From an uncultured Clostridia bacterium (GTDB lineage Bacteria; Bacillota; Clostridia; Oscillospirales; Oscillospiraceae): a DNA stretch of 64,000 nucleotides. The stretch is taken from contig CAMVAV010000003.1 of assembly GCA_947165595.1 (NCBI GenBank), positions 1 to 64,000 on the forward strand, given 5' to 3'. This document shows positions 1-64,000 of the stretch, in pieces; the stretch's first letter is position 1, and the number at the start of each line of letters is the position of its first letter. Under the pieces are notes generated by a model. The model worked only from the letters and a program-made list of their open reading frames with translations, was not told the DNA's origin and did not search any database. The position numbers and the translations under genes are program-made.

Positions 1-203
1 GCACCGAGCGGTTGGACGCCATATTGCCGAGGTATTCGCCATACCGCCGAGCCTCAGGCGACGTGCGCCTTGATGATGTCGGCTGCGGCCTCTTCCGCTT
101 CCGTCTGAACGGTTGTCAACAGGGCTTATACAACACAACGGACAGCCCCGCCTGTCAGCCTTGGCGATCCGTTCGGCCCCGGTTGCTCATTCCCCTGCCC
201 CGT

Positions 204-1217
204 TCAAACGGCTTTTGCGGCATACTCGTCGATCATACGGATATAGTTCCGCTTTGCCTCGTCGGAGATCCACGAGGCGAGGAACGAGTTCTTCGCGATC
301 TGGATCACGTCCTCCCGGGAAAGCTCATACTTGCTTGCCAGGGCATGGTAATCGTCGGAAATGTAGCTCTGGAAATACGCCGGATCGTCGGAGTTGACCG
401 TGATAAGCGCGCCGCGCTGCAAAAGATACTTCATCTCCCTGCCCTTCATATCCTCCGTCACAAAGCTGTTGGAAACGGGGCAGCAGGTAAAGCCGATCCT
501 GTGCGCGAGCACATAGTCCACCAGCGCAGGGTCCTCGACAATGTTGGTGCCGTGGTCGATGCGCTCGACGCCGATCTTGTGCAGCACGTCGTAAATGTGG
601 CCGATGGAGTTTTTCTGGTCGATGTCGCAATGCATCGTAACATGGAACCCCTCCCGTTTCGCGCGGTCAAACACCTCCGCGAACTTGAGCGGCGGGTTGT
701 CCCGCTCGTCCGAGTCGAGGCCGATGCCGAGAATTTTGTCGCGGAACGGCAGCGCCGCCTTGTAGGTCTCCATCGCGGAGTCCGCCGTCATATCGCGCAG
801 GAAGCACATGATGAGATGCGCGTCGATCCCCATCTCCCGGCCCTTCTCAATGCCCTTGTAGTAACCGTTGATCACCGTTTCAAAGGGTACGCCGCGCGAG
901 GTGTGCGCCTGCGGGTCGAAAAACAGCTCGCAGTGCTTGACGTTGTGCTTCTTCGCCTTTTCAAAATAGTCGACCGCCAGCGCGCAGAAGTCGTCCTCAT
1001 CCTGAAGCACGTTCATCGCCGGATAGTAGACCTTCAGAAAAGACGTCAGATCGGTAAACTGATAGCTTGCCTTGACCTCTTCGATCGTGGATTGCCCGAT
1101 GTCAACCTTGTTCTTCTGCGCGAGTCTGAGCTTCAGCTCCGGCTCCAGCGAGCCCTCCAGATGGAGATGCAGCTCCGCCTTGGGTAAGCCATAGATGAAT
1201 TCCTTTGTGACGCTCAT
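204..1217 (-). CDS. add: adenosine deaminase
   Basis: PKAELHLHLEGSL metal motif, HCD, DHGTNIVEDPALVDYVL, VNSDDPAYF motifs; AGGAGC SD before the ATG at 1217. Confidence 0.93.
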   Translation of the reverse strand: MSVTKEFIYGLPKAELHLHLEGSLEPELKLRLAQKNKVDIGQSTIEEVKASYQFTDLTSFLKVYYPAMNVLQDEDDFCALAVDYFEKAKKHNVKHCELFFDPQAHTSRGVPFETVINGYYKGIEKGREMGIDAHLIMCFLRDMTADSAMETYKAALPFRDKILGIGLDSDERDNPPLKFAEVFDRAKREGFHVTMHCDIDQKNSIGHIYDVLHKIGVERIDHGTNIVEDPALVDYVLAHRIGFTCCPVSNSFVTEDMKGREMKYLLQRGALITVNSDDPAYFQSYISDDYHALASKYELSREDVIQIAKNSFLASWISDEAKRNYIRMIDEYAAKAV

Positions 1218-1374
1218 TTTCACTGCTCCTTTCAAAAAATAGCAGAAACCACCGGTTCCTGTAATGAACCCTTCCCATCATCCAACTATGTCCGCCGGAT
1301 GGAGGAATCGCGCGTCGATCTGCCCGGCAGGATCGGCTGGAGCTGCGACCGGCTCGAAAGCAGCGACGGCGAAA

Positions 1375-2523
1375 TCAGCCGTCGCCCGATCCTGACGCTT
1401 TCCCCGTCGTGAGAACCCGAACCAGCTCCGGCGCGGTGACGGTGCAGCTCACCCGGTCGATGATCCGATATTCGTCGCCGTTGTCCCACCAGAAGCAGGG
1501 GACGCCGAGCTTTGAAAAGGACGTCACATAGTACTCTGCCCAATCCAGGCGCGACGCATTGTCCGTTCTCTCTTCACAGCCGAATTCCGTAATCACCACG
1601 CCGATGTGCTTGTCCAGAAAGTATGTCTGCAGATCCTCCCGCAGCTTCAGGATCTCCTCCGTATCGTCGGAGATCTCTTCGCTCCAGCTCTCGTTCCCTC
1701 TGTCCGCATCGGTGAACGAATGCGGCAGATAGGCGTGGACCGACGCAAGCACCCGGTGATCCTCCGGCATCTCCAGTTCCTCCAGCGCCCTGGATTTGCA
1801 GCTGGTGGCGTATGCCGGGATCAGCAGAAAGCGCGTTGCGTTGTTTCCGCCGGCTTCGCGGACGGTCTCGATAAAGGCGGCGTTGAGCTGGTTCACCACG
1901 TCCCGCAGCTCGCTTGTACCGTCCGTCCACTCCTCGTCGGTGTCCCGCATCCGAGGCTCGTTCATTCCTTCGAACAGCAAATGCTCATCGCAGTCCGCAA
2001 AGCGCGGCGCGATTTGCCGCCACAGCGACCGAAGCCCTTCCTCCGACGCCTGGGCGTGCTCCTTGTCGGGAATGATAAACAGTTCATGGTGCGTGTCCAG
2101 AATGACGTACAGCCCTTCCGCGAGCGCCTGGTCGACGACCTCGCGCACACGCTCCATCCAAGCCGGGTCGATCGTTCCGTCCGCGTCCGTGTGTTCGCTC
2201 CAGCTCACCGGAATGCGCACGCTGGAAAAACCTGCCGCCCTGATTGCGGCGAACAGCTCCTTCGTCGCCGGCACATTGTGCCAGTAGGTCTCGAAGTCCT
2301 CAACAGTCGGCGCGCTCTTATGCGCCGTAACGCCGTAAGCGTCCAGGTCGTTTCCGATGTTGAAGCCCGCGCCGAGCTTCTCCATCATGCGTATGCCGAT
2401 CATGTCCTTCCGATAGGCGCGGATGCGCGGCGCGAGGAACAGATAGCAGGCAATGGCAAGCCCGAGAAGGATCGCAAAGCTGATGAGATAGATCGACGCG
2501 TTGCGCCGTTTGCTGTTTTTCAT
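1375..2523 (-). CDS. membrane-anchored glycoside hydrolase family 5 (endoglucanase-like)
   Basis: N-terminal TM anchor; GAGFNIGNDLDAYG, RIPVSWSEH, EGMNEPR, VITEFGC motifs of GH5; ATGA overlap with upstream GT2. Confidence 0.9.
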   Translation of the reverse strand: MKNSKRRNASIYLISFAILLGLAIACYLFLAPRIRAYRKDMIGIRMMEKLGAGFNIGNDLDAYGVTAHKSAPTVEDFETYWHNVPATKELFAAIRAAGFSSVRIPVSWSEHTDADGTIDPAWMERVREVVDQALAEGLYVILDTHHELFIIPDKEHAQASEEGLRSLWRQIAPRFADCDEHLLFEGMNEPRMRDTDEEWTDGTSELRDVVNQLNAAFIETVREAGGNNATRFLLIPAYATSCKSRALEELEMPEDHRVLASVHAYLPHSFTDADRGNESWSEEISDDTEEILKLREDLQTYFLDKHIGVVITEFGCEERTDNASRLDWAEYYVTSFSKLGVPCFWWDNGDEYRIIDRVSCTVTAPELVRVLTTGKASGSGDG

Positions 2524-4856
2524 TTCCTCTCCCCCATCGTGACCAACGCGGTCTCGTCAAAGCCCTGAAGCTTCTCCTGCAACGTCTCTTTGGCACGGAG
2601 CTCGCGCCGGCGGCGAGCCTCGCCCTCGCCGAGACGGGCAATGCGATTTTGCTCCACCAGCCAGTCCAGCAGCTTTTCATACAGCGGCTCGTCGGCCAGG
2701 ATCCTGTGAATGTCCGCCGCATCTACCTCGTAAAGGCTGTTTTGGCTGTGCCCCGGCGTTTCAAACCTGCAGGGCAGCTCTACGCCGTCCAGCAGACGCA
2801 CCACAGCCTCTTCGGGTCCCTCCGCCAGCGGGACGTTGATATAGGCGTAGTTAAAGTCCGTGACATGAACCGTTTCCTCGGCGCCGTCGTGCTTCCACAC
2901 CGTATCAAGCTCCAGCAGAATGCGCGGGTAGTGCCGCTTCTGGAAGAACGGCGTCTCGATGCGCTTTTTGGTATTGATGCGTAGGTCGTCGAACACGCCG
3001 CTGTCCTGCTTGATCGTCCCCGGCAGGGGAGGAATGCGGTCGTGATTGATTTGGAGCCAGTCGTCGTAGCAGTCCAGATAATCCTCGATGACCATGGAGT
3101 AGTTCCAGCTGTCCCCGCGCTGGCTGATAAAGACCAGCTTGGCAAGCAGCCTCGCGTGGTAGATGTCCCAGGATAACTCCACCGGGACGACGACGCCTTC
3201 CTCCATATAGTAGGGCCGGTCGAATTCCACCGCCAGGCCCTCCTCGGAGATATCCTTCGTCCTCGCCTTACGGATCCTGCCGTCGATCTCCACCTCGCAC
3301 GGCACGCGCAGCGGTACGCGTTCCGTCTTGCGGTAGGGGATGCGCCCGTCGATGAACAGCACCGACATGATCATGTAGTAGAGGTTCGTCAACAGCCAAA
3401 ACAGCACCACCGTCGGCCCCATGGAGGAGCTTTCAAACATGACGACGAAGCAGCGGACAATACCGATGACCGACAGGACGATCAAAAGCAGGAAGGGGAT
3501 CATGAAAACGCCGTTTCGCTGCTTGACGCCGGACTGATCCTCCTTTCCCGTCACCTTGAATTTTTTGAGCGAGAAGCCGAAGGTCTCCAGAATGATGGGC
3601 AAAAGCATGTAGGGGAACATGATCGTCTCATAGACGCCGGTCCACTTGGTGGAGCGTATGTTGCCGGAGAGCAGCTTGAGGCTGATGCTGCTGGTGACAT
3701 ACATCGGCAGCCAGAATGCCAGCACCTGCGGCAGCGTACACTTGAAGATCGTAAAGCCGAAGGTGGCGTACATGACCGGCGAAAGAATATAAACCAGACG
3801 CTTGAGCGGCGCATACCAGTACCACACGGACGCCCAGTAGTTCATCTTTTGGGAGAATGAAAGGTCGCGGGAGGTGTACAGGTGCATTTTCCGCCCCGTG
3901 GCAATGACGCCGCGCGCCCAGCGGATGCGCTGCTGGATCAGGTTCGGGAGGTCTGTGGGCGACATGCCGGAGGCAAGCGGTTCGCTGATGCCGAGCGATA
4001 CGTAGCCCTTTTTCTCGATCAGAATGCCGGTGGCGAAATCCTCGGTGATGGCCTCGGTGTAAAAGCCGCCCACCGCCTCAAGCGCCTCGCGCGAGAGGAC
4101 CGTATTGGAGCCGCCGTAGATGACGCTGTTGCTCTTGGTGCGCGCCACCTGAATGTCGCGGTAGAAGTAGTCCTGCTCGTTGGGAATGCGCCCCTCGGAG
4201 AAAAGGTTGAACTGGAACAGGTCGGGGTTGTAAAAGTTCTGCGGGGATTGCAGGAAGCCGAGCTTGATTTGCTCCTTTTCCGGTTTTCCCTCATTTTTTA
4301 TCTCCGCGTCCACAAAATACGGGATCGTATGCATGAGAAACTTGCGCCGCGGGATCATGTCGGCGTCGAACGTGACGACGTAGGGCGAGCTGGAATGCTT
4401 CATCGCGTTGTTCAGGTTGCCCGCCTTCGCGCCCTTGTTGTCCGGTCTGTCCAGATAATTGACGCCCATCTTTTCCGCCAGCGCGCGCATTTCCGGGCGG
4501 CGGTTGTCGTCGCACAAATAGATGTGTACCTTGCTTTTGTCCGGGTACTCCATGTGCTTGCAGCCGTTGATGGTTTTGTACAGCAGCTCCGGCTCCTCGC
4601 TGTAGGTCGCGATGAATACATCCACGTCCGGGAAGCGGTCCCGCGGCACCGCCGGCAGATAGTAGCGCTGCGCCGAATTCATATTCATGAAATGTACGAA
4701 CGCCTCCACCATGCCCATCGCCTCCAGCACCAGCAGGGCGATGCCGGCGGTCACGCAGATCCAGCCGCAGCCGAACGGTATGGTGAAGAAGAACCGCCAC
4801 ATCAGGTACACGGAGGAGAAGAACATATTGATGACAAACCAGAATTTCCCTTTCAC
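2520..4856 (-). CDS. bcsA: cellulose synthase-like family 2 glycosyltransferase with C-terminal PilZ domain
   Basis: TFDADM, AITEDFATG, QQRIRWARG (Q(Q/R)xRW) motifs, multiple TM segments, PilZ RKTERVPLR...DISEEGLAV. Confidence 0.92.
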   Translation of the reverse strand: MKGKFWFVINMFFSSVYLMWRFFFTIPFGCGWICVTAGIALLVLEAMGMVEAFVHFMNMNSAQRYYLPAVPRDRFPDVDVFIATYSEEPELLYKTINGCKHMEYPDKSKVHIYLCDDNRRPEMRALAEKMGVNYLDRPDNKGAKAGNLNNAMKHSSSPYVVTFDADMIPRRKFLMHTIPYFVDAEIKNEGKPEKEQIKLGFLQSPQNFYNPDLFQFNLFSEGRIPNEQDYFYRDIQVARTKSNSVIYGGSNTVLSREALEAVGGFYTEAITEDFATGILIEKKGYVSLGISEPLASGMSPTDLPNLIQQRIRWARGVIATGRKMHLYTSRDLSFSQKMNYWASVWYWYAPLKRLVYILSPVMYATFGFTIFKCTLPQVLAFWLPMYVTSSISLKLLSGNIRSTKWTGVYETIMFPYMLLPIILETFGFSLKKFKVTGKEDQSGVKQRNGVFMIPFLLLIVLSVIGIVRCFVVMFESSSMGPTVVLFWLLTNLYYMIMSVLFIDGRIPYRKTERVPLRVPCEVEIDGRIRKARTKDISEEGLAVEFDRPYYMEEGVVVPVELSWDIYHARLLAKLVFISQRGDSWNYSMVIEDYLDCYDDWLQINHDRIPPLPGTIKQDSGVFDDLRINTKKRIETPFFQKRHYPRILLELDTVWKHDGAEETVHVTDFNYAYINVPLAEGPEEAVVRLLDGVELPCRFETPGHSQNSLYEVDAADIHRILADEPLYEKLLDWLVEQNRIARLGEGEARRRRELRAKETLQEKLQGFDETALVTMGERK

Positions 4857-4861
4857 GCAGC

Positions 4862-6085
4862 CTACCCCCTGAAAAACCGGAACGCTTCCTCGTTGATGTT
4901 GTACGGATATGCCTCGACGAGGATGTAGTCGTAATGGACGCCTCCCTCGACCCGGTCCTTAAGATACTCGCCGACGCTCTGCCCGCGCATGTTTTCCAAC
5001 GACCAGATGGCGTCGATCCTGCCGCACATGGGCGCGAGAAACGTGATGACCGGAGACAGATAGGAATCGCGGATCATAAAAATGCCCGGTCCGTCCGGAT
5101 TGTCCAGATTCTCGATCTCCTCAATCGTTCGCAGCTCGTCCAGATAAAGCGCATAGGGCGATTCCTCGTAATAATTGATCGGATCGTTTACCATGGAAAG
5201 ATTCAAAAGCGTTTGGGATAAGGTACCCTCGCTTTCATATGATTCCTCGCTGCTGCGGTAGTACACGCGGCGATAGCGCCCCTCCTCTGTTGGAAAGATC
5301 GCCGTGAAGTCCTCAAAGCCCGAGTAGATAGCGCCTGTATCTCTGCCCATGGAGCCCAGCATCTTCCCGGGATAGGTCTCCACCCTGTAGTTGGCGATAT
5401 CCGTATAGTAATCCTCCGGATCCAGATCCTCGCCGAAGCTTTTTTCGATTTCATCCACGATCACGCGCATTGCCTCAAACGCCGCGGGAACCGTCCAGTG
5501 GTGGTCCGTGCGGAAAAATGCCTCCTCATAGCTCAGACGGTCGCCCGGAATGTACTGCGAGAGATCAACGGTCTCCACGCCGAGACGGCGGAGGTAGAAA
5601 ACCAGCTCATTGACCTTGTTTCGCGGGTCGTTCACAGGCATTCCCGGGCGAAGCCTCGAGTATCGCGGGTCGTATTTTCCCGGCGCGATCAGGAACAGCA
5701 CCTTGCTTCCGTGCTTTTTCGCGTAATCCTGAAGCCGCTTCACGCGTACCGCGTAATGGAAGACGTTTTTGTCCTCCTCGCGATAGAAGGACGCGTAGTT
5801 CAGAAACCCGTTCTCGTCCTTGATAAGCTCGAAGTGGTTGTATTCCCGCTTGCCGAGCGCGCGCTGCGCCGCGCCGTACAGCTCGACCAGCTGCATCCTG
5901 CCGCTGAGCTCCTCGGACATGACCTCCTCCAGCTTCGCGGGCTCGAAGGAGCGGTCCTCTGCCTGATCCATGAGCTCGTCGAGCAGCTCTCCGCGGTTCT
6001 CATACGCGTTCCAGCCGCAGAAGAGGAGCAGCGACGAGAGGAACAGCAGCGCAAACAGATTCTTTTTGAGCAGATATCCGCGCAT
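4862..6085 (-). CDS. AlgJ/AlgX-like SGNH-fold O-acetylation protein (DHHW family)
   Basis: FFRTDHHWTVPAAFEA motif, N-terminal TM, adjacent to MBOAT. Confidence 0.85.
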   Translation of the reverse strand: MRGYLLKKNLFALLFLSSLLLFCGWNAYENRGELLDELMDQAEDRSFEPAKLEEVMSEELSGRMQLVELYGAAQRALGKREYNHFELIKDENGFLNYASFYREEDKNVFHYAVRVKRLQDYAKKHGSKVLFLIAPGKYDPRYSRLRPGMPVNDPRNKVNELVFYLRRLGVETVDLSQYIPGDRLSYEEAFFRTDHHWTVPAAFEAMRVIVDEIEKSFGEDLDPEDYYTDIANYRVETYPGKMLGSMGRDTGAIYSGFEDFTAIFPTEEGRYRRVYYRSSEESYESEGTLSQTLLNLSMVNDPINYYEESPYALYLDELRTIEEIENLDNPDGPGIFMIRDSYLSPVITFLAPMCGRIDAIWSLENMRGQSVGEYLKDRVEGGVHYDYILVEAYPYNINEEAFRFFRG

Positions 6086-6094
6086 AGCGATCTC

Positions 6095-7525
6095 CTAGAA
6101 GTTAAAATAGATGAAGGGGTTGTAGGACCCAATCGCCAGATAGCTGACGCAGGCCACGGCAAGCGCAAGCATGCTCAGCGGATATACCACGGAGTACAGC
6201 ACATGCACCGGGCTTTTCGGGTTCTTGTAAAACCACTCGTTCATCGTGCGGACCACCGGCGTGCAGAGCAAAAGACCGGCAAGCAGGAAGACCCAGTTCT
6301 CTCGCACCAGCATCCACGCCGTAGCGCTTAAAAATCCATTGCGGTTCGCGCCGAGCATGTTGAGGTAAAAGCGCCCCGCCTGATAGACGTCGTCCGCCCG
6401 GAACAGCACCCACTGGAAATTCACGATCAGCAGCGTGTAGAGCCGGAGCAGCAGTTTGCTTTCCACTCGCTCCGGAAACTCCGTAAGGCGCTCCGTCAGC
6501 TGAAGGGCAAAATAGAGCAAGCCCCAAAGGATAAACGTCCAGTTCGCGCCGTGCCAGATGCCGGTCAGCAGCCAGACGACAAACAGGTTGCGCACCATCG
6601 TGTCCTTGTTTTCAACGCGGTTGCCGCCCAGAGGAATGTAGACATACTCCCGGAACCAGTCGGTCAGCGAGATATGCCACCGCTTCCAGAAGTCGGAAAT
6701 CGACGCCGCCGTATAGGGATAGTTGAAATTCTCGCGAAAGCGGAAACCGAAGCAGAGTCCCAGCCCGATCGCCATGTCGGAGTAGGCGGAAAAGTCAAAG
6801 TAGATCTGCAGCGAGTAACAGATGCTGCCAAGCCACGCCAGCGTCGCGGGCACCGGCAGTTTGTCCACGCCCAGCACGGACCAGTTGAACACGTCGTCCG
6901 CGATGGCGGCGAAGGTGTTCGCCAGCAGCACCTTTTTGCCAAGCCCCGTTACAAAGCGGCAAAGGCCGACGGAGATCTTGTCCAGCGTGCTTTTTCGGTT
7001 CCGTATCTGCTCCGAAACCGAGTTGAACTGCACGATAGGCCCGGCAATCAACTGGGGGAAAAAGGCAATATAGAGGCCGACGTAAAACGGATTGACCGGT
7101 TTGGTGTCGCCGCGGTAGACGTCCGCAATGTAGGAGATCGCCTGGAAGGTGTAAAACGAAATGCCGATGGGCAGGGAAAGCTTCAATCCCTCCGCCAGCT
7201 GCGCTCCCCGTGTGCCGAACATGCTCAGGATAAAGCCGAGATACTTAAACAGGAAAAGCGCCGACAGGTTTCCGGCAACCGCCGCGGCCAGGGCAAATTT
7301 TCGCGCCTTGCCCGACGCCGCGCCGATCAAACCGCCGAAGACGGCGTTGAAGACAATGGAGGCGAGCATGAGAAGCACATAAACCGGCTCGCCCCACGCG
7401 TAGAACACCAGGCTTGCCAGCAACAGCCAGATGTTTTGCAGCGTGCGGGAAAAAAACAGAAGATAATACACCGCGAAGACGGCGGGAAAGAAGTAGAGGA
7501 GAAACGGGATACTTGAAAACAGCAT
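6095..7525 (-). CDS. MBOAT family O-acyltransferase (AlgI/DltB-like)
   Basis: PIGISFYTFQAISYIADVYRG, FPQLIAGPI, FWKRWHISLTDWFREYVYIPLGGNR, LLTGIWHGANWTFILWG. Confidence 0.95.
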   Translation of the reverse strand: MLFSSIPFLLYFFPAVFAVYYLLFFSRTLQNIWLLLASLVFYAWGEPVYVLLMLASIVFNAVFGGLIGAASGKARKFALAAAVAGNLSALFLFKYLGFILSMFGTRGAQLAEGLKLSLPIGISFYTFQAISYIADVYRGDTKPVNPFYVGLYIAFFPQLIAGPIVQFNSVSEQIRNRKSTLDKISVGLCRFVTGLGKKVLLANTFAAIADDVFNWSVLGVDKLPVPATLAWLGSICYSLQIYFDFSAYSDMAIGLGLCFGFRFRENFNYPYTAASISDFWKRWHISLTDWFREYVYIPLGGNRVENKDTMVRNLFVVWLLTGIWHGANWTFILWGLLYFALQLTERLTEFPERVESKLLLRLYTLLIVNFQWVLFRADDVYQAGRFYLNMLGANRNGFLSATAWMLVRENWVFLLAGLLLCTPVVRTMNEWFYKNPKSPVHVLYSVVYPLSMLALAVACVSYLAIGSYNPFIYFNF

Positions 7526-7528
7526 CGC

Positions 7529-9169
7529 TCAGCCCTTCTTGTTGATCAGATACGTCGGCAGCAGGAACATGGTTATGGCGATGACAAACGCGAATTCCCG
7601 CATGCCGCCCGTCGTCGTATCCATCGTTGCTCCGGCAGCCAGATCGGTAAGATCCTCCGGGATCGACTGCCCGTGCTTGTGAAGATATGTCTTGATGACG
7701 ACCAGCTCCTGATCATAGACATCCGTAAACCGGCTGAGCTTCACGTCGTCTATTTCGTACGGTTCAAGATGGTAGTTGTGCCAGTTATCGCCGGAATCGT
7801 CCAGATAATCCGCCGCCCATCGGTACCATTCCCTTACCCGCGCCGAACGCAGATACGCGGCCGTTTCGTCGATTACCGAAAAAACATGCTCCTCCGAAAG
7901 CTGCTCCCGCCGGAGCCGGCTGTAGCGCTTCTGGAGCTGCGAGACGAATCTTCTGTCCCGGCAAAGCTCCGCGAAGAAGGTCTGCGTCTGAAAGGCAAGA
8001 TCGGCGGTGTTCAGCTCTTCCACGCGGCTGTTGTCCAGCGCCTGGTCATAGTCCCACACCGGTCCCATGTGAAGCAGATCGCCCGCATTCTTATACATGT
8101 AGGTGGAGTGCTCGCCCGCGTCGTAGTTGCCGAAAAACTCGTTGATCAGAAAATAATCGACAAAGGAATCCACGTCGATATACTTGTCATAGAGCCGGAA
8201 GACCCGGTCGTCCTCCGAATAGAGCACGCGCTCGATCTGGGAGAAATCCTGCTCGATGTAGCGGACTGTTTGCTCCGTGATCCGCGAGGCGGAGGGGTAT
8301 TTGAGTCCGATCCAGTTGTCCTGCTCCGCCCGGTCTCCGTGGCCCTTCGCAATTCCGGACTCTCTTCCCCAGGTGTTGAGCATGAGATCGAAGGTGGTTT
8401 GACGGTCCCTGCGCACGATGTAACCGGAGTACGTCTTCTCTTCGTCGTACTTCTCAATATTGACGCGGTCCTTTCCTCGGGAAACGGTCTCCATCAGCAG
8501 AAAGACCCCCTGATAGGCAAGCGTCCCGTCCTGCTCGGTCAGCACCTCGCAGTAGCGGCAGTCCGGCGCCATGGTGTTGCCGTCGATCTCCGAGGCGATG
8601 CGGTAGGCGAGATAGTTGCGCAGCATGCTCTTGTCAGCCATGCTGCCGTTGAGCACCCACTCAGACCCACGTCCCATGCCGAGAAGGTCCGCGCTGTTAT
8701 CCGTTCCGTCCGGCAGGATGGTTTTGAGCTTGTATTGCTGCTTATCGTAGTTATAGGAGGAATGCCCCTTGCGCTTGATCCGGATCAGGCTTTCGCAGAC
8801 GGGCGGGTCGCTCGTCGTATTGACGCCGGCACCCGTGTCGATGATGCGGAGGGTACCCGTGGTATAGGGATCAAGCCCCTCCGTGACAATTTCTTCGCCG
8901 CCCTGAAAACGCTTGTAGTCCGGCAGCTCGGTGTCCAGCGAGAGGATCACGATGGGCAGATTCGTATGGAAGCCCTCGCCCACCGAAAAGTCCTCGCCGA
9001 GGAAGCGCAGCGGGTCGTCGCCGCTCTCGTCCGGCGCAAGCGCGGCATAGGTCCCGCGCGGATGCTCGGTGTAGTGCATCCCGCCGCGCAGCAGGCACAG
9101 GCCCGCAAGCAGCGCCAGCGCAAGGAGGAACACCAGCAGCAATATTGTTTTTTCCTTTCGCAGAGCCAC
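7529..9169 (-). CDS. CotH kinase-like family protein
   Basis: IKRKGHSSYNYDKQQYKLKT, WVLNGSMADKSMLRNYLAY, GPVWDYDQALDN motifs; N- and C-terminal TM segments. Confidence 0.88.
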   Translation of the reverse strand: MALRKEKTILLLVFLLALALLAGLCLLRGGMHYTEHPRGTYAALAPDESGDDPLRFLGEDFSVGEGFHTNLPIVILSLDTELPDYKRFQGGEEIVTEGLDPYTTGTLRIIDTGAGVNTTSDPPVCESLIRIKRKGHSSYNYDKQQYKLKTILPDGTDNSADLLGMGRGSEWVLNGSMADKSMLRNYLAYRIASEIDGNTMAPDCRYCEVLTEQDGTLAYQGVFLLMETVSRGKDRVNIEKYDEEKTYSGYIVRRDRQTTFDLMLNTWGRESGIAKGHGDRAEQDNWIGLKYPSASRITEQTVRYIEQDFSQIERVLYSEDDRVFRLYDKYIDVDSFVDYFLINEFFGNYDAGEHSTYMYKNAGDLLHMGPVWDYDQALDNSRVEELNTADLAFQTQTFFAELCRDRRFVSQLQKRYSRLRREQLSEEHVFSVIDETAAYLRSARVREWYRWAADYLDDSGDNWHNYHLEPYEIDDVKLSRFTDVYDQELVVIKTYLHKHGQSIPEDLTDLAAGATMDTTTGGMREFAFVIAITMFLLPTYLINKKG

Positions 9170-9180
9170 CGCGGCGCCTC

Positions 9181-9867
9181 CTACAGATTGATCTCCTCAT
9201 CCTGACGGACCAGGCTGACGGAAATGACGTTATCCTTTTCGGAAAAGAGCGTCAGGAACGGGCCGTTTTTCTTTTCCACCTTCTTGAGCAGCTTGTCCGA
9301 TATTTCGTAGATGACCTCGGCTTGTCCTTTTTCTTTGGACACGTTCTGCATCCGCATCACGGCGTGTCCCCGAAAGTAGGAAGTGATGTCCCGCGAAACC
9401 GTGCCGACGGAATCCGACTTGACCTTGAGCACCGCCATGATCCGTTCGTTGTCGCGCACGATGCCGAAAAACATCAGGAACAGGAAGATGATGAAGGTGC
9501 CGATGCCGGCGATCAGGTAGTCCGACACGCCGCAGCAGATACCGACCGCGATTGCCCAGAAGATGTATGCCGTGTCGCGCGGGTCCTTGATCGCCGTGCG
9601 GAAGCGGACGATCGAGAGCGCGCCGACCATGCCGAGGGACAGCGCGATGTTGTTGCCGATCACGTTCATCACCAGCGTTGTGACCAGCGTAAGCATCACC
9701 ACGGAGACGTTAAACTTTCGGCTGTAAACCGCGCCGGCGTGGGAAACACGGTAGGAGATAAAGATGAGAATGCTGAGGACGCACGCCGCGGCAAAGTTGA
9801 TGAGCACGTCCTGAATGGTCAGGGCGCCCGTGGTCAGGATCAATTTGTCGTATAAGTATTCTTTCAT
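9181..9867 (-). CDS. DUF4956 domain-containing membrane protein
   Basis: LSLGMVGALSIVRFRTAIKDPRDTAYIFWAIAVGI signature. Confidence 0.88.
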   Translation of the reverse strand: MKEYLYDKLILTTGALTIQDVLINFAAACVLSILIFISYRVSHAGAVYSRKFNVSVVMLTLVTTLVMNVIGNNIALSLGMVGALSIVRFRTAIKDPRDTAYIFWAIAVGICCGVSDYLIAGIGTFIIFLFLMFFGIVRDNERIMAVLKVKSDSVGTVSRDITSYFRGHAVMRMQNVSKEKGQAEVIYEISDKLLKKVEKKNGPFLTLFSEKDNVISVSLVRQDEEINL

Positions 9868-9880
9868 GTTCTCTCCCCCG

Positions 9881-10564
9881 CTATTTTACTGCGTTTCTTG
9901 ACCGAACGTATTTGCTGTTGGAGATACGCGGCCGGTCCGCCACTTCCAGCGCTTTTTTTATGTAGGAAAACAAAAAGCCGTTGTATTTGACCTCCATGGT
10001 CGTCTCGGCGGGATCCGCCGCCGGGCAGGGCTCGACGCCCGCGCGGAAAAACTCCTCCGGATCCTCCAGCGCGCGCAGGCGCATATCAAAGGTGATCCGG
10101 ATGTCGTTGAACTCGTCCAAAAACGCCAGCCGGTCGTACTCGACGATGCACTTCGGGCGGTAGCCCCTGGTCATCAAAAACGTGTAAAGCCCGTGGGCAA
10201 AGGGCTCCTGCCGCTCCATGAGGAAGGAGTAATCCGTATCGAGCATTCGCTCCGCCTCGTCCCGGCTGAGCAGCAGCGACCGCTTGCGCTGAAAATCTCC
10301 GTCCTTCGCTTTCATTTCCAGCTTGATGGTTTCGCTGTTCGCGCCATAGATACGCATTCGGATTTTCCTGCGGTGATCCAGCCCGTCGATCTTCTCCCAG
10401 TAGTCGTCGTCCATGAACGTGTCAAAGTACAGCGAACGCACCGTATAGCCGGCCTCGCCGTTGTGCGGGTCCGGTTTCATCAGCTTGCCGAGACGCTTGG
10501 CCAGCATGGCGGTTTCGTCGGTCGCGACAAGGTATTTCAATTCCTTTCGGCTCACGTCAAGCAT
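9881..10564 (-). CDS. VTC-domain (polyphosphate polymerase-like) protein
   Basis: RKELKYLV, VRSLYFDT, HRRKIRMRIYG, KLEMKAKDGDFQRK, EYDRLAF, MEVKYNGFLF motifs. Confidence 0.88.
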   Translation of the reverse strand: MLDVSRKELKYLVATDETAMLAKRLGKLMKPDPHNGEAGYTVRSLYFDTFMDDDYWEKIDGLDHRRKIRMRIYGANSETIKLEMKAKDGDFQRKRSLLLSRDEAERMLDTDYSFLMERQEPFAHGLYTFLMTRGYRPKCIVEYDRLAFLDEFNDIRITFDMRLRALEDPEEFFRAGVEPCPAADPAETTMEVKYNGFLFSYIKKALEVADRPRISNSKYVRSRNAVK

Positions 10565-11397
10565 TTTTCACCGCTCTCTCCCTGCTTCGCCCCGCATGCG
10601 GAAGGCTCCGCTTTCGCGCCGCTCTCCGGGGCGGAAGGCTCTTCCACGACTTTCTCCTTCGCCGCGGAAAGCGCTGTCTCATTTTTCTCTGCGCCCTTCT
10701 CTGCCGGCGCGCCGCCGTATTCCTCGCGGATGTCAATGTACTTCTCCTGAGCGCCGTCTGTCCGCTCCATCGCGTAGAGCTCGTCATAGGTGTGGAAGTC
10801 ACGGCCCAGGCGCTTTGCCCGCTTCTGGTGGATCAGTCCCAGCAGGAACAGGACGCCCGCGATGGTCAGATCGATCATCGGATCGTGGTAGATTCTGAAA
10901 TAGACAACGGCGAACACGAGCGCCGCGCCAAGGGCCGGAGCCAGGATCGAGACCATGAAGCGCACCGCGCTGCGCAGGCCGGGCTTTTTGATGATTGCCG
11001 ACAGGATGCTGCTGACGGCGAACAGGACGCACTCCCCCAGAAAAACAAAGGAGACGAAGAGAAACAGCTTCAGCACCGGATTCCCGATCCGGTCCTCCAG
11101 CAGGAAAATTCCCGCCGCGCCGGACAGGCAGCCCCCTGCCAGCAATATCAGCGTGAAGAAATACCGATAACCCTGGAAGCAGAGCAGAAGGCCCGTCAGG
11201 ATCGCAAGGATCGTGAGCAGGAACATCACCACGTCCTGCGTAAAATACATTTCTGTTTGAAAGACCGGGAGCGTAAAGTTCAGGTCCTCCGCACGAAACG
11301 TTGTAAACCGTGAGATCAGGCCGTTGAGATCAACCGCCCGCAGCCGATCGAGCAGCCCGGCATATAGTGCCTGAAGCTGAATGAGTATGTCGTTCAT
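10552..11397 (-). CDS. multi-pass membrane protein, first gene of the exopolysaccharide operon
   Basis: several predicted TM segments and a charged C-terminal tail; overlaps the VTC gene start by 13 bp. Confidence 0.7.
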   Translation of the reverse strand: MNDILIQLQALYAGLLDRLRAVDLNGLISRFTTFRAEDLNFTLPVFQTEMYFTQDVVMFLLTILAILTGLLLCFQGYRYFFTLILLAGGCLSGAAGIFLLEDRIGNPVLKLFLFVSFVFLGECVLFAVSSILSAIIKKPGLRSAVRFMVSILAPALGAALVFAVVYFRIYHDPMIDLTIAGVLFLLGLIHQKRAKRLGRDFHTYDELYAMERTDGAQEKYIDIREEYGGAPAEKGAEKNETALSAAKEKVVEEPSAPESGAKAEPSACGAKQGESGEKCLT

Positions 11398-11448
11398 ATT
11401 CTTCCGTCCTTGTCCGGCCAACGCAGATAAAAACTATATTATTTTTTT

Positions 11449-11476
11449 ATTATACAGCTTTTTCGATACAAATCAA
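11449..11476 (-). promoter_or_regulatory. candidate sigma-A promoter of the exopolysaccharide operon
   Basis: minus strand TTGATT-16 bp-TATAAT upstream of 11397. Confidence 0.6.
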
Positions 11477-11519
11477 CAAGCAGAATTGGCATCGCAAACC
11501 TACACAAAATTGGCATCGC

Positions 11520-11990
11520 AAGCCCTCATAAAGGGCAGGAAACCTACATTTGGCTGGAAAAAGACCGCTGGTTCATCACTGCCAAGGGCGATTTTGTTTT
11601 TGCGCTCACCATCGCGGCGGCGGGCTCGGTGGCGGTTTCCTCCGTTCCCGGAGGCGGCGCGGCGATGGAGACGATGGTGATTTCCTCCTTTGGCTTTCCG
11701 GCGCTTGTCCTGCCCGTGCTGCTGATGATGACGATCCATTACAGCGGAAGCTGGGGCAGCGACGGCGACTGCTCGCCGGAACATAATCTTGAGGACGCGG
11801 AGACGGCGTTGGACTATGTGCTGCACCGGCTCGCTGGATCGCTATACGCCGGACCAATATTTCTGTGCGCCGCTGCGCAGGGCCGTGCGGGAGGCGGGCG
11901 GCACGCAGCTTGCCTGCGTCAGCTATCCGACCGACCATTTCTTCGCGGATTATCGGCTGACGGTCGCGCGGAATGTGGCGGATTTTTTAA
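11520..11990 (+). pseudogene. decayed ORF region; 3' part resembles the C-terminus of an alpha/beta hydrolase
   Basis: YTPDQYFCAPLRRAVREAGGTQLACVSYPTDHFFADYRLTVARNVADFL in one frame, upstream sequence continues in another frame, no intact start. Confidence 0.5.
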
Positions 11991-12154
11991 GGAAGCGCTG
12001 ATTAAATCAACGTGTGCGGATTGGCGAGCAGATTTTTCGTCTTGCAAGCCAAAAAGCCGCAGGAATACTAACGTATTTCAAGGATTTTTGGCGCAGTCAA
12101 GACGGAAAAGATGCCGTCAAGACGTGCGCGGGGATTTATTCAGCGCTTCCTTAA
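11987..12154. mobile_element. MITE-like foldback element (168 bp)
   Basis: ends TTAAGGAAGCGCTGATTAAATC / GATTTATTCAGCGCTTCCTTAA are inverted repeats; inner arms (TTTTTCGTCTTG.../...CAAGACGGAAAA) and the centre AATACTAACGTATT are also inverted about 12070.5; no ORF. Confidence 0.75.
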
Positions 12155-12200
12155 CGTCCGTCGACCGGCGCTCAGCCTGACGAAGCTTTCCGACAATGAC

Positions 12201-12239
12201 AAATCCGCAGGAGCGATAACGAAACGCTCCTGCGGATTT
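12201..12239 (-). terminator. intrinsic terminator hairpin downstream of the NSS transporter
   Basis: AAATCCGCAGGAGCG-9 nt-CGCTCCTGCGGATTT perfect 15-bp stem. Confidence 0.8.
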
Positions 12240-12264
12240 GATCTTTCGTAAAGGTTTCATTCCT

Positions 12265-13647
12265 TCACAGCACGCCGAGCGAGGTGAGCGCGACGAAGAA
12301 GGTCGCGACCGGCGCGACATAGCGCAGGAGGAAGAGCCACAGCCCTTTCCACGCGAACGCGCCGTTCTTCTCCACCTCCGCGAGCACGGCGTCCGGCTTC
12401 CACACCCAGCCGATGAAGAGCACCATAAAGAGCGCGCCGAACGAGAGGAACACGTTTTCTCCGAGGAAGTCCACCGAGTCGAGCATATCCATGCCCGCGA
12501 AGCGCTCGCCGAGCCATGCGAGCGGATGGACGCCGGAGAGCGGGCCGTAGCCGAGCGACACGGGAACGGAGAGCACGAAGGACAGCAGGCAGGACGCCGC
12601 CGTGGACTTTTCCGTGCTCCATTTCAAATGCTCCGTGCCGATGGGGACGAGCGCGCCGGTGATGCCGATGCTCGTCGAGAGCCCCGCCGCAAACGCGGAG
12701 ACGAAGAAGATGAAGCCGAAGACATTGCCGCCCGGCATGTCGGCAAAGACGCTCTTGAGCGTGATGAAGAGGAGTCCCGGCCCCGAAGTCGGATCAAGGC
12801 CGTAGGCAAACACCGCCGGCATGATGGCAAGGCCCGCGAGCATCGCGACGATCATGTCCGCGATGGGAATGGCGATCGCCTGACGCGGGATGTTCGTCTC
12901 GTCCGGCATGAAGGACGAGAGGAAGATGTTCGTGCCGAAGCCGATGTTGATGGAGAACCACATCTGCACCACCGCCAGCGAGAACACGCCGAAGAAGCCG
13001 ATCTCGCGGAACGCCGCCATGTTCGGCTCGAACATGTACTTGAGGCCCCCGACCGCGCCGGGGAGTGTGCAGCTGCGCACGGCGACGATCACGAGCATGA
13101 TGAACAGCACGGGCAGCAGCACCCTGCAGGCTTTCTCGTAGCCTCTGGCGAAGTCGCTGCGGATGATGAAATACGTCAGTCCCAGCACGATCGCCGTCCA
13201 GACGAGCGGCTCGACCGGCGCGGAGATCGTCGCGCCGAAGAACGCCGCGCCGTCCGCCGCGGCGAAGCCGCCGACGCCGAAGATCGCGAGGAAATAGAGG
13301 CACATGTACTTCATCAGATAGCCCACGATCAGCGCGTAGAAGCCCATGACGAGAATGCAGGTAATCTCGTGCAGCCAGCCGACGAAGCCCCATTTTTTGT
13401 TCACCGCCTCATACGCCCTGACCGGCCCGACGCGGAACCTGCGCCCGAAGCCGTACTCCGCGATGACGATGGGGATACCGACGGCAAACACCGCGACGAG
13501 ATAGATCACGAGGAACGGGAAGCCGCCGCCGCGCCCCATCTTGAACGGGAAGCCCCAGAGGTTGCCGAGGCCCACCGCGCCCGCGACGTTCGCGAGGAAG
13601 AAGCCCAGCGTGCCCGAAAAGTTGCTGCGTTTGCCCTGCTGTTTCAT
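12265..13647 (-). CDS. neurotransmitter:sodium symporter family transporter
   Basis: NVAGAVGLGNLWGFPFKMGRGGGFPFLVIYL signature, about 11 TM segments. Confidence 0.92.
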   Translation of the reverse strand: MKQQGKRSNFSGTLGFFLANVAGAVGLGNLWGFPFKMGRGGGFPFLVIYLVAVFAVGIPIVIAEYGFGRRFRVGPVRAYEAVNKKWGFVGWLHEITCILVMGFYALIVGYLMKYMCLYFLAIFGVGGFAAADGAAFFGATISAPVEPLVWTAIVLGLTYFIIRSDFARGYEKACRVLLPVLFIMLVIVAVRSCTLPGAVGGLKYMFEPNMAAFREIGFFGVFSLAVVQMWFSINIGFGTNIFLSSFMPDETNIPRQAIAIPIADMIVAMLAGLAIMPAVFAYGLDPTSGPGLLFITLKSVFADMPGGNVFGFIFFVSAFAAGLSTSIGITGALVPIGTEHLKWSTEKSTAASCLLSFVLSVPVSLGYGPLSGVHPLAWLGERFAGMDMLDSVDFLGENVFLSFGALFMVLFIGWVWKPDAVLAEVEKNGAFAWKGLWLFLLRYVAPVATFFVALTSLGVL

Positions 13648-13659
13648 TTCATCACAACC

Positions 13660-14571
13660 TTATGCGTACAGATTTTTGCTGAAATAGCGGTCGCCGCGGT
13701 CAGGCAGGATGACGACCACGTTCCCCTGCGCGCCCTGCACGATGAGCTTCTGCGCCGCCGCGAGCGCCGCGCCGGAGGAAGAGCCCGCGAAGATGCCCTC
13801 CTTCGCCGCCAGCTCCCGCGCTCCCGCGAACGCCTCGGCGTCGGTGATCTTCACCACGGCGTCCACGAGCGACATGTCCATCGTATCGGCGATAAAATCG
13901 TTTCCGATGCCCTCGATGTCGTAGTCGGCGTGCTCGCCGCCGCCCATCGTCGAGCCGACGGGGTCGGCGAGGATGCCGCGCACGTCGGGGTTCCGCTCCT
14001 TTAAGCAGCGCACGACGCCGCTGTAGGTGCCGCCGCTGCCCGCGCCCGCGACGAGGTAGTCGATCTTCCCGTCCAGCGCGTCCCAGATCTCCGGTCCCGT
14101 CGTATCGTGATGGATCTGCGGATTTGCGGGGTTCTTGAACTGCGAGAGCGAGATCGCGCCGGGAATGGAGGCAAGCAGCTCCTCCGCCTTTGCCGACGCG
14201 CCGAGCATTCCGCCCTCGCGCGGCGTGTTGACGATCTCCGCGCCGAGGGCGCGCATGAGCGTCTGCTTCTCCTGCGAGAACTTGTCCGGCACGACGAAGA
14301 TGACGCGATAGCCGCGATTGAGCGCCGCGAACGCGATGCCGAGGCCGGTGTTGCCCGCCGTTGCCTCCACGATGGCGCCGCCGGGGCGGATGCGCCCGGT
14401 GCGCTCCGCGTCGTCGAGCATTGCCTGACCGACGCGATCCTTCACGCTGCCCGCGGGGTTCCACAGCTCCAGCTTGGCAAAAAGGCTCACGCCCTCCGGT
14501 GCGCGGATATGGTTGAGCTTCACCAGCGGCGTGCTGCCGATCAGCTCTTGCATGGATTCATAATACTTCAT
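13660..14571 (-). CDS. mccA: PLP-dependent cysteine synthase / O-acetylserine-dependent cystathionine beta-synthase
   Basis: IGSTPLVKLN, NPAGSVKDRVG, EATAGNTGLGIAFAA, SGSSSGAA-type motif; paired with cystathionine gamma-lyase. Confidence 0.85.
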   Translation of the reverse strand: MKYYESMQELIGSTPLVKLNHIRAPEGVSLFAKLELWNPAGSVKDRVGQAMLDDAERTGRIRPGGAIVEATAGNTGLGIAFAALNRGYRVIFVVPDKFSQEKQTLMRALGAEIVNTPREGGMLGASAKAEELLASIPGAISLSQFKNPANPQIHHDTTGPEIWDALDGKIDYLVAGAGSGGTYSGVVRCLKERNPDVRGILADPVGSTMGGGEHADYDIEGIGNDFIADTMDMSLVDAVVKITDAEAFAGARELAAKEGIFAGSSSGAALAAAQKLIVQGAQGNVVVILPDRGDRYFSKNLYA

Positions 14572-15728
14572 TGCAATTTGCTCCCTTCGATTGCCTGCGT
14601 CAGGTCGTCGCGCAGGTCGTTCCAGTTTTCAATGCCGATGGAAAGGCGGATGAGTCCGTCCGTGATGCCGACCTTTTCCCGCACCTCGCGGGGAATGGAG
14701 GCGTGCGTCATGCTCGCGGGATGGCACACCAGCGACTCGACGCCGCCCAGGCTCTCGGCAAGCGCGATAAGCTTAAGCGAAGAGAAGAATCTGCGGATGT
14801 CATAACCGTCCTCCAACTCGAAGGAGATCATCGCGCCGCCGTTTTTTGCCTGAGCGCGGTTGATCTCGTAGCCCTGCGCGCAGGGGAGACCGGGATAGTA
14901 GACCTTCTTGACCGCCGGATTCCCCTTGAGCCACGCGGCGGCCTGCTCCGCGTTTGCGACGTGCTTGTCCATGCGCACGGCGAGCGTTTTGATCCCGCGC
15001 AGCAGCAGGAACGAGTCGAACGGCCCCAACACGCCGCCCGTCGCGTTCTGCAAAAACGCCAGCCGTTCCGCAAGCTCCTTGTCCTTCACGACGGCGAGAC
15101 CCGCCACCACGTCGCTGTGCCCGCCGAGGTACTTTGTCGCGCTGTGGACGACAATATCCGCGCCGAGTTCGATGGGGCGCTGCAAATACGGCGTCATGAA
15201 CGTGTTGTCCACGATGGTGAGCGCGCCGTGCCGCTTTGCGAGCTCCGCGACCGCCGCAAGGTCGGTGACGGTCAGCAGCGGGTTTGCGGGGCTTTCGACC
15301 AGCACCGCCTTCACCTCCGGCGTCAGCGCCGCCTCCAACGCGGCGAGGTCGGTGGTGTCCGCGATGGAACAGGAAAGGCCAAAGCGCCGGAACACCTTAT
15401 CCAATACGCGGTACGTTCCGCCGTAGACGTTGGAGGAGATCACGACCCGGTCGCCGCTTTGAAAGAGCTGCAAGACCGCTGTGATCGCCGCCATGCCGGA
15501 GGCGAACGCGAAGCCCGCTGCGCCGCCCTCCAGCTCCGCGATCAGCGCTTCGAGCGCCGCGCGGGTGGGATTGCCGGTGCGGGAATACTCCCAGCCCGTG
15601 TTCTGCCCGAGACCGCTTTGCTCGTAGGTCGAGGTCTGGTAGATCGGCACGTTGACAGCGCCGGTCGTTTTGTCGCCGTAGACGCCGCCGTGGATCACGG
15701 CGGATTCGATGCTCTGATAGCTTGCCAT
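14568..15728 (-). CDS. mccB: cystathionine gamma-lyase/synthase (Cys/Met metabolism PLP enzyme)
   Basis: IYQTSTYEQSGLG, YSRTGNPTRAALE, SATKYLGGHSDVVAG; AAGGAG SD before the internal ATG at 15728. Confidence 0.88.
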   Translation of the reverse strand: MASYQSIESAVIHGGVYGDKTTGAVNVPIYQTSTYEQSGLGQNTGWEYSRTGNPTRAALEALIAELEGGAAGFAFASGMAAITAVLQLFQSGDRVVISSNVYGGTYRVLDKVFRRFGLSCSIADTTDLAALEAALTPEVKAVLVESPANPLLTVTDLAAVAELAKRHGALTIVDNTFMTPYLQRPIELGADIVVHSATKYLGGHSDVVAGLAVVKDKELAERLAFLQNATGGVLGPFDSFLLLRGIKTLAVRMDKHVANAEQAAAWLKGNPAVKKVYYPGLPCAQGYEINRAQAKNGGAMISFELEDGYDIRRFFSSLKLIALAESLGGVESLVCHPASMTHASIPREVREKVGITDGLIRLSIGIENWNDLRDDLTQAIEGSKLQ

Positions 15729-15757
15729 CGCAAAAGCTCCTTCTCTGTAAAATAAAT

Positions 15758-15790
15758 CCCGCCCGTTCACCCAGAGAGTGACCAGACGGG
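15758..15790 (-). terminator. candidate attenuator terminator in the mccBA leader
   Basis: minus strand CCCGTCTGGTCACTCTCTGGGTGAACGGGCGGG folds into an imperfect 12-bp stem followed by ATTTATTTT. Confidence 0.55.
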
Positions 15791-15837
15791 AATGAAATCG
15801 TGTGCCGCGCGCAGGATGACGCCGCATCTCCCGCCTG

Positions 15838-15903
15838 TCAACATCGACAGAACATGCAGCACAGGAAGGAAAAACGAAAATATGCGGAAAACGAGTCGTA
15901 CAT
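15838..15903 (-). CDS. cysteine-rich leader peptide MYDSFSAYFRFSFLCCMFCRC*
   Basis: 21-codon ORF after AGGGG SD, 4 Cys codons in the last 7 codons, between promoter and mccB. Confidence 0.65.
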   Translation of the reverse strand: MYDSFSAYFRFSFLCCMFCRC

Positions 15904-15948
15904 TTTGAAAGCCCCTAAATAACTATAAAGTCGATTAAGTTAATAGGT

Positions 15949-15977
15949 ATTATACAAGGCGAAGGCTGATTTGTCAA
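15949..15977 (-). promoter_or_regulatory. consensus promoter of the leader-mccBA transcript
   Basis: minus strand TTGACA-17 bp-TATAAT. Confidence 0.85.
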
Positions 15978-16081
15978 GCCCCAAATAGTATTTTTCCGCG
16001 ATATCATCGCTGACCTTGAAAAGAGCTTCGCGGCGGTTTGACAGGACACCTCACTTTTGCCATAGTATCTCCAAGGGTCGA

Positions 16082-16112
16082 CGCCCGCGCGGCATTATTT
16101 GCCGCGCGGGCG
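16082..16112 (-). terminator. GC-rich hairpin downstream of the radical SAM gene
   Basis: CGCCCGCGCGGCA-TTATT-TGCCGCGCGGGCG perfect 13-bp stem; weak T-tract. Confidence 0.6.
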
Positions 16113-16131
16113 TTTGCCGCAATATATATCG

Positions 16132-16737
16132 TTATCCTTCCCAGGCCCGGATGCGATACTTCGCGCCGATCGCGCGGCAGAGCTCCGCGCAGCGCGCCTC
16201 CTGTTCCTTCGTGAGCGTTGTGTCCACCGTCGTGAGCACCACGTTCGGCACATAGCGCACGCACTCCTTCGCGAAGCTCAGCATCGCGTCGAAGGACTGC
16301 TCGCCGAATTTCGGGCGCACGAGCTTCAAATAGGCGTCCTTGTCCGGCGTGTTGAGGCTGATCGACACGGTGTCCGCCAGTCCCTCCAGCTCCGGCGCGA
16401 TGTCGCGCCCGTTGATCAGCGCGCCGAGTCCGTTCGTATTGATGCGCACGGGCTTGCCCCACGTTTCCTTGACGTATTTTGCCACGCGCAGCAGGAGGTC
16501 GAGGCGCTCGGTCGGCTCTCCGAAGCCGCAAAACACCACCTCGCGAAACGCGTCCATGTCGAAGCGGCCGAACTCCGCCGCGACCGTCTCAAAGTCCGGC
16601 TCCTCCCTGAGCCAGAGCGAATCGGATTCGCCCACGCGGTCCATCGTCTGCCGCAGGCAGAACGTGCACGCGCAGGGGCAGCGGTTGGTCAGATTGACAT
16701 ACAGATTGTCATGTACCTTGTAAAGGATGTTATTCAT
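16132..16737 (-). CDS. TatD-family-associated-type radical SAM protein
   Basis: LYVNLTNRCPCACTFCLRQ Cx3Cx2C motif, GFGEPTERLD, RINTNGLG. Confidence 0.8.
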   Translation of the reverse strand: MNNILYKVHDNLYVNLTNRCPCACTFCLRQTMDRVGESDSLWLREEPDFETVAAEFGRFDMDAFREVVFCGFGEPTERLDLLLRVAKYVKETWGKPVRINTNGLGALINGRDIAPELEGLADTVSISLNTPDKDAYLKLVRPKFGEQSFDAMLSFAKECVRYVPNVVLTTVDTTLTKEQEARCAELCRAIGAKYRIRAWEG

Positions 16738-17599
16738 TGCCCTTCTCCCATTTCAGCTTTCCCAGCACTTCCTCGAAGCATACGCCGTCAGTTGTCGGGA
16801 TATCGAGTTCTATCGAGCGCAGGATGCACTTTTTCACGAACGCCGATGCGCGGCGCACCGAGCGGTCGAACGGCACGCCGTTGACCGCGTCGGCAATGAC
16901 GACGGATGCGAAAACGTCGCCCGTGCCGCTGCGCGACTCGCCCGCGCGGTGCTGACGGGTCAGCGACGGCGCGCCGCCGTCCGCGCAACTCAGGTTCGCG
17001 ATGAATTCGCCCTGCGGGATACCCGTGACCACGATCTTCCGCGGCCCCAGCGCCTTGAGCCGCGTCAAAATCTCGTCAAGCTCCCGGCGCGTCCATTTCC
17101 GTTCGTGGTAGGGCATATCCGTCAGGATGCACGCCTCCGTCAGATTCGGCGTGATGATGTCCGCGCGCCGGACAAGCTCCCGCATGGCGCGGCACATCTC
17201 GTCCGTATAGCTGCTGTAGACCTTGCCATAATCTCCCATCACGGGGTCGACACAGACGATCGTGCCGGCGTCGGAGAAGCCGGACAGGAACCGCCCGACC
17301 AGCGCGAACTGCTCCGCCGAACCGAGAAAACCCGTCAAAATACCGTTGAAGCGAAGACGGAGCTTTTTCCATTCGTCCGTGTACGCCGTGAAATGCTTTG
17401 TGTAATCGTCAAGAAAAAAGCTGGGGTAGCCCGTGTGGTTGGAGAGGATCGCGGTCGGCACGGCGCAGCACTGCACGCCGAGGCGTGAGATGACCGGGAT
17501 CGACACCGCCAGCGAGCAGCGCCCGAAGCCGGTCATATCATTGATCACGGCAATCTTTTTCTGCCGGTTGTGATCCGGCGGCATCGGCTTATCCGGCAT
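16730..17599 (-). CDS. pdxY: pyridoxal/pyridoxamine kinase (PfkB/ribokinase fold)
   Basis: INDMTGFGRCSLAVSIPVISRLGVQCCAVPTAILSNHTGYPSF, VCVDPVMGDYGKVY, RSGTGDVFASV. Confidence 0.88.
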   Translation of the reverse strand: MPDKPMPPDHNRQKKIAVINDMTGFGRCSLAVSIPVISRLGVQCCAVPTAILSNHTGYPSFFLDDYTKHFTAYTDEWKKLRLRFNGILTGFLGSAEQFALVGRFLSGFSDAGTIVCVDPVMGDYGKVYSSYTDEMCRAMRELVRRADIITPNLTEACILTDMPYHERKWTRRELDEILTRLKALGPRKIVVTGIPQGEFIANLSCADGGAPSLTRQHRAGESRSGTGDVFASVVIADAVNGVPFDRSVRRASAFVKKCILRSIELDIPTTDGVCFEEVLGKLKWEKGNE

Positions 17600-18119
17600 A
17601 GTGCAGCACCCTTGTCCTTTCCAGGGCGACGCCGACCGCATAGAATAGAACGATCCCGACGATCCCCTCCGCCGTGAGCCCCGGAATCTGGAGCGCTCCG
17701 GCTGCGACGGAGCCGTACAGAACGGAACCTGCGGCAAAGTAGCCAAAGATCATTTCGGCGACAGCGGCAAGGCAAGCAAAAAATACGCGCGGCTGCCGCC
17801 AACGCGGCATATGCTCTGCAGGAGACCCGGCGATCCATGCGCAGAGCAGCCCCATCAGCGATTTGATGACCAGCGTCGGCAGCGTCCATGCCGGGTAGCT
17901 TGTCAGATCCGCAAGCGCGGAGCCGAGACCGCCGGCGATCGCGCCGGTTTTTGGCCCGTAATAGACTGCGACGAGCAGGATCAGGGCGTTCCCGAGATGC
18001 GCGTATCCGAGCGGGATGGGAAACTGCAAAACGCGCGTACCGACAAACACCAGCGTGATGCACAGCGCGTTCAAGGCAATCGCCGCCGCTTCACTTTTGC
18101 GATTAAACCGACTTTCCAT
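17589..18119 (-). CDS. ECF transporter S component (probable vitamin B6-type, from context)
   Basis: YAHLGNALILLVAVYYGPKTGAIAGGLGSALADL; overlaps pdxY start. Confidence 0.8.
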   Translation of the reverse strand: MESRFNRKSEAAAIALNALCITLVFVGTRVLQFPIPLGYAHLGNALILLVAVYYGPKTGAIAGGLGSALADLTSYPAWTLPTLVIKSLMGLLCAWIAGSPAEHMPRWRQPRVFFACLAAVAEMIFGYFAAGSVLYGSVAAGALQIPGLTAEGIVGIVLFYAVGVALERTRVLHYAG

Positions 18120-18589
18120 GGTATCCTCCCAGCCATAGCCGACTTAGGCCATTGACAATATGTATTTTACGGATGATACAATACACTGCGGCTGGATATA
18201 TTACAACTACCAATTTAATAAAATTTTATATGACCAGAATGCTTTGAACAAGCAGTTCAAACGGTGTAACTTCTTAAAGCCTATTGACATAGCAGGCTGA
18301 TAAGGTTTAGAGTTGGTGACGCGCTTGGCAAACAGAGGCGGAAATTATCCGGAGGGGCGCAAGACCAAAAAGCAAAAGGCGGACGGTTGATTCATGGAAA
18401 TCGATATCACCTTGGAAACGCTGATCTCGTATCAAAAGGACGGCGTTGCGCACAGCTTTAGCGTTTAAGATCCGATTCGTTTTCGTCGGGCATAGGCACA
18501 TCGGCAATATAAAACCGCCTCAAAAAACTCAATTTTTTGTTTACTTTCTTCACTTCTCGAGTTATACTACCATCGAGGAGTTGATTTAC

Positions 18590-20041
18590 ATGGTGGAAAC
18601 TGAACTCAAAAAGTTGATTTCTCAAGTGGAAGCGCGAAAAAGTGAAGAACAAGTCGTAGAAGTGAAGTCCGCGCACGAGGGCTGCCCGGAGAAACTCTAC
18701 GATACCATCTCCGCGTTCGCCAATCAAAGCAGCGGCGGGACGCTGCTGTTCGGGCTGGATGAGCGCCGGAGCTTTGCGCGCGTGGGCGTCTATGACGCGC
18801 AGGACTTGCAGAAGAAGGTCATGGAATACTGCGAGCAGATGACGCCGGTCGTGCGGCCCGTGTTCACGGTCACGGAGGAGGACGGGCTTGTGTTCGTCTC
18901 GGCGGAGATCCCGCCCGTGGACGTCGCGGAGCGTCCCTGCTTTAAGACCGCGAAGGGGCGCTTGCAGGGCTCGTATGTCCGCGTGGGCGACGCCGACAAG
19001 CGGATGACCGAGTACGAGGTCTACAGCTACGAGGCGTTCCGCAAAAAATACCGCGACGACGTGCGCCCCGTGGAGGAGCTGACGGTCGCCGCGCTGGATC
19101 AAAACAAGCTGGAACAATATCTTCTGCGTCGGAAGCAGGGGCGGGCGAATCTCTCTGCGCTCCCCGTGGAGCAGCTTTACGAGCTGACGAGCATCACGCG
19201 AAACGGGCAGCTGACGCTCGCGGCGCTGCTGCTGTTCGGTATCTATCCGCAGGCGTATTTCCCGCAGCTGAGCATCATCGCCACTGCCGTGCCGGCGACG
19301 GAGATGGGCGTGCTGGACGCGGAGGGGAACCGCTTCACGGACAGCAAGCGCATTGAGGGAACGCTCCCGGATATGCTGGACGGCGCGCTTGCCTTCGTGC
19401 GAAACAACATGAAGGTCGCGACGAAGCTCGACCCCGCGACCGGGGCGCGGATCGACGTGCCGCAGTATCCGATGGACGCCGTGCGTGAAGTCGTTCTGAA
19501 CGCGCTGGTCCACCGGGATTACAGCTTCCACACGGAAGGGATGCCGATCCAGCTGATCCTCTATTCGGATCGCCTTGAGGTGCGGAATCCCGGCGGACTG
19601 TACGGAAGACTGACCGTCGACGAGCTTGGCCGCGCGCAGCCGGACACGCGCAACCCCGTGCTGGTCACGGCGATGGAGTCGATGGGGCAGACCGAGAACC
19701 GCTACTCCGGCATTCCGCGCATTCGCCGCGCGATGGCGGAGCTGTCCCTGCCGGAGCCGGTGTTCGCCGACTCGCGCGGCGAGTTTTCCGTCTGCCTGTA
19801 TCACGGCAAAGCCGCGGAGGAAGGAGCAAGCGTCCCGGCGGCGGTGTCCGACGAAAAGGGGCTGCTGGAATTCTGCAAAACGCCGCGCAGCCGCGCGGAG
19901 ATCGTCGGGTTCCTTGCGATCCCGTCCGCGCAATACGCGCTGCGCCGCTATCTCGATCCGCTGATCGAGGCGGGGGCGATCCGCCTCTCGCTGCCGGAGA
20001 AGCCGCGCAGCCCCAGGCAGACGTATGAGACGGCGGTCTGA
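18590..20041 (+). CDS. AlbA_2/Schlafen-like (AAA_4) putative DNA-binding regulator with C-terminal ATPase-like domain
   Basis: ESLT-type EVKSAHEGCPEKLYDTISAFANQSSGGTLLFGL and PQYPMDAVREVVLNALVHRDYS, GGLYGRLTVDELG; GAGGAG SD before ATG 18590. Confidence 0.85.
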   Translation: MVETELKKLISQVEARKSEEQVVEVKSAHEGCPEKLYDTISAFANQSSGGTLLFGLDERRSFARVGVYDAQDLQKKVMEYCEQMTPVVRPVFTVTEEDGLVFVSAEIPPVDVAERPCFKTAKGRLQGSYVRVGDADKRMTEYEVYSYEAFRKKYRDDVRPVEELTVAALDQNKLEQYLLRRKQGRANLSALPVEQLYELTSITRNGQLTLAALLLFGIYPQAYFPQLSIIATAVPATEMGVLDAEGNRFTDSKRIEGTLPDMLDGALAFVRNNMKVATKLDPATGARIDVPQYPMDAVREVVLNALVHRDYSFHTEGMPIQLILYSDRLEVRNPGGLYGRLTVDELGRAQPDTRNPVLVTAMESMGQTENRYSGIPRIRRAMAELSLPEPVFADSRGEFSVCLYHGKAAEEGASVPAAVSDEKGLLEFCKTPRSRAEIVGFLAIPSAQYALRRYLDPLIEAGAIRLSLPEKPRSPRQTYETAV

Positions 20042-20247
20042 GTCGTTTCTATGTCTTCAGTCCTGAAGTTTTTGCACGCTCCGCCGCCTTGCCCACTATC
20101 TGACCCAGACCGGGAATTAAACTTCGTGAGGTCCGGTTTTCCGAACAGCCGAAGCAGGAAATGCTCGACGACGGCTGGACCTGCGGCCACTACGACTGGT
20201 ATATGTGCTACAGCGTCTAACACAAAACCGTTTCGGCAGGCAGCATC

Positions 20248-20469
20248 ATGAGAAAGGCCTTTATTATATTCAGGTTCACGAAACGGTCCGACAAACGCGA
20301 CGAGCGCGCGGAGCGTATGCTCGCGGAGCTGACCGCAGAGATGGCAAAGCGCGAAGGCGTGACCGAAGCGTTGAAGGCGTACGATCAGATGGAGTGGGTG
20401 CAGCGGATAAACAGCATCCGGTCGAGGGCGGAGGAAGTCGTCTACAGCGAAGTGATTTACGCAATATAG
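20248..20469 (+). pseudogene. TnpV-like transposon-encoded protein, truncated remnant
   Basis: ERMLAELTAEMAKREGVTEALKAYDQMEWVQRINSIRSRAEEVVYSEVIY matches the recalled TnpV C-terminal pattern. Confidence 0.65.
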
Positions 20470-20522
20470 TTCTGCATACAGCAGGAGGGCAAGCTGCGGC
20501 TTGCCCTCCTGCTGTATACGCC

Positions 20523-23500
20523 CTACTTCGCCACGTTCTCGCAGAACCGCTCGATGATCGCCGCGATCTGGCCTCTCGTTGCCGTGCCCTGCGGATCGAG
20601 GACGACGTTGCCGCTGCCGTCCGTCGTGCCGTTGATAAGCCCCGCGCCGACCGCCCACGCGAGCGCCTGCTGCGCGTAGTCGTGTACATCGCCCGCGTCG
20701 GGGAAGCTGCTCACGTCGCCGCTCACGTTCACGTCGTAGCCCTTGTACTGCGCGTAGTTGTAGAGCATGACGGCAAGCTGCTCGCGGGAAACGGGATCGT
20801 TCGCGCCGAACTTCTCGTCCTCGCCCTGCGCGACGCCGTTCTCAACAGCCCACGCCACGCTGCCCGCAAACCAGTCGTCCGCGTGTACGTCGAGGAACTC
20901 CACGAGATCGGCGGGCGCTTCCGCGCCGTCAAGGTTCATCAGAAGCTGCGTGATCTGCCCGCGGCTCGCTTCCGCGTCCGCGTGGAACTCGCCGTTGCCG
21001 GCGCCGTTCATCACCTCATGGCTCGTCGCCCAGGCAACGCTGTCCGCGTGCCATTCGTTGCCCGTCACATCGTTCATCGGCTTGGTGTTATCGACGATCT
21101 TGACCGTGGCGCCGCTTTCCAGCGTCAGTACGACGCCCTCGTCGCCCGTGGTCGAGGTCTTGACGATCTCCTCTGTGCCGTCCGCGCGGACGATGACCGC
21201 GACCGTGCCGGGAGTGAGGTTTTCGGTGGGTATCTCCACCTTGACGCTGCCGCTGTTCGCGGGGAGCGTAACGTTGATCTCCGCCGCGCTCTCGGCGCTC
21301 GCCGCCGCCTTGACCTTCACGGGGAGCGTGACCGGCTCGCCGGACTTCGCCGCTTCCTCAACGGCTTTGTTGCTCGGCGCGGCCTCGGCGCTGACGGTGT
21401 TGCCCTGCGCGTCGGTCTTGACCGTGCCGGTGGAGCCGTCCGCCGCTTTTTCGGTGGTCGTGGCGCTGCCGTCCTTCGCCGTGGTCATGGTGGTGGTCGA
21501 GCCGTCCGTCGCAGTCGTCACGGCGGTCTTGGAGCCGTCCGCGTTCGTGGTGGTCGAGGTCTTGCTGCCGTCCGGGTTGGTCGTGGTGGTGATGCTTGTC
21601 GTCGCCGGCGCGCCCGAGGAACCGCCGGACGAACCGCCGCCGGAGCCGCTGCCGCCGCCGTTGCCGCCGGAGCCGCTGCCGCCGCCGGACTGTCTGGCGT
21701 TGACCGTCAGCTTGCCGTTCACATACTTGATCTCGTTGTAGTTGCCGCCCGCCGGAGCTTCCGCGCCGGACACGATGATGTCATAGCTGCCCGCTTTGGT
21801 GTTGTCGGGCTGCGCGGAATAAGTGACATCAGGCTTTTTCGCCAGTGTCTCGCCGTTCCTTGAGTCCCGCGACGGTGTAGCTGTCCTCGCCCGGTGTCGG
21901 TACGGTGCCGCCCACTTGGATGCTGGGGGATTTTGCCGTGATGGTGATGGTCGCCTTGCTGATCGTGAAGTTCGCCAACGCCTCGCCCGCGCCGTAATCT
22001 GTGGTTTCCGTGATGGTCGCCCTGACCGTGTACTCGCCCGCCTTGGTCGGAACGCCGGCGGCGTAGGTGTTGTCATCCGCGCCTTTCACCTTGTAAGCAT
22101 AGGCCACAGCGCCGTTGCCGGTGTTGCCGCTCACGCTCGGCGTCTTGGCGGCGTCGCCATACGTCCAGCCCGCGAGCGTCACGGTCGGAGTGATGGCGAG
22201 CTTATCCAGCACGGTGAGCGTCGCGGTGATGTTGTAATCGGCGTAGTTCTGCGAGGTCACTTTCACGGTGACGGCCGCGGTCTTGCCCTTGTTGGCCTCA
22301 ACATCCTTAAATGCAAAGTTGAGCTTGCCGCTTGCGACGGAGGGATTGCCGTTCAAAACGCTGTCGGCGTCCGTCGTTGAAGTGATGCTCGCCGTGCCGC
22401 CGTCCACGATCAGCGCCGAGAGATCGACCGTGCCGCTCGCGCCGAGTTTCGCGGAGCCGGTGGCGGTCTGGTCGCTGTGGGCCGCCCTGCCGATGGTGAA
22501 TGTGGTAGTATTTGCCGCAGGCAGCTTGTAGTTCGCCGCCTTCTCTCCGGTCAAGCCGCTTGCCGTGGCGGTGTAGCCCGTCCTGGCGTCAGTCTGCGCG
22601 CCGCTGACAGTGACGGAGATCGTGTCGCCGTTCGCCGTACCTGTCGCCGTGGCGGTGGGCGCCTGCGCCGAGCCGTTGAAGGTCAGCGACGTGTTGCTCC
22701 AATTCAAGCCGACCTCTTTCTGCCCGATTGTGACGGACCCGCACTTTATTTTCGGGCCGTCGGCATATTCCTCATTGTTGCTTTGCGCATAGTACCAGAC
22801 GTAGTACGTGCCCGCATCAGTCGCGGCAGGCCAAATGCCCCCCGGTTGGTTGCCATCGTTGCAATACGCACGCCAGCCTTCCGTCGGCGGGGTGCTGCTG
22901 TCGCTTGTGGTAACGGCATACAGGAGATTTCCGCCTTCTGCATTTATATTCCCGGTGGTCAGTGCTTGACTCTCGCCGTCGTAACAGGAATCGCTCTGCA
23001 GCGAGGGCTCACCATTGATACCCGGCGTATCCTTGAACACGACCTTGCCGCCGTCCAGCACGGCGGCGAGGGTTGCGGCGTCGCTGTGGAACTTCGCCGC
23101 GTCGTCGGCGGTAAGGGTGTAGTTGATGCTGCCTTCATTCAGTTTGCCGCCCACCGCGGCGGTATCGCCCGCGACCGCGGTGACGCAGATGTTCGCGCCG
23201 GTCGTCAGCGCGCCGGTGACGGTGATGAGTTCGTCTCCGTAAAATATGACATTGCTCACCCGTGAATTGTTGTTTTTGTTATTATTGATCACGGGCGTGC
23301 CGCTCATGGTGACCGTGCCACCATCGACGAATACGCCACCGCCGTACGGGCCCGCGCTATTGTCGCTGATGCTTCCACCGGTCATCGTGAACGTGCTGTT
23401 CCCGACGCACACTCCGCCGCCGCCGAGCAGCGCGCTGTTGCCGGTGATGCTTCCGCCGGTCATCGCGAACGTGCAGCCGTCATTAACGTACACCCCGCCG

Positions 23501-24075
23501 CCGTATCCAACAGTATTCGTGCTGTTGTTACCGGTGATGCTTCCGCCGCTCATGTTGAACGTACCGCCTCTAATAACGTACACCCCACCGCCGCCTTGCC
23601 ACGCGCTGTTGCCGGTAATGCTTCCGCCGCTCATGTTGAACGTACCGCCGAGTACAACCACACCACCGCCACCTAAGTCGCCCCTGTTCTTGCCGCCGGT
23701 AATTTTGCCGGTCTTATCCACACTGCCGTCCGTCACTGTCAGATTGCCTATGACATTGATGACGAAGCCGTTTTCCGCCGCCGCCGTCAATGCACGGTCG
23801 ATGGTGTGGCCGTTCAGGTTGAGCGTGACGGTGACGCCCGATGGAACGCTTAAATAACTGCTGCTCGATTTTGTGGGGTCGCTCACATCCGCATTCAGCC
23901 GAATATATCCGCCCGCCTCCATCTTCTCTTTCAGTTCGGCCCAGGTGGTGACCACCCAGGGGTCGTTCTCGGCGCCGGTGCCGCCGGCGTTCGCCCACGC
24001 CGCCGTCGGCGCATTACCGCTCCATCCCTCGGTGACAAGTGATTTGTCAAGGGTGTTTTTATCCCAGTTCATCAT
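20523..24075 (-). pseudogene. SLH-domain surface adhesin with beta-helix repeats and MBG-type domains; frameshifted and lacking a signal peptide
   Basis: ORFs 21829..24192 and 20523..22076 join as VAGLK|NGETLAKKPDVTYSAQPDNTKAGSYDI; C-terminal SLH repeats; N-terminus begins mid-pattern without a signal sequence. Confidence 0.8.
23290..23690 (-). repeat. coding tandem repeats (beta-helix GGGVYVxxGTFxMSGGSITGNSA units)
   Basis: about six imperfect units in the translated adhesin. Confidence 0.85.
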
Positions 24076-24121
24076 CTTAATGCACCTTACTGCGTACCTT
24101 ATAGAAATTATGAGAAAAAGC

Positions 24122-24150
24122 TTGACAAGTGACCTTTCGTTCACTATAAT
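24122..24150 (+). promoter_or_regulatory. consensus promoter of the tetR gene
   Basis: TTGACA-17 bp-TATAAT. Confidence 0.9.
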
Positions 24151-24169
24151 CGGTGAACGAAAGGTCACT
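24128..24169. promoter_or_regulatory. candidate TetR operator, perfect inverted repeat
   Basis: AGTGACCTTTCGTTCAC-TATAATCG-GTGAACGAAAGGTCACT, 17-bp arms, 8-bp spacer containing the -10 box. Confidence 0.9.
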
Positions 24170-24190
24170 CTGCATATCAGGGAGGTTCCC

Positions 24191-24793
24191 ATGGCAAAGG
24201 ATACAAAGGAAAGGATTCTTGCGGCGGCGCTGGATATGTTTTCTCAAAACGGCTATGCGGGCACGAATGTCCGCGAGCTCACGGCCTCTCTCGGACTGGT
24301 CAAGTCGTCGATGTACAAGCATTTTGAGAGCAAAGAGGAAATATGGAACCGTCTTTTGGATGAGATGATCGCCTATTACGGCGAGCGCTTTGGCTCACCG
24401 GAGCATCTTCCGCCTGTGCCGGATTCTGCGGAAGCGCTCGTGTCGATGACCATGCGGATGGTGGATTTAACGATCCATGACGAGAAGATCGTCAAAACGA
24501 GAAAGGTTCTGACGATCGAGCAGTTTCGCGACGAGCGAGCCAGAGCTCTTGCGACGAAGCATTTTCTCACGGGGCTCAGGGATATGTTCACGCCGGTCTT
24601 TGCCGGAATGATGGAGAAGGGACTGCTGAGACGGGACGATCCCGCCGCGCTTGCCTTCGCCTATACCGCGCCGATCTCCGCTCTCATTCACCTCTGTGAT
24701 CGGGAACCGGAGAAGACGGACGCGGCCATGGCTCAGATCGAGGCGTTCAGCCGGCATTTCATCAAGACGTACGGAGTGACTGACAATGGGTAA
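24191..24793 (+). CDS. TetR/AcrR family transcriptional regulator
   Basis: KERILAAALDMFSQNGYAGTNVRELTASLGLVKSSMYKHFESKEEIW HTH; GGAGG SD. Confidence 0.95.
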   Translation: MAKDTKERILAAALDMFSQNGYAGTNVRELTASLGLVKSSMYKHFESKEEIWNRLLDEMIAYYGERFGSPEHLPPVPDSAEALVSMTMRMVDLTIHDEKIVKTRKVLTIEQFRDERARALATKHFLTGLRDMFTPVFAGMMEKGLLRRDDPAALAFAYTAPISALIHLCDREPEKTDAAMAQIEAFSRHFIKTYGVTDNG

Positions 24794-25089
24794 AACTGGA
24801 CGGCGCCCATGCGGGAAGGTTTCTGGAAAACCTGCAAAAAGAGATAGGCAGCTTGCCCTGCTGCCGGACGGAGCAATCCGGGTCCTTGTCAGTGCGGACC
24901 TTGGCACGATCAAAAACCGTTTCCGGGAGCGGATGCACGGGAATCTGCCCGCGCCGGTGGAAAGGATGCCGGAGAAAAAGCACGGCGTGTTCGACGGCGA
25001 GCCTCACGATTACCGTTTTGACGGGGTAAACGGAGACGCTTCAGAACCCGCAAGGGCGCATAAACAGAGTAACCGCATCATGCCGTCAC

Positions 25090-25276
25090 CCCAGGCGGCG
25101 TCAAAGGAGATCGAGCACACCCGCTGGTCGCGCTCGACGCAGTAGATCGGCAGCTGCCGCGCGGTCGCCGCGGCGGTCACCGCGGCGGGAGCGTTCACCG
25201 CCGCAAAGATGGCGACGCTCGCCAGCGCCGCCGCGAGCAGCGTGAGATACCGTTTGCGAACAAAATAAAATCGCAT
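25090..25276 (-). pseudogene. 5' fragment of a PdaB-like polysaccharide deacetylase
   Basis: TM segment then RQLPIYCVERDQRVCSISFDAAWG, after which the expected NodB domain is missing. Confidence 0.65.
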
Positions 25277-25280
25277 GAAA

Positions 25281-25322
25281 AAGCCCTCCTCACAGTCTTT
25301 TTGCAAGACTATGCGGGAGGGC
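25281..25322 (-). terminator. terminator hairpin just upstream of the pdaB-like ATG
   Basis: minus strand AGCCCTCC...GGAGGGCT TTTTT with nested AGTCTT/AAGACT arms. Confidence 0.6.
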
Positions 25323-25415
25323 TCGTTCAAAATACCGCGCGGTCCGCGACCTCCTTGACGGCGATCGAGCCGGTGATGTGGCAGCCGTCGCAGTCGTCGC
25401 CGCACAAAACAATGC

Positions 25416-25860
25416 TCACAACAGTTTCCTGAGTGCGTCCGCCACCCTTTGCACACGGGTGCCGATGACCACTTGCACGCTTCCGCCGCCGGGGCGGAAC
25501 ACCCCCTTCGCTCCGGCGGTGAGGAGCAGATACTCCCGCACCGCGTCGGGATCACGCAGCTCCAGACGCAGCCGGGTGATACAGTTGTCCACCGCAAGCA
25601 GATTCTCCCTGCCTCCCAAAGCCTCCAGCACAAGAGACAGGTTGACCCCTTCCGCAAGGATATCGGTCCGCTTCGACGCGACGGCCTCCCCTGCGGCCTC
25701 GGGGAGAGGATCGTCCTCCCGGCCGGGGGTTTTCAAGTCAAAGCGCGAAATAAAGAAACAAAAGAGCAGGTAAAAGCTGAGAAAAGCCGCCGCAGATACC
25801 GCGAAAACTCCGTCAGGCGCGGCGGCGGCGCCGCAAAGCGCAGCACGGCGGAGGTAAGTC
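25416..25860 (-). pseudogene. 3' fragment of a PTS EIICB protein (glucose/GlcNAc type), EIIB domain retained
   Basis: ISRFDLKTPGRED EIIC tail followed by NLLAVDNCITRLRLELRDP EIIB phosphocysteine motif; no EIIC body upstream. Confidence 0.75.
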
Positions 25861-25910
25861 CCATCACGCTTCGCCCCCTTCGGCGGCACGCCGCGGCCCG
25901 CGCGTCTTTC

Positions 25911-26837
25911 TCATTTCAGATACCCGTCGATGATCGACGCCCAGCCGTTGTAGTCCCTGCTGCCGATATACGCCTCGCCGAGCACCTTGCCGCTGCCGTC
26001 GACAAAGATCGTCACGGGGATGTAGCCCGTATCCATGTAGGGGTCGAAGCCGCTCGTGTAGCGCAGGCAGGGGTAGGTGACGCCGAGGCGCTTCACCGTT
26101 TTGACGTCGTCCGCCTCATCCTCTGCGTCGTAGACGCCGAGAAACTGCACGTCCCTGTCGGCGTAGTCCCGCGAGAGCTTTTGCAGGTCGGGCAGCTCGC
26201 CGACGCAGGGGCCGCACCAGTACGCCCAGTAGTTGACGACCGTGAGCTTATGCCCGGAAAAGCACGCGTCCGTCCAGGTCTTCCCGTTCATATCCACGGT
26301 GGTAAAGGAAAAATCGGGATCCCAGTTCTCCGACTCGCCGGAGGCGGGAGCGGTGGCGACGAGCATCGTGCGGCGGCCCGAGTCGTAGCTCACGGCGAAG
26401 CCCAGCGCGTCGCCCAGATCGCGCAGCTTGAAGTAGTTGTTCCCGTCGATGTTGTACGCGGTGAGCGAGTTGGTCCTGCTGCCGTTGATGTAGATGGTCT
26501 GCGCGCTCTTGACGGCGTTTTTCGTTCCGCTGCCGACGGCAGCCAGCTCGCCGCCGTTCTTCACGTACGCCTTGCCCGTGGTGATGGTCACGGCGTTCGT
26601 CGCGCTGTTGTAGCCGACGCTGAACTGCGCCTTGCTCCCGTTGAGCAGATACGCGAGGTCGCGCAGCTTGAAGTAGTTGTTGCCGGAGATGTTGTACGCA
26701 GCCGCCGCGGCTGCCTTGCCGTCGATCTCCAGCTTCTGGTCCGAAACGACGGCGGACGCCGCGCGCGCGCCGACGCAGAGCGACAAAACCGTCGCCGCCG
26801 CGAGCACGAGGCAGGAAAGGCGCTTGCAGAGCTTCAT
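25911..26837 (-). CDS. secreted TlpA-like thioredoxin-fold protein with N-terminal copper-amine-oxidase-type stalk repeats
   Basis: signal peptide; two YNIxGNNYFKLRDL repeats; VNYWAYWCGPCVGELPDLQ. Confidence 0.88.
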   Translation of the reverse strand: MKLCKRLSCLVLAAATVLSLCVGARAASAVVSDQKLEIDGKAAAAAAYNISGNNYFKLRDLAYLLNGSKAQFSVGYNSATNAVTITTGKAYVKNGGELAAVGSGTKNAVKSAQTIYINGSRTNSLTAYNIDGNNYFKLRDLGDALGFAVSYDSGRRTMLVATAPASGESENWDPDFSFTTVDMNGKTWTDACFSGHKLTVVNYWAYWCGPCVGELPDLQKLSRDYADRDVQFLGVYDAEDEADDVKTVKRLGVTYPCLRYTSGFDPYMDTGYIPVTIFVDGSGKVLGEAYIGSRDYNGWASIIDGYLK

Positions 26838-26935
26838 GTGTATCTCCCTTTCGTTTCAGGATATTTGCCGCGGTCATCCGCGGCAGTCTCATCGTAACAC
26901 AGACGGTCGAAAAATGCAACGCGGGGAGAAGGATT

Positions 26936-28522
26936 TCATTCGCCGCTTCTCCCATTCTCTCCCGCTCGCGCCTCCATCACCGCCCGGAGCGCCTCCGAGC
27001 ACCTGTAGTCGATCTCCAGACGCCCGCCCTCGAATACGCGGATGGCCGCCACCGTCTGCGCGAGCGTCGCGCGGTCCAACTCCGTGAGGCGTCCTTCGCG
27101 CAGCAGACGCTCCGTCCACGGACGGCGCGGCGCCCCCTGCGCGGCGCGCTCCCGCAGTGCCGCGAGCTGCGCGTTCAGCGTCCGCTCCCGCGCGGCATAG
27201 TCCTCCCGGTAGCACAGGAATTCCTCCCGGCGCAGCAGTCCGTCGCGCACGTCCTCCCGGACGTCCTGCCGCAGCCTTCGGACGCGCGCGAGCGCAGCCT
27301 CCAGCTGTCTTGCGCCGTCCCCCCCGCCGCCCGCCTGCCCGGACGCCGCCCGCTCCGCGAGCGTGCCGAGGTCCCCCGCCCGCGCGAGGACGCGGTTGAG
27401 GTCCGCCAGCACGATCCGGCTGAGCGCGTCCTCCCGGACGGAGTGGCTCGCGCAGGCGGCGGAGCCGCGGCGCTGATACGCGCCGCAGGCGTAGGTCGTC
27501 CCGCCGTGCCGGGCGGTCCGCGTCATGGCAGCGCCGCAGTCGCCGCAGCGCAGAAAGCCCGCGAAGAGGGAAAGCCTCCCCGCGGGATCGCCAGAGCGCG
27601 CGCGTCCGGCGGACGCCGCCTGCGCGGCGTCCCAGAGGGCACGGGAAACGATCGGCTCGTGCGTCCCCTCCGCGACGATCCAGCCGCTGCGCTCCACCGC
27701 GCGCGCTTTGCCGTGCATGACCGCGCGCGCCGTGCGGTTTGCCGTCAGGCTGCCGAGGTACGTCTCGCTGCGCAGGAGCTTGTGCACCGCCGCGTAGGTC
27801 CAGCGCCCCGCCGTTCCGGGCGGCGCGCCGCCCGCGCAGCGCAGCCCCATCAGCCGCTTGTAGTCGCCGGGGCTCGGCACGCCGTCCTCGTTGAGCGCCC
27901 TCGCGATCCGCGCCTGTCCGACTCCCTCCGCCGCCATGCGGAAGACGCGGCGCACGACCTCCGCCGCCGCGGGATCGACGAGCAGGCGATTCCGGTTCTC
28001 CGGGTCCTTGCGATAGCCGTAGGGGGCGAACGCGCCGCAGAACTCGCCGCGCCTCTGCTTGGCGCGGATGGCGCTGCGCACCTTGTCGGAGATGTCCCGC
28101 GCGTACTGCGCGTTGAACACATTTTGGAGCGGCAGGAGCAGGCTGTAGGGCCCGCTTTCGCTGTCCACGCCGTCGTTGACCGCGAGGAAGCGCACGCCCC
28201 GCTCCGGGAAATACCGCTCCAGATACCAGCCCATGCCGATGTAGTCCCGTCCGAAGCGGGAAAGGTCCTTCACGATCACGCAGTCGAGCTTTCCCGCCTC
28301 AATGTCCGCGAGCATCCTCCGGAAGCCGGGGCGCGCGAAATTTGTCCCCGTCGCGCCGTCGTCCGTAAACACGGCGGCGAGCCGAAGCTCCGGCCGCGCG
28401 CGGCAGAAATCCTCGATGCAGCGCCGCTGATTGACGACGCTGTCGCTCTCGGGCCTGTCTCCGTCCTCTCTGGACAGACGGCAGTACGCCGCCGCCCGCC
28501 AGAGCTTTTTTTCAGGCGTCAT
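26936..28522 (-). CDS. large serine recombinase
   Basis: AAAYCRLSREDGD, VIVKDLSRFGRDYIGMG resolvase motifs, recombinase domain, CGDCGAAM zinc ribbon, coiled-coil. Confidence 0.93.
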   Translation of the reverse strand: MTPEKKLWRAAAYCRLSREDGDRPESDSVVNQRRCIEDFCRARPELRLAAVFTDDGATGTNFARPGFRRMLADIEAGKLDCVIVKDLSRFGRDYIGMGWYLERYFPERGVRFLAVNDGVDSESGPYSLLLPLQNVFNAQYARDISDKVRSAIRAKQRRGEFCGAFAPYGYRKDPENRNRLLVDPAAAEVVRRVFRMAAEGVGQARIARALNEDGVPSPGDYKRLMGLRCAGGAPPGTAGRWTYAAVHKLLRSETYLGSLTANRTARAVMHGKARAVERSGWIVAEGTHEPIVSRALWDAAQAASAGRARSGDPAGRLSLFAGFLRCGDCGAAMTRTARHGGTTYACGAYQRRGSAACASHSVREDALSRIVLADLNRVLARAGDLGTLAERAASGQAGGGGDGARQLEAALARVRRLRQDVREDVRDGLLRREEFLCYREDYAARERTLNAQLAALRERAAQGAPRRPWTERLLREGRLTELDRATLAQTVAAIRVFEGGRLEIDYRCSEALRAVMEARAGENGRSGE

Positions 28523-28622
28523 GCGCCCGTATGAGGTCGAGAACGACCTCCTCCGCCGTGCGCGTGCCGACGAAAAAGCGGTCGACCGTATAGACGCGCT
28601 CGTCCCTGTTCTGCGCCTTCAT
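28512..28622 (-). CDS. small ORF overlapping the recombinase start (MKAQNRDERVYTVDRFFVGTRTAEEVVLDLIRAHDA)
   Basis: GGGGAGG SD; TGA overlaps the recombinase start region. Confidence 0.5.
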   Translation of the reverse strand: MKAQNRDERVYTVDRFFVGTRTAEEVVLDLIRAHDA

Positions 28623-28791
28623 GCCCTGCGCCTCCCCTCTCATGGTTTTCAACCCATCCCTATGAGCGGAGGGCACGATTCATGCCGGAGGGCCTGCCGC
28701 GGCTCCCGTTAAAATACGGCAAAAGCGGGTACAATGCAAAGGGTCCCGCCGCGGCAGTCCGCTCCGTCATGCGTGGCGGCGAAGGTTTGTG

Positions 28792-28820
28792 TTGAAATGC
28801 GCCGGAATACGCGATATAAT
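28792..28820 (+). promoter_or_regulatory. promoter of the GGDEF/EAL gene
   Basis: TTGAAA-17 bp-TATAAT. Confidence 0.75.
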
Positions 28821-28841
28821 ACCATCATAGGGGGTGTCGTC

Positions 28842-30509
28842 ATGAATCAGTCTGTCCCCGACGAAGCCAGGGTCCGTCTGGACGAGCTTTTTGAAGCGTT
28901 CTCCACCATCGCGGAGGGGACCTATGTCTACCTCTGCAACATGAAATACGACTACTCGCGCTGGTCCGAATCCGCGGTCACGACCTTCGGGCTGCCCTCT
29001 GAGTACATGTTCGGCGCGGGCGATATCTGGGAGGAGCACATCCACCCGGAGGACCGCGAGAGCTATCACAGGAGCATCGACGCCATCTTCTCCGGGCAGG
29101 ACGGCGGGCACGACATGCAGTACCGCGCGCGCAAGCCGAACGGCGAGTACGAGGTCTGCACCTGCCGCGGCGTCGTGATGCGCGACGAGAACGGCGTGCC
29201 GGCGTACTTCGGCGGCTCGATCCGCAACCACGGCGTGCAGGGACGCATGGACACGCTGATCGGGCTGCGCAACCAGTACGGCTTTTTTGAGGACCTGAAC
29301 AGCGATATCGTCAGGCACCGCAAGGTCCGCATCCTGCTCATCGGACTCGCCAAATTCACCGAGATCAACGAGGTCTACGGCTATCTGTTCGGCAATCAGG
29401 TGCTCCAGCGCTTCGGGCGCTTCCTCTTCGAGCACATCGGAAACCGCGGGCACGTCTACCGGATGGACGGCACAAAGTTTGCCGTGATCACCGAAACGCT
29501 CGGCGAGCGCGAGGTCCGGGAGGAGTATGAGGCGATCCGCGCCCACTTCCGCGACGGCATCCGGGTCGACGGCAAGCACATCATCCTCGACATGAACGCC
29601 GGTTTCCTCTCGCTCGACGAGTTCTCGGTGGACGTGCAGACCGTCTACGCCGGGCTCAATTTCGCCTACGGGGAATCGAAGATCCGGCGGCAGGGCGACA
29701 TGGTGGAGTTCCGCAACGAGTGGAACGGCGAGAGCCAGCAGCGGCTCGAGATGCTGCACGCCATCCGCAACTCGATCGCGCAGGACTGCAAAAACTTCTT
29801 CCTGTACTACCAGCCGGTCGTCGACGCCGCGAGCGAGCGCCTGATCGGCGCGGAATCGCTGCTGCGCTGGAAAAGCGAGAAATACGGTCTCGTCATGCCG
29901 AACGACTTTGTCCCGCTGCTCGAGCGCGACTCGCTGTTCCCGCAGCTCGGGCACTGGATCCTCAAAACGTCGCTGCTCGACGCGAAGAAGGTCCTCGCCG
30001 TCTGCCCGGAGTTCGTCGTCAACGTCAACCTGTCCTACACGCAGCTCGAAAAGCCGGATTTCGCGGACATGGTGCTCAACCTGCTCGACGAGACGGGGTA
30101 TCCGCCAGAGCATCTGTGTCTGGAGATCACGGAGCGCTGCCGCCTGCTCGACGTCGAGCATCTGCTCAACATCGTCGCGCGGCTCCGCGCCTCCGGCATC
30201 CGCTTCGCGCTCGACGACTTCGGCACCGGCTTTTCCTCCGTCGGGATCATCAAGGCGATCCCGCTCGACACGATCAAGATCGACCGCAGCTTCGTCATCG
30301 AGATCGAGGAGGACCGGCAGGAGCAGCAGCTTGTGGAGCACTTCACCGCCGTCGCCGCGCTGTTCGGCGCGAAGGTCTGCGTGGAGGGCATCGAGACCGC
30401 CGGGATGCGCGATATTTTGCAGCGCTATCGCGTGCGGAGCTTCCAGGGCTACTTCTTTGGGCACCCGATGGACCTCGACGCGTTCCTCAGTTACGCGAAA
30501 ACCGGCTGA
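28842..30509 (+). CDS. PAS - degenerate GGDEF - EAL domain protein (probable c-di-GMP phosphodiesterase)
   Basis: PAS-like N-terminus; GGDEF site replaced by RMDGTKF; ESLLRW, LEITE, FALDDFGTGFSS, IKIDRSF, CVEGIET, QGYFF EAL motifs. Confidence 0.9.
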   Translation: MNQSVPDEARVRLDELFEAFSTIAEGTYVYLCNMKYDYSRWSESAVTTFGLPSEYMFGAGDIWEEHIHPEDRESYHRSIDAIFSGQDGGHDMQYRARKPNGEYEVCTCRGVVMRDENGVPAYFGGSIRNHGVQGRMDTLIGLRNQYGFFEDLNSDIVRHRKVRILLIGLAKFTEINEVYGYLFGNQVLQRFGRFLFEHIGNRGHVYRMDGTKFAVITETLGEREVREEYEAIRAHFRDGIRVDGKHIILDMNAGFLSLDEFSVDVQTVYAGLNFAYGESKIRRQGDMVEFRNEWNGESQQRLEMLHAIRNSIAQDCKNFFLYYQPVVDAASERLIGAESLLRWKSEKYGLVMPNDFVPLLERDSLFPQLGHWILKTSLLDAKKVLAVCPEFVVNVNLSYTQLEKPDFADMVLNLLDETGYPPEHLCLEITERCRLLDVEHLLNIVARLRASGIRFALDDFGTGFSSVGIIKAIPLDTIKIDRSFVIEIEEDRQEQQLVEHFTAVAALFGAKVCVEGIETAGMRDILQRYRVRSFQGYFFGHPMDLDAFLSYAKTG

Positions 30510-30543
30510 GTCCGTCCTCCTCCGCCGCATCCGACACAAAAAA

Positions 30544-30580
30544 GCCCTCCCCGCAGTCCCAAAGGCTGTGAGGAGGGCTG
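30544..30580. terminator. terminator between the convergent EAL and phosphatase/HD genes
   Basis: AGCCCTCCCCGCAG...CTGTGAGGAGGGCT stem; T-run on the minus strand. Confidence 0.7.
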
Positions 30581-30601
30581 GCATTTTGCGTTCTCTTTCC
30601 G

Positions 30602-31678
30602 TCATTCCCCGCGCAGGGCGCGCCCGAGCATCCGCTCCACGCGTTTTGCCTGCGCAAAGCGCCGCGCGTGGTTCTCACGCGCCTCGTCCGTTTTGCATTT
30701 CTCATAGCTCGACGCAAAGCGCGCCTCCAGCGTGACGCGCTCCGTCCCCCGCGTCTGCTTGTCCGCGAGGTACAGCACCGCCGCCTCGTCCGGCAGCCGC
30801 TCATGCTCCGGCGACAGCTCGTGGTGGCTTTCCACCGCCTCCGCCGCCCGCGGATAGCCCAGCGCGCGGAGCCACGCCGCGCCCGTGCGCGCGTGCTCCG
30901 TCTCCGTCCGCGCCACGTCGTGCAGCAGCGCCGCCGCGCGCAGCAGCGCCGCGTCGAGCGCGTACCCGTGTTCTTTAAGCGCCGCCGCCAGCTCCTCCGC
31001 ACGCGCCGCGACCGCCCTTGCGTGGGCGCGGACCGGCTCCGGCGTCCCCGCGGCGTCCAGCAGCCGCTCGCACAGTTCCGGCGTCAGCGGCGGCGGATCG
31101 GGCAGCGCGGCGAGCCGTTCGATCGTCCATGCCGAACCGTCAAGGCGAAGCGTGCTCACACAGCCCAAGGGCTGCGGCAGGCGCCAGAATTCGTTTCCGT
31201 CCCGCCCGCTCAGCGCGCACAGCAGCAGCCGGTTCACCCCCGCGTGCGCGACGACCGCGATATCGCCCGACGAGCGCCCCAGACACTCCTCCAGCGCCGT
31301 GCGCGCGCGTCTCCGGCAGTCCGCCGGCGCCTCGCCCCCCTCGGGAAAGCAGGTGAACGGCTCCCGCCCCCTTTTCTCGTAGAGCGCCGGAAAACGCCGG
31401 CGTATTTCGTCGAAGGAAAGTCCCTCCCAGCAGCCCATGCCGAGCTCGCGCAGGTCCTCTACGGTCTCCGCCCCGCGTCCGAGCGCCTCCGCGGTCTCCC
31501 GCGCGCGGCACAGCGGACTCGTAAACACGCGCGTCACCTCCGGCAGCGTCTCCGCCAGCAGCGCGGCGCGCATGCGTCCGAGCGCGCTGAGCGGCACGTC
31601 CGTCGCGCCCAGGCAGACAGGCCCTTCCGCGGGAAGCTCCGGCTCGCAGTGGCGGAGCAGATACACCGTCCTTGCCAT
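30602..31678 (-). CDS. histidine phosphatase - HD domain fusion protein
   Basis: VYLLRHCEPEL ... VVAHAGVNRLLL phosphatase motifs; AAALLHDVART ... ESHHEL HD motifs. Confidence 0.85.
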   Translation of the reverse strand: MARTVYLLRHCEPELPAEGPVCLGATDVPLSALGRMRAALLAETLPEVTRVFTSPLCRARETAEALGRGAETVEDLRELGMGCWEGLSFDEIRRRFPALYEKRGREPFTCFPEGGEAPADCRRRARTALEECLGRSSGDIAVVAHAGVNRLLLCALSGRDGNEFWRLPQPLGCVSTLRLDGSAWTIERLAALPDPPPLTPELCERLLDAAGTPEPVRAHARAVAARAEELAAALKEHGYALDAALLRAAALLHDVARTETEHARTGAAWLRALGYPRAAEAVESHHELSPEHERLPDEAAVLYLADKQTRGTERVTLEARFASSYEKCKTDEARENHARRFAQAKRVERMLGRALRGE

Positions 31679-31682
31679 GCGC

Positions 31683-32594
31683 TCAGCCGGAGATGTCCTC
31701 GACCAGTATTTTGAGCGAGCCGCCGCACGCCATGCCCTCGTCCGCGGCGACCTCGTTGCTCAGATCCGCGTCGACGACCTCCGCGCGCCCCGTGCCGATC
31801 AACCGCTCCGCCTTGCGCAGCGCCTCCGCCTCGCAGCAGCCGCCGCCGATCGTGCCCGCGCTCCGCCCCGCCTTGTCGACGATCATCATGGAGCCGGTCT
31901 TCGCGGGCGTGGAGCCGCGGCTTTCCAGCACCAGCAGCATCGCCTTGGGCGTCTGCGTGTCGGCGGCGAAGCGAAGCAGCGCCTCATCCGCGTCCGTCCG
32001 CTCCAGATACGACTCGTCCGTCGGACGGGAACGGCGCGCCAAAATCAGCTCCGCCGCGATGGAGACCGCGATCTCCATCGGCGTGAGCGCCTTGATCGGG
32101 ATGCCGATGGGCGTGTGGACGCTGCGGATGCGCTCCGGGTCGAAGCCCTCCTCCTCCAGCAGCTTGAGCTGCACGGCGGTCCGACGGCGCGAGCCGATCA
32201 TGCCGAGATAGTACGGCATCTCCTCCCCGGGCAGGATCGCGCGCAGACAGTCCCCGTCGAAGCGGTGCCCGCGCGTAATGACGCAGACATAGTCGAGCGG
32301 ACGGATGCGCAGCGCGCGGATCGCCGAGGCAAAATCGTCGCACACGATCTCCGCAGCGTCCGGAAAGCGCGTCCGGTTCGCAAACTCCGGCCGGTCGTCC
32401 ACGACCGTCACGGCGAATTCCAGCTTCGCCGCCAGCTCCGCCACCGCCTGGGAAACATGCCCCGCGCCGAGCAGGATCAGCCGCTCCGGCCGCGCAAAGC
32501 GCCTTGTGTAGAGCCTTCCGTCCACCGTGCGCGTCAGCGCCGCCTCGCGTCCCTCCGCCAGCTGCTCCAGCAGCGCCGCAAATTCCTCTGTCAT
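31683..32594 (-). CDS. XdhC/CoxI family molybdoenzyme sulfuration/accessory protein
   Basis: LILLGAGHVSQAVAELAAKLEFAVTVVDDR Rossmann, GMIGSRRR, then ESRGSTPAKTGSMMIVDKAGRSAGTIGGGCCEAEAL. Confidence 0.88.
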   Translation of the reverse strand: MTEEFAALLEQLAEGREAALTRTVDGRLYTRRFARPERLILLGAGHVSQAVAELAAKLEFAVTVVDDRPEFANRTRFPDAAEIVCDDFASAIRALRIRPLDYVCVITRGHRFDGDCLRAILPGEEMPYYLGMIGSRRRTAVQLKLLEEEGFDPERIRSVHTPIGIPIKALTPMEIAVSIAAELILARRSRPTDESYLERTDADEALLRFAADTQTPKAMLLVLESRGSTPAKTGSMMIVDKAGRSAGTIGGGCCEAEALRKAERLIGTGRAEVVDADLSNEVAADEGMACGGSLKILVEDISG

Positions 32595-32657
32595 CGCAAA
32601 CCTCCCGTATTCCTGTCATTTGGATTTTGAATAACGTACGCAAAAAGAAAAGAGCGG

Positions 32658-33626
32658 TCACGTCGTTCCGGCTTCCCCGTCCTTAAGCCGCCCGTTCAGC
32701 GCGCCGAAGGAGCGTTCAAACGCCGCGCGGCTCGCTGTCAGCAGCTCCCCGACGAAGCCGCGGTACGCCGCGAGCAGCGCCCGCCCGTCCGCGGTTAGCA
32801 TCGTACCGCCGCCCTCCGCGCCGCCGACGCTGCGCTCCGTGAGCCGCAGCCCCAGCTCGCGCTCCATGTCGCGCAGCCGCGTCCAGCCCCGGGTGTAGGA
32901 GATGTGCACGCAGGCGCACGCGCGCTGGATGGAGCCGGTCTGCCCGATCATCTCAAGGAACTGCGCGTCCTCCGGCCCGAACAGACAGCCGCCGCGGCCG
33001 ATCTGGATGTGCAGCTTCGGCCAGAAGCCGTCGCCGCTCCGCTCCACGGAATACTGCCTGCGGATCTTGAGCAGGTCCTCCTGCGTGTCCGCGTCCAGCG
33101 TGCAGCCGTAGTCGTCCACGGGCAGGTCCACCGCCGCGACCGCCAACTCCCGCAGCGCGCCGTTCAGCCCGCCCGCGCCCCTGAAGTCGAGCAGCGCCGG
33201 GATCAGCGCCGCGTCCAGCAGCAGCGGGTGTCCGGTCTTCCCGTCGTGCACGGGGCGGACCGCCTGCCCCTCCTGCGCCATCATCGCGCGCAGGGTTTCC
33301 GCGCGCATCAGGGGGATATCCCCCGGCGTGAGAAACAGCCTGTCGCAGGGCTCGCGCAGCGAGGCGATGCCGATCTTGAGGGAGTGGAGCATCTGCGTGT
33401 CCGTGTAGCTGTGATTCAGCACGACGCGCACGTCCCGGTCCCGCAACGCGCGTTCCAGCTCGTCGCCCCGATAGCCGCCGACGACCACGATCTCGCCGAC
33501 GCCCGCGTCGCGCATGCTGCGCACGATGCGCGCAACGATCGCCTCCCCGCCCACCTGGACGAGGGGTTTAAAATCCCGCATGCGCGAGGAGAGCCCCGCC
33601 GCCGCGATCACCGCCGATACCTTCAA
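32658..33626 (-). CDS. MobA-like NTP transferase (Moco cytidylyl/guanylyltransferase type) fused to a C-terminal ModE-like HTH domain; TTG start
   Basis: VSAVIAAAGLSSRMRDFKPLV, LTPGDIPLM; C-terminal IGQTGSIQRACACVHISYTRGWTRLRDMERELGLRL; GGGGGTGG SD before TTG 33626. Confidence 0.83.
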   Translation of the reverse strand: MKVSAVIAAAGLSSRMRDFKPLVQVGGEAIVARIVRSMRDAGVGEIVVVGGYRGDELERALRDRDVRVVLNHSYTDTQMLHSLKIGIASLREPCDRLFLTPGDIPLMRAETLRAMMAQEGQAVRPVHDGKTGHPLLLDAALIPALLDFRGAGGLNGALRELAVAAVDLPVDDYGCTLDADTQEDLLKIRRQYSVERSGDGFWPKLHIQIGRGGCLFGPEDAQFLEMIGQTGSIQRACACVHISYTRGWTRLRDMERELGLRLTERSVGGAEGGGTMLTADGRALLAAYRGFVGELLTASRAAFERSFGALNGRLKDGEAGTT

Positions 33627-33662
33627 GCTTCCACCCCCGTCCGAAGCAGCCGCAGCCGACCA

Positions 33663-33688
33663 ATATTCATTCTTCTGAATATCGTTAT
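33663..33688. promoter_or_regulatory. inverted repeat and CGTTAT at the NTP transferase promoter
   Basis: ATATTCA-TTCTTC-TGAATAT followed by CGTTAT; minus strand TTGACA-17-CATGAT promoter overlaps its edge. Confidence 0.55.
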
Positions 33689-33720
33689 CATGCCATACCG
33701 CCGCCGCTTTGTCAAGCGAC

Positions 33721-33752
33721 AAAAGGCGCCGCTTTTGCAAGCGGCGCCTTTT
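33721..33752 (-). terminator. terminator of the hydroxyproline cluster
   Basis: AAAAGGCGCCGCTT-TTGC-AAGCGGCGCCTTTT. Confidence 0.85.
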
Positions 33753-33777
33753 TGCTTGATTTCGGGATTGCGGGAAA

Positions 33778-35256
33778 TTACTTCTTGTCCGCGGCGATGC
33801 GGTCCTTGTTGATGGAGCGCCACAGATCCTTGTCGACGCCGTCAAACGGCAGCTTGTCGGGATCGTAGTACGGGTCCTTGCCGGCGTCCATCTGCGCGCG
33901 ATAGTCCTTGTAGAGCGCGAACGCCTTCGGAGCGAGGAACCAGAGCATGATGGTCTGGAACCAGGTCACGGAGCCGAGCGCCAGGTCGGACAGGTCCCAG
34001 GCCATGCTGGCGGGGACGATGCCGTAGATAACCACGAGGACGATCATGACGACCTTGAGCACGAGCTGGAAGGTCTTGCGCTGCTTCTCCTTGCCGTCGC
34101 CCTGGAACAGGTACAGCAGGGAGGTCTCCGCCTCATAGTAGTAGGACACGATGCAGGTGAAGGAGAACAGGAGCAGCATGACCGCGACGAACCACTGGCC
34201 GAAGCCGGCGATCACGGAGTCACAGGCAGCCTGCACGAAGCCGACGCCGCCCTCCTGACCGGCAACGGCAGCCGCGCCCTGATAACCGGAGGCGGTGTTG
34301 AAGCAGCCGGTGAGAAGGACCATGAACGCGGTGCAGGAGCAGACCACGATGGTATCCAGGAACACGCCCGCGGCGTTCGCGAGGCCCTGCTTGACGGGGT
34401 GGGAGGTCTCCGTCGCGGAGGCGGCGGGGACGGCCTCGCCCATACCGGAGGCGCTGGAGAAGGTACCGCGCTGCACGCCCTGACGGATCGCCGTGCCGAT
34501 CGCGCCGCCGATGACGGCGTCCTTGCCGAAGGCGCCCTTGAAGATCATGCCGAACACGGCGGGGATCTGACCGATATTCGCGACCACGATGATGATCGTG
34601 AAGAGCAGGTACGCGACCGTCATGAACGGGACGACCAGGGAGGCGAAGTCACCGATGCGCTTGATGCCGCCGATGATGATGACGCCGAGGATGGCGGCAA
34701 CGATCAGGGACGTGACCCACATCGGGACGCCCGCGGCGTTCTTGAAGGAATCGCTGATGGTGTTGGTCGCGGCGGCGGGCATGAAGAGCGCCGCGCCGAG
34801 GCCGAGCGCGAGAGCGAGGATGGTGCCGTACCACTTCTTGTTCCAGCCGTACTCGGCGCACATGGCGCCGGAGCCGCGGTACTCGCCGTCGATCTTCCTC
34901 TTGTAGAGCTGGCCGAGGGTGCACTCCACGAAGTTGACCGCCGCGTTGGTGATGCCGATGATCCACATCCAGAAGATCGCGCCGGGGCCGCCGCGATAGA
35001 TCGCGACCGCCACGCCCGCGACGTTGCCGGTGCCGATGCGCATCGCCATCGTGGTGCAGAACGAAGCGAAGGTGGAAATGCCGGATTCAGACTTTCCGCC
35101 GGAGAAGATGCGCTTCCACATATCGCCGTGGTGGGTGATCTGGAAGAACCCGAGCTTGATCGAGAACCAGATACCGCCGCCGCCGATGATGATCAGCATG
35201 CCGATTCCCCAGAAGAAACCGTTTAGGGTCCCTACCAGACTGCTAATTGCTTCCAT
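33778..35256 (-). CDS. alanine/glycine:cation symporter family (AGCS) transporter
   Basis: MRIGTGNVAGVAVAIYRGGPGAIFWMWIIG, GSGAMCAEYG, many TM segments. Confidence 0.92.
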   Translation of the reverse strand: MEAISSLVGTLNGFFWGIGMLIIIGGGGIWFSIKLGFFQITHHGDMWKRIFSGGKSESGISTFASFCTTMAMRIGTGNVAGVAVAIYRGGPGAIFWMWIIGITNAAVNFVECTLGQLYKRKIDGEYRGSGAMCAEYGWNKKWYGTILALALGLGAALFMPAAATNTISDSFKNAAGVPMWVTSLIVAAILGVIIIGGIKRIGDFASLVVPFMTVAYLLFTIIIVVANIGQIPAVFGMIFKGAFGKDAVIGGAIGTAIRQGVQRGTFSSASGMGEAVPAASATETSHPVKQGLANAAGVFLDTIVVCSCTAFMVLLTGCFNTASGYQGAAAVAGQEGGVGFVQAACDSVIAGFGQWFVAVMLLLFSFTCIVSYYYEAETSLLYLFQGDGKEKQRKTFQLVLKVVMIVLVVIYGIVPASMAWDLSDLALGSVTWFQTIMLWFLAPKAFALYKDYRAQMDAGKDPYYDPDKLPFDGVDKDLWRSINKDRIAADKK

Positions 35257-35314
35257 TGACGTTTTCCCTCCTAAATTTTGTTTTTTCTATCCCCTGACAG
35301 AGCCTCCGCGGCGG

Positions 35315-37771
35315 TCAGCAGCAGCCGCAGCCGCCGAAGCTCTGCTCGGTCCGTTCGATAATCTCGCCCTGCAGCTTGGAGTCGAGATTGCGGAAGTAGT
35401 CGCTGTAGCCCGCGACGCGGACGATCAGCTCCTTGTACTCGTCGGGCCGCTTCTGCGCGTCAATGAGCGTCTCGCGGTCGATGACGTTGAACTGGACGTG
35501 GTGGCCGTCCATCGCGAAGTAGGAGCGGATGAGCGCCGCCAGGTTGGCGATGCCCTCCTCGCCCGCCAGCGCCGACGGGGTGAACTTCTGGTTGAGCAGC
35601 GTGCCGCCGGTGGAGCAGTGGTCCATCTTCGAGCAGGACTTGATGACCGCCGTGGGGCCGTTGATGTCCGCGCCCTTCTCCGGGGAGATGCCCTCGGACA
35701 GCGGCATGTGCGCGAGGCGGCCGTTCGGGGAGGCGATCATCACGTCGCCGAAGTAGACGTGGCAGGTCGTCGGCAGCATGTCGACGTGGTACTGCCCGCC
35801 GCGGATGTTCGGGCGGCCCGTGATGTAGTCCTTGTACTCGTTGAAGACGGTCTGCATGATGCTGTCGGCATAGTCGTCGTCGTTGCCGTACTTGGGCGTC
35901 TTGTTCTTCACAAGGTTGTGGATGATCTCGTGGCCCTTGAAGTCGTCGTTCATCGCCGCAATGAGCTCCGCCATCGTGAACTTCTTCTCGTCGAAGACGT
36001 TGTACTTGATCGCGGACAGGCAGTCGGAGATCGTGCCGATGCCGACGCCCTGGATGTAGCTGGTGTTGTAGCGCGCGCCGCCGGCGTTGTAGTCCTTGCC
36101 CTTCTTGATGCAGTCGTCCGTGCAGATGGACAGGAACGGGGCGGGCATCATCTCGGCGTAGATCTTCTCGATGACGAGATTGCCGCGCATCTTGACGTCG
36201 ATGATGTGCTCGAGCTGGGTCTTGAACGCCGTCCAGAGCTCGTCGTAGGACTTGAAGTCCTCCGCCTTGCCGGTGTGCGGGCCGATCTGCTTCTTGAACA
36301 TCGGGTCATAGCCGTCGTAGAGCGCGAGCTCCAGGCACTTCGGGATGTTCAGATAGCCGGTGAGGATGTACGCCTCGGTGCCCCACGCGCCGGTCTCGAC
36401 GCAGCCGGAGCAGCCGGAGTTGCGCGCGTCAACGATGCTCTTGCCGGCGAGCAGCAGCTCCTGAATGAGCTCGTCCGTGTTGTAGAACGCGGGCTGGCCC
36501 CAGCCCTGACGGGCGATCTCGCAGGCGCGGCGCAGGAACTTCTCCGGCGTCTTCTTGGAAATCTGCACGTTGGAGTTGGGCTGGTTCTGGCGCATGTCCT
36601 CCATGCAGTCGAGGATCAGGTAGGAGACCGCGTTGACGCCGTCGGAGCCGTCCTCCTTCAGTCCGCCGGAGTTGATGTTCGCGAAGTCGACATAGGTGCC
36701 GGACTCCTTGAGCGTGACGCCGACCTTGACGGGCGCGGGGGAGTTGAACAGCTTCACCCACAGGCACTCGAGCAGCTCGAGCGCGCGGGTGTCGTCCAGC
36801 GTGCCGGCGGCGATGTCCTTCTCATAGAACGGGATCAGGTGCTGGTCGAGACGGCCGGGCGTGAACGCGTCCCAGGGGTTGAGCTCCAGCGTGACGCCGA
36901 GGTGCGTGAACCAGTACATCTGCAGCGCCTGCCAGTAGGTCTCGGGCTTGTGCGCCGGAACGACGGCGCAGTTCGCCGCGATCTGCTCCAGCTCCGCCTT
37001 GCGCTGCGGGTCCTCGCACTTCGCCGCCATCTCGAGGGCCAGGTCATGATAGCGCTGACCGAGGATGCACACGGCGTCGCAGTCGATCGCCATCGCGCGC
37101 AGCTCCTGCTCCTTGTCGTAGGCGTCGGGATCGTTGAAGTAGTCGAGGTTTTGGATCGCCTCCTCGATCTCCGCCTTGTAGTCGAGGTAGCCCTTGATGT
37201 AGAAGTTCTTGCCGCCGGCGGTGTGGCCGGGGCCGCGCTGCTCCATGAACTCGGTGAACATGCCGACCTCATAGCAGTCGCGCCACTCCTGCGTCATCGC
37301 CTTGAGAAGATGCTCGCGCACCGCGCGGTCCTTCCAGTAGGGGATAATGACCTTCTCCTGCAGCTCGAGGTCCTCCTGCGTGACGGTGAAGTTGACCAGC
37401 TTGCGGTCGTTCATGATGTGCATGTCCTCGATCGTATGGCAGCACAGCTCGGGGAAGGTCGGGGAGCACTGGGGGTCCTTGCCCTTCTCGCCGACGATCA
37501 GCTCGTCGTCGCCGAGATAGAGGGTCTTTTTGGAGAAGTACTCCTTGAGCACCATCGCGCGCAGGACGGGAATGGAAACGGAGCCCTCGTACTGCTTGTA
37601 GACCTCCGTCTCAATCTTCGCGCGCTCCATGTCGATGTGCGGCTGCGTGGCGTGGCTGATCCTTCTCAGGCGCTTGATGCGCTCGGTGCAGCCGCGCTCG
37701 TTGTCCTTCAGCAGCCGCTCGGGCGTATTGACGTTGAAGGAAGTATCCTGCTGGTTTGCGGCGTTTGCCAT
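35315..37771 (-). CDS. hypD: glycyl radical enzyme, trans-4-hydroxy-L-proline dehydratase type
   Basis: SGCVETG active-site Cys motif, RVAGYSDYF glycyl radical motif; strong overall resemblance to recalled C. difficile HypD; hypE and proC neighbours. Confidence 0.88.
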   Translation of the reverse strand: MANAANQQDTSFNVNTPERLLKDNERGCTERIKRLRRISHATQPHIDMERAKIETEVYKQYEGSVSIPVLRAMVLKEYFSKKTLYLGDDELIVGEKGKDPQCSPTFPELCCHTIEDMHIMNDRKLVNFTVTQEDLELQEKVIIPYWKDRAVREHLLKAMTQEWRDCYEVGMFTEFMEQRGPGHTAGGKNFYIKGYLDYKAEIEEAIQNLDYFNDPDAYDKEQELRAMAIDCDAVCILGQRYHDLALEMAAKCEDPQRKAELEQIAANCAVVPAHKPETYWQALQMYWFTHLGVTLELNPWDAFTPGRLDQHLIPFYEKDIAAGTLDDTRALELLECLWVKLFNSPAPVKVGVTLKESGTYVDFANINSGGLKEDGSDGVNAVSYLILDCMEDMRQNQPNSNVQISKKTPEKFLRRACEIARQGWGQPAFYNTDELIQELLLAGKSIVDARNSGCSGCVETGAWGTEAYILTGYLNIPKCLELALYDGYDPMFKKQIGPHTGKAEDFKSYDELWTAFKTQLEHIIDVKMRGNLVIEKIYAEMMPAPFLSICTDDCIKKGKDYNAGGARYNTSYIQGVGIGTISDCLSAIKYNVFDEKKFTMAELIAAMNDDFKGHEIIHNLVKNKTPKYGNDDDYADSIMQTVFNEYKDYITGRPNIRGGQYHVDMLPTTCHVYFGDVMIASPNGRLAHMPLSEGISPEKGADINGPTAVIKSCSKMDHCSTGGTLLNQKFTPSALAGEEGIANLAALIRSYFAMDGHHVQFNVIDRETLIDAQKRPDEYKELIVRVAGYSDYFRNLDSKLQGEIIERTEQSFGGCGCC

Positions 37772-37775
37772 CGTG

Positions 37776-38693
37776 TCATCCTCCTATCTTGATATTATGA
37801 AATCCATGGGCCTCAAACATGGTTTTCAACTCCTCCATCCGCTCCTTGGGCGGGACGCGCATGCTCTCCTCGTCGTAGGGGCGGTCCAGCCCCGCGTACT
37901 TCCCCTTGCCGATGTCGTGGTACGGCAGCAGGTTGATGCGGAAGGGCTCGATATGGTTTTCCCGCAGGAAATCCATCAGTTGAACGATATGCTCCGTCTC
38001 GTCGTTTTTTCCCTCGACGATCGGCAGGCGCAGATAGAGCTTCGCCCCGTCCCTGGCAAGGCGGATCAGGTTGGCGAGGATCAGCGTGTTGTCCACGCCC
38101 ACGTCCGCGCGGTGCTCGTCCGGGTCGATGCTCTTGATGTCGTAGAGAAACGCGTCCACATAGGGCAGCACGCGCTCGAAGTGCTCATAGGGGGCGAAGC
38201 CGCTCGTGTCGATGAACACGCTGATGCCCTCGCGCTTGAGCCTGCGGCACAGCTCCGCGACGAAGTCCATGTCGTGCACGGCCATCACCTCGCCGCCGGA
38301 GAGCGTGACGCCGCCGCCCGACTGCTCGTAGAACGGCAGGTCCTTCTTCGCCTCCTTCAGCAGCTCGTCGACCGTGTATTCCTTCCCCGCGATCTCGCGC
38401 GTCTCGGTCATGCACCAGTCGATGCACCTGCCGCAGGCGGTGCACCGGTCGCGGTGGAAGACCAGCTTCCCGTCCGCGATCTCGTTCGCCCCGTTCGGAC
38501 ACTTCTTCACGCACATGCCGCAGGCGGTGCACTTGTGCCGGTGGAGGATCAGCTCCTTTTCAAAGCGCTGGCTCTCCGGATTGTGACACCACTGGCAGCG
38601 CAGCGGGCAGCCCTTGAAGAAGATCGTCGTGCGGATGCCGTCGCCGTCGTGGATGGAATATTTTTGAATATTGAATACAAGCGGAGTCTCCAT
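37776..38693 (-). CDS. hypE: glycyl radical enzyme activating enzyme
   Basis: IHDGDGIRTTIFFKGCPLRCQWCHNPESQ and two CxACGxCxxxCP ferredoxin motifs; start at 38693. Confidence 0.92.
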   Translation of the reverse strand: METPLVFNIQKYSIHDGDGIRTTIFFKGCPLRCQWCHNPESQRFEKELILHRHKCTACGMCVKKCPNGANEIADGKLVFHRDRCTACGRCIDWCMTETREIAGKEYTVDELLKEAKKDLPFYEQSGGGVTLSGGEVMAVHDMDFVAELCRRLKREGISVFIDTSGFAPYEHFERVLPYVDAFLYDIKSIDPDEHRADVGVDNTLILANLIRLARDGAKLYLRLPIVEGKNDETEHIVQLMDFLRENHIEPFRINLLPYHDIGKGKYAGLDRPYDEESMRVPPKERMEELKTMFEAHGFHNIKIGG

Positions 38694-38891
38694 CGCATTG
38701 CCCTCCGGGGTCAGGATCAAACGGCGGAAAAGCCGGAAAAAACACAGGATTCGTATGCCTCGTGAGCTTCTTGTATCATAGCACACCGCACCGGCGATTG
38801 CAAACAATTCATTCTCGGCGTTTCGTATATATTTGCATTTTTGTTTTCACCAGTTTCACCAAATTTTTGCCCGGTGCTCCTTCAAAAATAT

Positions 38892-38919
38892 AAAAAAACC
38901 GGATAGCTCCGGTTTTTTT
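38892..38919 (-). terminator. intrinsic terminator after proC
   Basis: AAAAAAACCGGA-TAGC-TCCGGTTTTTTT. Confidence 0.85.
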
Positions 38920-38941
38920 GAATGATATAAACCATTTTGAT

Positions 38942-39760
38942 TCATCCCTCGGCGGTCTTGCCGAGCTCGACCGTGCGGATATAGGCCGCCTGGATCGCGT
39001 CGATCACGGCGGAGCGCATGGCGCGCTGCTCGAGCACGGCGATGCCCTCGATGGAGCTGCCGGCGGGCGAGCACACGTCGGCGCGCAGCTCGGCGGGGTC
39101 GCGCTCCATCTCCAGCGCCAGCTTGGCGGTGCCCTCGATGGTCTGCAGGGCGAAGAGCTTCGCCTGCGCGCGCGGCAGTCCGCAGCGCACGGCGCCGTCG
39201 ATCATCGCCTCGAGGAACATGCACACGAACGCGGGCCCGCAGCCGGTCACGGCGCACGCCATGTCGATCTTGCTCTCGTCCACGCGCTCGATCATGCCGG
39301 CGGGCCGCATCAGCTTGTAGAACAGGCTCTCGTCCTCGTCGGTCACGCCGTCGTTGAGACAGTAGGGGATCACGCCGGAGCCGACCGCCGACGGCGTGTT
39401 GGGCATGATGCGGATGACCGGGCAGCCGCCCAGCAGCTCCGACACCCGCTTCATGCGAAAGCCCGCCGCCATCGTCACGACGACGAAATGCTCGTTCGCC
39501 GCGCGCTCCATGACCGTTTCGCGGATCTCCTCCATCGCCTTTTTCATCACCTGCGGCTTGACGCCGAGGAAGATAAAGCGGCTCGACTCCGCGACCTCCT
39601 GCGCCGTCGCCGGCACGGTGCCGTGGTCGCGGTGCAGGCGCGTCAGCTTCTCCTCGTTGTGGTCCGCGGTGATGATGTTGCTGCCGCCCACGCTCTTCGC
39701 GGCGACCGCCGCGAGGACCGAGCCGATGTTGCCGCAGCCAATGAATCCCGCCTTATACAT
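38942..39760 (-). CDS. proC: pyrroline-5-carboxylate reductase
   Basis: GFIGCGNIGSVLAAVAAKS, RIMPNTPSAVGSG, AVTGCGPAFVCMFLEAMIDGAV. Confidence 0.93.
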   Translation of the reverse strand: MYKAGFIGCGNIGSVLAAVAAKSVGGSNIITADHNEEKLTRLHRDHGTVPATAQEVAESSRFIFLGVKPQVMKKAMEEIRETVMERAANEHFVVVTMAAGFRMKRVSELLGGCPVIRIMPNTPSAVGSGVIPYCLNDGVTDEDESLFYKLMRPAGMIERVDESKIDMACAVTGCGPAFVCMFLEAMIDGAVRCGLPRAQAKLFALQTIEGTAKLALEMERDPAELRADVCSPAGSSIEGIAVLEQRAMRSAVIDAIQAAYIRTVELGKTAEG

Positions 39761-39831
39761 GATCGAATCCCCCTTCGTTGCTTCGCCGAGATATCAGAAT
39801 AAAGTGAATCATACCACGTTTTCGCGGATTG

Positions 39832-40248
39832 TCAAGCCTTTCTCTCCGCGCAGTCCTCGGCGCAAAGCGCGCAGTCGCCGTCGCAGTCCGGCTCTCCGTG
39901 CGCGCCGTGGTCGTGGCAGCCCGTGCCGCCCACGTAGTCGCGGATCATGCCCAGCCGGTAGGCGTTCATCGCCTCCACCGCCTCGCGCACGGTCATATCC
40001 GCCGCAAAGTAGCGCGTGATGCCCGCGTCCGCGATCGCCTCGAACAGCTCCGGGCTGTAGATGAACCCGCACAGCACCGCCTCGCACCAGACGTCCGCCA
40101 TCTCCCTGGCGATATCGCCCGTCACGAAGCGCGGCGCGGGGTCGTCCGGCGACTCGGCGTCGAAGATCAGAACGCCCTTCGCGCCGTCCAGCGTGCCGGG
40201 GATCAGCGCGTCCAGGCTGTTTTCGTTCACAGCGGCGGCAATCAGCAT
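39832..40248 (-). CDS. NifX/NifB-type dinitrogenase iron-molybdenum cofactor-binding domain protein with Cys/His-rich tail
   Basis: MLIAAAVNENSLDALIP...FDAESPDDPAPRFV; tail CHDHGAHGEPDCDGDCALCAEDC. Confidence 0.75.
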   Translation of the reverse strand: MLIAAAVNENSLDALIPGTLDGAKGVLIFDAESPDDPAPRFVTGDIAREMADVWCEAVLCGFIYSPELFEAIADAGITRYFAADMTVREAVEAMNAYRLGMIRDYVGGTGCHDHGAHGEPDCDGDCALCAEDCAERKA

Positions 40249-40269
40249 GGTTGGTTCCTCCTTATCATC

Positions 40270-41355
40270 TTACAGTCTTCCCTCGTCCATCATGCCGAAG
40301 CACTCCGTAAAGAACACCTGGCAGCGCGTGCCGAAGCGCCCGACGGTCTCGCGCATTGCCTCGTCCATCAGCGCGTCCAGCCTGTCGGACTCGCAGGCGG
40401 CGCGGGCGTTGACGACCACGCGCAGGTCCGTCTGCGGCGCGTCGAGCCGCCAGTCGTACTCCACGGGGTAGTCGATGCCGAGGAAGGACGCCTTGACGCT
40501 CTGCCAGTCCGGCGTGGACGCCAGGACCTTGAGGTGCGGAATGTTGCGCCCCGCTCGGCGCAGCCTGCCGCGCACGGTCTCCATGAGGTCCTCCACGAAG
40601 GCGTTGCCGTCAAAGGGCTTGTCTCCGACGATCTGGAACTGGCGGTTGTACCAGCTCAGGCGCTGCTCCGCGGCGAGGAATTCCGGCCCGCCGCAGCCGA
40701 TGTCCGGCGTCGGCAGCGCGGAGCGCTCCGCGAGCAGCACGTCCACCGCCTCCGCGACGCCCGCGCCCGTCCGCGCGGACATGCCGAGCACCCTCGCGTG
40801 GGGATAGTTCTCGCGCAGGAAGGAAAGGTCGCGCTCCGTCTCCTCCGGCGTGAGCAGGTCGGTCTTGTTGAGCAGCACCAGCTCCGCCTCACGGAGCTGC
40901 GCGTCGAAGAGATACAGCATCTCGGGCGGCAGATGCAGCTCGGCGTGCTCCGGCATGAGGGCGCGCAGCCGCTCGGGATCGACCACCGCCGTGAAGGGGC
41001 AGAGCTCGAACTCGCCGGGGTACTCCCGCGCGAGCGTGTGATAGACGTGGTCCAGCCCGCCGATGCCGCAGCCCGGAATGTCGGAGAGGATGAGGTCCGC
41101 GTGCTCCCTGTCCCGGAGCCGACGCAGCTTGTCCACCAGGTTCTCCGTCTGATAGCAGATGCACCCGCCCGTCACCTCGGACTGCGCGACGCCCGAGGCG
41201 GCGGAAAACGCGCCGTCCACCAGATTGCGCGAGCCCAGGTCGTTGATAAGAAGGCCCGGCGTCAGGTCCCGCTTTTTGATCTCCTCGGAAAACGCGAGCA
41301 TGCTTGTCGTCTTGCCCGCGCCCAAAAAGCCGCCGATCACCACGTACTTTGCCAT
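40270..41355 (-). CDS. CobW/P47K-type G3E GTPase
   Basis: VVIGGFLGAGKTTSMLAF Walker A, GGCICYQ, LLNKTDLL. Confidence 0.88.
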   Translation of the reverse strand: MAKYVVIGGFLGAGKTTSMLAFSEEIKKRDLTPGLLINDLGSRNLVDGAFSAASGVAQSEVTGGCICYQTENLVDKLRRLRDREHADLILSDIPGCGIGGLDHVYHTLAREYPGEFELCPFTAVVDPERLRALMPEHAELHLPPEMLYLFDAQLREAELVLLNKTDLLTPEETERDLSFLRENYPHARVLGMSARTGAGVAEAVDVLLAERSALPTPDIGCGGPEFLAAEQRLSWYNRQFQIVGDKPFDGNAFVEDLMETVRGRLRRAGRNIPHLKVLASTPDWQSVKASFLGIDYPVEYDWRLDAPQTDLRVVVNARAACESDRLDALMDEAMRETVGRFGTRCQVFFTECFGMMDEGRL

Positions 41356-41382
41356 TTGTGTTCTCTCCTTTTTCTCTGCTTT

Positions 41383-42012
41383 CTATTCCGATTTTTCCCC
41401 GATCCAGAGATAATATCCCGGCTTCAGGTCCTCCGCCCGGTTCGCGCGCAGCAGCGCGCACGCGTCCTCTCCGCCGGAGAGCATCGCCCCCGCCCAGAGA
41501 GACACCAGTGCCTCGCTCTGATCCTCGAACAGCGCTTCGCGAAAGCCCGCGCGCGAAAATCGCTCCGCGAGCGCCGCGCGGCTCTCGACGCGGCCCATCG
41601 CGCTTTTGGTGTGTTCCCCTCCGTCGCGGGCGTAAAGGTCGCTCACGATCAGGCGCCCGCCGGGACGCAGCACGCGCGCGCACTCCGCGAGCGCCGCGTC
41701 CGCGTCCTCAATCTGGGAGAGCGTACACTCGAGCAGCACGCCGTCGAAGGACGCCGCCTCAAACGGCAATTTCTCCGCGCGCGCGTGAATGACGCCATCC
41801 GCGCAGAGTGACGCGTCCGCTTCGACGCCGAGCGCCTCACAGCCGCAGCGTTCGCGCAGAAAGCGCAGCGTTTCGCCGCGCCCGCAGCCGACGTCCAGCA
41901 CCCGGCTTTCCCCGGAAATGCCGCTCAGCCCTGCGGCGCGCTCCGTCAGCGGCAGTCCGCCGGGGCGCTGCCCCTCCGGCGCGTCGCCGCACAGCGCCGT
42001 CCACCAGCTCAT
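41383..42012 (-). CDS. SAM-dependent methyltransferase (DVU_1556-like)
   Basis: RVLDVGCGRGETLRFLRE, RVLRPGGRLIVSDLY; ATGA overlap with the radical SAM gene. Confidence 0.83.
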   Translation of the reverse strand: MSWWTALCGDAPEGQRPGGLPLTERAAGLSGISGESRVLDVGCGRGETLRFLRERCGCEALGVEADASLCADGVIHARAEKLPFEAASFDGVLLECTLSQIEDADAALAECARVLRPGGRLIVSDLYARDGGEHTKSAMGRVESRAALAERFSRAGFREALFEDQSEALVSLWAGAMLSGGEDACALLRANRAEDLKPGYYLWIGEKSE

Positions 42013-43295
42013 GGCGCGTACCCCGTCAGATACGCCGCGCAGAACGGCAGCAGCCGCCCGTCGCGGCAGACGTGGAGGCTGCACCGGCGCAGGCGCTCGA
42101 CGTCCAGATTCCCCGCGTCCTGAAACGCCATCGCGCTGACGGTGAAGCCGTGCGCGCGCTTCCAGAGGAGGAAGCCGTCGAGCGAATGGGGGTCGGCGTC
42201 ATCGCAGCAGCAGGCGTCCCCCGCGCCCGACCAGCGCTTTCCGATGTAATTGCGGTTCCGCTCCGCCGAATCACGCGCGCCGCAGCAGCTCTCCGCCGCC
42301 TCGCCGCGCTTTGTCAGCGGCTCGAGCCGTCCGCCCGGCAGCGCGATATACTCCCCGTGCAGCCCGCAGAGCGGATGGTCGCAGGCGGAGGGGATCAGGC
42401 TCTCGCGCGTGATCGCGCCGCCGGTCTGCTCCACCAGCGCGTCGATCAGCTCGCCGAGCGTATAGCGGTCCTTATCCTTCGGCGGGGACGGCACGCGCCC
42501 GAACCAGCTCACGGGCTGGAAGTGGACGCCCCGCACCGCCGGGGTATGGGCGGCGGCATAGCGCACAAGCGCCCCGATCTGATCGGTGTTGACGCCCGGC
42601 ACGAGCGTCGGCACCAGCGTCACGCCGATGCCGTTTTTGGCGCAGGCCTCGATCGCCGCCTCCTTGACGCGCAGGAGCGGCCGGCCGCGCAGGGTCTCAT
42701 AGATATCGTCCCGCACGCCGTCGAACTGCAAAAACACGATGTCCGTTCCCGCCTCCGCCAGCGCCCTGACATAGCCCGGATCGGCGGCGAGGCGCAGTCC
42801 GTTCGTGTTGACCTGCACGAAGGAGCAGCCCGCCCGCTTGGCGTGAGCGGCAAGCTCCGGCAGGTCGTCGCGCAGCGTCGGCTCGCCCCCGCTGAGCTGG
42901 AGCAGCGGCGCGCCCGCCTTTTTCACAATGTCGTCGATCCGCGCGCGCAGCAGCTCGCCGTCCGGGTCGCCGCCGCTGCCGCCGTCCGCGAAGCAGAACC
43001 GGCAGCGGAGGTTGCAGCGTCCCGTCACCTCCAGCAGCACGCAGCAGGACTTGCGCAGATGCCTGTCGCAAAGCCCGCAGCCCTCCGGGCAGCGCAGCCC
43101 CTCCTCCGCGCCGTACTCCGGCAGCGCGCCGGTCCACGAGTCGATATCCTCGCTCCCGCGCCAGACCACGGCGGAAAAGTCCCCGTGCTCCGGGCAGGTC
43201 TTTTCCAGGACCCACGCGCCGCCGCGCCGGACCCGTTTCGCCGGGACGCGGCGCAGGCAGACGGGGCAGACGCTCGCGGTCCTTCTTCCGTTCAT
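42009..43295 (-). CDS. radical SAM protein (TrsS-like)
   Basis: EVTGRCNLRCRFCFA, LSGGEPTLRDDLPEL; N-terminal CPVCLRRVPAK zinc-type motif; Cys-rich C-terminus. Confidence 0.85.
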   Translation of the reverse strand: MNGRRTASVCPVCLRRVPAKRVRRGGAWVLEKTCPEHGDFSAVVWRGSEDIDSWTGALPEYGAEEGLRCPEGCGLCDRHLRKSCCVLLEVTGRCNLRCRFCFADGGSGGDPDGELLRARIDDIVKKAGAPLLQLSGGEPTLRDDLPELAAHAKRAGCSFVQVNTNGLRLAADPGYVRALAEAGTDIVFLQFDGVRDDIYETLRGRPLLRVKEAAIEACAKNGIGVTLVPTLVPGVNTDQIGALVRYAAAHTPAVRGVHFQPVSWFGRVPSPPKDKDRYTLGELIDALVEQTGGAITRESLIPSACDHPLCGLHGEYIALPGGRLEPLTKRGEAAESCCGARDSAERNRNYIGKRWSGAGDACCCDDADPHSLDGFLLWKRAHGFTVSAMAFQDAGNLDVERLRRCSLHVCRDGRLLPFCAAYLTGYAP

Positions 43296-44563
43296 GTCTC
43301 CCGTCCGCCTCCCTTCGTCAGTGCGCGCTTGTCCATCCCCGTGCCCGAAAAGCCGCGGAGCGTCCGGCATTCCAGCTCGACGCGCAGCCCCCTTGCCGCG
43401 CCCGACGCAAGAAGCGCCGCGCGGAGCGCGCCCTTGTCCGGCGGCTCAAGTCCAAAAACAGTGAGATAAAGGGCTTCCCCCTCCGCGCGCGCGCAAAAAT
43501 CCACCGCGCCGTCGCAGGAGAAGATCGCGCCGTCCAGCTCCCACAGGGAGAGCCTCTCATCCGTCCGCGCGGCGCGCCCGCCCTCCGGAACGACGCGCGC
43601 GAGCCGGCTCCCGCAGCCGCAGCGCTCCGTCCGCAGCACGCCCAGATCGCCGCTCCGATAGCGCAGAAAGGGCATCGCCTCGCGCCGCAGCGTCGTAAAG
43701 ACGAGCTCGCCCCGCTGTCCCGGCGGCAGCGGCGCGCCGGTTTCGGGGTCGATCACCTCGACCAGAAGGTCGTTCTCCCGCACATGGCAGCCCCGGTGCG
43801 CGGCGCACTCCACCGCGCCGCCGTAGCCCAGCTCCGTCATGCCGAAGTGTGTGAACACCGGACAGCCCAGCAGCGCCCCGACGCGTTTGACCAGCGCGGG
43901 ATGCGCGGCGTCGGCGCTGAGCAGCACCGAGCGGAGCCGCAGCCGCTCCGGCTCCGGCAGCGCCGCCCCATAGCAGGCAAGGCCGAGCACCTGCACGGGG
44001 ATGCCCACCGCGCAGCCGCAGCCGGCCTCCCGCAGGGCGCGATAGGTCGCCGCGACGTCGGTAACGGGGCCGAGCTTCACAGCCTCGGCGGGGATGCGCG
44101 CAAGGCCGCGCGCGAGCAGGTCGCCCACGCTCCCCGGCTGCTCCGACGGCATCAGAATGCCGACGCGCTCGCCGGGCGCGATCAGCTCCCGCATCCCATG
44201 CGTAAAGAAGTCGACCGTGCGCTCCAAATCGCTTTCCGTGAAGAAAACACGCTTGGGCTCCGCCGTCGTGCCGGAGGTCTTGAGCGTCACGATCCGCCCG
44301 ACCCGCGACGCGGCGCAGCACAGCCAGTCCCCGCCCCGCGCGCGCAGCTGCTCCGCCGTCGTCAGCGGCAGCAGCGGCAGGTCGGCGCGCGCGCGCAGAC
44401 AACTCGGATCGACGCCGCGCAGCAGCTCCGCGTAAAACCGGCTTTTTTCGCGCGCGTACACGACCGTCTCGCGCAGGCGCGCCATCTGCCACGCCTCCAG
44501 CGCGGCGCGGTCCTTGCAGCCGGTGTCGGCGAGCACCCAGCGCTCCAGCGGTCCGCCGCTCAC
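43292..44563 (-). CDS. AMP-dependent CoA ligase-like (phenylacetate-CoA ligase-like; DVU_1553-like), GTG start
   Basis: TSGTTAEPKRVFF, THFGMTELGYGGAVEC, GELVFTTLRREAMPFLRYRSGDLG; GTGA overlap with 44560 ORF. Confidence 0.82.
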   Translation of the reverse strand: MSGGPLERWVLADTGCKDRAALEAWQMARLRETVVYAREKSRFYAELLRGVDPSCLRARADLPLLPLTTAEQLRARGGDWLCCAASRVGRIVTLKTSGTTAEPKRVFFTESDLERTVDFFTHGMRELIAPGERVGILMPSEQPGSVGDLLARGLARIPAEAVKLGPVTDVAATYRALREAGCGCAVGIPVQVLGLACYGAALPEPERLRLRSVLLSADAAHPALVKRVGALLGCPVFTHFGMTELGYGGAVECAAHRGCHVRENDLLVEVIDPETGAPLPPGQRGELVFTTLRREAMPFLRYRSGDLGVLRTERCGCGSRLARVVPEGGRAARTDERLSLWELDGAIFSCDGAVDFCARAEGEALYLTVFGLEPPDKGALRAALLASGAARGLRVELECRTLRGFSGTGMDKRALTKGGGRET

Positions 44564-44751
44564 TTGTTCTCCAGCTCCATCTCCACCTCCGCCACGCGCC
44601 CGCGCACCAGCTCCTCGGAGAGGTAGACCTCTCCGCATTTGGGACAGCGCGGGGCGTCGGCAAAGAAGACGTGCCCCAGATATTCAAAGTCCACCCGCCG
44701 CGGTTCCAGCGGGCAGCCGCATTTGCCGCAGAGCATCTCCCGTTCAGCCAT
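44560..44751 (-). CDS. small two-CxxC zinc/iron protein (DVU_1557-like)
   Basis: LCGKCGCPL ... CPKCGEVYLSEE. Confidence 0.8.
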   Translation of the reverse strand: MAEREMLCGKCGCPLEPRRVDFEYLGHVFFADAPRCPKCGEVYLSEELVRGRVAEVEMELENK

Positions 44752-46987
44752 TGTCGTGTCCCTCCACGATGCGCATCCGGTGCGCGTAGGCGTTGAGCAG
44801 CTCGAAGCCCTCCCCTGCCGCGCGGTACTCGACCCAGACGGTGGCGTTCCCCACCTGCGCGTGGCCCGCGCGGCTGTCCGTCTCCGGGTCGCGGAGGAAG
44901 CGTCCGCTCTCCTCGCAGCGCAGCACGGCGGCCTCTGCGTCCTCGCGCAGCAGGTGGTCGCGATCCAGCTTCGTCAGCAGCTCCGGCGCGATCGAAAGTC
45001 TGATTTTCGGTTCCTCCATCGGCGTCACCTCCCCGGGGGTAAAGCGCTCCTGCAAGCGCCGCTTGAGCGCGCGCCGGTTGTCGCGGCTCTCGCTGGCGGT
45101 AGGGGCTTTCCGCTCCCAGTCGGGAGCGGAGAACAGCAATTCGAGAATATGCGCCGCGCGCTTCCCCGCCGACGCGAACACGTCGCGGCAGTTGGCGCAG
45201 TACGCGAGGTACGGCGCGTCCCCCTCCCCCGCACGGCTTTTCGTCACGTCGGAGGCGTAGCCGGGATTCGAGAGCGCCACATGTCCGCCCCAGCCGCAGC
45301 AGCGGGCGTATTTGCCCTCCATGCGCAGCGGCTCGAGCCGCCAGCCCGCCTTCTCCGCCAGCGAGCGCACGGCGCGCTGCGCGTCGGGCCAATCCCGGCT
45401 CGAGCAGGGGTCGAACACCGACACGGTCTCCCCCGCGCCGCGCTTCGGCACGGGAAAGCCCTCGTCCAAAACCTCGTAGAGCGAGACGGACGCCATCTCG
45501 GGCAGATAGCGCGCGAACTCCCTCCGACAGCTCATGCAGGCGAACACCGGCGTCGGCTCGCCGAGGGAGCGCCACGCCGCGCGCAGCCGCTCCAGCACCG
45601 CCTCATGCAGCTCCGTCCTGCCCGCCCACGACGCGCCCGCGCCGCAGCAGCCGAGCAAAACGGCGCTGTCGGGCGCGACCGTCCGCAGCGCGTCGAAGCT
45701 CCGCTCGACCAGCTCCGGGCTCGACCCGCTCAGGCGGCAGCCGGGGAAAAAAAGATACCGCGGCGTCTTCGTTTCGGAGGGCGAGAGACAGAGCCACGCC
45801 TCCCCGTTCGCGAATTCCAGGTCGCGCAGCCAGAACTCGTGGAACGCCCAGGGCATCGCGCCCAGCTCCTGCATTTTTCTCTGGCTCTCCAGCAGAAACG
45901 CCCCCGTGTCGATCCCCGCGGGGCAGACCGCCTTGCACAGCCCGCAGTGGTCGCAGGCGGCGATCAGCCGCGTCGCGAGCCGCGCCTTGCGCGAGAGGCT
46001 GACCGGCTCGATGGTCGTCGTGACCTCCTCCTCGAGGCGGCTGGGGTACTTCTGGTTGCTGCGCATCAAATCGCAGTACGTCACGCAGGCGTCGCAGCGG
46101 CACTCCCGGCAGCGCTGCGCCTCCGCGACCGCCTGCTCCGGCGTATAGCCTCCCTCCCCCGGCGCCACGGCGGGCGCGGGCGCGGGCAAAAGCGCGGGGT
46201 CCGGGTGAAAGCGGGTGGAGCCGTCGCGAAACGGCTCGTTCCTCCCGCCGGTCTTGAGATAGCGTTCGACGGCGCGCGCGGCGGTCAGCCCGTCGGCAAT
46301 GGCGGCGACCGGGTCCCTCCCGACGAGCCCTCCGCCGAGGAAGACGCCTTCGCGTCCGCTCGCGCACGCGCCCGTGCCGGAGAGCGTCATGCCGAAGGCG
46401 TCGCCGCCGCGCCCGGTGGCAAGGTATATCGCCTCCGCGTCCAGCTCCGAGAGGTCGCGCACCTCCGTCTCATAGCGGAACTCCACCGTCTCGTGCATGA
46501 ACTGCATGTCGAGCTCCGCGTCCAGCGCCTCGTCCGGCAGCAGGCCGCGCAGCGAGCCGCCGCGCCGCGCGCCGCGCTCGTAGACCGTGACGGCGTACTT
46601 CTTCGACGCGAGCCGCAGCGCGCAGGCAAGCCCGCTCGGCCCCGCGCCGACGACGGCGATACGCTCCTTTCGCTTCGGCAGATTGTAGCGGTTGGGCCTT
46701 GGGTTCGGCGTGTGCGCCGCCGCGGCGCGCTCCAGCTCCCGCAGGGAGATCGCGCCGTTCCTCTGCGCGAAAACGCACGCCCCCTCGCAAGGATGCGGAC
46801 AGACGCGCGAAACGATCCCCGGAAACGCGGTCGCGTCCCGGTACATCCGATAGGCGGCGGCGAACGCGCCGCGCTTGAGATGCGCGACAAACGCGCGCAC
46901 GTCCAGTCCGAAGGGGCACTCCGCCGCGCAGGGGGGCGGATCGTTCTGCATGCACAGGGCCTCCAGCTGTTCCTTGAAGCTCGCCAT
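44744..46987 (-). CDS. GltD-like FAD oxidoreductase with 4Fe-4S and HdrB-like CCG domains (DVU_1558-like)
   Basis: CAAECPFGLDVRAFV, RVCPHPCEGACVF, IAVVGAGPSGLACALRL, CDHCGLCKAVCPAGIDTG, GCCGAGASW, CCGWGG. Confidence 0.85.
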   Translation of the reverse strand: MASFKEQLEALCMQNDPPPCAAECPFGLDVRAFVAHLKRGAFAAAYRMYRDATAFPGIVSRVCPHPCEGACVFAQRNGAISLRELERAAAAHTPNPRPNRYNLPKRKERIAVVGAGPSGLACALRLASKKYAVTVYERGARRGGSLRGLLPDEALDAELDMQFMHETVEFRYETEVRDLSELDAEAIYLATGRGGDAFGMTLSGTGACASGREGVFLGGGLVGRDPVAAIADGLTAARAVERYLKTGGRNEPFRDGSTRFHPDPALLPAPAPAVAPGEGGYTPEQAVAEAQRCRECRCDACVTYCDLMRSNQKYPSRLEEEVTTTIEPVSLSRKARLATRLIAACDHCGLCKAVCPAGIDTGAFLLESQRKMQELGAMPWAFHEFWLRDLEFANGEAWLCLSPSETKTPRYLFFPGCRLSGSSPELVERSFDALRTVAPDSAVLLGCCGAGASWAGRTELHEAVLERLRAAWRSLGEPTPVFACMSCRREFARYLPEMASVSLYEVLDEGFPVPKRGAGETVSVFDPCSSRDWPDAQRAVRSLAEKAGWRLEPLRMEGKYARCCGWGGHVALSNPGYASDVTKSRAGEGDAPYLAYCANCRDVFASAGKRAAHILELLFSAPDWERKAPTASESRDNRRALKRRLQERFTPGEVTPMEEPKIRLSIAPELLTKLDRDHLLREDAEAAVLRCEESGRFLRDPETDSRAGHAQVGNATVWVEYRAAGEGFELLNAYAHRMRIVEGHDNG

Positions 46988-47019
46988 CCCGCCGTTTCCT
47001 CCCTCCTGTCGATAACGAA

Positions 47020-47048
47020 ATTATACGTAGCTAACGCAAAAAAGTCAA
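47020..47048 (-). promoter_or_regulatory. promoter of the accessory operon 46987-39832
   Basis: minus strand TTGACT-17 bp-TATAAT. Confidence 0.75.
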
Positions 47049-47063
47049 GCGAAGGGCAGGGAA

Positions 47064-47093
47064 AGACCGCGGACGGAGAACCGCCCGCGGTCT
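47064..47093 (-). terminator. hairpin downstream of the Mop gene
   Basis: AGACCGCGGaCGG-AGAA-CCGcCCGCGGTCT. Confidence 0.6.
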
Positions 47094-47120
47094 TGTTTGG
47101 ATTTTGGGAAACGGCGCGCT

Positions 47121-50055
47121 TCAGAACGGCTTCGCCGCGTCCTTGTCGTCCAGCGGCGTATAGAAGCTGTCGCCGCCGAAGGCGACGGGATGCGCCTTGA
47201 TGTTCGCCAGCTCCTCGTAGAGGTCGCTGCCGAGGAAGTAGGGCTCGGGCTTGTAGGGCTCCTTGCCTGCGGCGATGGCGTCCATGCCCGCCTTGATCTT
47301 CTCCGGCGACGCCGGCAGCTCGTAGATGCGCACGCCCGTGGCGTTCTTGATGCCGTTGATGACCGCCACGTGGCCGGACGCCTGGAACGCCTCGGACGCG
47401 CCGGAGGAGCCGAAGGGTCCGATCTCGTCGGGACGCTCGTAGAAAATCACGTTGATATCGTCCGGCGTGTCGTTGCAGTAGGGCACGCCCGCGCCGTAGA
47501 TGTTGGCGTGCTTCTTCACGTCGTCATAGTTCTCGGTCAGCGCGAAGCCGATGGAGTGCGAGATGCCGCCGTACGCCTGGCCGAGGACGGAGGCGATGTT
47601 GCCGGGCCTGCCCACGTCGCAGACGCAGGCGAAGCGGATGCACTGCGCCTTGCCGGTCTTGGTATCGACCTCGACCTCCGCGATGTTGAAGCAGTAGGTG
47701 TAGGTGGGATTGGGGTTGCCGACGCCCGTGTTCGGGTCCATGCGGCAGAGCTTCGCGCCGCGCGGCTGTACGGTCGTGTTGCTGTAGCGGCCGTGATAGC
47801 GGGTCGGGAGCCCCTCGGCGACCATCTCGTCATAGGTGCGGTAGCTGCCGTCCGGCTTGCGCATGGCGTCGAGCAGCTTGTTCGCCGCGTCGATCGTGGC
47901 GCGCCCGCTCATGAAGTGCGTGCGGCTCGAGCCGGACATGCCGGAGTCGGGGCAGAGCTTGGTGTCGTTCTGCACCAGCTTGACCTGCTCGGGCTTAATG
48001 CCCAGCGGCTTGAGCGCCTCGAGCGTGAGCATCAGCGAGCCGATGTCGCCGCCCTGGCCGAGCTCCTGATAGGTGTCGTACTTGGTGATCGTGCCGTCGG
48101 GATTGAGCTCAAGGTCGGCGCACGCCTCGTCGGTCGCGCCCTCGGTGACGTTGAAGCCGCCCCACGAAACGCCGACGCCGCGCTTCTTCTCCGGCGTGGA
48201 GGTCTCTCTGGCGTGCTGCTTCATCTCCTCGTAGACGGGCTTCGCCTTCTTCATCAGCTCCTCCATCGGGTACTGCGGATGCTCGTAGCTCGCGGTGCCG
48301 AGCTCGCCCTCGCGGGTGATGTTGCGCCAGCGAAGCTCGAAGGGATCGAGCCCCAGCTTCTCCGCCATCATGTCCATCATGGACTCGGAGTGCATGTACG
48401 CCTGCGGCGAGCCGTAGGAGCGGTAGGCGGTGGCGAAGTTGTGGTTGGTGTTGGCGATACGGCCCAGCGCGGCGATGTGCGGCACGTTGTACGGGAAGTA
48501 GGCGTGGCGCACGACCTTGGTGATCAGGTCGTCGCCGCCCCAGGAGTACGCGCCGTGATCCACGCCGAAGTCGAACTCGACCGCGAGGATCTTGCCGTCG
48601 TTGTCGCAGGCGAGGCGGCCGTTGGAGTAGGCGGGCGCGCGCTTGCCGGAGAAGTGCTGGTGCTCCTCATAGGTCATGGAGAGCGACACCGGCATGCCCG
48701 TTACGACCGTACACGCGCCGCAAAGGGCGAGGTCGCCGGCGTTGGTCGACCAGCCGAAGCTCGCGCCGGTCGGGTTCATCAGCACGCGCATCTTGTTCGT
48801 CGGCACGCCGAGGCTGCCGCCGATGCGGCTGATGGAGGAGTAGACGCCCTGGCTCTTGCACTGGAAGGTCAGGTAGCCGTCCTCGTCGAAGTAGGACTGC
48901 AGCACGTCGCCCTCGATGGACATGTGCGGCTCGCGCGTGGTGTAGAACGAGCCCTCGACCACGTTGGGCGCGTTGTCGATCATCTCGCGCACCTTCTCCG
49001 CGTCCTCGAGGCCCGCGCCCTTGAGCAGGGGCTGCTCGCAGTAGATGTTGGGCGTGTCGTCGTGCACGCGCACGGCGTCGGGCATGACCGCCTCGAGATA
49101 GTTGAGCATCTCGGGCAGCTTTTCGATGTCGACCGTCACCTTCGCGGCGGCGGCGCGGGCGTGGGCGCGGGTATCGGCGCAGACGACCGCCACTACGTCG
49201 CCCCAGCGGAAGAGCTTCTCGTCGCACAGCACGCGGCGGGAGGACTCGAGCACGGTGGAGCGCTCGTGGAACTGGCCCTCGGCAAGGATGTTCGTGCCGC
49301 CGGCGGCCTTGAGCGCCTCGGCGGTGACGACCTTGTAGACGCCGGGCATCTTCTCGGCCTCCTCGGTGTGGATGGCGAGGATCTTCGCGTGATGCGCCAC
49401 GCGCGGCTGCACGATCGCGCCGAAGAGCGTGTTCTCCGGGAAGGAGAGCTCCTGGTCGTCGCCGTAGTCATAGGTGCCGGTGACCTTTGCCAGCGCCGTC
49501 GGGCGGACCAGCGGCTTGCCGTAATACTCTCCGTCCTCGGGCAGCTTCACGGTGATGTCGTCGATCGTCGCCTCGCCGCGCATAACCTTCGCCGCCGCCA
49601 TGACCGCGTCGATGATCTGCTTGTAGCCCGTGCAGCGGCAGACGTTCTTGTGCTTGGTGAACCACTCCCTCGCCTCCTGACGGGTGGGGTTGGGGTTCGA
49701 CTGGAGCAGCGCGTAGGTCGATACGATAAAGCCCGGGATGCAGAAGCCGCACTGGAGCGCGCCGTACTGCATGAACGCGACCTGGATCGGGTGCAGGTGC
49801 GTCGGCGTGCCGATGCCCTCGATCGTCAGCACGGTGCTGTACTCCTCGATCATGCGGATCTTGCGGGTGCAGGAGCGGATCAGCTCGCCGTTGAGGATCA
49901 CCGAGCAGGAGCCGCACACGCCGGTGCCGCAGCCGACCTTCGTACCCGTGAGACCCATGCGGCGGAGCACGTCCGCCAGCGTATCCGTCTCCGGGTCGAC
50001 GGTGAACACGCGGTTGACGCCGTTGATGTTGAGCCACATCTTTCTAAGTTTCATG
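47121..50055 (-). CDS. Mop-type molybdenum-containing aldehyde oxidoreductase (xanthine oxidase family, one-subunit 2Fe-2S + Moco)
   Basis: KVGCGTGVCGSCSV and CGFCIPG...NVCRCTGYKQII 2Fe-2S motifs; Moco-domain motifs PFGSSGASEAF; start MKLRKMWLNINGVNR. Confidence 0.9.
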
Positions 50056-50111
50056 CCTGACCTCCGTTTGTTGTAATATCCGTGGAATCCCTCTAAATGC
50101 CATACGGTCTG

Positions 50112-50140
50112 AGTATATACGCCGCCCGTCCGCCTGTCAA
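50112..50140 (-). promoter_or_regulatory. promoter of the Mop gene
   Basis: minus strand TTGACA-17 bp-TATACT. Confidence 0.8.
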
Positions 50141-50144
50141 TTAT

Positions 50145-50186
50145 CAATCTTTTGAATAACGCCTGCACAATCTTTTGAATAACGCC
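50145..50186. repeat. two exact 19-bp direct repeats CAATCTTTTGAATAACGCC between divergent promoters
   Basis: copies at 50145-50163 and 50168-50186, 23 bp apart. Confidence 0.95.
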
Positions 50187-50196
50187 GGCGCGGGCG

Positions 50197-50225
50197 TTGA
50201 CATTCCGCGGCGGCAGGGCTATAAT
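50197..50225 (+). promoter_or_regulatory. promoter of the C_GCAxxG_C_C gene
   Basis: TTGACA-17 bp-TATAAT. Confidence 0.85.
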
Positions 50226-50267
50226 TTCGCCGATCTTTCATTTTTTTACACAAGGGAGGACGCCTGT

Positions 50268-50684
50268 ATGGACAACGATCGCATTCAAGAGCTGCTGGCG
50301 CAGCGGTTCCACTGCTCGCAGATCCTGATGAAATCCGGCATGGAGCTGCTCGGAAAGGACGACCCCGATCTGCTGCGCGCGATGAACGGGCTCGCGGGCG
50401 GGCTGGGCGGCTGCGGACGCAACTGCGGCGCGCTGACCGGCGGCGTGTGCATGTTCGGCCTGTTCCTCGGGCGCGGCACGCCGGAGGAGGCGGAAAACCC
50501 CGCGCTTTTCGAGCTGGTATCCGAATATCTCGCGTGGTTCGAGGAGACGTACGGCAGCCCCGACTGCGACACGATCCTCGAGGGCGATCAGGCCAACATT
50601 CCCCGCGTCTGTCCGGGGCTGATCGAGAGCGCCGTGGAGAAGGCGGCGGAGCTGCTGCGCGAACGCGGCTGTCTGCCGGAATGA
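50268..50684 (+). CDS. C_GCAxxG_C_C-type redox protein (DVU_1555-like)
   Basis: FHCSQILM ... GLGGCGRNCGALTGGVCMFGLFLG ... CDTIL ... CPGLIESAVEKAAELL; GGGAGG SD. Confidence 0.82.
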   Translation: MDNDRIQELLAQRFHCSQILMKSGMELLGKDDPDLLRAMNGLAGGLGGCGRNCGALTGGVCMFGLFLGRGTPEEAENPALFELVSEYLAWFEETYGSPDCDTILEGDQANIPRVCPGLIESAVEKAAELLRERGCLPE

Positions 50685-50720
50685 CAAATAAGGATATCGT
50701 AAACGGAGAAACGGATCGAC

Positions 50721-53003
<2,283 letters not shown>

Positions 53004-53024
53004 TATTCCATCCAAAAACCGCGA

Positions 53025-53051
53025 GGCGGGAGGGTCGTCAGCCCTCCCGCC
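53025..53051 (+). terminator. terminator between uvrA-like and lysR genes
   Basis: GGCGGGAGGG-7 nt-CCCTCCCGCC then GTTTTTT. Confidence 0.85.
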
Positions 53052-53925
53052 CGTTTTTTGCCGCCTGTGTGATAAATTCCGTGAAGCGCTTCGCGGCACC
53101 GGCGCACTCGTGTCCGCGCAGGGTCGTGAGGTACACGCTGCGGGTGTAATCGCCTCCGGGCAGCGCGCCGCGCGTGACGGCATATTTCTTCATCAGCGCC
53201 TCCGACCACGGCATGACGGCGCGCCCGAAGCCGTGCTCCACCAGCGACATGATGGCGTCCTCCGCCGTCGCGCGGCAGACGAAGTGAAACGACACCCCGT
53301 ACCGCCGGGACATGTCCTGCAGCATGCGGTCGAGGAAGGAGCCCTCCTCGCAGCCGATCAGCGGCTCGGCGGCAAGCGCCTCCCAGGTCTCCGGCGCGCG
53401 CGGCGCGTCCCTCGCGGACACAAGCGCCAGCGGCTCCGAAAGCACCCGGACCTGCGAGAGAGCCGGGTCCCCGCTCTCGGAGCAGAGGACGAAGTCGTAC
53501 ACGCCGTTTTTGAGCCGCCGGATCAGCTCGTCGTTGTTCTCCACCGAAAACCTGAACTGCACCGACGCGCAGCCCGGCTGGGCAAGAAAGCTGTTCATCG
53601 CCGCTGGCAGATAGTCGTAGAGCACCGGCGCGATGCAGCCCATGTCGATCTGCGTCTCCCGCCGCTCCGCGAGGCGGCGCATGTGCTCCTTCGCCTCCCG
53701 CAGCTCCGTCAGCACGCGCTCGACGTGGGCGAGAAGCTCGCCCGCCTCCGCCGTCGGGCGGAGCTGGTGCCCGCTGCGCTCAAAGAGGCGGACGCCCAGC
53801 TCCTCCTCCAGCTTCGCGATCGCCACGCTGAGGCTCGGCTGCGAGATGTAAAGCGCCGACGCCGCCCGCCCCATGTGGGCCGTCTCGCAGAGCTTTTTGA
53901 AGTAGAGCAGCTGGTTGAGCGTCAT
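53038..53925 (-). CDS. LysR family transcriptional regulator
   Basis: MTLNQLLYFKKLCETAHMGRAASALYISQPSLSVAIAKLEEELGVRLFER. Confidence 0.94.
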   Translation of the reverse strand: MTLNQLLYFKKLCETAHMGRAASALYISQPSLSVAIAKLEEELGVRLFERSGHQLRPTAEAGELLAHVERVLTELREAKEHMRRLAERRETQIDMGCIAPVLYDYLPAAMNSFLAQPGCASVQFRFSVENNDELIRRLKNGVYDFVLCSESGDPALSQVRVLSEPLALVSARDAPRAPETWEALAAEPLIGCEEGSFLDRMLQDMSRRYGVSFHFVCRATAEDAIMSLVEHGFGRAVMPWSEALMKKYAVTRGALPGGDYTRSVYLTTLRGHECAGAAKRFTEFITQAAKNGREG

Positions 53926-54075
53926 GTCCGCTGCCTCCCGTCCGTTGTTTCTCGCGCCCATTATATAGTTTCAAACTATCAAAATCAAGTTTTTTGGAAT
54001 TTTACTTTTCGATTTTCCGTTGCTATACTGGCGTTGTTCCGCGAAAAGCAAAACGAGAAACAGGAGGCAGCGGTC

Positions 54076-55698
54076 ATGGGAAACAACATCTTTCAGCTCG
54101 CGCGCCCGGTCAACGAGCACAGCATGAACTTTGCGGAGGGCTGCCCGGAGCGCGGGGCGCTTCTTGCCGAGGTGGAGCGCCAGCGCGCCTCGGTCGTCGA
54201 GATCCCCGCGGTGATCGGCGGCGAGGAGGTCTTCACCGGCAGCGTCGTTGAAATCCGGGAGCCGCACCGCCGCGCGCATGTGATCGCGCGGGCGCACCTT
54301 GCCGGCGAGGCGGAGCTGCGCCGCGCGGTTGACACGGCGTGCGCCGCGGCACAGGATTGGGCGGAGATGCCGTGGGAGGACCGCGCCGCGATCTTCATGA
54401 AGGCGGCGGACCTGCTGGCGGGGCCGTACCGCTTCCGCGTGGAGGCGGCGACGATGCTCGGGCAGAGCAAGAACCTCTGGGAGGCGGAGATCGACGTCTG
54501 CGAGCTGTGCGACTTTCTGCGCTTCAACGCGTACTTTCTCCAGGAAATTTACAGGCAGCAGCCGGGACTGACGCCGGGCGCGGTCAACCGCGTCGAGTAC
54601 CGCCCGCTGGAGGGCTTCGTCGCGGCGCTGACGCCGTTCAACTTCACGTCCATCGGCGGCAACCTGCCCTGCGCGGGCGCGGTGGCGGGAAACGTGGCGG
54701 TGTGGAAGCCCTCCACGGCGGCGGCGCTTTCAAACTACTACTTTCTGTGCGTGCTGCGCGAGGCGGGGCTGCCCGCCGGGGTCATCAATTTCGTCCCCAG
54801 CCGCGGCGTCGATTTTTCTAAGTATGTTATCACCGATCCGCGCCTCGCGGGCTTCCACTTCACCGGCTCCACGGAGGTGTTCGACGCCGTGTGGCGCGAG
54901 GTCGGCAGCCACATCGAGCGCTATCACACCTATCCCCGCCTTGTGGGCGAGACAGGCGGCAAGGATTTCATCTTCGCGGACGGCTCCGCCTCGGTCGGGG
55001 CGCTGGTCTCCGGCATGCTGCGCGCGGCGTTCTCCTACGCGGGACAGAAGTGCTCCGCCGCGTCCCGCGCCTACATCCCCGCCTCCCTCTGGCCCGACGT
55101 GCGCGAGCGACTGCACGAGGCGATGAAGGACCTCTACGCGGGCGACATTCTCGACCCGCGCGCGTTCTGCAACGCCGTGATCGACCGCGCCGCCTTCGAG
55201 CGGATCAAAGCGTACCTCGACGACGCGGCGGCGAGCCCGGACGCGGAGATTCTCGAGGGCGGCGGCGCCGACGACGCGGAGGGCTACTTCATCCAGCCGA
55301 CGGTCATCCTCGCGAAAAATCCGCACTACCGCTCGATGGTCGAGGAGATTTTCGGGCCGGTGCTGACCGTGTACGTCTACGAGGACGAGGCGCAGGACGA
55401 GGCGCTCCGCCTGTGCGACACGAGCACGAAGTACGGCCTCACCGGCGCGGTCTACGCGCGCGACCGGGCGGCGGTGCTGAAGATTTCCCGCGCGCTCTCG
55501 CAGACGGCGGGCAACTTCTACATCAACGAAAAGCCCACCGGCGCGGTCGTCGGGCAGCAGCCCTTCGGCGGCTCGCGCCGCTCCGGCACGAACGACAAGG
55601 CGGGCTCGCAGACGAACCTGCTCCGCTGGGTCAGCCAGCGCGCGGTGAAGGAGGTCCTCGTCCCAGACACGGAGATTCTCCTGCCGCACATGCTCTGA
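54076..55698 (+). CDS. pruA: L-glutamate gamma-semialdehyde (P5C) dehydrogenase
   Basis: LTPFNFTSIGGNLPCAGAVAGN, VGETGGKDFIFAD, AFSYAGQKCSAASRAYIP, FGGSRRSGTNDKAGS; AGGAGG SD. Confidence 0.92.
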   Translation: MGNNIFQLARPVNEHSMNFAEGCPERGALLAEVERQRASVVEIPAVIGGEEVFTGSVVEIREPHRRAHVIARAHLAGEAELRRAVDTACAAAQDWAEMPWEDRAAIFMKAADLLAGPYRFRVEAATMLGQSKNLWEAEIDVCELCDFLRFNAYFLQEIYRQQPGLTPGAVNRVEYRPLEGFVAALTPFNFTSIGGNLPCAGAVAGNVAVWKPSTAAALSNYYFLCVLREAGLPAGVINFVPSRGVDFSKYVITDPRLAGFHFTGSTEVFDAVWREVGSHIERYHTYPRLVGETGGKDFIFADGSASVGALVSGMLRAAFSYAGQKCSAASRAYIPASLWPDVRERLHEAMKDLYAGDILDPRAFCNAVIDRAAFERIKAYLDDAAASPDAEILEGGGADDAEGYFIQPTVILAKNPHYRSMVEEIFGPVLTVYVYEDEAQDEALRLCDTSTKYGLTGAVYARDRAAVLKISRALSQTAGNFYINEKPTGAVVGQQPFGGSRRSGTNDKAGSQTNLLRWVSQRAVKEVLVPDTEILLPHML

Positions 55699-55710
55699 GC
55701 CTTCAAAAAA

Positions 55711-55744
55711 GCCTCCCGCCGGCACCGCGATGCCGGCGGGAGGC
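55711..55744. terminator. terminator between convergent pruA and DUF4037 genes
   Basis: GCCTCCCGCCGGCA-6 nt-TGCCGGCGGGAGGC. Confidence 0.8.
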
Positions 55745-55751
55745 ATGAGAA

Positions 55752-57314
55752 TTATCTGAGATGGTTTTCCGCGTCCGCGAGCGAGTCGTAGCCGTACTGG
55801 CGCGCCTGCTCCGCCGCGATGCGCTCGACGAGGTTTTCCCCGCGCTCGCGGTATCGCAGGATCATCTCGCGGTAGAGCGCGAAGGTCTCGTCCGAATACG
55901 TCCCCAGCTCGCCGCGCAGATAGGTCTCCGACGAGGTGGCGTACGGCGTGTCCTCCGCGGTGTGGATGGGGCGTCCCCCGGCGGAGTATTTGGGATACCT
56001 TGCCGCCATCGCCTCGTTCCAGCCGACGTGGAGCGCGACGACCTCCTCCTGCCGCGCCAGCCGCTCCTCCGAGCGACGCGGCAGACGGTCCCTCAGCCGC
56101 GCGTACTCCTCCGGCGCGGTGCTCTCCATCATGCGCGCGTACTTCTCCGTCAGGAGGTTCCATCCCCGCGCTTCCGCATCCAGCAGGTCCCGCCGGTAGC
56201 TCGCGAGCACCGGCTCGTCCCACGCGCGGAACTGGCTCGTGCGCATGATGCGGAAGGTCGTCCAGTCGTCCTGGCAGCCCGCGCGCCCGCCCTCGTTTTT
56301 GACGCCGTCGAACTGCCGCCACTCCAGGCGCACCAGCTCGCCGATCAGCCGCTCCCTGTCCGGCGGCTGCGGCGCGTCCTCCGGCATCAGCTCCGCGGCG
56401 AGGCGGTCCAGAAACGTCGTACCGCCGGAGGAGAGCCCCTGCGCGACCAGCTCGCGCGCAAAATGGGCGGCGACGCGCTCGAAGCCCGCCTCCACCGCGT
56501 CCGCGGTGTTGACGCGCGACGCGTCGTAGGCATAGCCCTCCCACGCCGCGCTCTGCTCCGGCAGCGCCATGACGCGGTCCAACTCGCCGCAGACCGCGGT
56601 CAGCCGCGGCAGGCCGCCCGCCGCGCGGCGCAGCCACTTATAATACGGCGCGTAGCGCCGGTTGAGCAGGAACATGAGCCGCAGCGCCGCCTCCGTCCCC
56701 CGCGCCCGGCACAGCCCCGCGGTCAGCAGGTCGCCGCGCGCCATGCTTCGGGCGTAGTTGCTCTGGGCGTACTGCGAGAACATGCGCAGCTCGTGCGCGA
56801 GCCTTCTGCGCCAGACGCGCTCCGGGTAATATCCGCGCAGCGTCTCGCGTATGCTGGAAAAAGCGCCGAGATCGTCCCGGAACACGGCGCCGTTCACCGC
56901 CGCCGCCAGCGCGTCCTCGTCCAGCGCGAGCCACTGCGCCTCGCTGAGCGAAAAATGTTCCTCGCCGACGCGCAGGTGCAGGATACCCTCGTAAAACGAG
57001 CGGATCGTCCGCGCGCCGCGCCGCCCGGAGAGCCGCGGGTTGTACCCCGCCTCCGGCGCGTGGGAGGCGAGCAGCGCGTCGTACGCCTCGTTCAGCGCGT
57101 CCCCAATGCGCGCGTAATCGCCCTCCGTCAGCCACAGGCAGAAGCCCGGACCGTAGTCGTGGTCGCGGGAGATCGCGTCGTCCCAGCCGAAGCAGTCCGA
57201 GCCCTCGCCCGCGAAACCGACGGCGACGCGCCCCTCATAGTCCGGGAAGCGCTCCCGGAGCATCGGCGCGCCATAGGTCTCGTAAAGGCTCCGCGCCCGC
57301 TCCGCCGCCGTCAT
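55752..57314 (-). CDS. DUF4037 - DUF4125 fusion protein (nucleotidyltransferase-like N-terminus)
   Basis: GSDCFGWDDAISRDHDYGPGFCLWL and C-terminal LVRLEWRQFDGVKNEGGRAGCQDDWTTFRIMRTSQF. Confidence 0.8.
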   Translation of the reverse strand: MTAAERARSLYETYGAPMLRERFPDYEGRVAVGFAGEGSDCFGWDDAISRDHDYGPGFCLWLTEGDYARIGDALNEAYDALLASHAPEAGYNPRLSGRRGARTIRSFYEGILHLRVGEEHFSLSEAQWLALDEDALAAAVNGAVFRDDLGAFSSIRETLRGYYPERVWRRRLAHELRMFSQYAQSNYARSMARGDLLTAGLCRARGTEAALRLMFLLNRRYAPYYKWLRRAAGGLPRLTAVCGELDRVMALPEQSAAWEGYAYDASRVNTADAVEAGFERVAAHFARELVAQGLSSGGTTFLDRLAAELMPEDAPQPPDRERLIGELVRLEWRQFDGVKNEGGRAGCQDDWTTFRIMRTSQFRAWDEPVLASYRRDLLDAEARGWNLLTEKYARMMESTAPEEYARLRDRLPRRSEERLARQEEVVALHVGWNEAMAARYPKYSAGGRPIHTAEDTPYATSSETYLRGELGTYSDETFALYREMILRYRERGENLVERIAAEQARQYGYDSLADAENHLR

Positions 57315-58135
57315 GTCTTTCCCTCCGCGCGCGCCCTCGAGCGCTTTTCGAGCGTGCGCGCCGCCTCGTACTGCGCGCCTTTGCCGATGGTCGCCTCCAG
57401 CTTTTCCGCCGCCTCCCGGTACGCCTCCGCCGCCCCGGCGTCGTCGCCGCGCGCGGCGAGCAGGTCGCCCTTTGTGATAAGCGCCGTGCCGTGGTGGAAG
57501 GTATGGCAGTCGTCGCGGCCATAGAGCGCCATCGCCTCGTCCAGCGTCCGCTCCGCCTCGCGAAGCAGCGCCTCGTCCCGCTCCGCCTCACAGCGGCGCA
57601 GCAGGATGGAGGCGAGATTCGAGCGCGAGGTCGCCTTTTCCTCGATCAGGCCGGGCAGCGCGTCGATCAGCGCCAGCGCCTTTTTCTGCTGCTCCGCGGC
57701 GTCGGCAAAGCGCTCCTGCTGCACATAGAGCATGCTCCGGTTGTTGTAAAGGCTCGCCAGCTCCCAGGCGTGCGCGGACGGCTCCGCCGCGAGGATCGAC
57801 TCCGCCTCCGCGAACAGCGCCTCCGCGCCCGCAAAGCGTCCGAAGACGCTGTACGCCGTGCCGGCGTTGAGCAGCACGGTCGCGTACTGCGGCGTGCCGA
57901 GGACGCCCAGCGTCCCGGCGAGACTCAGCAGCTCGTCGCAGCCCGCGAGCGCCTTTTCCCGCCTGCGCAGATTCCGCGAAAGCCCGACGGATTCGTTGAG
58001 CAGGGCAAACAGCGCCGCACGGTCGTACTCCGCGCGCGCCTGGGCGATCTTACTGTCCAGAAACGCCTCTGCCTCCTCCGCGCTCCCCGCGCCGAGCATG
58101 GCGTCGTATTCCCGCAGAACACTTGCGGCATCCAT
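57311..58135 (-). CDS. tetratricopeptide repeat protein
   Basis: helical repeat pattern (ATVLLNAGTAYSVFGRFAGAEALFAEAES / ELASLYNNRSMLYVQQERFADAAEQQKKALAL); ATGA overlap with DUF4037 gene. Confidence 0.85.
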   Translation of the reverse strand: MDAASVLREYDAMLGAGSAEEAEAFLDSKIAQARAEYDRAALFALLNESVGLSRNLRRREKALAGCDELLSLAGTLGVLGTPQYATVLLNAGTAYSVFGRFAGAEALFAEAESILAAEPSAHAWELASLYNNRSMLYVQQERFADAAEQQKKALALIDALPGLIEEKATSRSNLASILLRRCEAERDEALLREAERTLDEAMALYGRDDCHTFHHGTALITKGDLLAARGDDAGAAEAYREAAEKLEATIGKGAQYEAARTLEKRSRARAEGKT

Positions 58136-58382
58136 AGCGTGTCCTCCCCCGTTTTTCATCGTTTTTTCAGTTCCCTCCGTCATTATAACGTGCCGCCGCG
58201 CGCCTGTCAAACCGCCCGCGGCGCGCGTTCCGCGAAAAAAAACGGCAAAAATGAAAAAAGGGGCTATCTAAATGGCGGACAGTATGATATAGTAGACATA
58301 ATGAGGCAATCGCCTCACGCGCAGAGAGAAAGGAGGCTCACAGGCGGGACGCCGGCGTACGGCGCGCCCGAGGACCTGTCAA

Positions 58383-58555
58383 AGCGCCGGGACCCCCTTC
58401 GGGACGGGTTGACGAGGCGGGAAGTGATCGAACCTTCGGCGGGTGCTTCCCCGTGCCGCTCCGGGCGCGCACACGGCCGGCAAATATGCGGGCGACCGCA
58501 AAACAAAGGGGCCGTGACCGGAGAAGAAGCGAGAAATGACTGCGCAGTTTCTCCT
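58383..58555 (+). ncRNA. glmS ribozyme/riboswitch
   Basis: AGCGCC cleavage-site sequence at 58383, GTTGACGAGGCGGGAAGTGATCGA...TTCGGCGGGTGCTTCCC core, immediately 5' of glmS; 3' boundary approximate. Confidence 0.93.
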
Positions 58556-58601
58556 TTGATATTCTTGCGTACATCAAAAATCAACAGGAGGAATTCATTT
58601 T

Positions 58602-60440
58602 ATGTGTGGAATCGTCGGATTCATCGGACAGAAGCAGGCCGCCCCCATCCTGCTCGACGGGCTGAGCCGTCTGGAGTACCGGGGCTATGACTCCGCGGGC
58701 ATTGCGGTCATCACGCCGCAGGGCACGATCGATCTGCGCAAGTCCGAGGGGCGGCTGAAGGTGCTCAGCGACCTGGTGCACGGCGGCGCGGACCTGAACG
58801 GCTGCATCGGCATCGGGCACACGCGCTGGGCGACCCACGGCGTTCCGAACAGCATCAACTCTCACCCGCACATGAGCGAGGGCGGCAAGTTCGCCGTCAT
58901 CCACAACGGCATCGTCGAAAACTACGTCGAGATCAAGGAGTTTCTCATCCGTCAGGGCGTACACTTCCAGTCCGAGACGGACACCGAGGTCATCGCGCAG
59001 CTTTTGGAATTCTACTACAACGAGTGCCACGATTTCTTTGAGACCGTGGGCCGCGTCCTGCGCCGCATCACCGGCGCTTACGCGCTGGGCATCCTCTGCG
59101 CCGACTGCCCCGACCGCATGATCGCCGTGCGCAAGGACACGCCGCTGCTGCTCGGCTTCGGCGAGGGAGAGAATTACATCGCCTCCGACGTGACGGCGCT
59201 GATCCCCTACACGCGCGACGTCGTGTACATGGACGACGGCGAGATGGCGGTGCTCACGCGCGAGGGCATCCAGGTGTACGACCCCCTGCAGCAGCCCATC
59301 GAGAAGGAGCACCACCACATCGACTGGGACGTTTCGGCGGCGGAGAAGGGCGGCTATCCGCACTTCATGCTCAAGGAGATTTTCGAGCAGCCCGAGGCGC
59401 TGCGCCGCGCGATCTCCCCGCGTCTGAAGAACGGCAGGGTGGTCTTCGAGGACATGAAGCTCACGGCGGAGCAGATTCGCGCGTTCACGCGCATCTTCAT
59501 CGTCGCCTGCGGCTCGTCCTACCACGTCGGCATGCTCGGCAAGTACACGCTCGAGCGGATGCTGCGCCGGAACGTGGAGGTGCAGCTCGCCTCCGAGTTC
59601 CGCTATTCCGACCCCATCATCGACGACAGGACGCTCGTCATCTTCATCAGCCAGTCCGGCGAGACGCTGGACACGATGGAGGCGCTCAAGGAGGCGAAGA
59701 AGCGCGGCGCCTACGTTCTCTCGATCGTGAACGTGGTGGGCTCGTCCATCGCGCGCGGCTCGGACGACGTGCTCTACACCTGGGCGGGCCCGGAGATCGC
59801 CGTCGCGACGACGAAGGCGTACTCGACGCAGCTCGCCGTGATCGACATGCTCGCCCTCGCCTTTGGTGAGGCGCTGGGCACGGTGGACGAGGCGGAATAC
59901 GCCGCGGTCGTGTCAGAGCTCCAGAAGCTGCCGGAGAAGATGGAGACGGTGCTCGCGCATCACGAGGACATCCAGAAGTTTGCCGCGCAGCACTTCAACC
60001 ACAACTCGATCTTCTTCATCGGGCGCAATCTGGACTACGCGCTCGGGCTGGAGGGCTCGCTCAAGCTCAAGGAGATCTCCTACATCCACTCCGAAGCGTA
60101 CGCCTCCGGCGAGCTCAAGCACGGCACGATCTCGCTCATCGAGGAGGGCACGCTCGTGATTGCGCTGGGCACCTACAGCAAGCTCTTCGAGAAGGCGATG
60201 AGCAACGTCGTCGAGGTCAAGGCGCGCGGCGCGGACGTGCTGGCGCTGACGACCGAGAGCCGCCGCGAGGAGATGCTCAAAACCGTGCCGACGGTGCTCG
60301 CCATCCCCGACACGCTCGATATGCTCCTGCCGAGCCTCGGCGTCGTGCCGCTGCAGCTGTTCGCCTACTATGTGGCGCTGCAGCGCGGCTGCGACATCGA
60401 CAAGCCCAGAAACCTCGCCAAGAGCGTCACGGTGGAGTAA
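58602..60440 (+). CDS. glmS: glutamine--fructose-6-phosphate aminotransferase (isomerizing)
   Basis: MCGIVGFIGQKQAAPILLDGLSRLEYRGYDSAGIAV, SIS domains, C-terminal DKPRNLAKSVTVE. Confidence 0.98.
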   Translation: MCGIVGFIGQKQAAPILLDGLSRLEYRGYDSAGIAVITPQGTIDLRKSEGRLKVLSDLVHGGADLNGCIGIGHTRWATHGVPNSINSHPHMSEGGKFAVIHNGIVENYVEIKEFLIRQGVHFQSETDTEVIAQLLEFYYNECHDFFETVGRVLRRITGAYALGILCADCPDRMIAVRKDTPLLLGFGEGENYIASDVTALIPYTRDVVYMDDGEMAVLTREGIQVYDPLQQPIEKEHHHIDWDVSAAEKGGYPHFMLKEIFEQPEALRRAISPRLKNGRVVFEDMKLTAEQIRAFTRIFIVACGSSYHVGMLGKYTLERMLRRNVEVQLASEFRYSDPIIDDRTLVIFISQSGETLDTMEALKEAKKRGAYVLSIVNVVGSSIARGSDDVLYTWAGPEIAVATTKAYSTQLAVIDMLALAFGEALGTVDEAEYAAVVSELQKLPEKMETVLAHHEDIQKFAAQHFNHNSIFFIGRNLDYALGLEGSLKLKEISYIHSEAYASGELKHGTISLIEEGTLVIALGTYSKLFEKAMSNVVEVKARGADVLALTTESRREEMLKTVPTVLAIPDTLDMLLPSLGVVPLQLFAYYVALQRGCDIDKPRNLAKSVTVE

Positions 60441-60446
60441 AAACAG

Positions 60447-60482
60447 GGGGCTGTGAAAAAACTCACGTTTTTTCACAGCCCC
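60447..60482. terminator. bidirectional terminator between glmS and sulP
   Basis: GGGGCTGTGAAAAAAC-TCAC-GTTTTTTCACAGCCCC. Confidence 0.92.
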
Positions 60483-60485
60483 GTT

Positions 60486-62162
60486 TTATTCCTTCTTTTC
60501 TTTTTCCGGTGCCGGCGAGGCGCCCGCTGCCGCGAGAAAATCGCCGGATTTGAGCGCCGTCGTCAGCCGGCGCAGAAGCACGCCCTCCCGCACCAGCTCA
60601 TCCACGCCGTAGTTCGTGAGCTGCCTCTTGAGCACGTCGGTGTTTCCCGTGATGTGGAACACGATATCCCGGCGGCACAAAAACCGATAGAACGTCAGCA
60701 GCTGCTCCGCGGCGAACATATCCACCGACGTGACGCCCGTGACGACGACAAGGCGCGTGTCGTCCCGCAGCGCCGTCCGGATGTCCTTTTTGAACTCATG
60801 GATGGTCGCGAAGAACAGCGGCCCGGTGAACTGGTAGATCACGGCGCCGGGGATGGGCCTGGCGGCGGGATTTTCGTTCATGTCGTAATACCCCTCCCTG
60901 CCGGGGAGGATGCCGAGGAAGCAGCCCTTTTCCGACGAGGCACGCATGGTAAAGGAGGCGAAGGTCAGGAACACGCCCACGATGACGCCCGTGGACAGGC
61001 CCAGAAACTCCGCGGCAAAGGCGGCGATGAAGATGTTGCACTCCGAGCGGTCCACCTTCCAAAGCCGCGCCGCCATCCTGAACTCCAGCATGGTGATGAG
61101 CGAGCCGATGACGATGCCGGAGAGGACCGGCACGGGCAGATAGGAGATTAGCGGCGTGCCGAACAGGAGAAACAGCCCCAGCACGACAAAGGACGAAACG
61201 CTCATCCACTGGCTGTGCACCCCCCTCCGCTCCGCGCGGCGCGTGCGGGAGATGCTGCCGCCCACCGGGCTGCTGCCGAAGGCCGCGGCGACCGCGTTGG
61301 TGAGGGCGTAGGCCAACAGCTCGCGCCGGTTGTCGATGTACTCGTCGTACTTGCGCGCGTTGTCGCGCGTGGAGACCAGCGTCTCCGCCGCGATGACCAG
61401 CGCGATGGCGAGCGTATCCAGCGCGGTCTTGCCGAGGTTGTCCGCGGCGTAGGAGAAATCCATCCGCGGGATCCCCGGAAGGCCCGCGGGGATCGCGTTC
61501 ATCAGCTTGACGCCGTAGCGCTCGACGTGGAACAGCTGCGTGCTCAGGATACCCGCCGCCATCATGATGACGGACACGCTCATGCGCGTCTTGAGCCGCC
61601 CGAACAGAATCGCCGCGACCGTCGCGACGCCCATCAGGAACGAGAGCAGATGAAACTTTCTGAGCTCCCGGAACGCGTACAGGATCAGCACGCTCCCGTG
61701 GCCGACGGCGGTGTCGCCCCCGAAGAGCAGCGGAAGCTGGGCGAGGATCACCATGGTGGCGATGGCGCTGACGCAGCCGCCGAGGACGGACTCCGAGACG
61801 TAGCGCGCAAAGCGCCCGCCGCGCATCAGCAAAAACAGGAACAGCCACAGCGCGGTGAACAGCGTGACGGAGGGCATGGCGGCGACCGCCTCCATTCCCC
61901 CGCGCGGCACGCCCAGCGAGACGAGCGTCACGCTCACCAGCGCCGCCGAGGCCGCGTCGACGCCAAAGACGAAGCGGCGCGAGGTGGTCAGAACGCCGAA
62001 CAGCAGCGTCGACAGGAACGAGCCGTACAGCCCGTACTGCGCCGGAAGCCCCGCGACCTGGGCGTAGCCCATCGAAAGCGGCACCGAAAGCAGCGCGATA
62101 ATCGCGCCGGTGAGCAGATCGCTCAGCAGCTCCTGTCTGTTTCTGACCCGAAACTGTTCCAT
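60486..62162 (-). CDS. SulP family anion transporter with C-terminal STAS domain
   Basis: LTGAIIALLSVPLSMGYAQVAGLPAQYGLYGSFL, FGSSPVGGSISRTR, STAS region. Confidence 0.92.
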   Translation of the reverse strand: MEQFRVRNRQELLSDLLTGAIIALLSVPLSMGYAQVAGLPAQYGLYGSFLSTLLFGVLTTSRRFVFGVDAASAALVSVTLVSLGVPRGGMEAVAAMPSVTLFTALWLFLFLLMRGGRFARYVSESVLGGCVSAIATMVILAQLPLLFGGDTAVGHGSVLILYAFRELRKFHLLSFLMGVATVAAILFGRLKTRMSVSVIMMAAGILSTQLFHVERYGVKLMNAIPAGLPGIPRMDFSYAADNLGKTALDTLAIALVIAAETLVSTRDNARKYDEYIDNRRELLAYALTNAVAAAFGSSPVGGSISRTRRAERRGVHSQWMSVSSFVVLGLFLLFGTPLISYLPVPVLSGIVIGSLITMLEFRMAARLWKVDRSECNIFIAAFAAEFLGLSTGVIVGVFLTFASFTMRASSEKGCFLGILPGREGYYDMNENPAARPIPGAVIYQFTGPLFFATIHEFKKDIRTALRDDTRLVVVTGVTSVDMFAAEQLLTFYRFLCRRDIVFHITGNTDVLKRQLTNYGVDELVREGVLLRRLTTALKSGDFLAAAGASPAPEKEKKE

Positions 62163-62436
62163 GCATTGCCCCCCCTTTACGGGTCGACGTATCCGGCGCG
62201 CCGGGGAGATGCGGACAAATCCCCATGCACGCGTTGATTGCTTCGGCGCTTTCCTGAGTCTCCCGCCGCATGTTAAGATTTTATCAAAAAAATTGGCGAT
62301 GCACAATACCTATTTTCGCCCGCCGCACATTTTCCGGGCGTGTCGAATTCTGTTGAATCCGCGCATTGCGCGCCGGCGGAGGCATTGGGTATAATGGAGC
62401 CATCGAAAGCACAAAAAAAAAGGGGGGGGATATCCC

Positions 62437-63408
62437 ATGGACGAGCTTCTGGAGCGCGAAGAGGCGGCTGCGGAGGAACGCGAGGACCGTATGCGCGGGC
62501 GTGTTCCCGTACCGAGGCCGCCCGCGCGCAGGCGGAGGGGACCGCGGCTGGACGCGCTGGCGCTTCTGATCTCGCTGGTCTCGCTGATCCTCTCCTGCGT
62601 GGTGCTGTTCCTGTATCTCAAGCCCGCGCGGGAGCCGGAGTCCGAGCCCGAGCCGGAGCCGGTCGAGGAGCCGGAGGTCCCGACGATCGTCTACCGCGGA
62701 CACATCCTGCCGATCCTGGAGGGCGTGCCGCTGAACCTGTACGAGCCGGAGGATTTCGACGCGGACGACAACGGCTGGCGGACCTATCCGGGCGCGCGCG
62801 TCGGCGTGGACGTCTCCTCCTATCAGGGCGAGATCGACTGGCGCAAGGCGGCGGACGCGGGCGTCACGTTCGCGTTCCTGCGCGCGGGCCTGCGCGGCTA
62901 CACCAAGGGCGGTCTGATGGAGGACGAGTACTTCGAGGCGAACTATAAGGGCGCGCGCGCCGCGGGCGTGGACGTGGGCATCTACTTCTTCTCGCAGGCG
63001 ATCGACGAGAGGGAGGCGCGGCAGGAGGCCGCCTATGTGGTGGCGCTGCTCGACGGGCGCGAGCTCGCGTATCCCGTCGTGTTCGACTGGGAGCGCATCA
63101 GCGACTCCGAGGCGCGCACGAACAGCCTCAGCTCCGACGAGGTCACGCGCTGCGCGATCGCCTTCTGCGACGCGATCGCCGCCGCGGGCTACTCCCCCGC
63201 CGTTTACTTCAACCAGGACCAGGGCTACCTCGATTACGGGCTCGACCGGCTGACCGCCTATCCCTTCTGGCTGGCGGAGTACCACGAAAGCCCCGCGTTC
63301 TACTACGACTTCGACTTCTGGCAGTTCACGCACAGGGGCACCGTCCCCGGCATCACGGGCGCGGTCGACATGGACCTGGACCTGCGCGGCGCGAAGGCGG
63401 CGAAATAG
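62437..63408 (+). CDS. membrane-anchored GH25 lysozyme
   Basis: TM anchor; VGVDVSSYQGEIDWRKAADAGVTFAFLRAG, VFDWERIS, FWQFTHRGTVPGITGAVDMDL. Confidence 0.93.
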   Translation: MDELLEREEAAAEEREDRMRGRVPVPRPPARRRRGPRLDALALLISLVSLILSCVVLFLYLKPAREPESEPEPEPVEEPEVPTIVYRGHILPILEGVPLNLYEPEDFDADDNGWRTYPGARVGVDVSSYQGEIDWRKAADAGVTFAFLRAGLRGYTKGGLMEDEYFEANYKGARAAGVDVGIYFFSQAIDEREARQEAAYVVALLDGRELAYPVVFDWERISDSEARTNSLSSDEVTRCAIAFCDAIAAAGYSPAVYFNQDQGYLDYGLDRLTAYPFWLAEYHESPAFYYDFDFWQFTHRGTVPGITGAVDMDLDLRGAKAAK

Positions 63409-63417
63409 CAAAAAAAC

Positions 63418-63437
63418 GCCTCTCCCTCGGGAGAGGC
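63418..63437. terminator. bidirectional terminator
   Basis: AAAAAAAC GCCTCTCC-CTCG-GGAGAGGC ATTTTTTT. Confidence 0.92.
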
Positions 63438-63443
63438 ATTTTT

Positions 63444-63704
63444 TTACCATGCGAGGTCCATCAGCAGGATGAGAAGGAAGTACGCGCCGCCGAAGGCCAG
63501 CGATACGAGGCCGACCGCGGCGAGAATGCCGCCGTACGCGTTCAGCCGCTGCCGGAGGTCCAGACGCTCGCCGGAGCCCTGCGCCGAACCGCCGGGCGGG
63601 CGTTTCCCCCGGCGCGCGTCGTGCCACGGCATGCCCTCGACGTCCATATCCGCGACGGTCCAGCCGTCGTCCCAGCCGTCGGGGCGTTCGCTCCGCTTCG
63701 TCAT
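63444..63704 (-). CDS. small single-TM protein of unknown function
   Basis: ORF with C-terminal TM; start overlaps the upstream stop. Confidence 0.6.
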
Positions 63705-64000
63705 TCCTTCTCCTCCGTTTCGGGCTTCCGCGCAGCGGACCCCTGGGCAGCCTTCACCGCCGCCTCCGCCCTCGCGTTCTGCTCCGCGCTGTTGTAGAGG
63801 TGGCAGGCGCAGAAGTGTCCCGGCTCGACCTCCGTCCACTCGGGCACGGCGTGCCTGCACAGCTCCGTGCATTTGCGGCAGCGGGTGTGGAACTTGCAGC
63901 CGCCCGGCGGGTTCGCCGGCGAGGGGATGCTGCCCTCGAGCACGATGCGCTCCATCCGGTAGTGCGGATCGGGCACCGGGATGGCGGAGAACAGCGCCTC
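63701..64000 (-). CDS. oligopeptide/dipeptide ABC transporter ATP-binding protein, C-terminal part (runs off window)
   Basis: [41 protein letters not shown] Oligo_HPY signature. Confidence 0.9.

Follow-up and report, generated by a model that had tools for sequence, protein, structure and literature searches.

A Mop locus of an uncultured Clostridia bacterium carries a radical SAM enzyme, methyltransferase and ligase nearly confined to Mop genomes

The 64,000-nucleotide stretch of DNA analyzed here (the window), from an uncultured Clostridia bacterium, carries what we judge, at a rough probability of 50%, to be an accessory locus dedicated to the molybdopterin-dependent aldehyde oxidoreductase Mop, one that would combine maturation of the Mop cofactor, electron transfer, and a small-molecule step carried out by three enzymes. 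Those three enzymes (the triad) are the radical SAM enzyme TrsS, a DVU_1556-family methyltransferase, and a DVU_1553-family ligase, and across 300 genomes of the window's phylum plus 101 Desulfovibrionales genomes they are nearly confined to genomes with Mop (p<1e-20). Matches to NCBIfam and Pfam profiles place each gene named in a preliminary description of the region approximately where that description put it, and add a cassette of four genes:

50265..50684, plus strand: DVU_1555-family C_GCAxxG_C_C protein, divergent (NF045669, 134 bits, cut-off 103)
47121..50051, minus strand: Mop, molybdopterin-dependent aldehyde oxidoreductase (NF045668, 1144 bits, curated cut-off 1100; start at ~50051 picked by fit to relatives, the open reading frame extending to 50168)
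44744..46987, minus strand: NF045663 FAD/Fe-S/HdrB-like protein (713 bits, cut-off 530)
44560..44751, minus strand: DVU_1557-family two-CxxC protein, 63 aa (NF045645, 73 bits, cut-off 60)
43292..44563, minus strand: DVU_1553-family AMP-dependent (PaaK-like) ligase (NF045666, 406 bits, cut-off 300)
42009..43295, minus strand: TrsS radical SAM enzyme, cysteine form (NF045646, 519 bits, cut-off 490)
41383..42012, minus strand: DVU_1556-family SAM methyltransferase (NF045667, 186 bits, cut-off 155)
40270..41355, minus strand: CobW-type GTPase (PF02492 only; conserved CxC motif)
39832..40248, minus strand: small NifX-like protein, tail rich in Cys/His (weak match to PF02579, E=0.0023, 18.6 bits, under the 26.3 cut-off)
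33778..39760, minus strand: trans-4-hydroxyproline cassette, four genes flanked by the NifX-like gene and the NTP transferase
38942-39760, minus strand: ProC (proC TIGR00112, 245 bits)
37776-38807, minus strand: HypD activase (NF043069, 420 bits, cut-off 425)
35315-37771, minus strand: HypD (NF043068, 1438 bits, cut-off 1100)
33778-35256, minus strand: AgcS (agcS TIGR00835, 347 bits)
32658..33626, minus strand: NTP transferase (MocA-like)-ModE-type HTH fusion (NF045665, 182 bits, under the cut-off of 315 and covering the NTP-transferase part alone; ModE TIGR00637)
31683..32594, minus strand: XdhC-family maturation protein (PF13478 and PF02625; NF045664, 266 bits, under the cut-off of 350)
30602..31678, minus strand: histidine phosphatase (CobC-like)-HD fusion (PF00300, PF01966)

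The host of this cluster is a gut bacterium. From Mop, the minus-strand run continues through the NF045663 protein, the two-CxxC protein, the AMP ligase, TrsS, the methyltransferase, CobW, and the NifX-like gene; past the hydroxyproline cassette come the NTP transferase-ModE fusion, XdhC, and the phosphatase-HD fusion, and the C_GCAxxG_C_C gene forms a divergent flank on the plus strand. The sequence confirms the start/stop overlaps reported earlier: the ATG of the two-CxxC gene overlaps the NF045663 stop (44744-44751), followed by a GTGA at 44560-44563, an ATGA at 43292-43295, and the ATGA at 42009-42012 in which the methyltransferase overlaps the TrsS stop. A promoter scan returned 8 promoter-like sites versus 1.6 expected, with sites upstream of Mop (50140-50112), NF045663 (47048-47020), ProC (39835), HypD activase (38804), the NTP transferase (33715-33687), and the divergent C_GCAxxG_C_C gene (50197-50225, 12/12).

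Treating 30602-50684 as a single Mop cluster was right about the Mop genes but overlooked the hydroxyproline cassette within that range. Because these four family-unrelated genes separate the NifX-like gene from the NTP transferase, the range is not one operon. HypD scores above its cut-off and adjoins an activase just under its own, and terminator-like stems follow ProC (38919) and AgcS (33752). No other Mop/TrsS locus examined contains the full cassette, which is an independent insertion outside the Mop system.

The Mop profile match spans positions 2-904 of 905. The protein is a single chain with two [2Fe-2S] domains and Moco domains (PF00111, PF01799, PF01315, PF02738, and PF20256), and a domain search of the whole protein found no FAD domain. 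Its top PDB matches are 1dgj/1sij (814/793 bits). By sequence, the locus is a DgAOR-type Mop locus (after the Desulfovibrio gigas enzyme, DgAOR) in its type B form, its Mop being divergent, with ~45% identity to proteins of the DgAOR type. Oxidation of aldehydes by means of a cytosine-dinucleotide cofactor that lacks a sulfido ligand is established for D. gigas only (PMC3877041). We rejected assignment to the selenium-dependent molybdenum hydroxylases (TIGR03311, 353 bits, cut-off 830).

Two groups of genes around Mop have predicted roles of familiar kinds. The NTP transferase-ModE fusion, probably through cytidylylation of molybdopterin, and XdhC would mature the cofactor, possibly together with the phosphatase-HD fusion. 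The HD part of the latter matches the HD half of NF045665, so that the domains of that family are redistributed here into the ModE and phosphatase fusions. The NF045663, two-CxxC, and C_GCAxxG_C_C proteins would serve electron transfer or reductive activation. NF045663 comprises a DPYD-like Fe-S domain, an NAD(P)/FAD domain, two [4Fe-4S] motifs, and two CCG (HdrB-like) regions, with a cysteine pattern conserved across 56 aligned sequences; it is the probable redox partner of Mop, probably accepting electrons from the FAD-less enzyme. Residues C8, C11, C36, and C39 of the two-CxxC protein are kept in at least 95% of 60 sequences.

TrsS matches the tetraether synthase GDGT-MAS (7tol) at the profile level with E=6e-117, and its AF2 model superimposes on 7tol with a TM score of 0.79. 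Across 95 TrsS sequences, the ligand motifs CxxC-C-xxH, CxxxCxxC-H, and CxxxCxxC are conserved at 100%, 96-99%, and 100%, respectively, and a methionine aligned with the labile Met439 of GDGT-MAS is present in 98%. The alignment thus contains every site that defines GDGT-MAS/Tes: the rubredoxin-like site, three [4Fe-4S] sites, and the labile Met ligand. Nothing in the neighboring genes links TrsS to lipids. A role as a methyl-H4folate class D methylase was dropped because the founding enzyme, MJ0619, proved to be GDGT-MAS. The TrsS family name allows cysteine forms, selenocysteine occurring in some members only; the window gene has no in-frame TGA, and the TGA flagged by our search in two other genomes is an ordinary stop codon.

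The ligase has the phenylacetate-CoA ligases 4r1l and 2y4o as its PDB matches, and its adenylation core motifs are conserved among 55 sequences, whereas the region after residue ~331 is not. In 25 of 80 TrsS loci, CobW is the immediate same-strand neighbor of TrsS, and in four loci DUF5714 is fused to TrsS, at either end. Homology of DUF5714 to C_GCAxxG_C_C, suggested by a common CGA motif, was unsupported (hhalign probability of 1%). Homologues of the NifX-like protein occur in other Mop/TrsS loci. A literature search on the function of DVU_1553, DVU_1556, DVU_1557, and TrsS found no functional paper; a 2026 review merely lists TrsS as a selenoprotein family.

The association of TrsS with Mop is strong both in the window's phylum (p=5e-25, 300 genomes) and in the Desulfovibrionales (p=8e-22, 101 genomes). 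In the former set, where 20 genomes have Mop, all occurrences of TrsS (17/17), the methyltransferase (17/17), and the ligase (16/16) fall in Mop genomes; in the latter, Mop is present in 50 of 51 TrsS genomes, and the one that lacks it is truncated by the end of a contig. Among 80 TrsS loci, taken as the query's top matches and not sampled at random, about 77 come from genomes with Mop, and Mop lies within 8-10 kb of TrsS in 40-41. A genome-wide search for Mop in 41 TrsS genomes gave a match in 39, 31 of them over the cut-off; where Mop is not close to TrsS, it is nearly always found elsewhere in the genome. Two drafts, G320 and G323, are exceptions that have TrsS only. The presence counts take in some contig-edge and sub-cut-off matches, in four genomes. 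TrsS was found in none of 90 genomes that have other xanthine-dehydrogenase-family proteins but lack Mop, and the association is therefore with Mop itself, not with that family at large. These counts bear out the earlier grouping of the radical SAM enzyme, methyltransferase, and ligase with Mop; accessory families common without Mop, which the preliminary description had named as evidence to the contrary, were looked for, and TrsS nearly always occurs with Mop.

Mop genomes without TrsS form no single clade in a quick tree. One of them, G208, has several Mop genes (on four contigs examined), NF045663, and the two-CxxC gene, and TrsS, ligase, and methyltransferase were all not found in this draft of 310 contigs. 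The triad may be dispensable in a few Mop genomes; true loss is unproven because G208 is a draft, a second genome (G073) has only a Mop fragment at a contig edge, and the ligase search in a third (G343) was not genome-wide.

Homology, conservation of the ligands, co-occurrence, and gene order are observed directly; the triad's chemistry, substrate, and order of steps are what we infer from these patterns. The four metallocofactors of GDGT-MAS should all be bound by TrsS as well, which should therefore be capable of keeping a carbon radical of its substrate on the C-terminal auxiliary cluster and of joining C-C or C-S at an unactivated carbon; CobW, or DUF5714 in other organisms, would serve TrsS. 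Most likely, the triad makes or tailors a small organic compound required by Mop in vivo, such as a carrier of electrons or a group that activates or protects transiently, and does not leave a permanent mark on the enzyme or its cofactor. That the triad makes a Mop-dedicated organic cofactor or electron carrier through a GDGT-MAS-type radical reaction on the auxiliary cluster is a tentative proposal, to which we give less than even odds.

Genomic linkage fits the making of a molecule and the modification of Mop alike and cannot separate them. The preliminary description suggested a system for cofactor modification or substrate activation. In the modification reading, the triad would methylate, alkylate, or thiolate Mop or its molybdopterin cytosine dinucleotide. 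The near-strict dependence of the triad on Mop and the operon shared with cofactor maturation genes are consistent with this, as is the ability of TrsS relatives to build bonds at unactivated carbons via an auxiliary cluster (PMC9433317); an early proposal that MAS itself methylates pterins could not be reproduced by its later authors. However, the module also stands next to Mop in D. gigas, and published DgAOR structures report neither a sulfido ligand nor a modified pyranopterin cofactor (PMC3877041; PMC10223205; neither the paper nor the review discusses the accessory genes). This constrains permanent cofactor modification, and of the earlier idea it is the dedication to Mop that stands. 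A labile modification lost on purification, or left unmodelled, would escape crystal structures, and the argument holds only if the module was expressed in the cells used. With G208 as a Mop genome without the triad and a ligase for which such a step offers no evident function, we consider modification unlikely.

The triad could instead make a thiol or carrier that, with the redox members, keeps the Mop dithiolene reduced and active. DgAOR is switched by the redox state of its dithiolene, oxidation inactivating it and dithionite plus sulfide restoring it without sulfur insertion, and both the CCG regions of the HdrB kind in NF045663 and the three cysteine-rich small families that accompany Mop would suit such repair. 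This redox control has been seen with the purified enzyme only, however, and nothing links TrsS chemistry to a reductant, which leaves reductive repair improbable. A catabolic role, with Mop as one step of a pathway, the ligase activating its acid product, and TrsS and the methyltransferase working on that substrate too, appears less probable still. A PaaK-like acid-activating ligase next to an aldehyde oxidoreductase is chemically sensible, but the unconserved part of the ligase is where PaaK-like enzymes have their lid and thioester-forming residues, and the extra neighbors that recur across the loci are transport genes and a molybdopterin-binding-domain protein, with no additional genes of catabolism among them.

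For decades D. gigas Mop has served as a textbook molybdenum enzyme, unusual in lacking a sulfido ligand, and its activation chemistry and electron acceptor are debated. What is new is that the source genome of this crystallized enzyme carries, beside Mop, a near-obligate set of unassigned enzymes, that TrsS, the methyltransferase, and the ligase are so nearly restricted to Mop genomes, and that TrsS keeps all GDGT-MAS metal ligands. If the triad does make a Mop-specific molecule, biology would gain a new cofactor or carrier, and the tetraether-synthase family a role outside lipids.

Among known systems, the published HypD cassette (PMC7077986) has HypD, activase, and ProC in common with that of the window, which is ordinary for its type and unusual only in its position inside a Mop cluster. 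Selenium-dependent molybdenum hydroxylases (TIGR03311; PMC2276186) belong to the same xanthine dehydrogenase superfamily and likewise have an XdhC-like accessory protein, but their accessory set is unlike that of the window Mop. TrsS has the fold of GDGT-MAS/Tes and all of its metal ligands, the labile methionine among them, at only ~31% identity. The stretch linking the radical SAM core to the C-terminal cluster is shorter in TrsS, which also has two further invariant cysteines (C84 and C310) and is partnered by molybdenum rather than lipid genes; its mechanism may be Tes-like, but with 297 bits against the Tes cut-off of 450 it is not classed as Tes.

The closest gene set is that of D. vulgaris DVU_1551-DVU_1559 (NF045645, NF045646, NF045663-NF045669), which has the same families, including XdhC, NTP transferase, and HD. 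The preliminary description had named this locus correctly, and most of the families have NCBIfam models named after it, so the gene set is not unrecognized; only the chemistry is unassigned. The window members pass the cut-offs of these models except for XdhC and the NTP transferase. The window adds CobW and the NifX-like gene, has a divergent C_GCAxxG_C_C gene and the inserted cassette, and carries NTP transferase-ModE and phosphatase-HD fusions in place of NTP transferase-HD. DVU1559, DVU1553, and DVU1556 are absent from the text of a D. vulgaris fitness paper, in which the aldehyde oxidoreductase discussed is presented as a tungsten enzyme. The D. gigas locus has no CobW or NifX-like gene in the 19.5 kb examined, whereas the window has both, and its Mop (DgAOR, PDB 1sij/1vlb) is of type A rather than type B; the two loci share the same enzyme family, core module, and operon direction.

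The Mop accessory genes form a module that is tied to Mop, the molybdopterin-dependent aldehyde oxidoreductase (NF045668). A survey of 300 genomes from the window's phylum, with the window genome left out, detected Mop in 20, the radical SAM protein TrsS in 17, the DVU_1556-family methyltransferase in 17, the DVU_1553-family AMP ligase in 16, and the FAD/Fe-S/HdrB-like protein NF045663 in 17; matches at contig edges or slightly under the cut-off were counted as present (TrsS in G072; Mop in G073 and G076; ligase in G030 and G072). The preliminary description had linked these families to Mop; indeed, rather than being widespread without it, all four fall within the Mop-containing genomes (Fisher p from 5e-25 to 4e-23). 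TrsS was found in none of the 90 Mop-less genomes among the 110 with any strong xanthine-dehydrogenase-family match. Similarly, 55 of 101 Desulfovibrionales genomes carry Mop, 51 carry TrsS, and 50 carry both (p = 8e-22); in the sole TrsS-only genome, G407, a contig end truncates TrsS. Across 80 species-level TrsS genomes, 41 loci encode a Mop-family protein at most 10 kb from TrsS. A whole-genome search of 41 genomes, covering nearly all of those without Mop near TrsS, gave a Mop match in 39 (over cut-off in 31); G311, G320, and G323, all drafts, contain TrsS without a convincing Mop.

One genome, G208 (96% complete, 310 contigs), carries Mop on four of the contigs read (L053, L172, L173, and L174), together with NF045663 and a two-CxxC gene; no TrsS, ligase, or methyltransferase was found there. 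Further, G343 has Mop, with TrsS and methyltransferase not found. TrsS, ligase, and methyltransferase thus behave as one unit, needed normally but not always.

Every gene named in the preliminary description was recovered at the window locus. The order is Mop, NF045663, two-CxxC, AMP ligase, TrsS, methyltransferase, CobW, and NifX-like, with overlaps of a few bases at all junctions from NF045663 through methyltransferase; it resumes with NTP transferase-ModE, XdhC, and phosphatase-HD beyond a break, and the C_GCAxxG_C_C gene is divergent. The break is:

33778-39760, minus strand: trans-4-hydroxyproline utilisation cassette (ProC, HypD activase, HypD, AgcS)

A promoter scan gave 8 promoter-like sites against 1.6 expected. 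Such sites lie upstream of Mop, NF045663, ProC, HypD activase, and NTP transferase, and strong terminator-like stems lie 3' of ProC and of AgcS, suggesting that the hydroxyproline genes are probably transcribed independently. HypD was not found among the module genes of any other Mop/TrsS locus read. The closest Mop proteins (identity up to 88%) come from two Lawsonibacter (Oscillospiraceae) drafts, both with the module and without HypD in it; the flanks of L082, L091, and L092 hold a distant glycyl-radical-activase-like or AgcS-like gene. P5C, the cassette product, equilibrates with an aldehyde, making a metabolic link to Mop conceivable, albeit unsupported.

The window genome is a draft (2.83 Mb, 165 contigs, 78% complete). 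Another of its contigs (C88, L193) holds the genome's second pair of genes for large subunits of the xanthine-dehydrogenase family, accompanied by an NTP transferase-like gene. The window also contains a 760-aa UvrA-like protein (50721-53003, plus strand), under the cut-offs of its models and shorter than standard UvrA, and a glmS ribozyme (58372-58526, plus strand; Rfam RF00234, 78.9 bits). A Mop match at E <= 1e-200 was absent from all 17 relatives in the window's genus, which makes the distribution of the locus patchy within this lineage. Together with a large serine recombinase of some CcrB similarity (26936-28522, minus strand), this patchiness hints at a mobile region. A 612-aa ORF without a Pfam match (28767-30605) adjoins the recombinase.

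CobW immediately adjoins TrsS in 25 of 80 loci, frequently with other module genes not near. DUF5714 lies close to TrsS in 11 loci and is fused to it in four more:

L095, 9257-11266: DUF5714-TrsS fusion, DUF5714 N-terminal
L117, 54-2099: DUF5714-TrsS fusion, DUF5714 N-terminal
L124, 4420-6519: DUF5714-TrsS fusion, DUF5714 N-terminal
L128, 9920-12142: DUF5714-TrsS fusion, DUF5714 C-terminal

A TrsS-like radical SAM protein (L177 at 9704, L178 at 7026, L179 at 9187) matches the TrsS profile only to about position 330, occurs in genomes both with and without Mop, and apparently represents a sister family.

A 17-protein TrsS profile retrieves the tetraether lipid synthase GDGT-MAS (PDB 7tol) at E = 6e-117, with MoaA far behind, and a TrsS structural model (pLDDT 82) superposes on 7tol with a TM score of 0.79. 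Kept in 95 TrsS proteins are a rubredoxin-type CxxC...CxxH site, an N-terminal cluster (CxxxCxxC plus His), the radical SAM motif, and the cysteines of the C-terminal cluster; the Met aligned with labile Met439 of GDGT-MAS is present in 98%. In MAS, the substrate carbon is bonded to, and thereby held by, an auxiliary-cluster sulfur (PMC9433317). The conserved ligands and this mechanism suggest that TrsS is capable of MAS-like chemistry.

The D. gigas genome (G433) encodes the Mop of PDB 1sij, identical across the 206 residues compared, followed (L164) by NF045663, two-CxxC, methyltransferase, C_GCAxxG_C_C, TrsS, ligase, XdhC, and phosphatase. Structures of D. gigas Mop lack the sulfido ligand, with activity set by the dithiolene oxidation state, and no cofactor modification is reported in the sections consulted (PMC3877041; PMC10223205). 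The preliminary proposal of a cofactor modification system loses ground here, since these structures come from an organism with the module beside Mop; a labile or unmodelled change would still fit them, and we consider modification of Mop or its cofactor, one of the two main rival readings, unlikely. Reductive repair, the other, appears similarly improbable. Mop dependence, the TrsS features, and the D. gigas constraint favour an account in which TrsS, methyltransferase, and ligase make or tailor a small molecule for Mop (probability roughly 0.5).

The individual families are already catalogued. New here are the strength of the Mop dependence, the joint absence of the three genes in G208, the TrsS-DUF5714 fusions, the D. 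gigas link, and the GDGT-MAS ligand set. Between the core and the C-terminal cluster, TrsS has only ~69 residues compared with 107 in GDGT-MAS, suggesting that its substrate is probably not a lipid.
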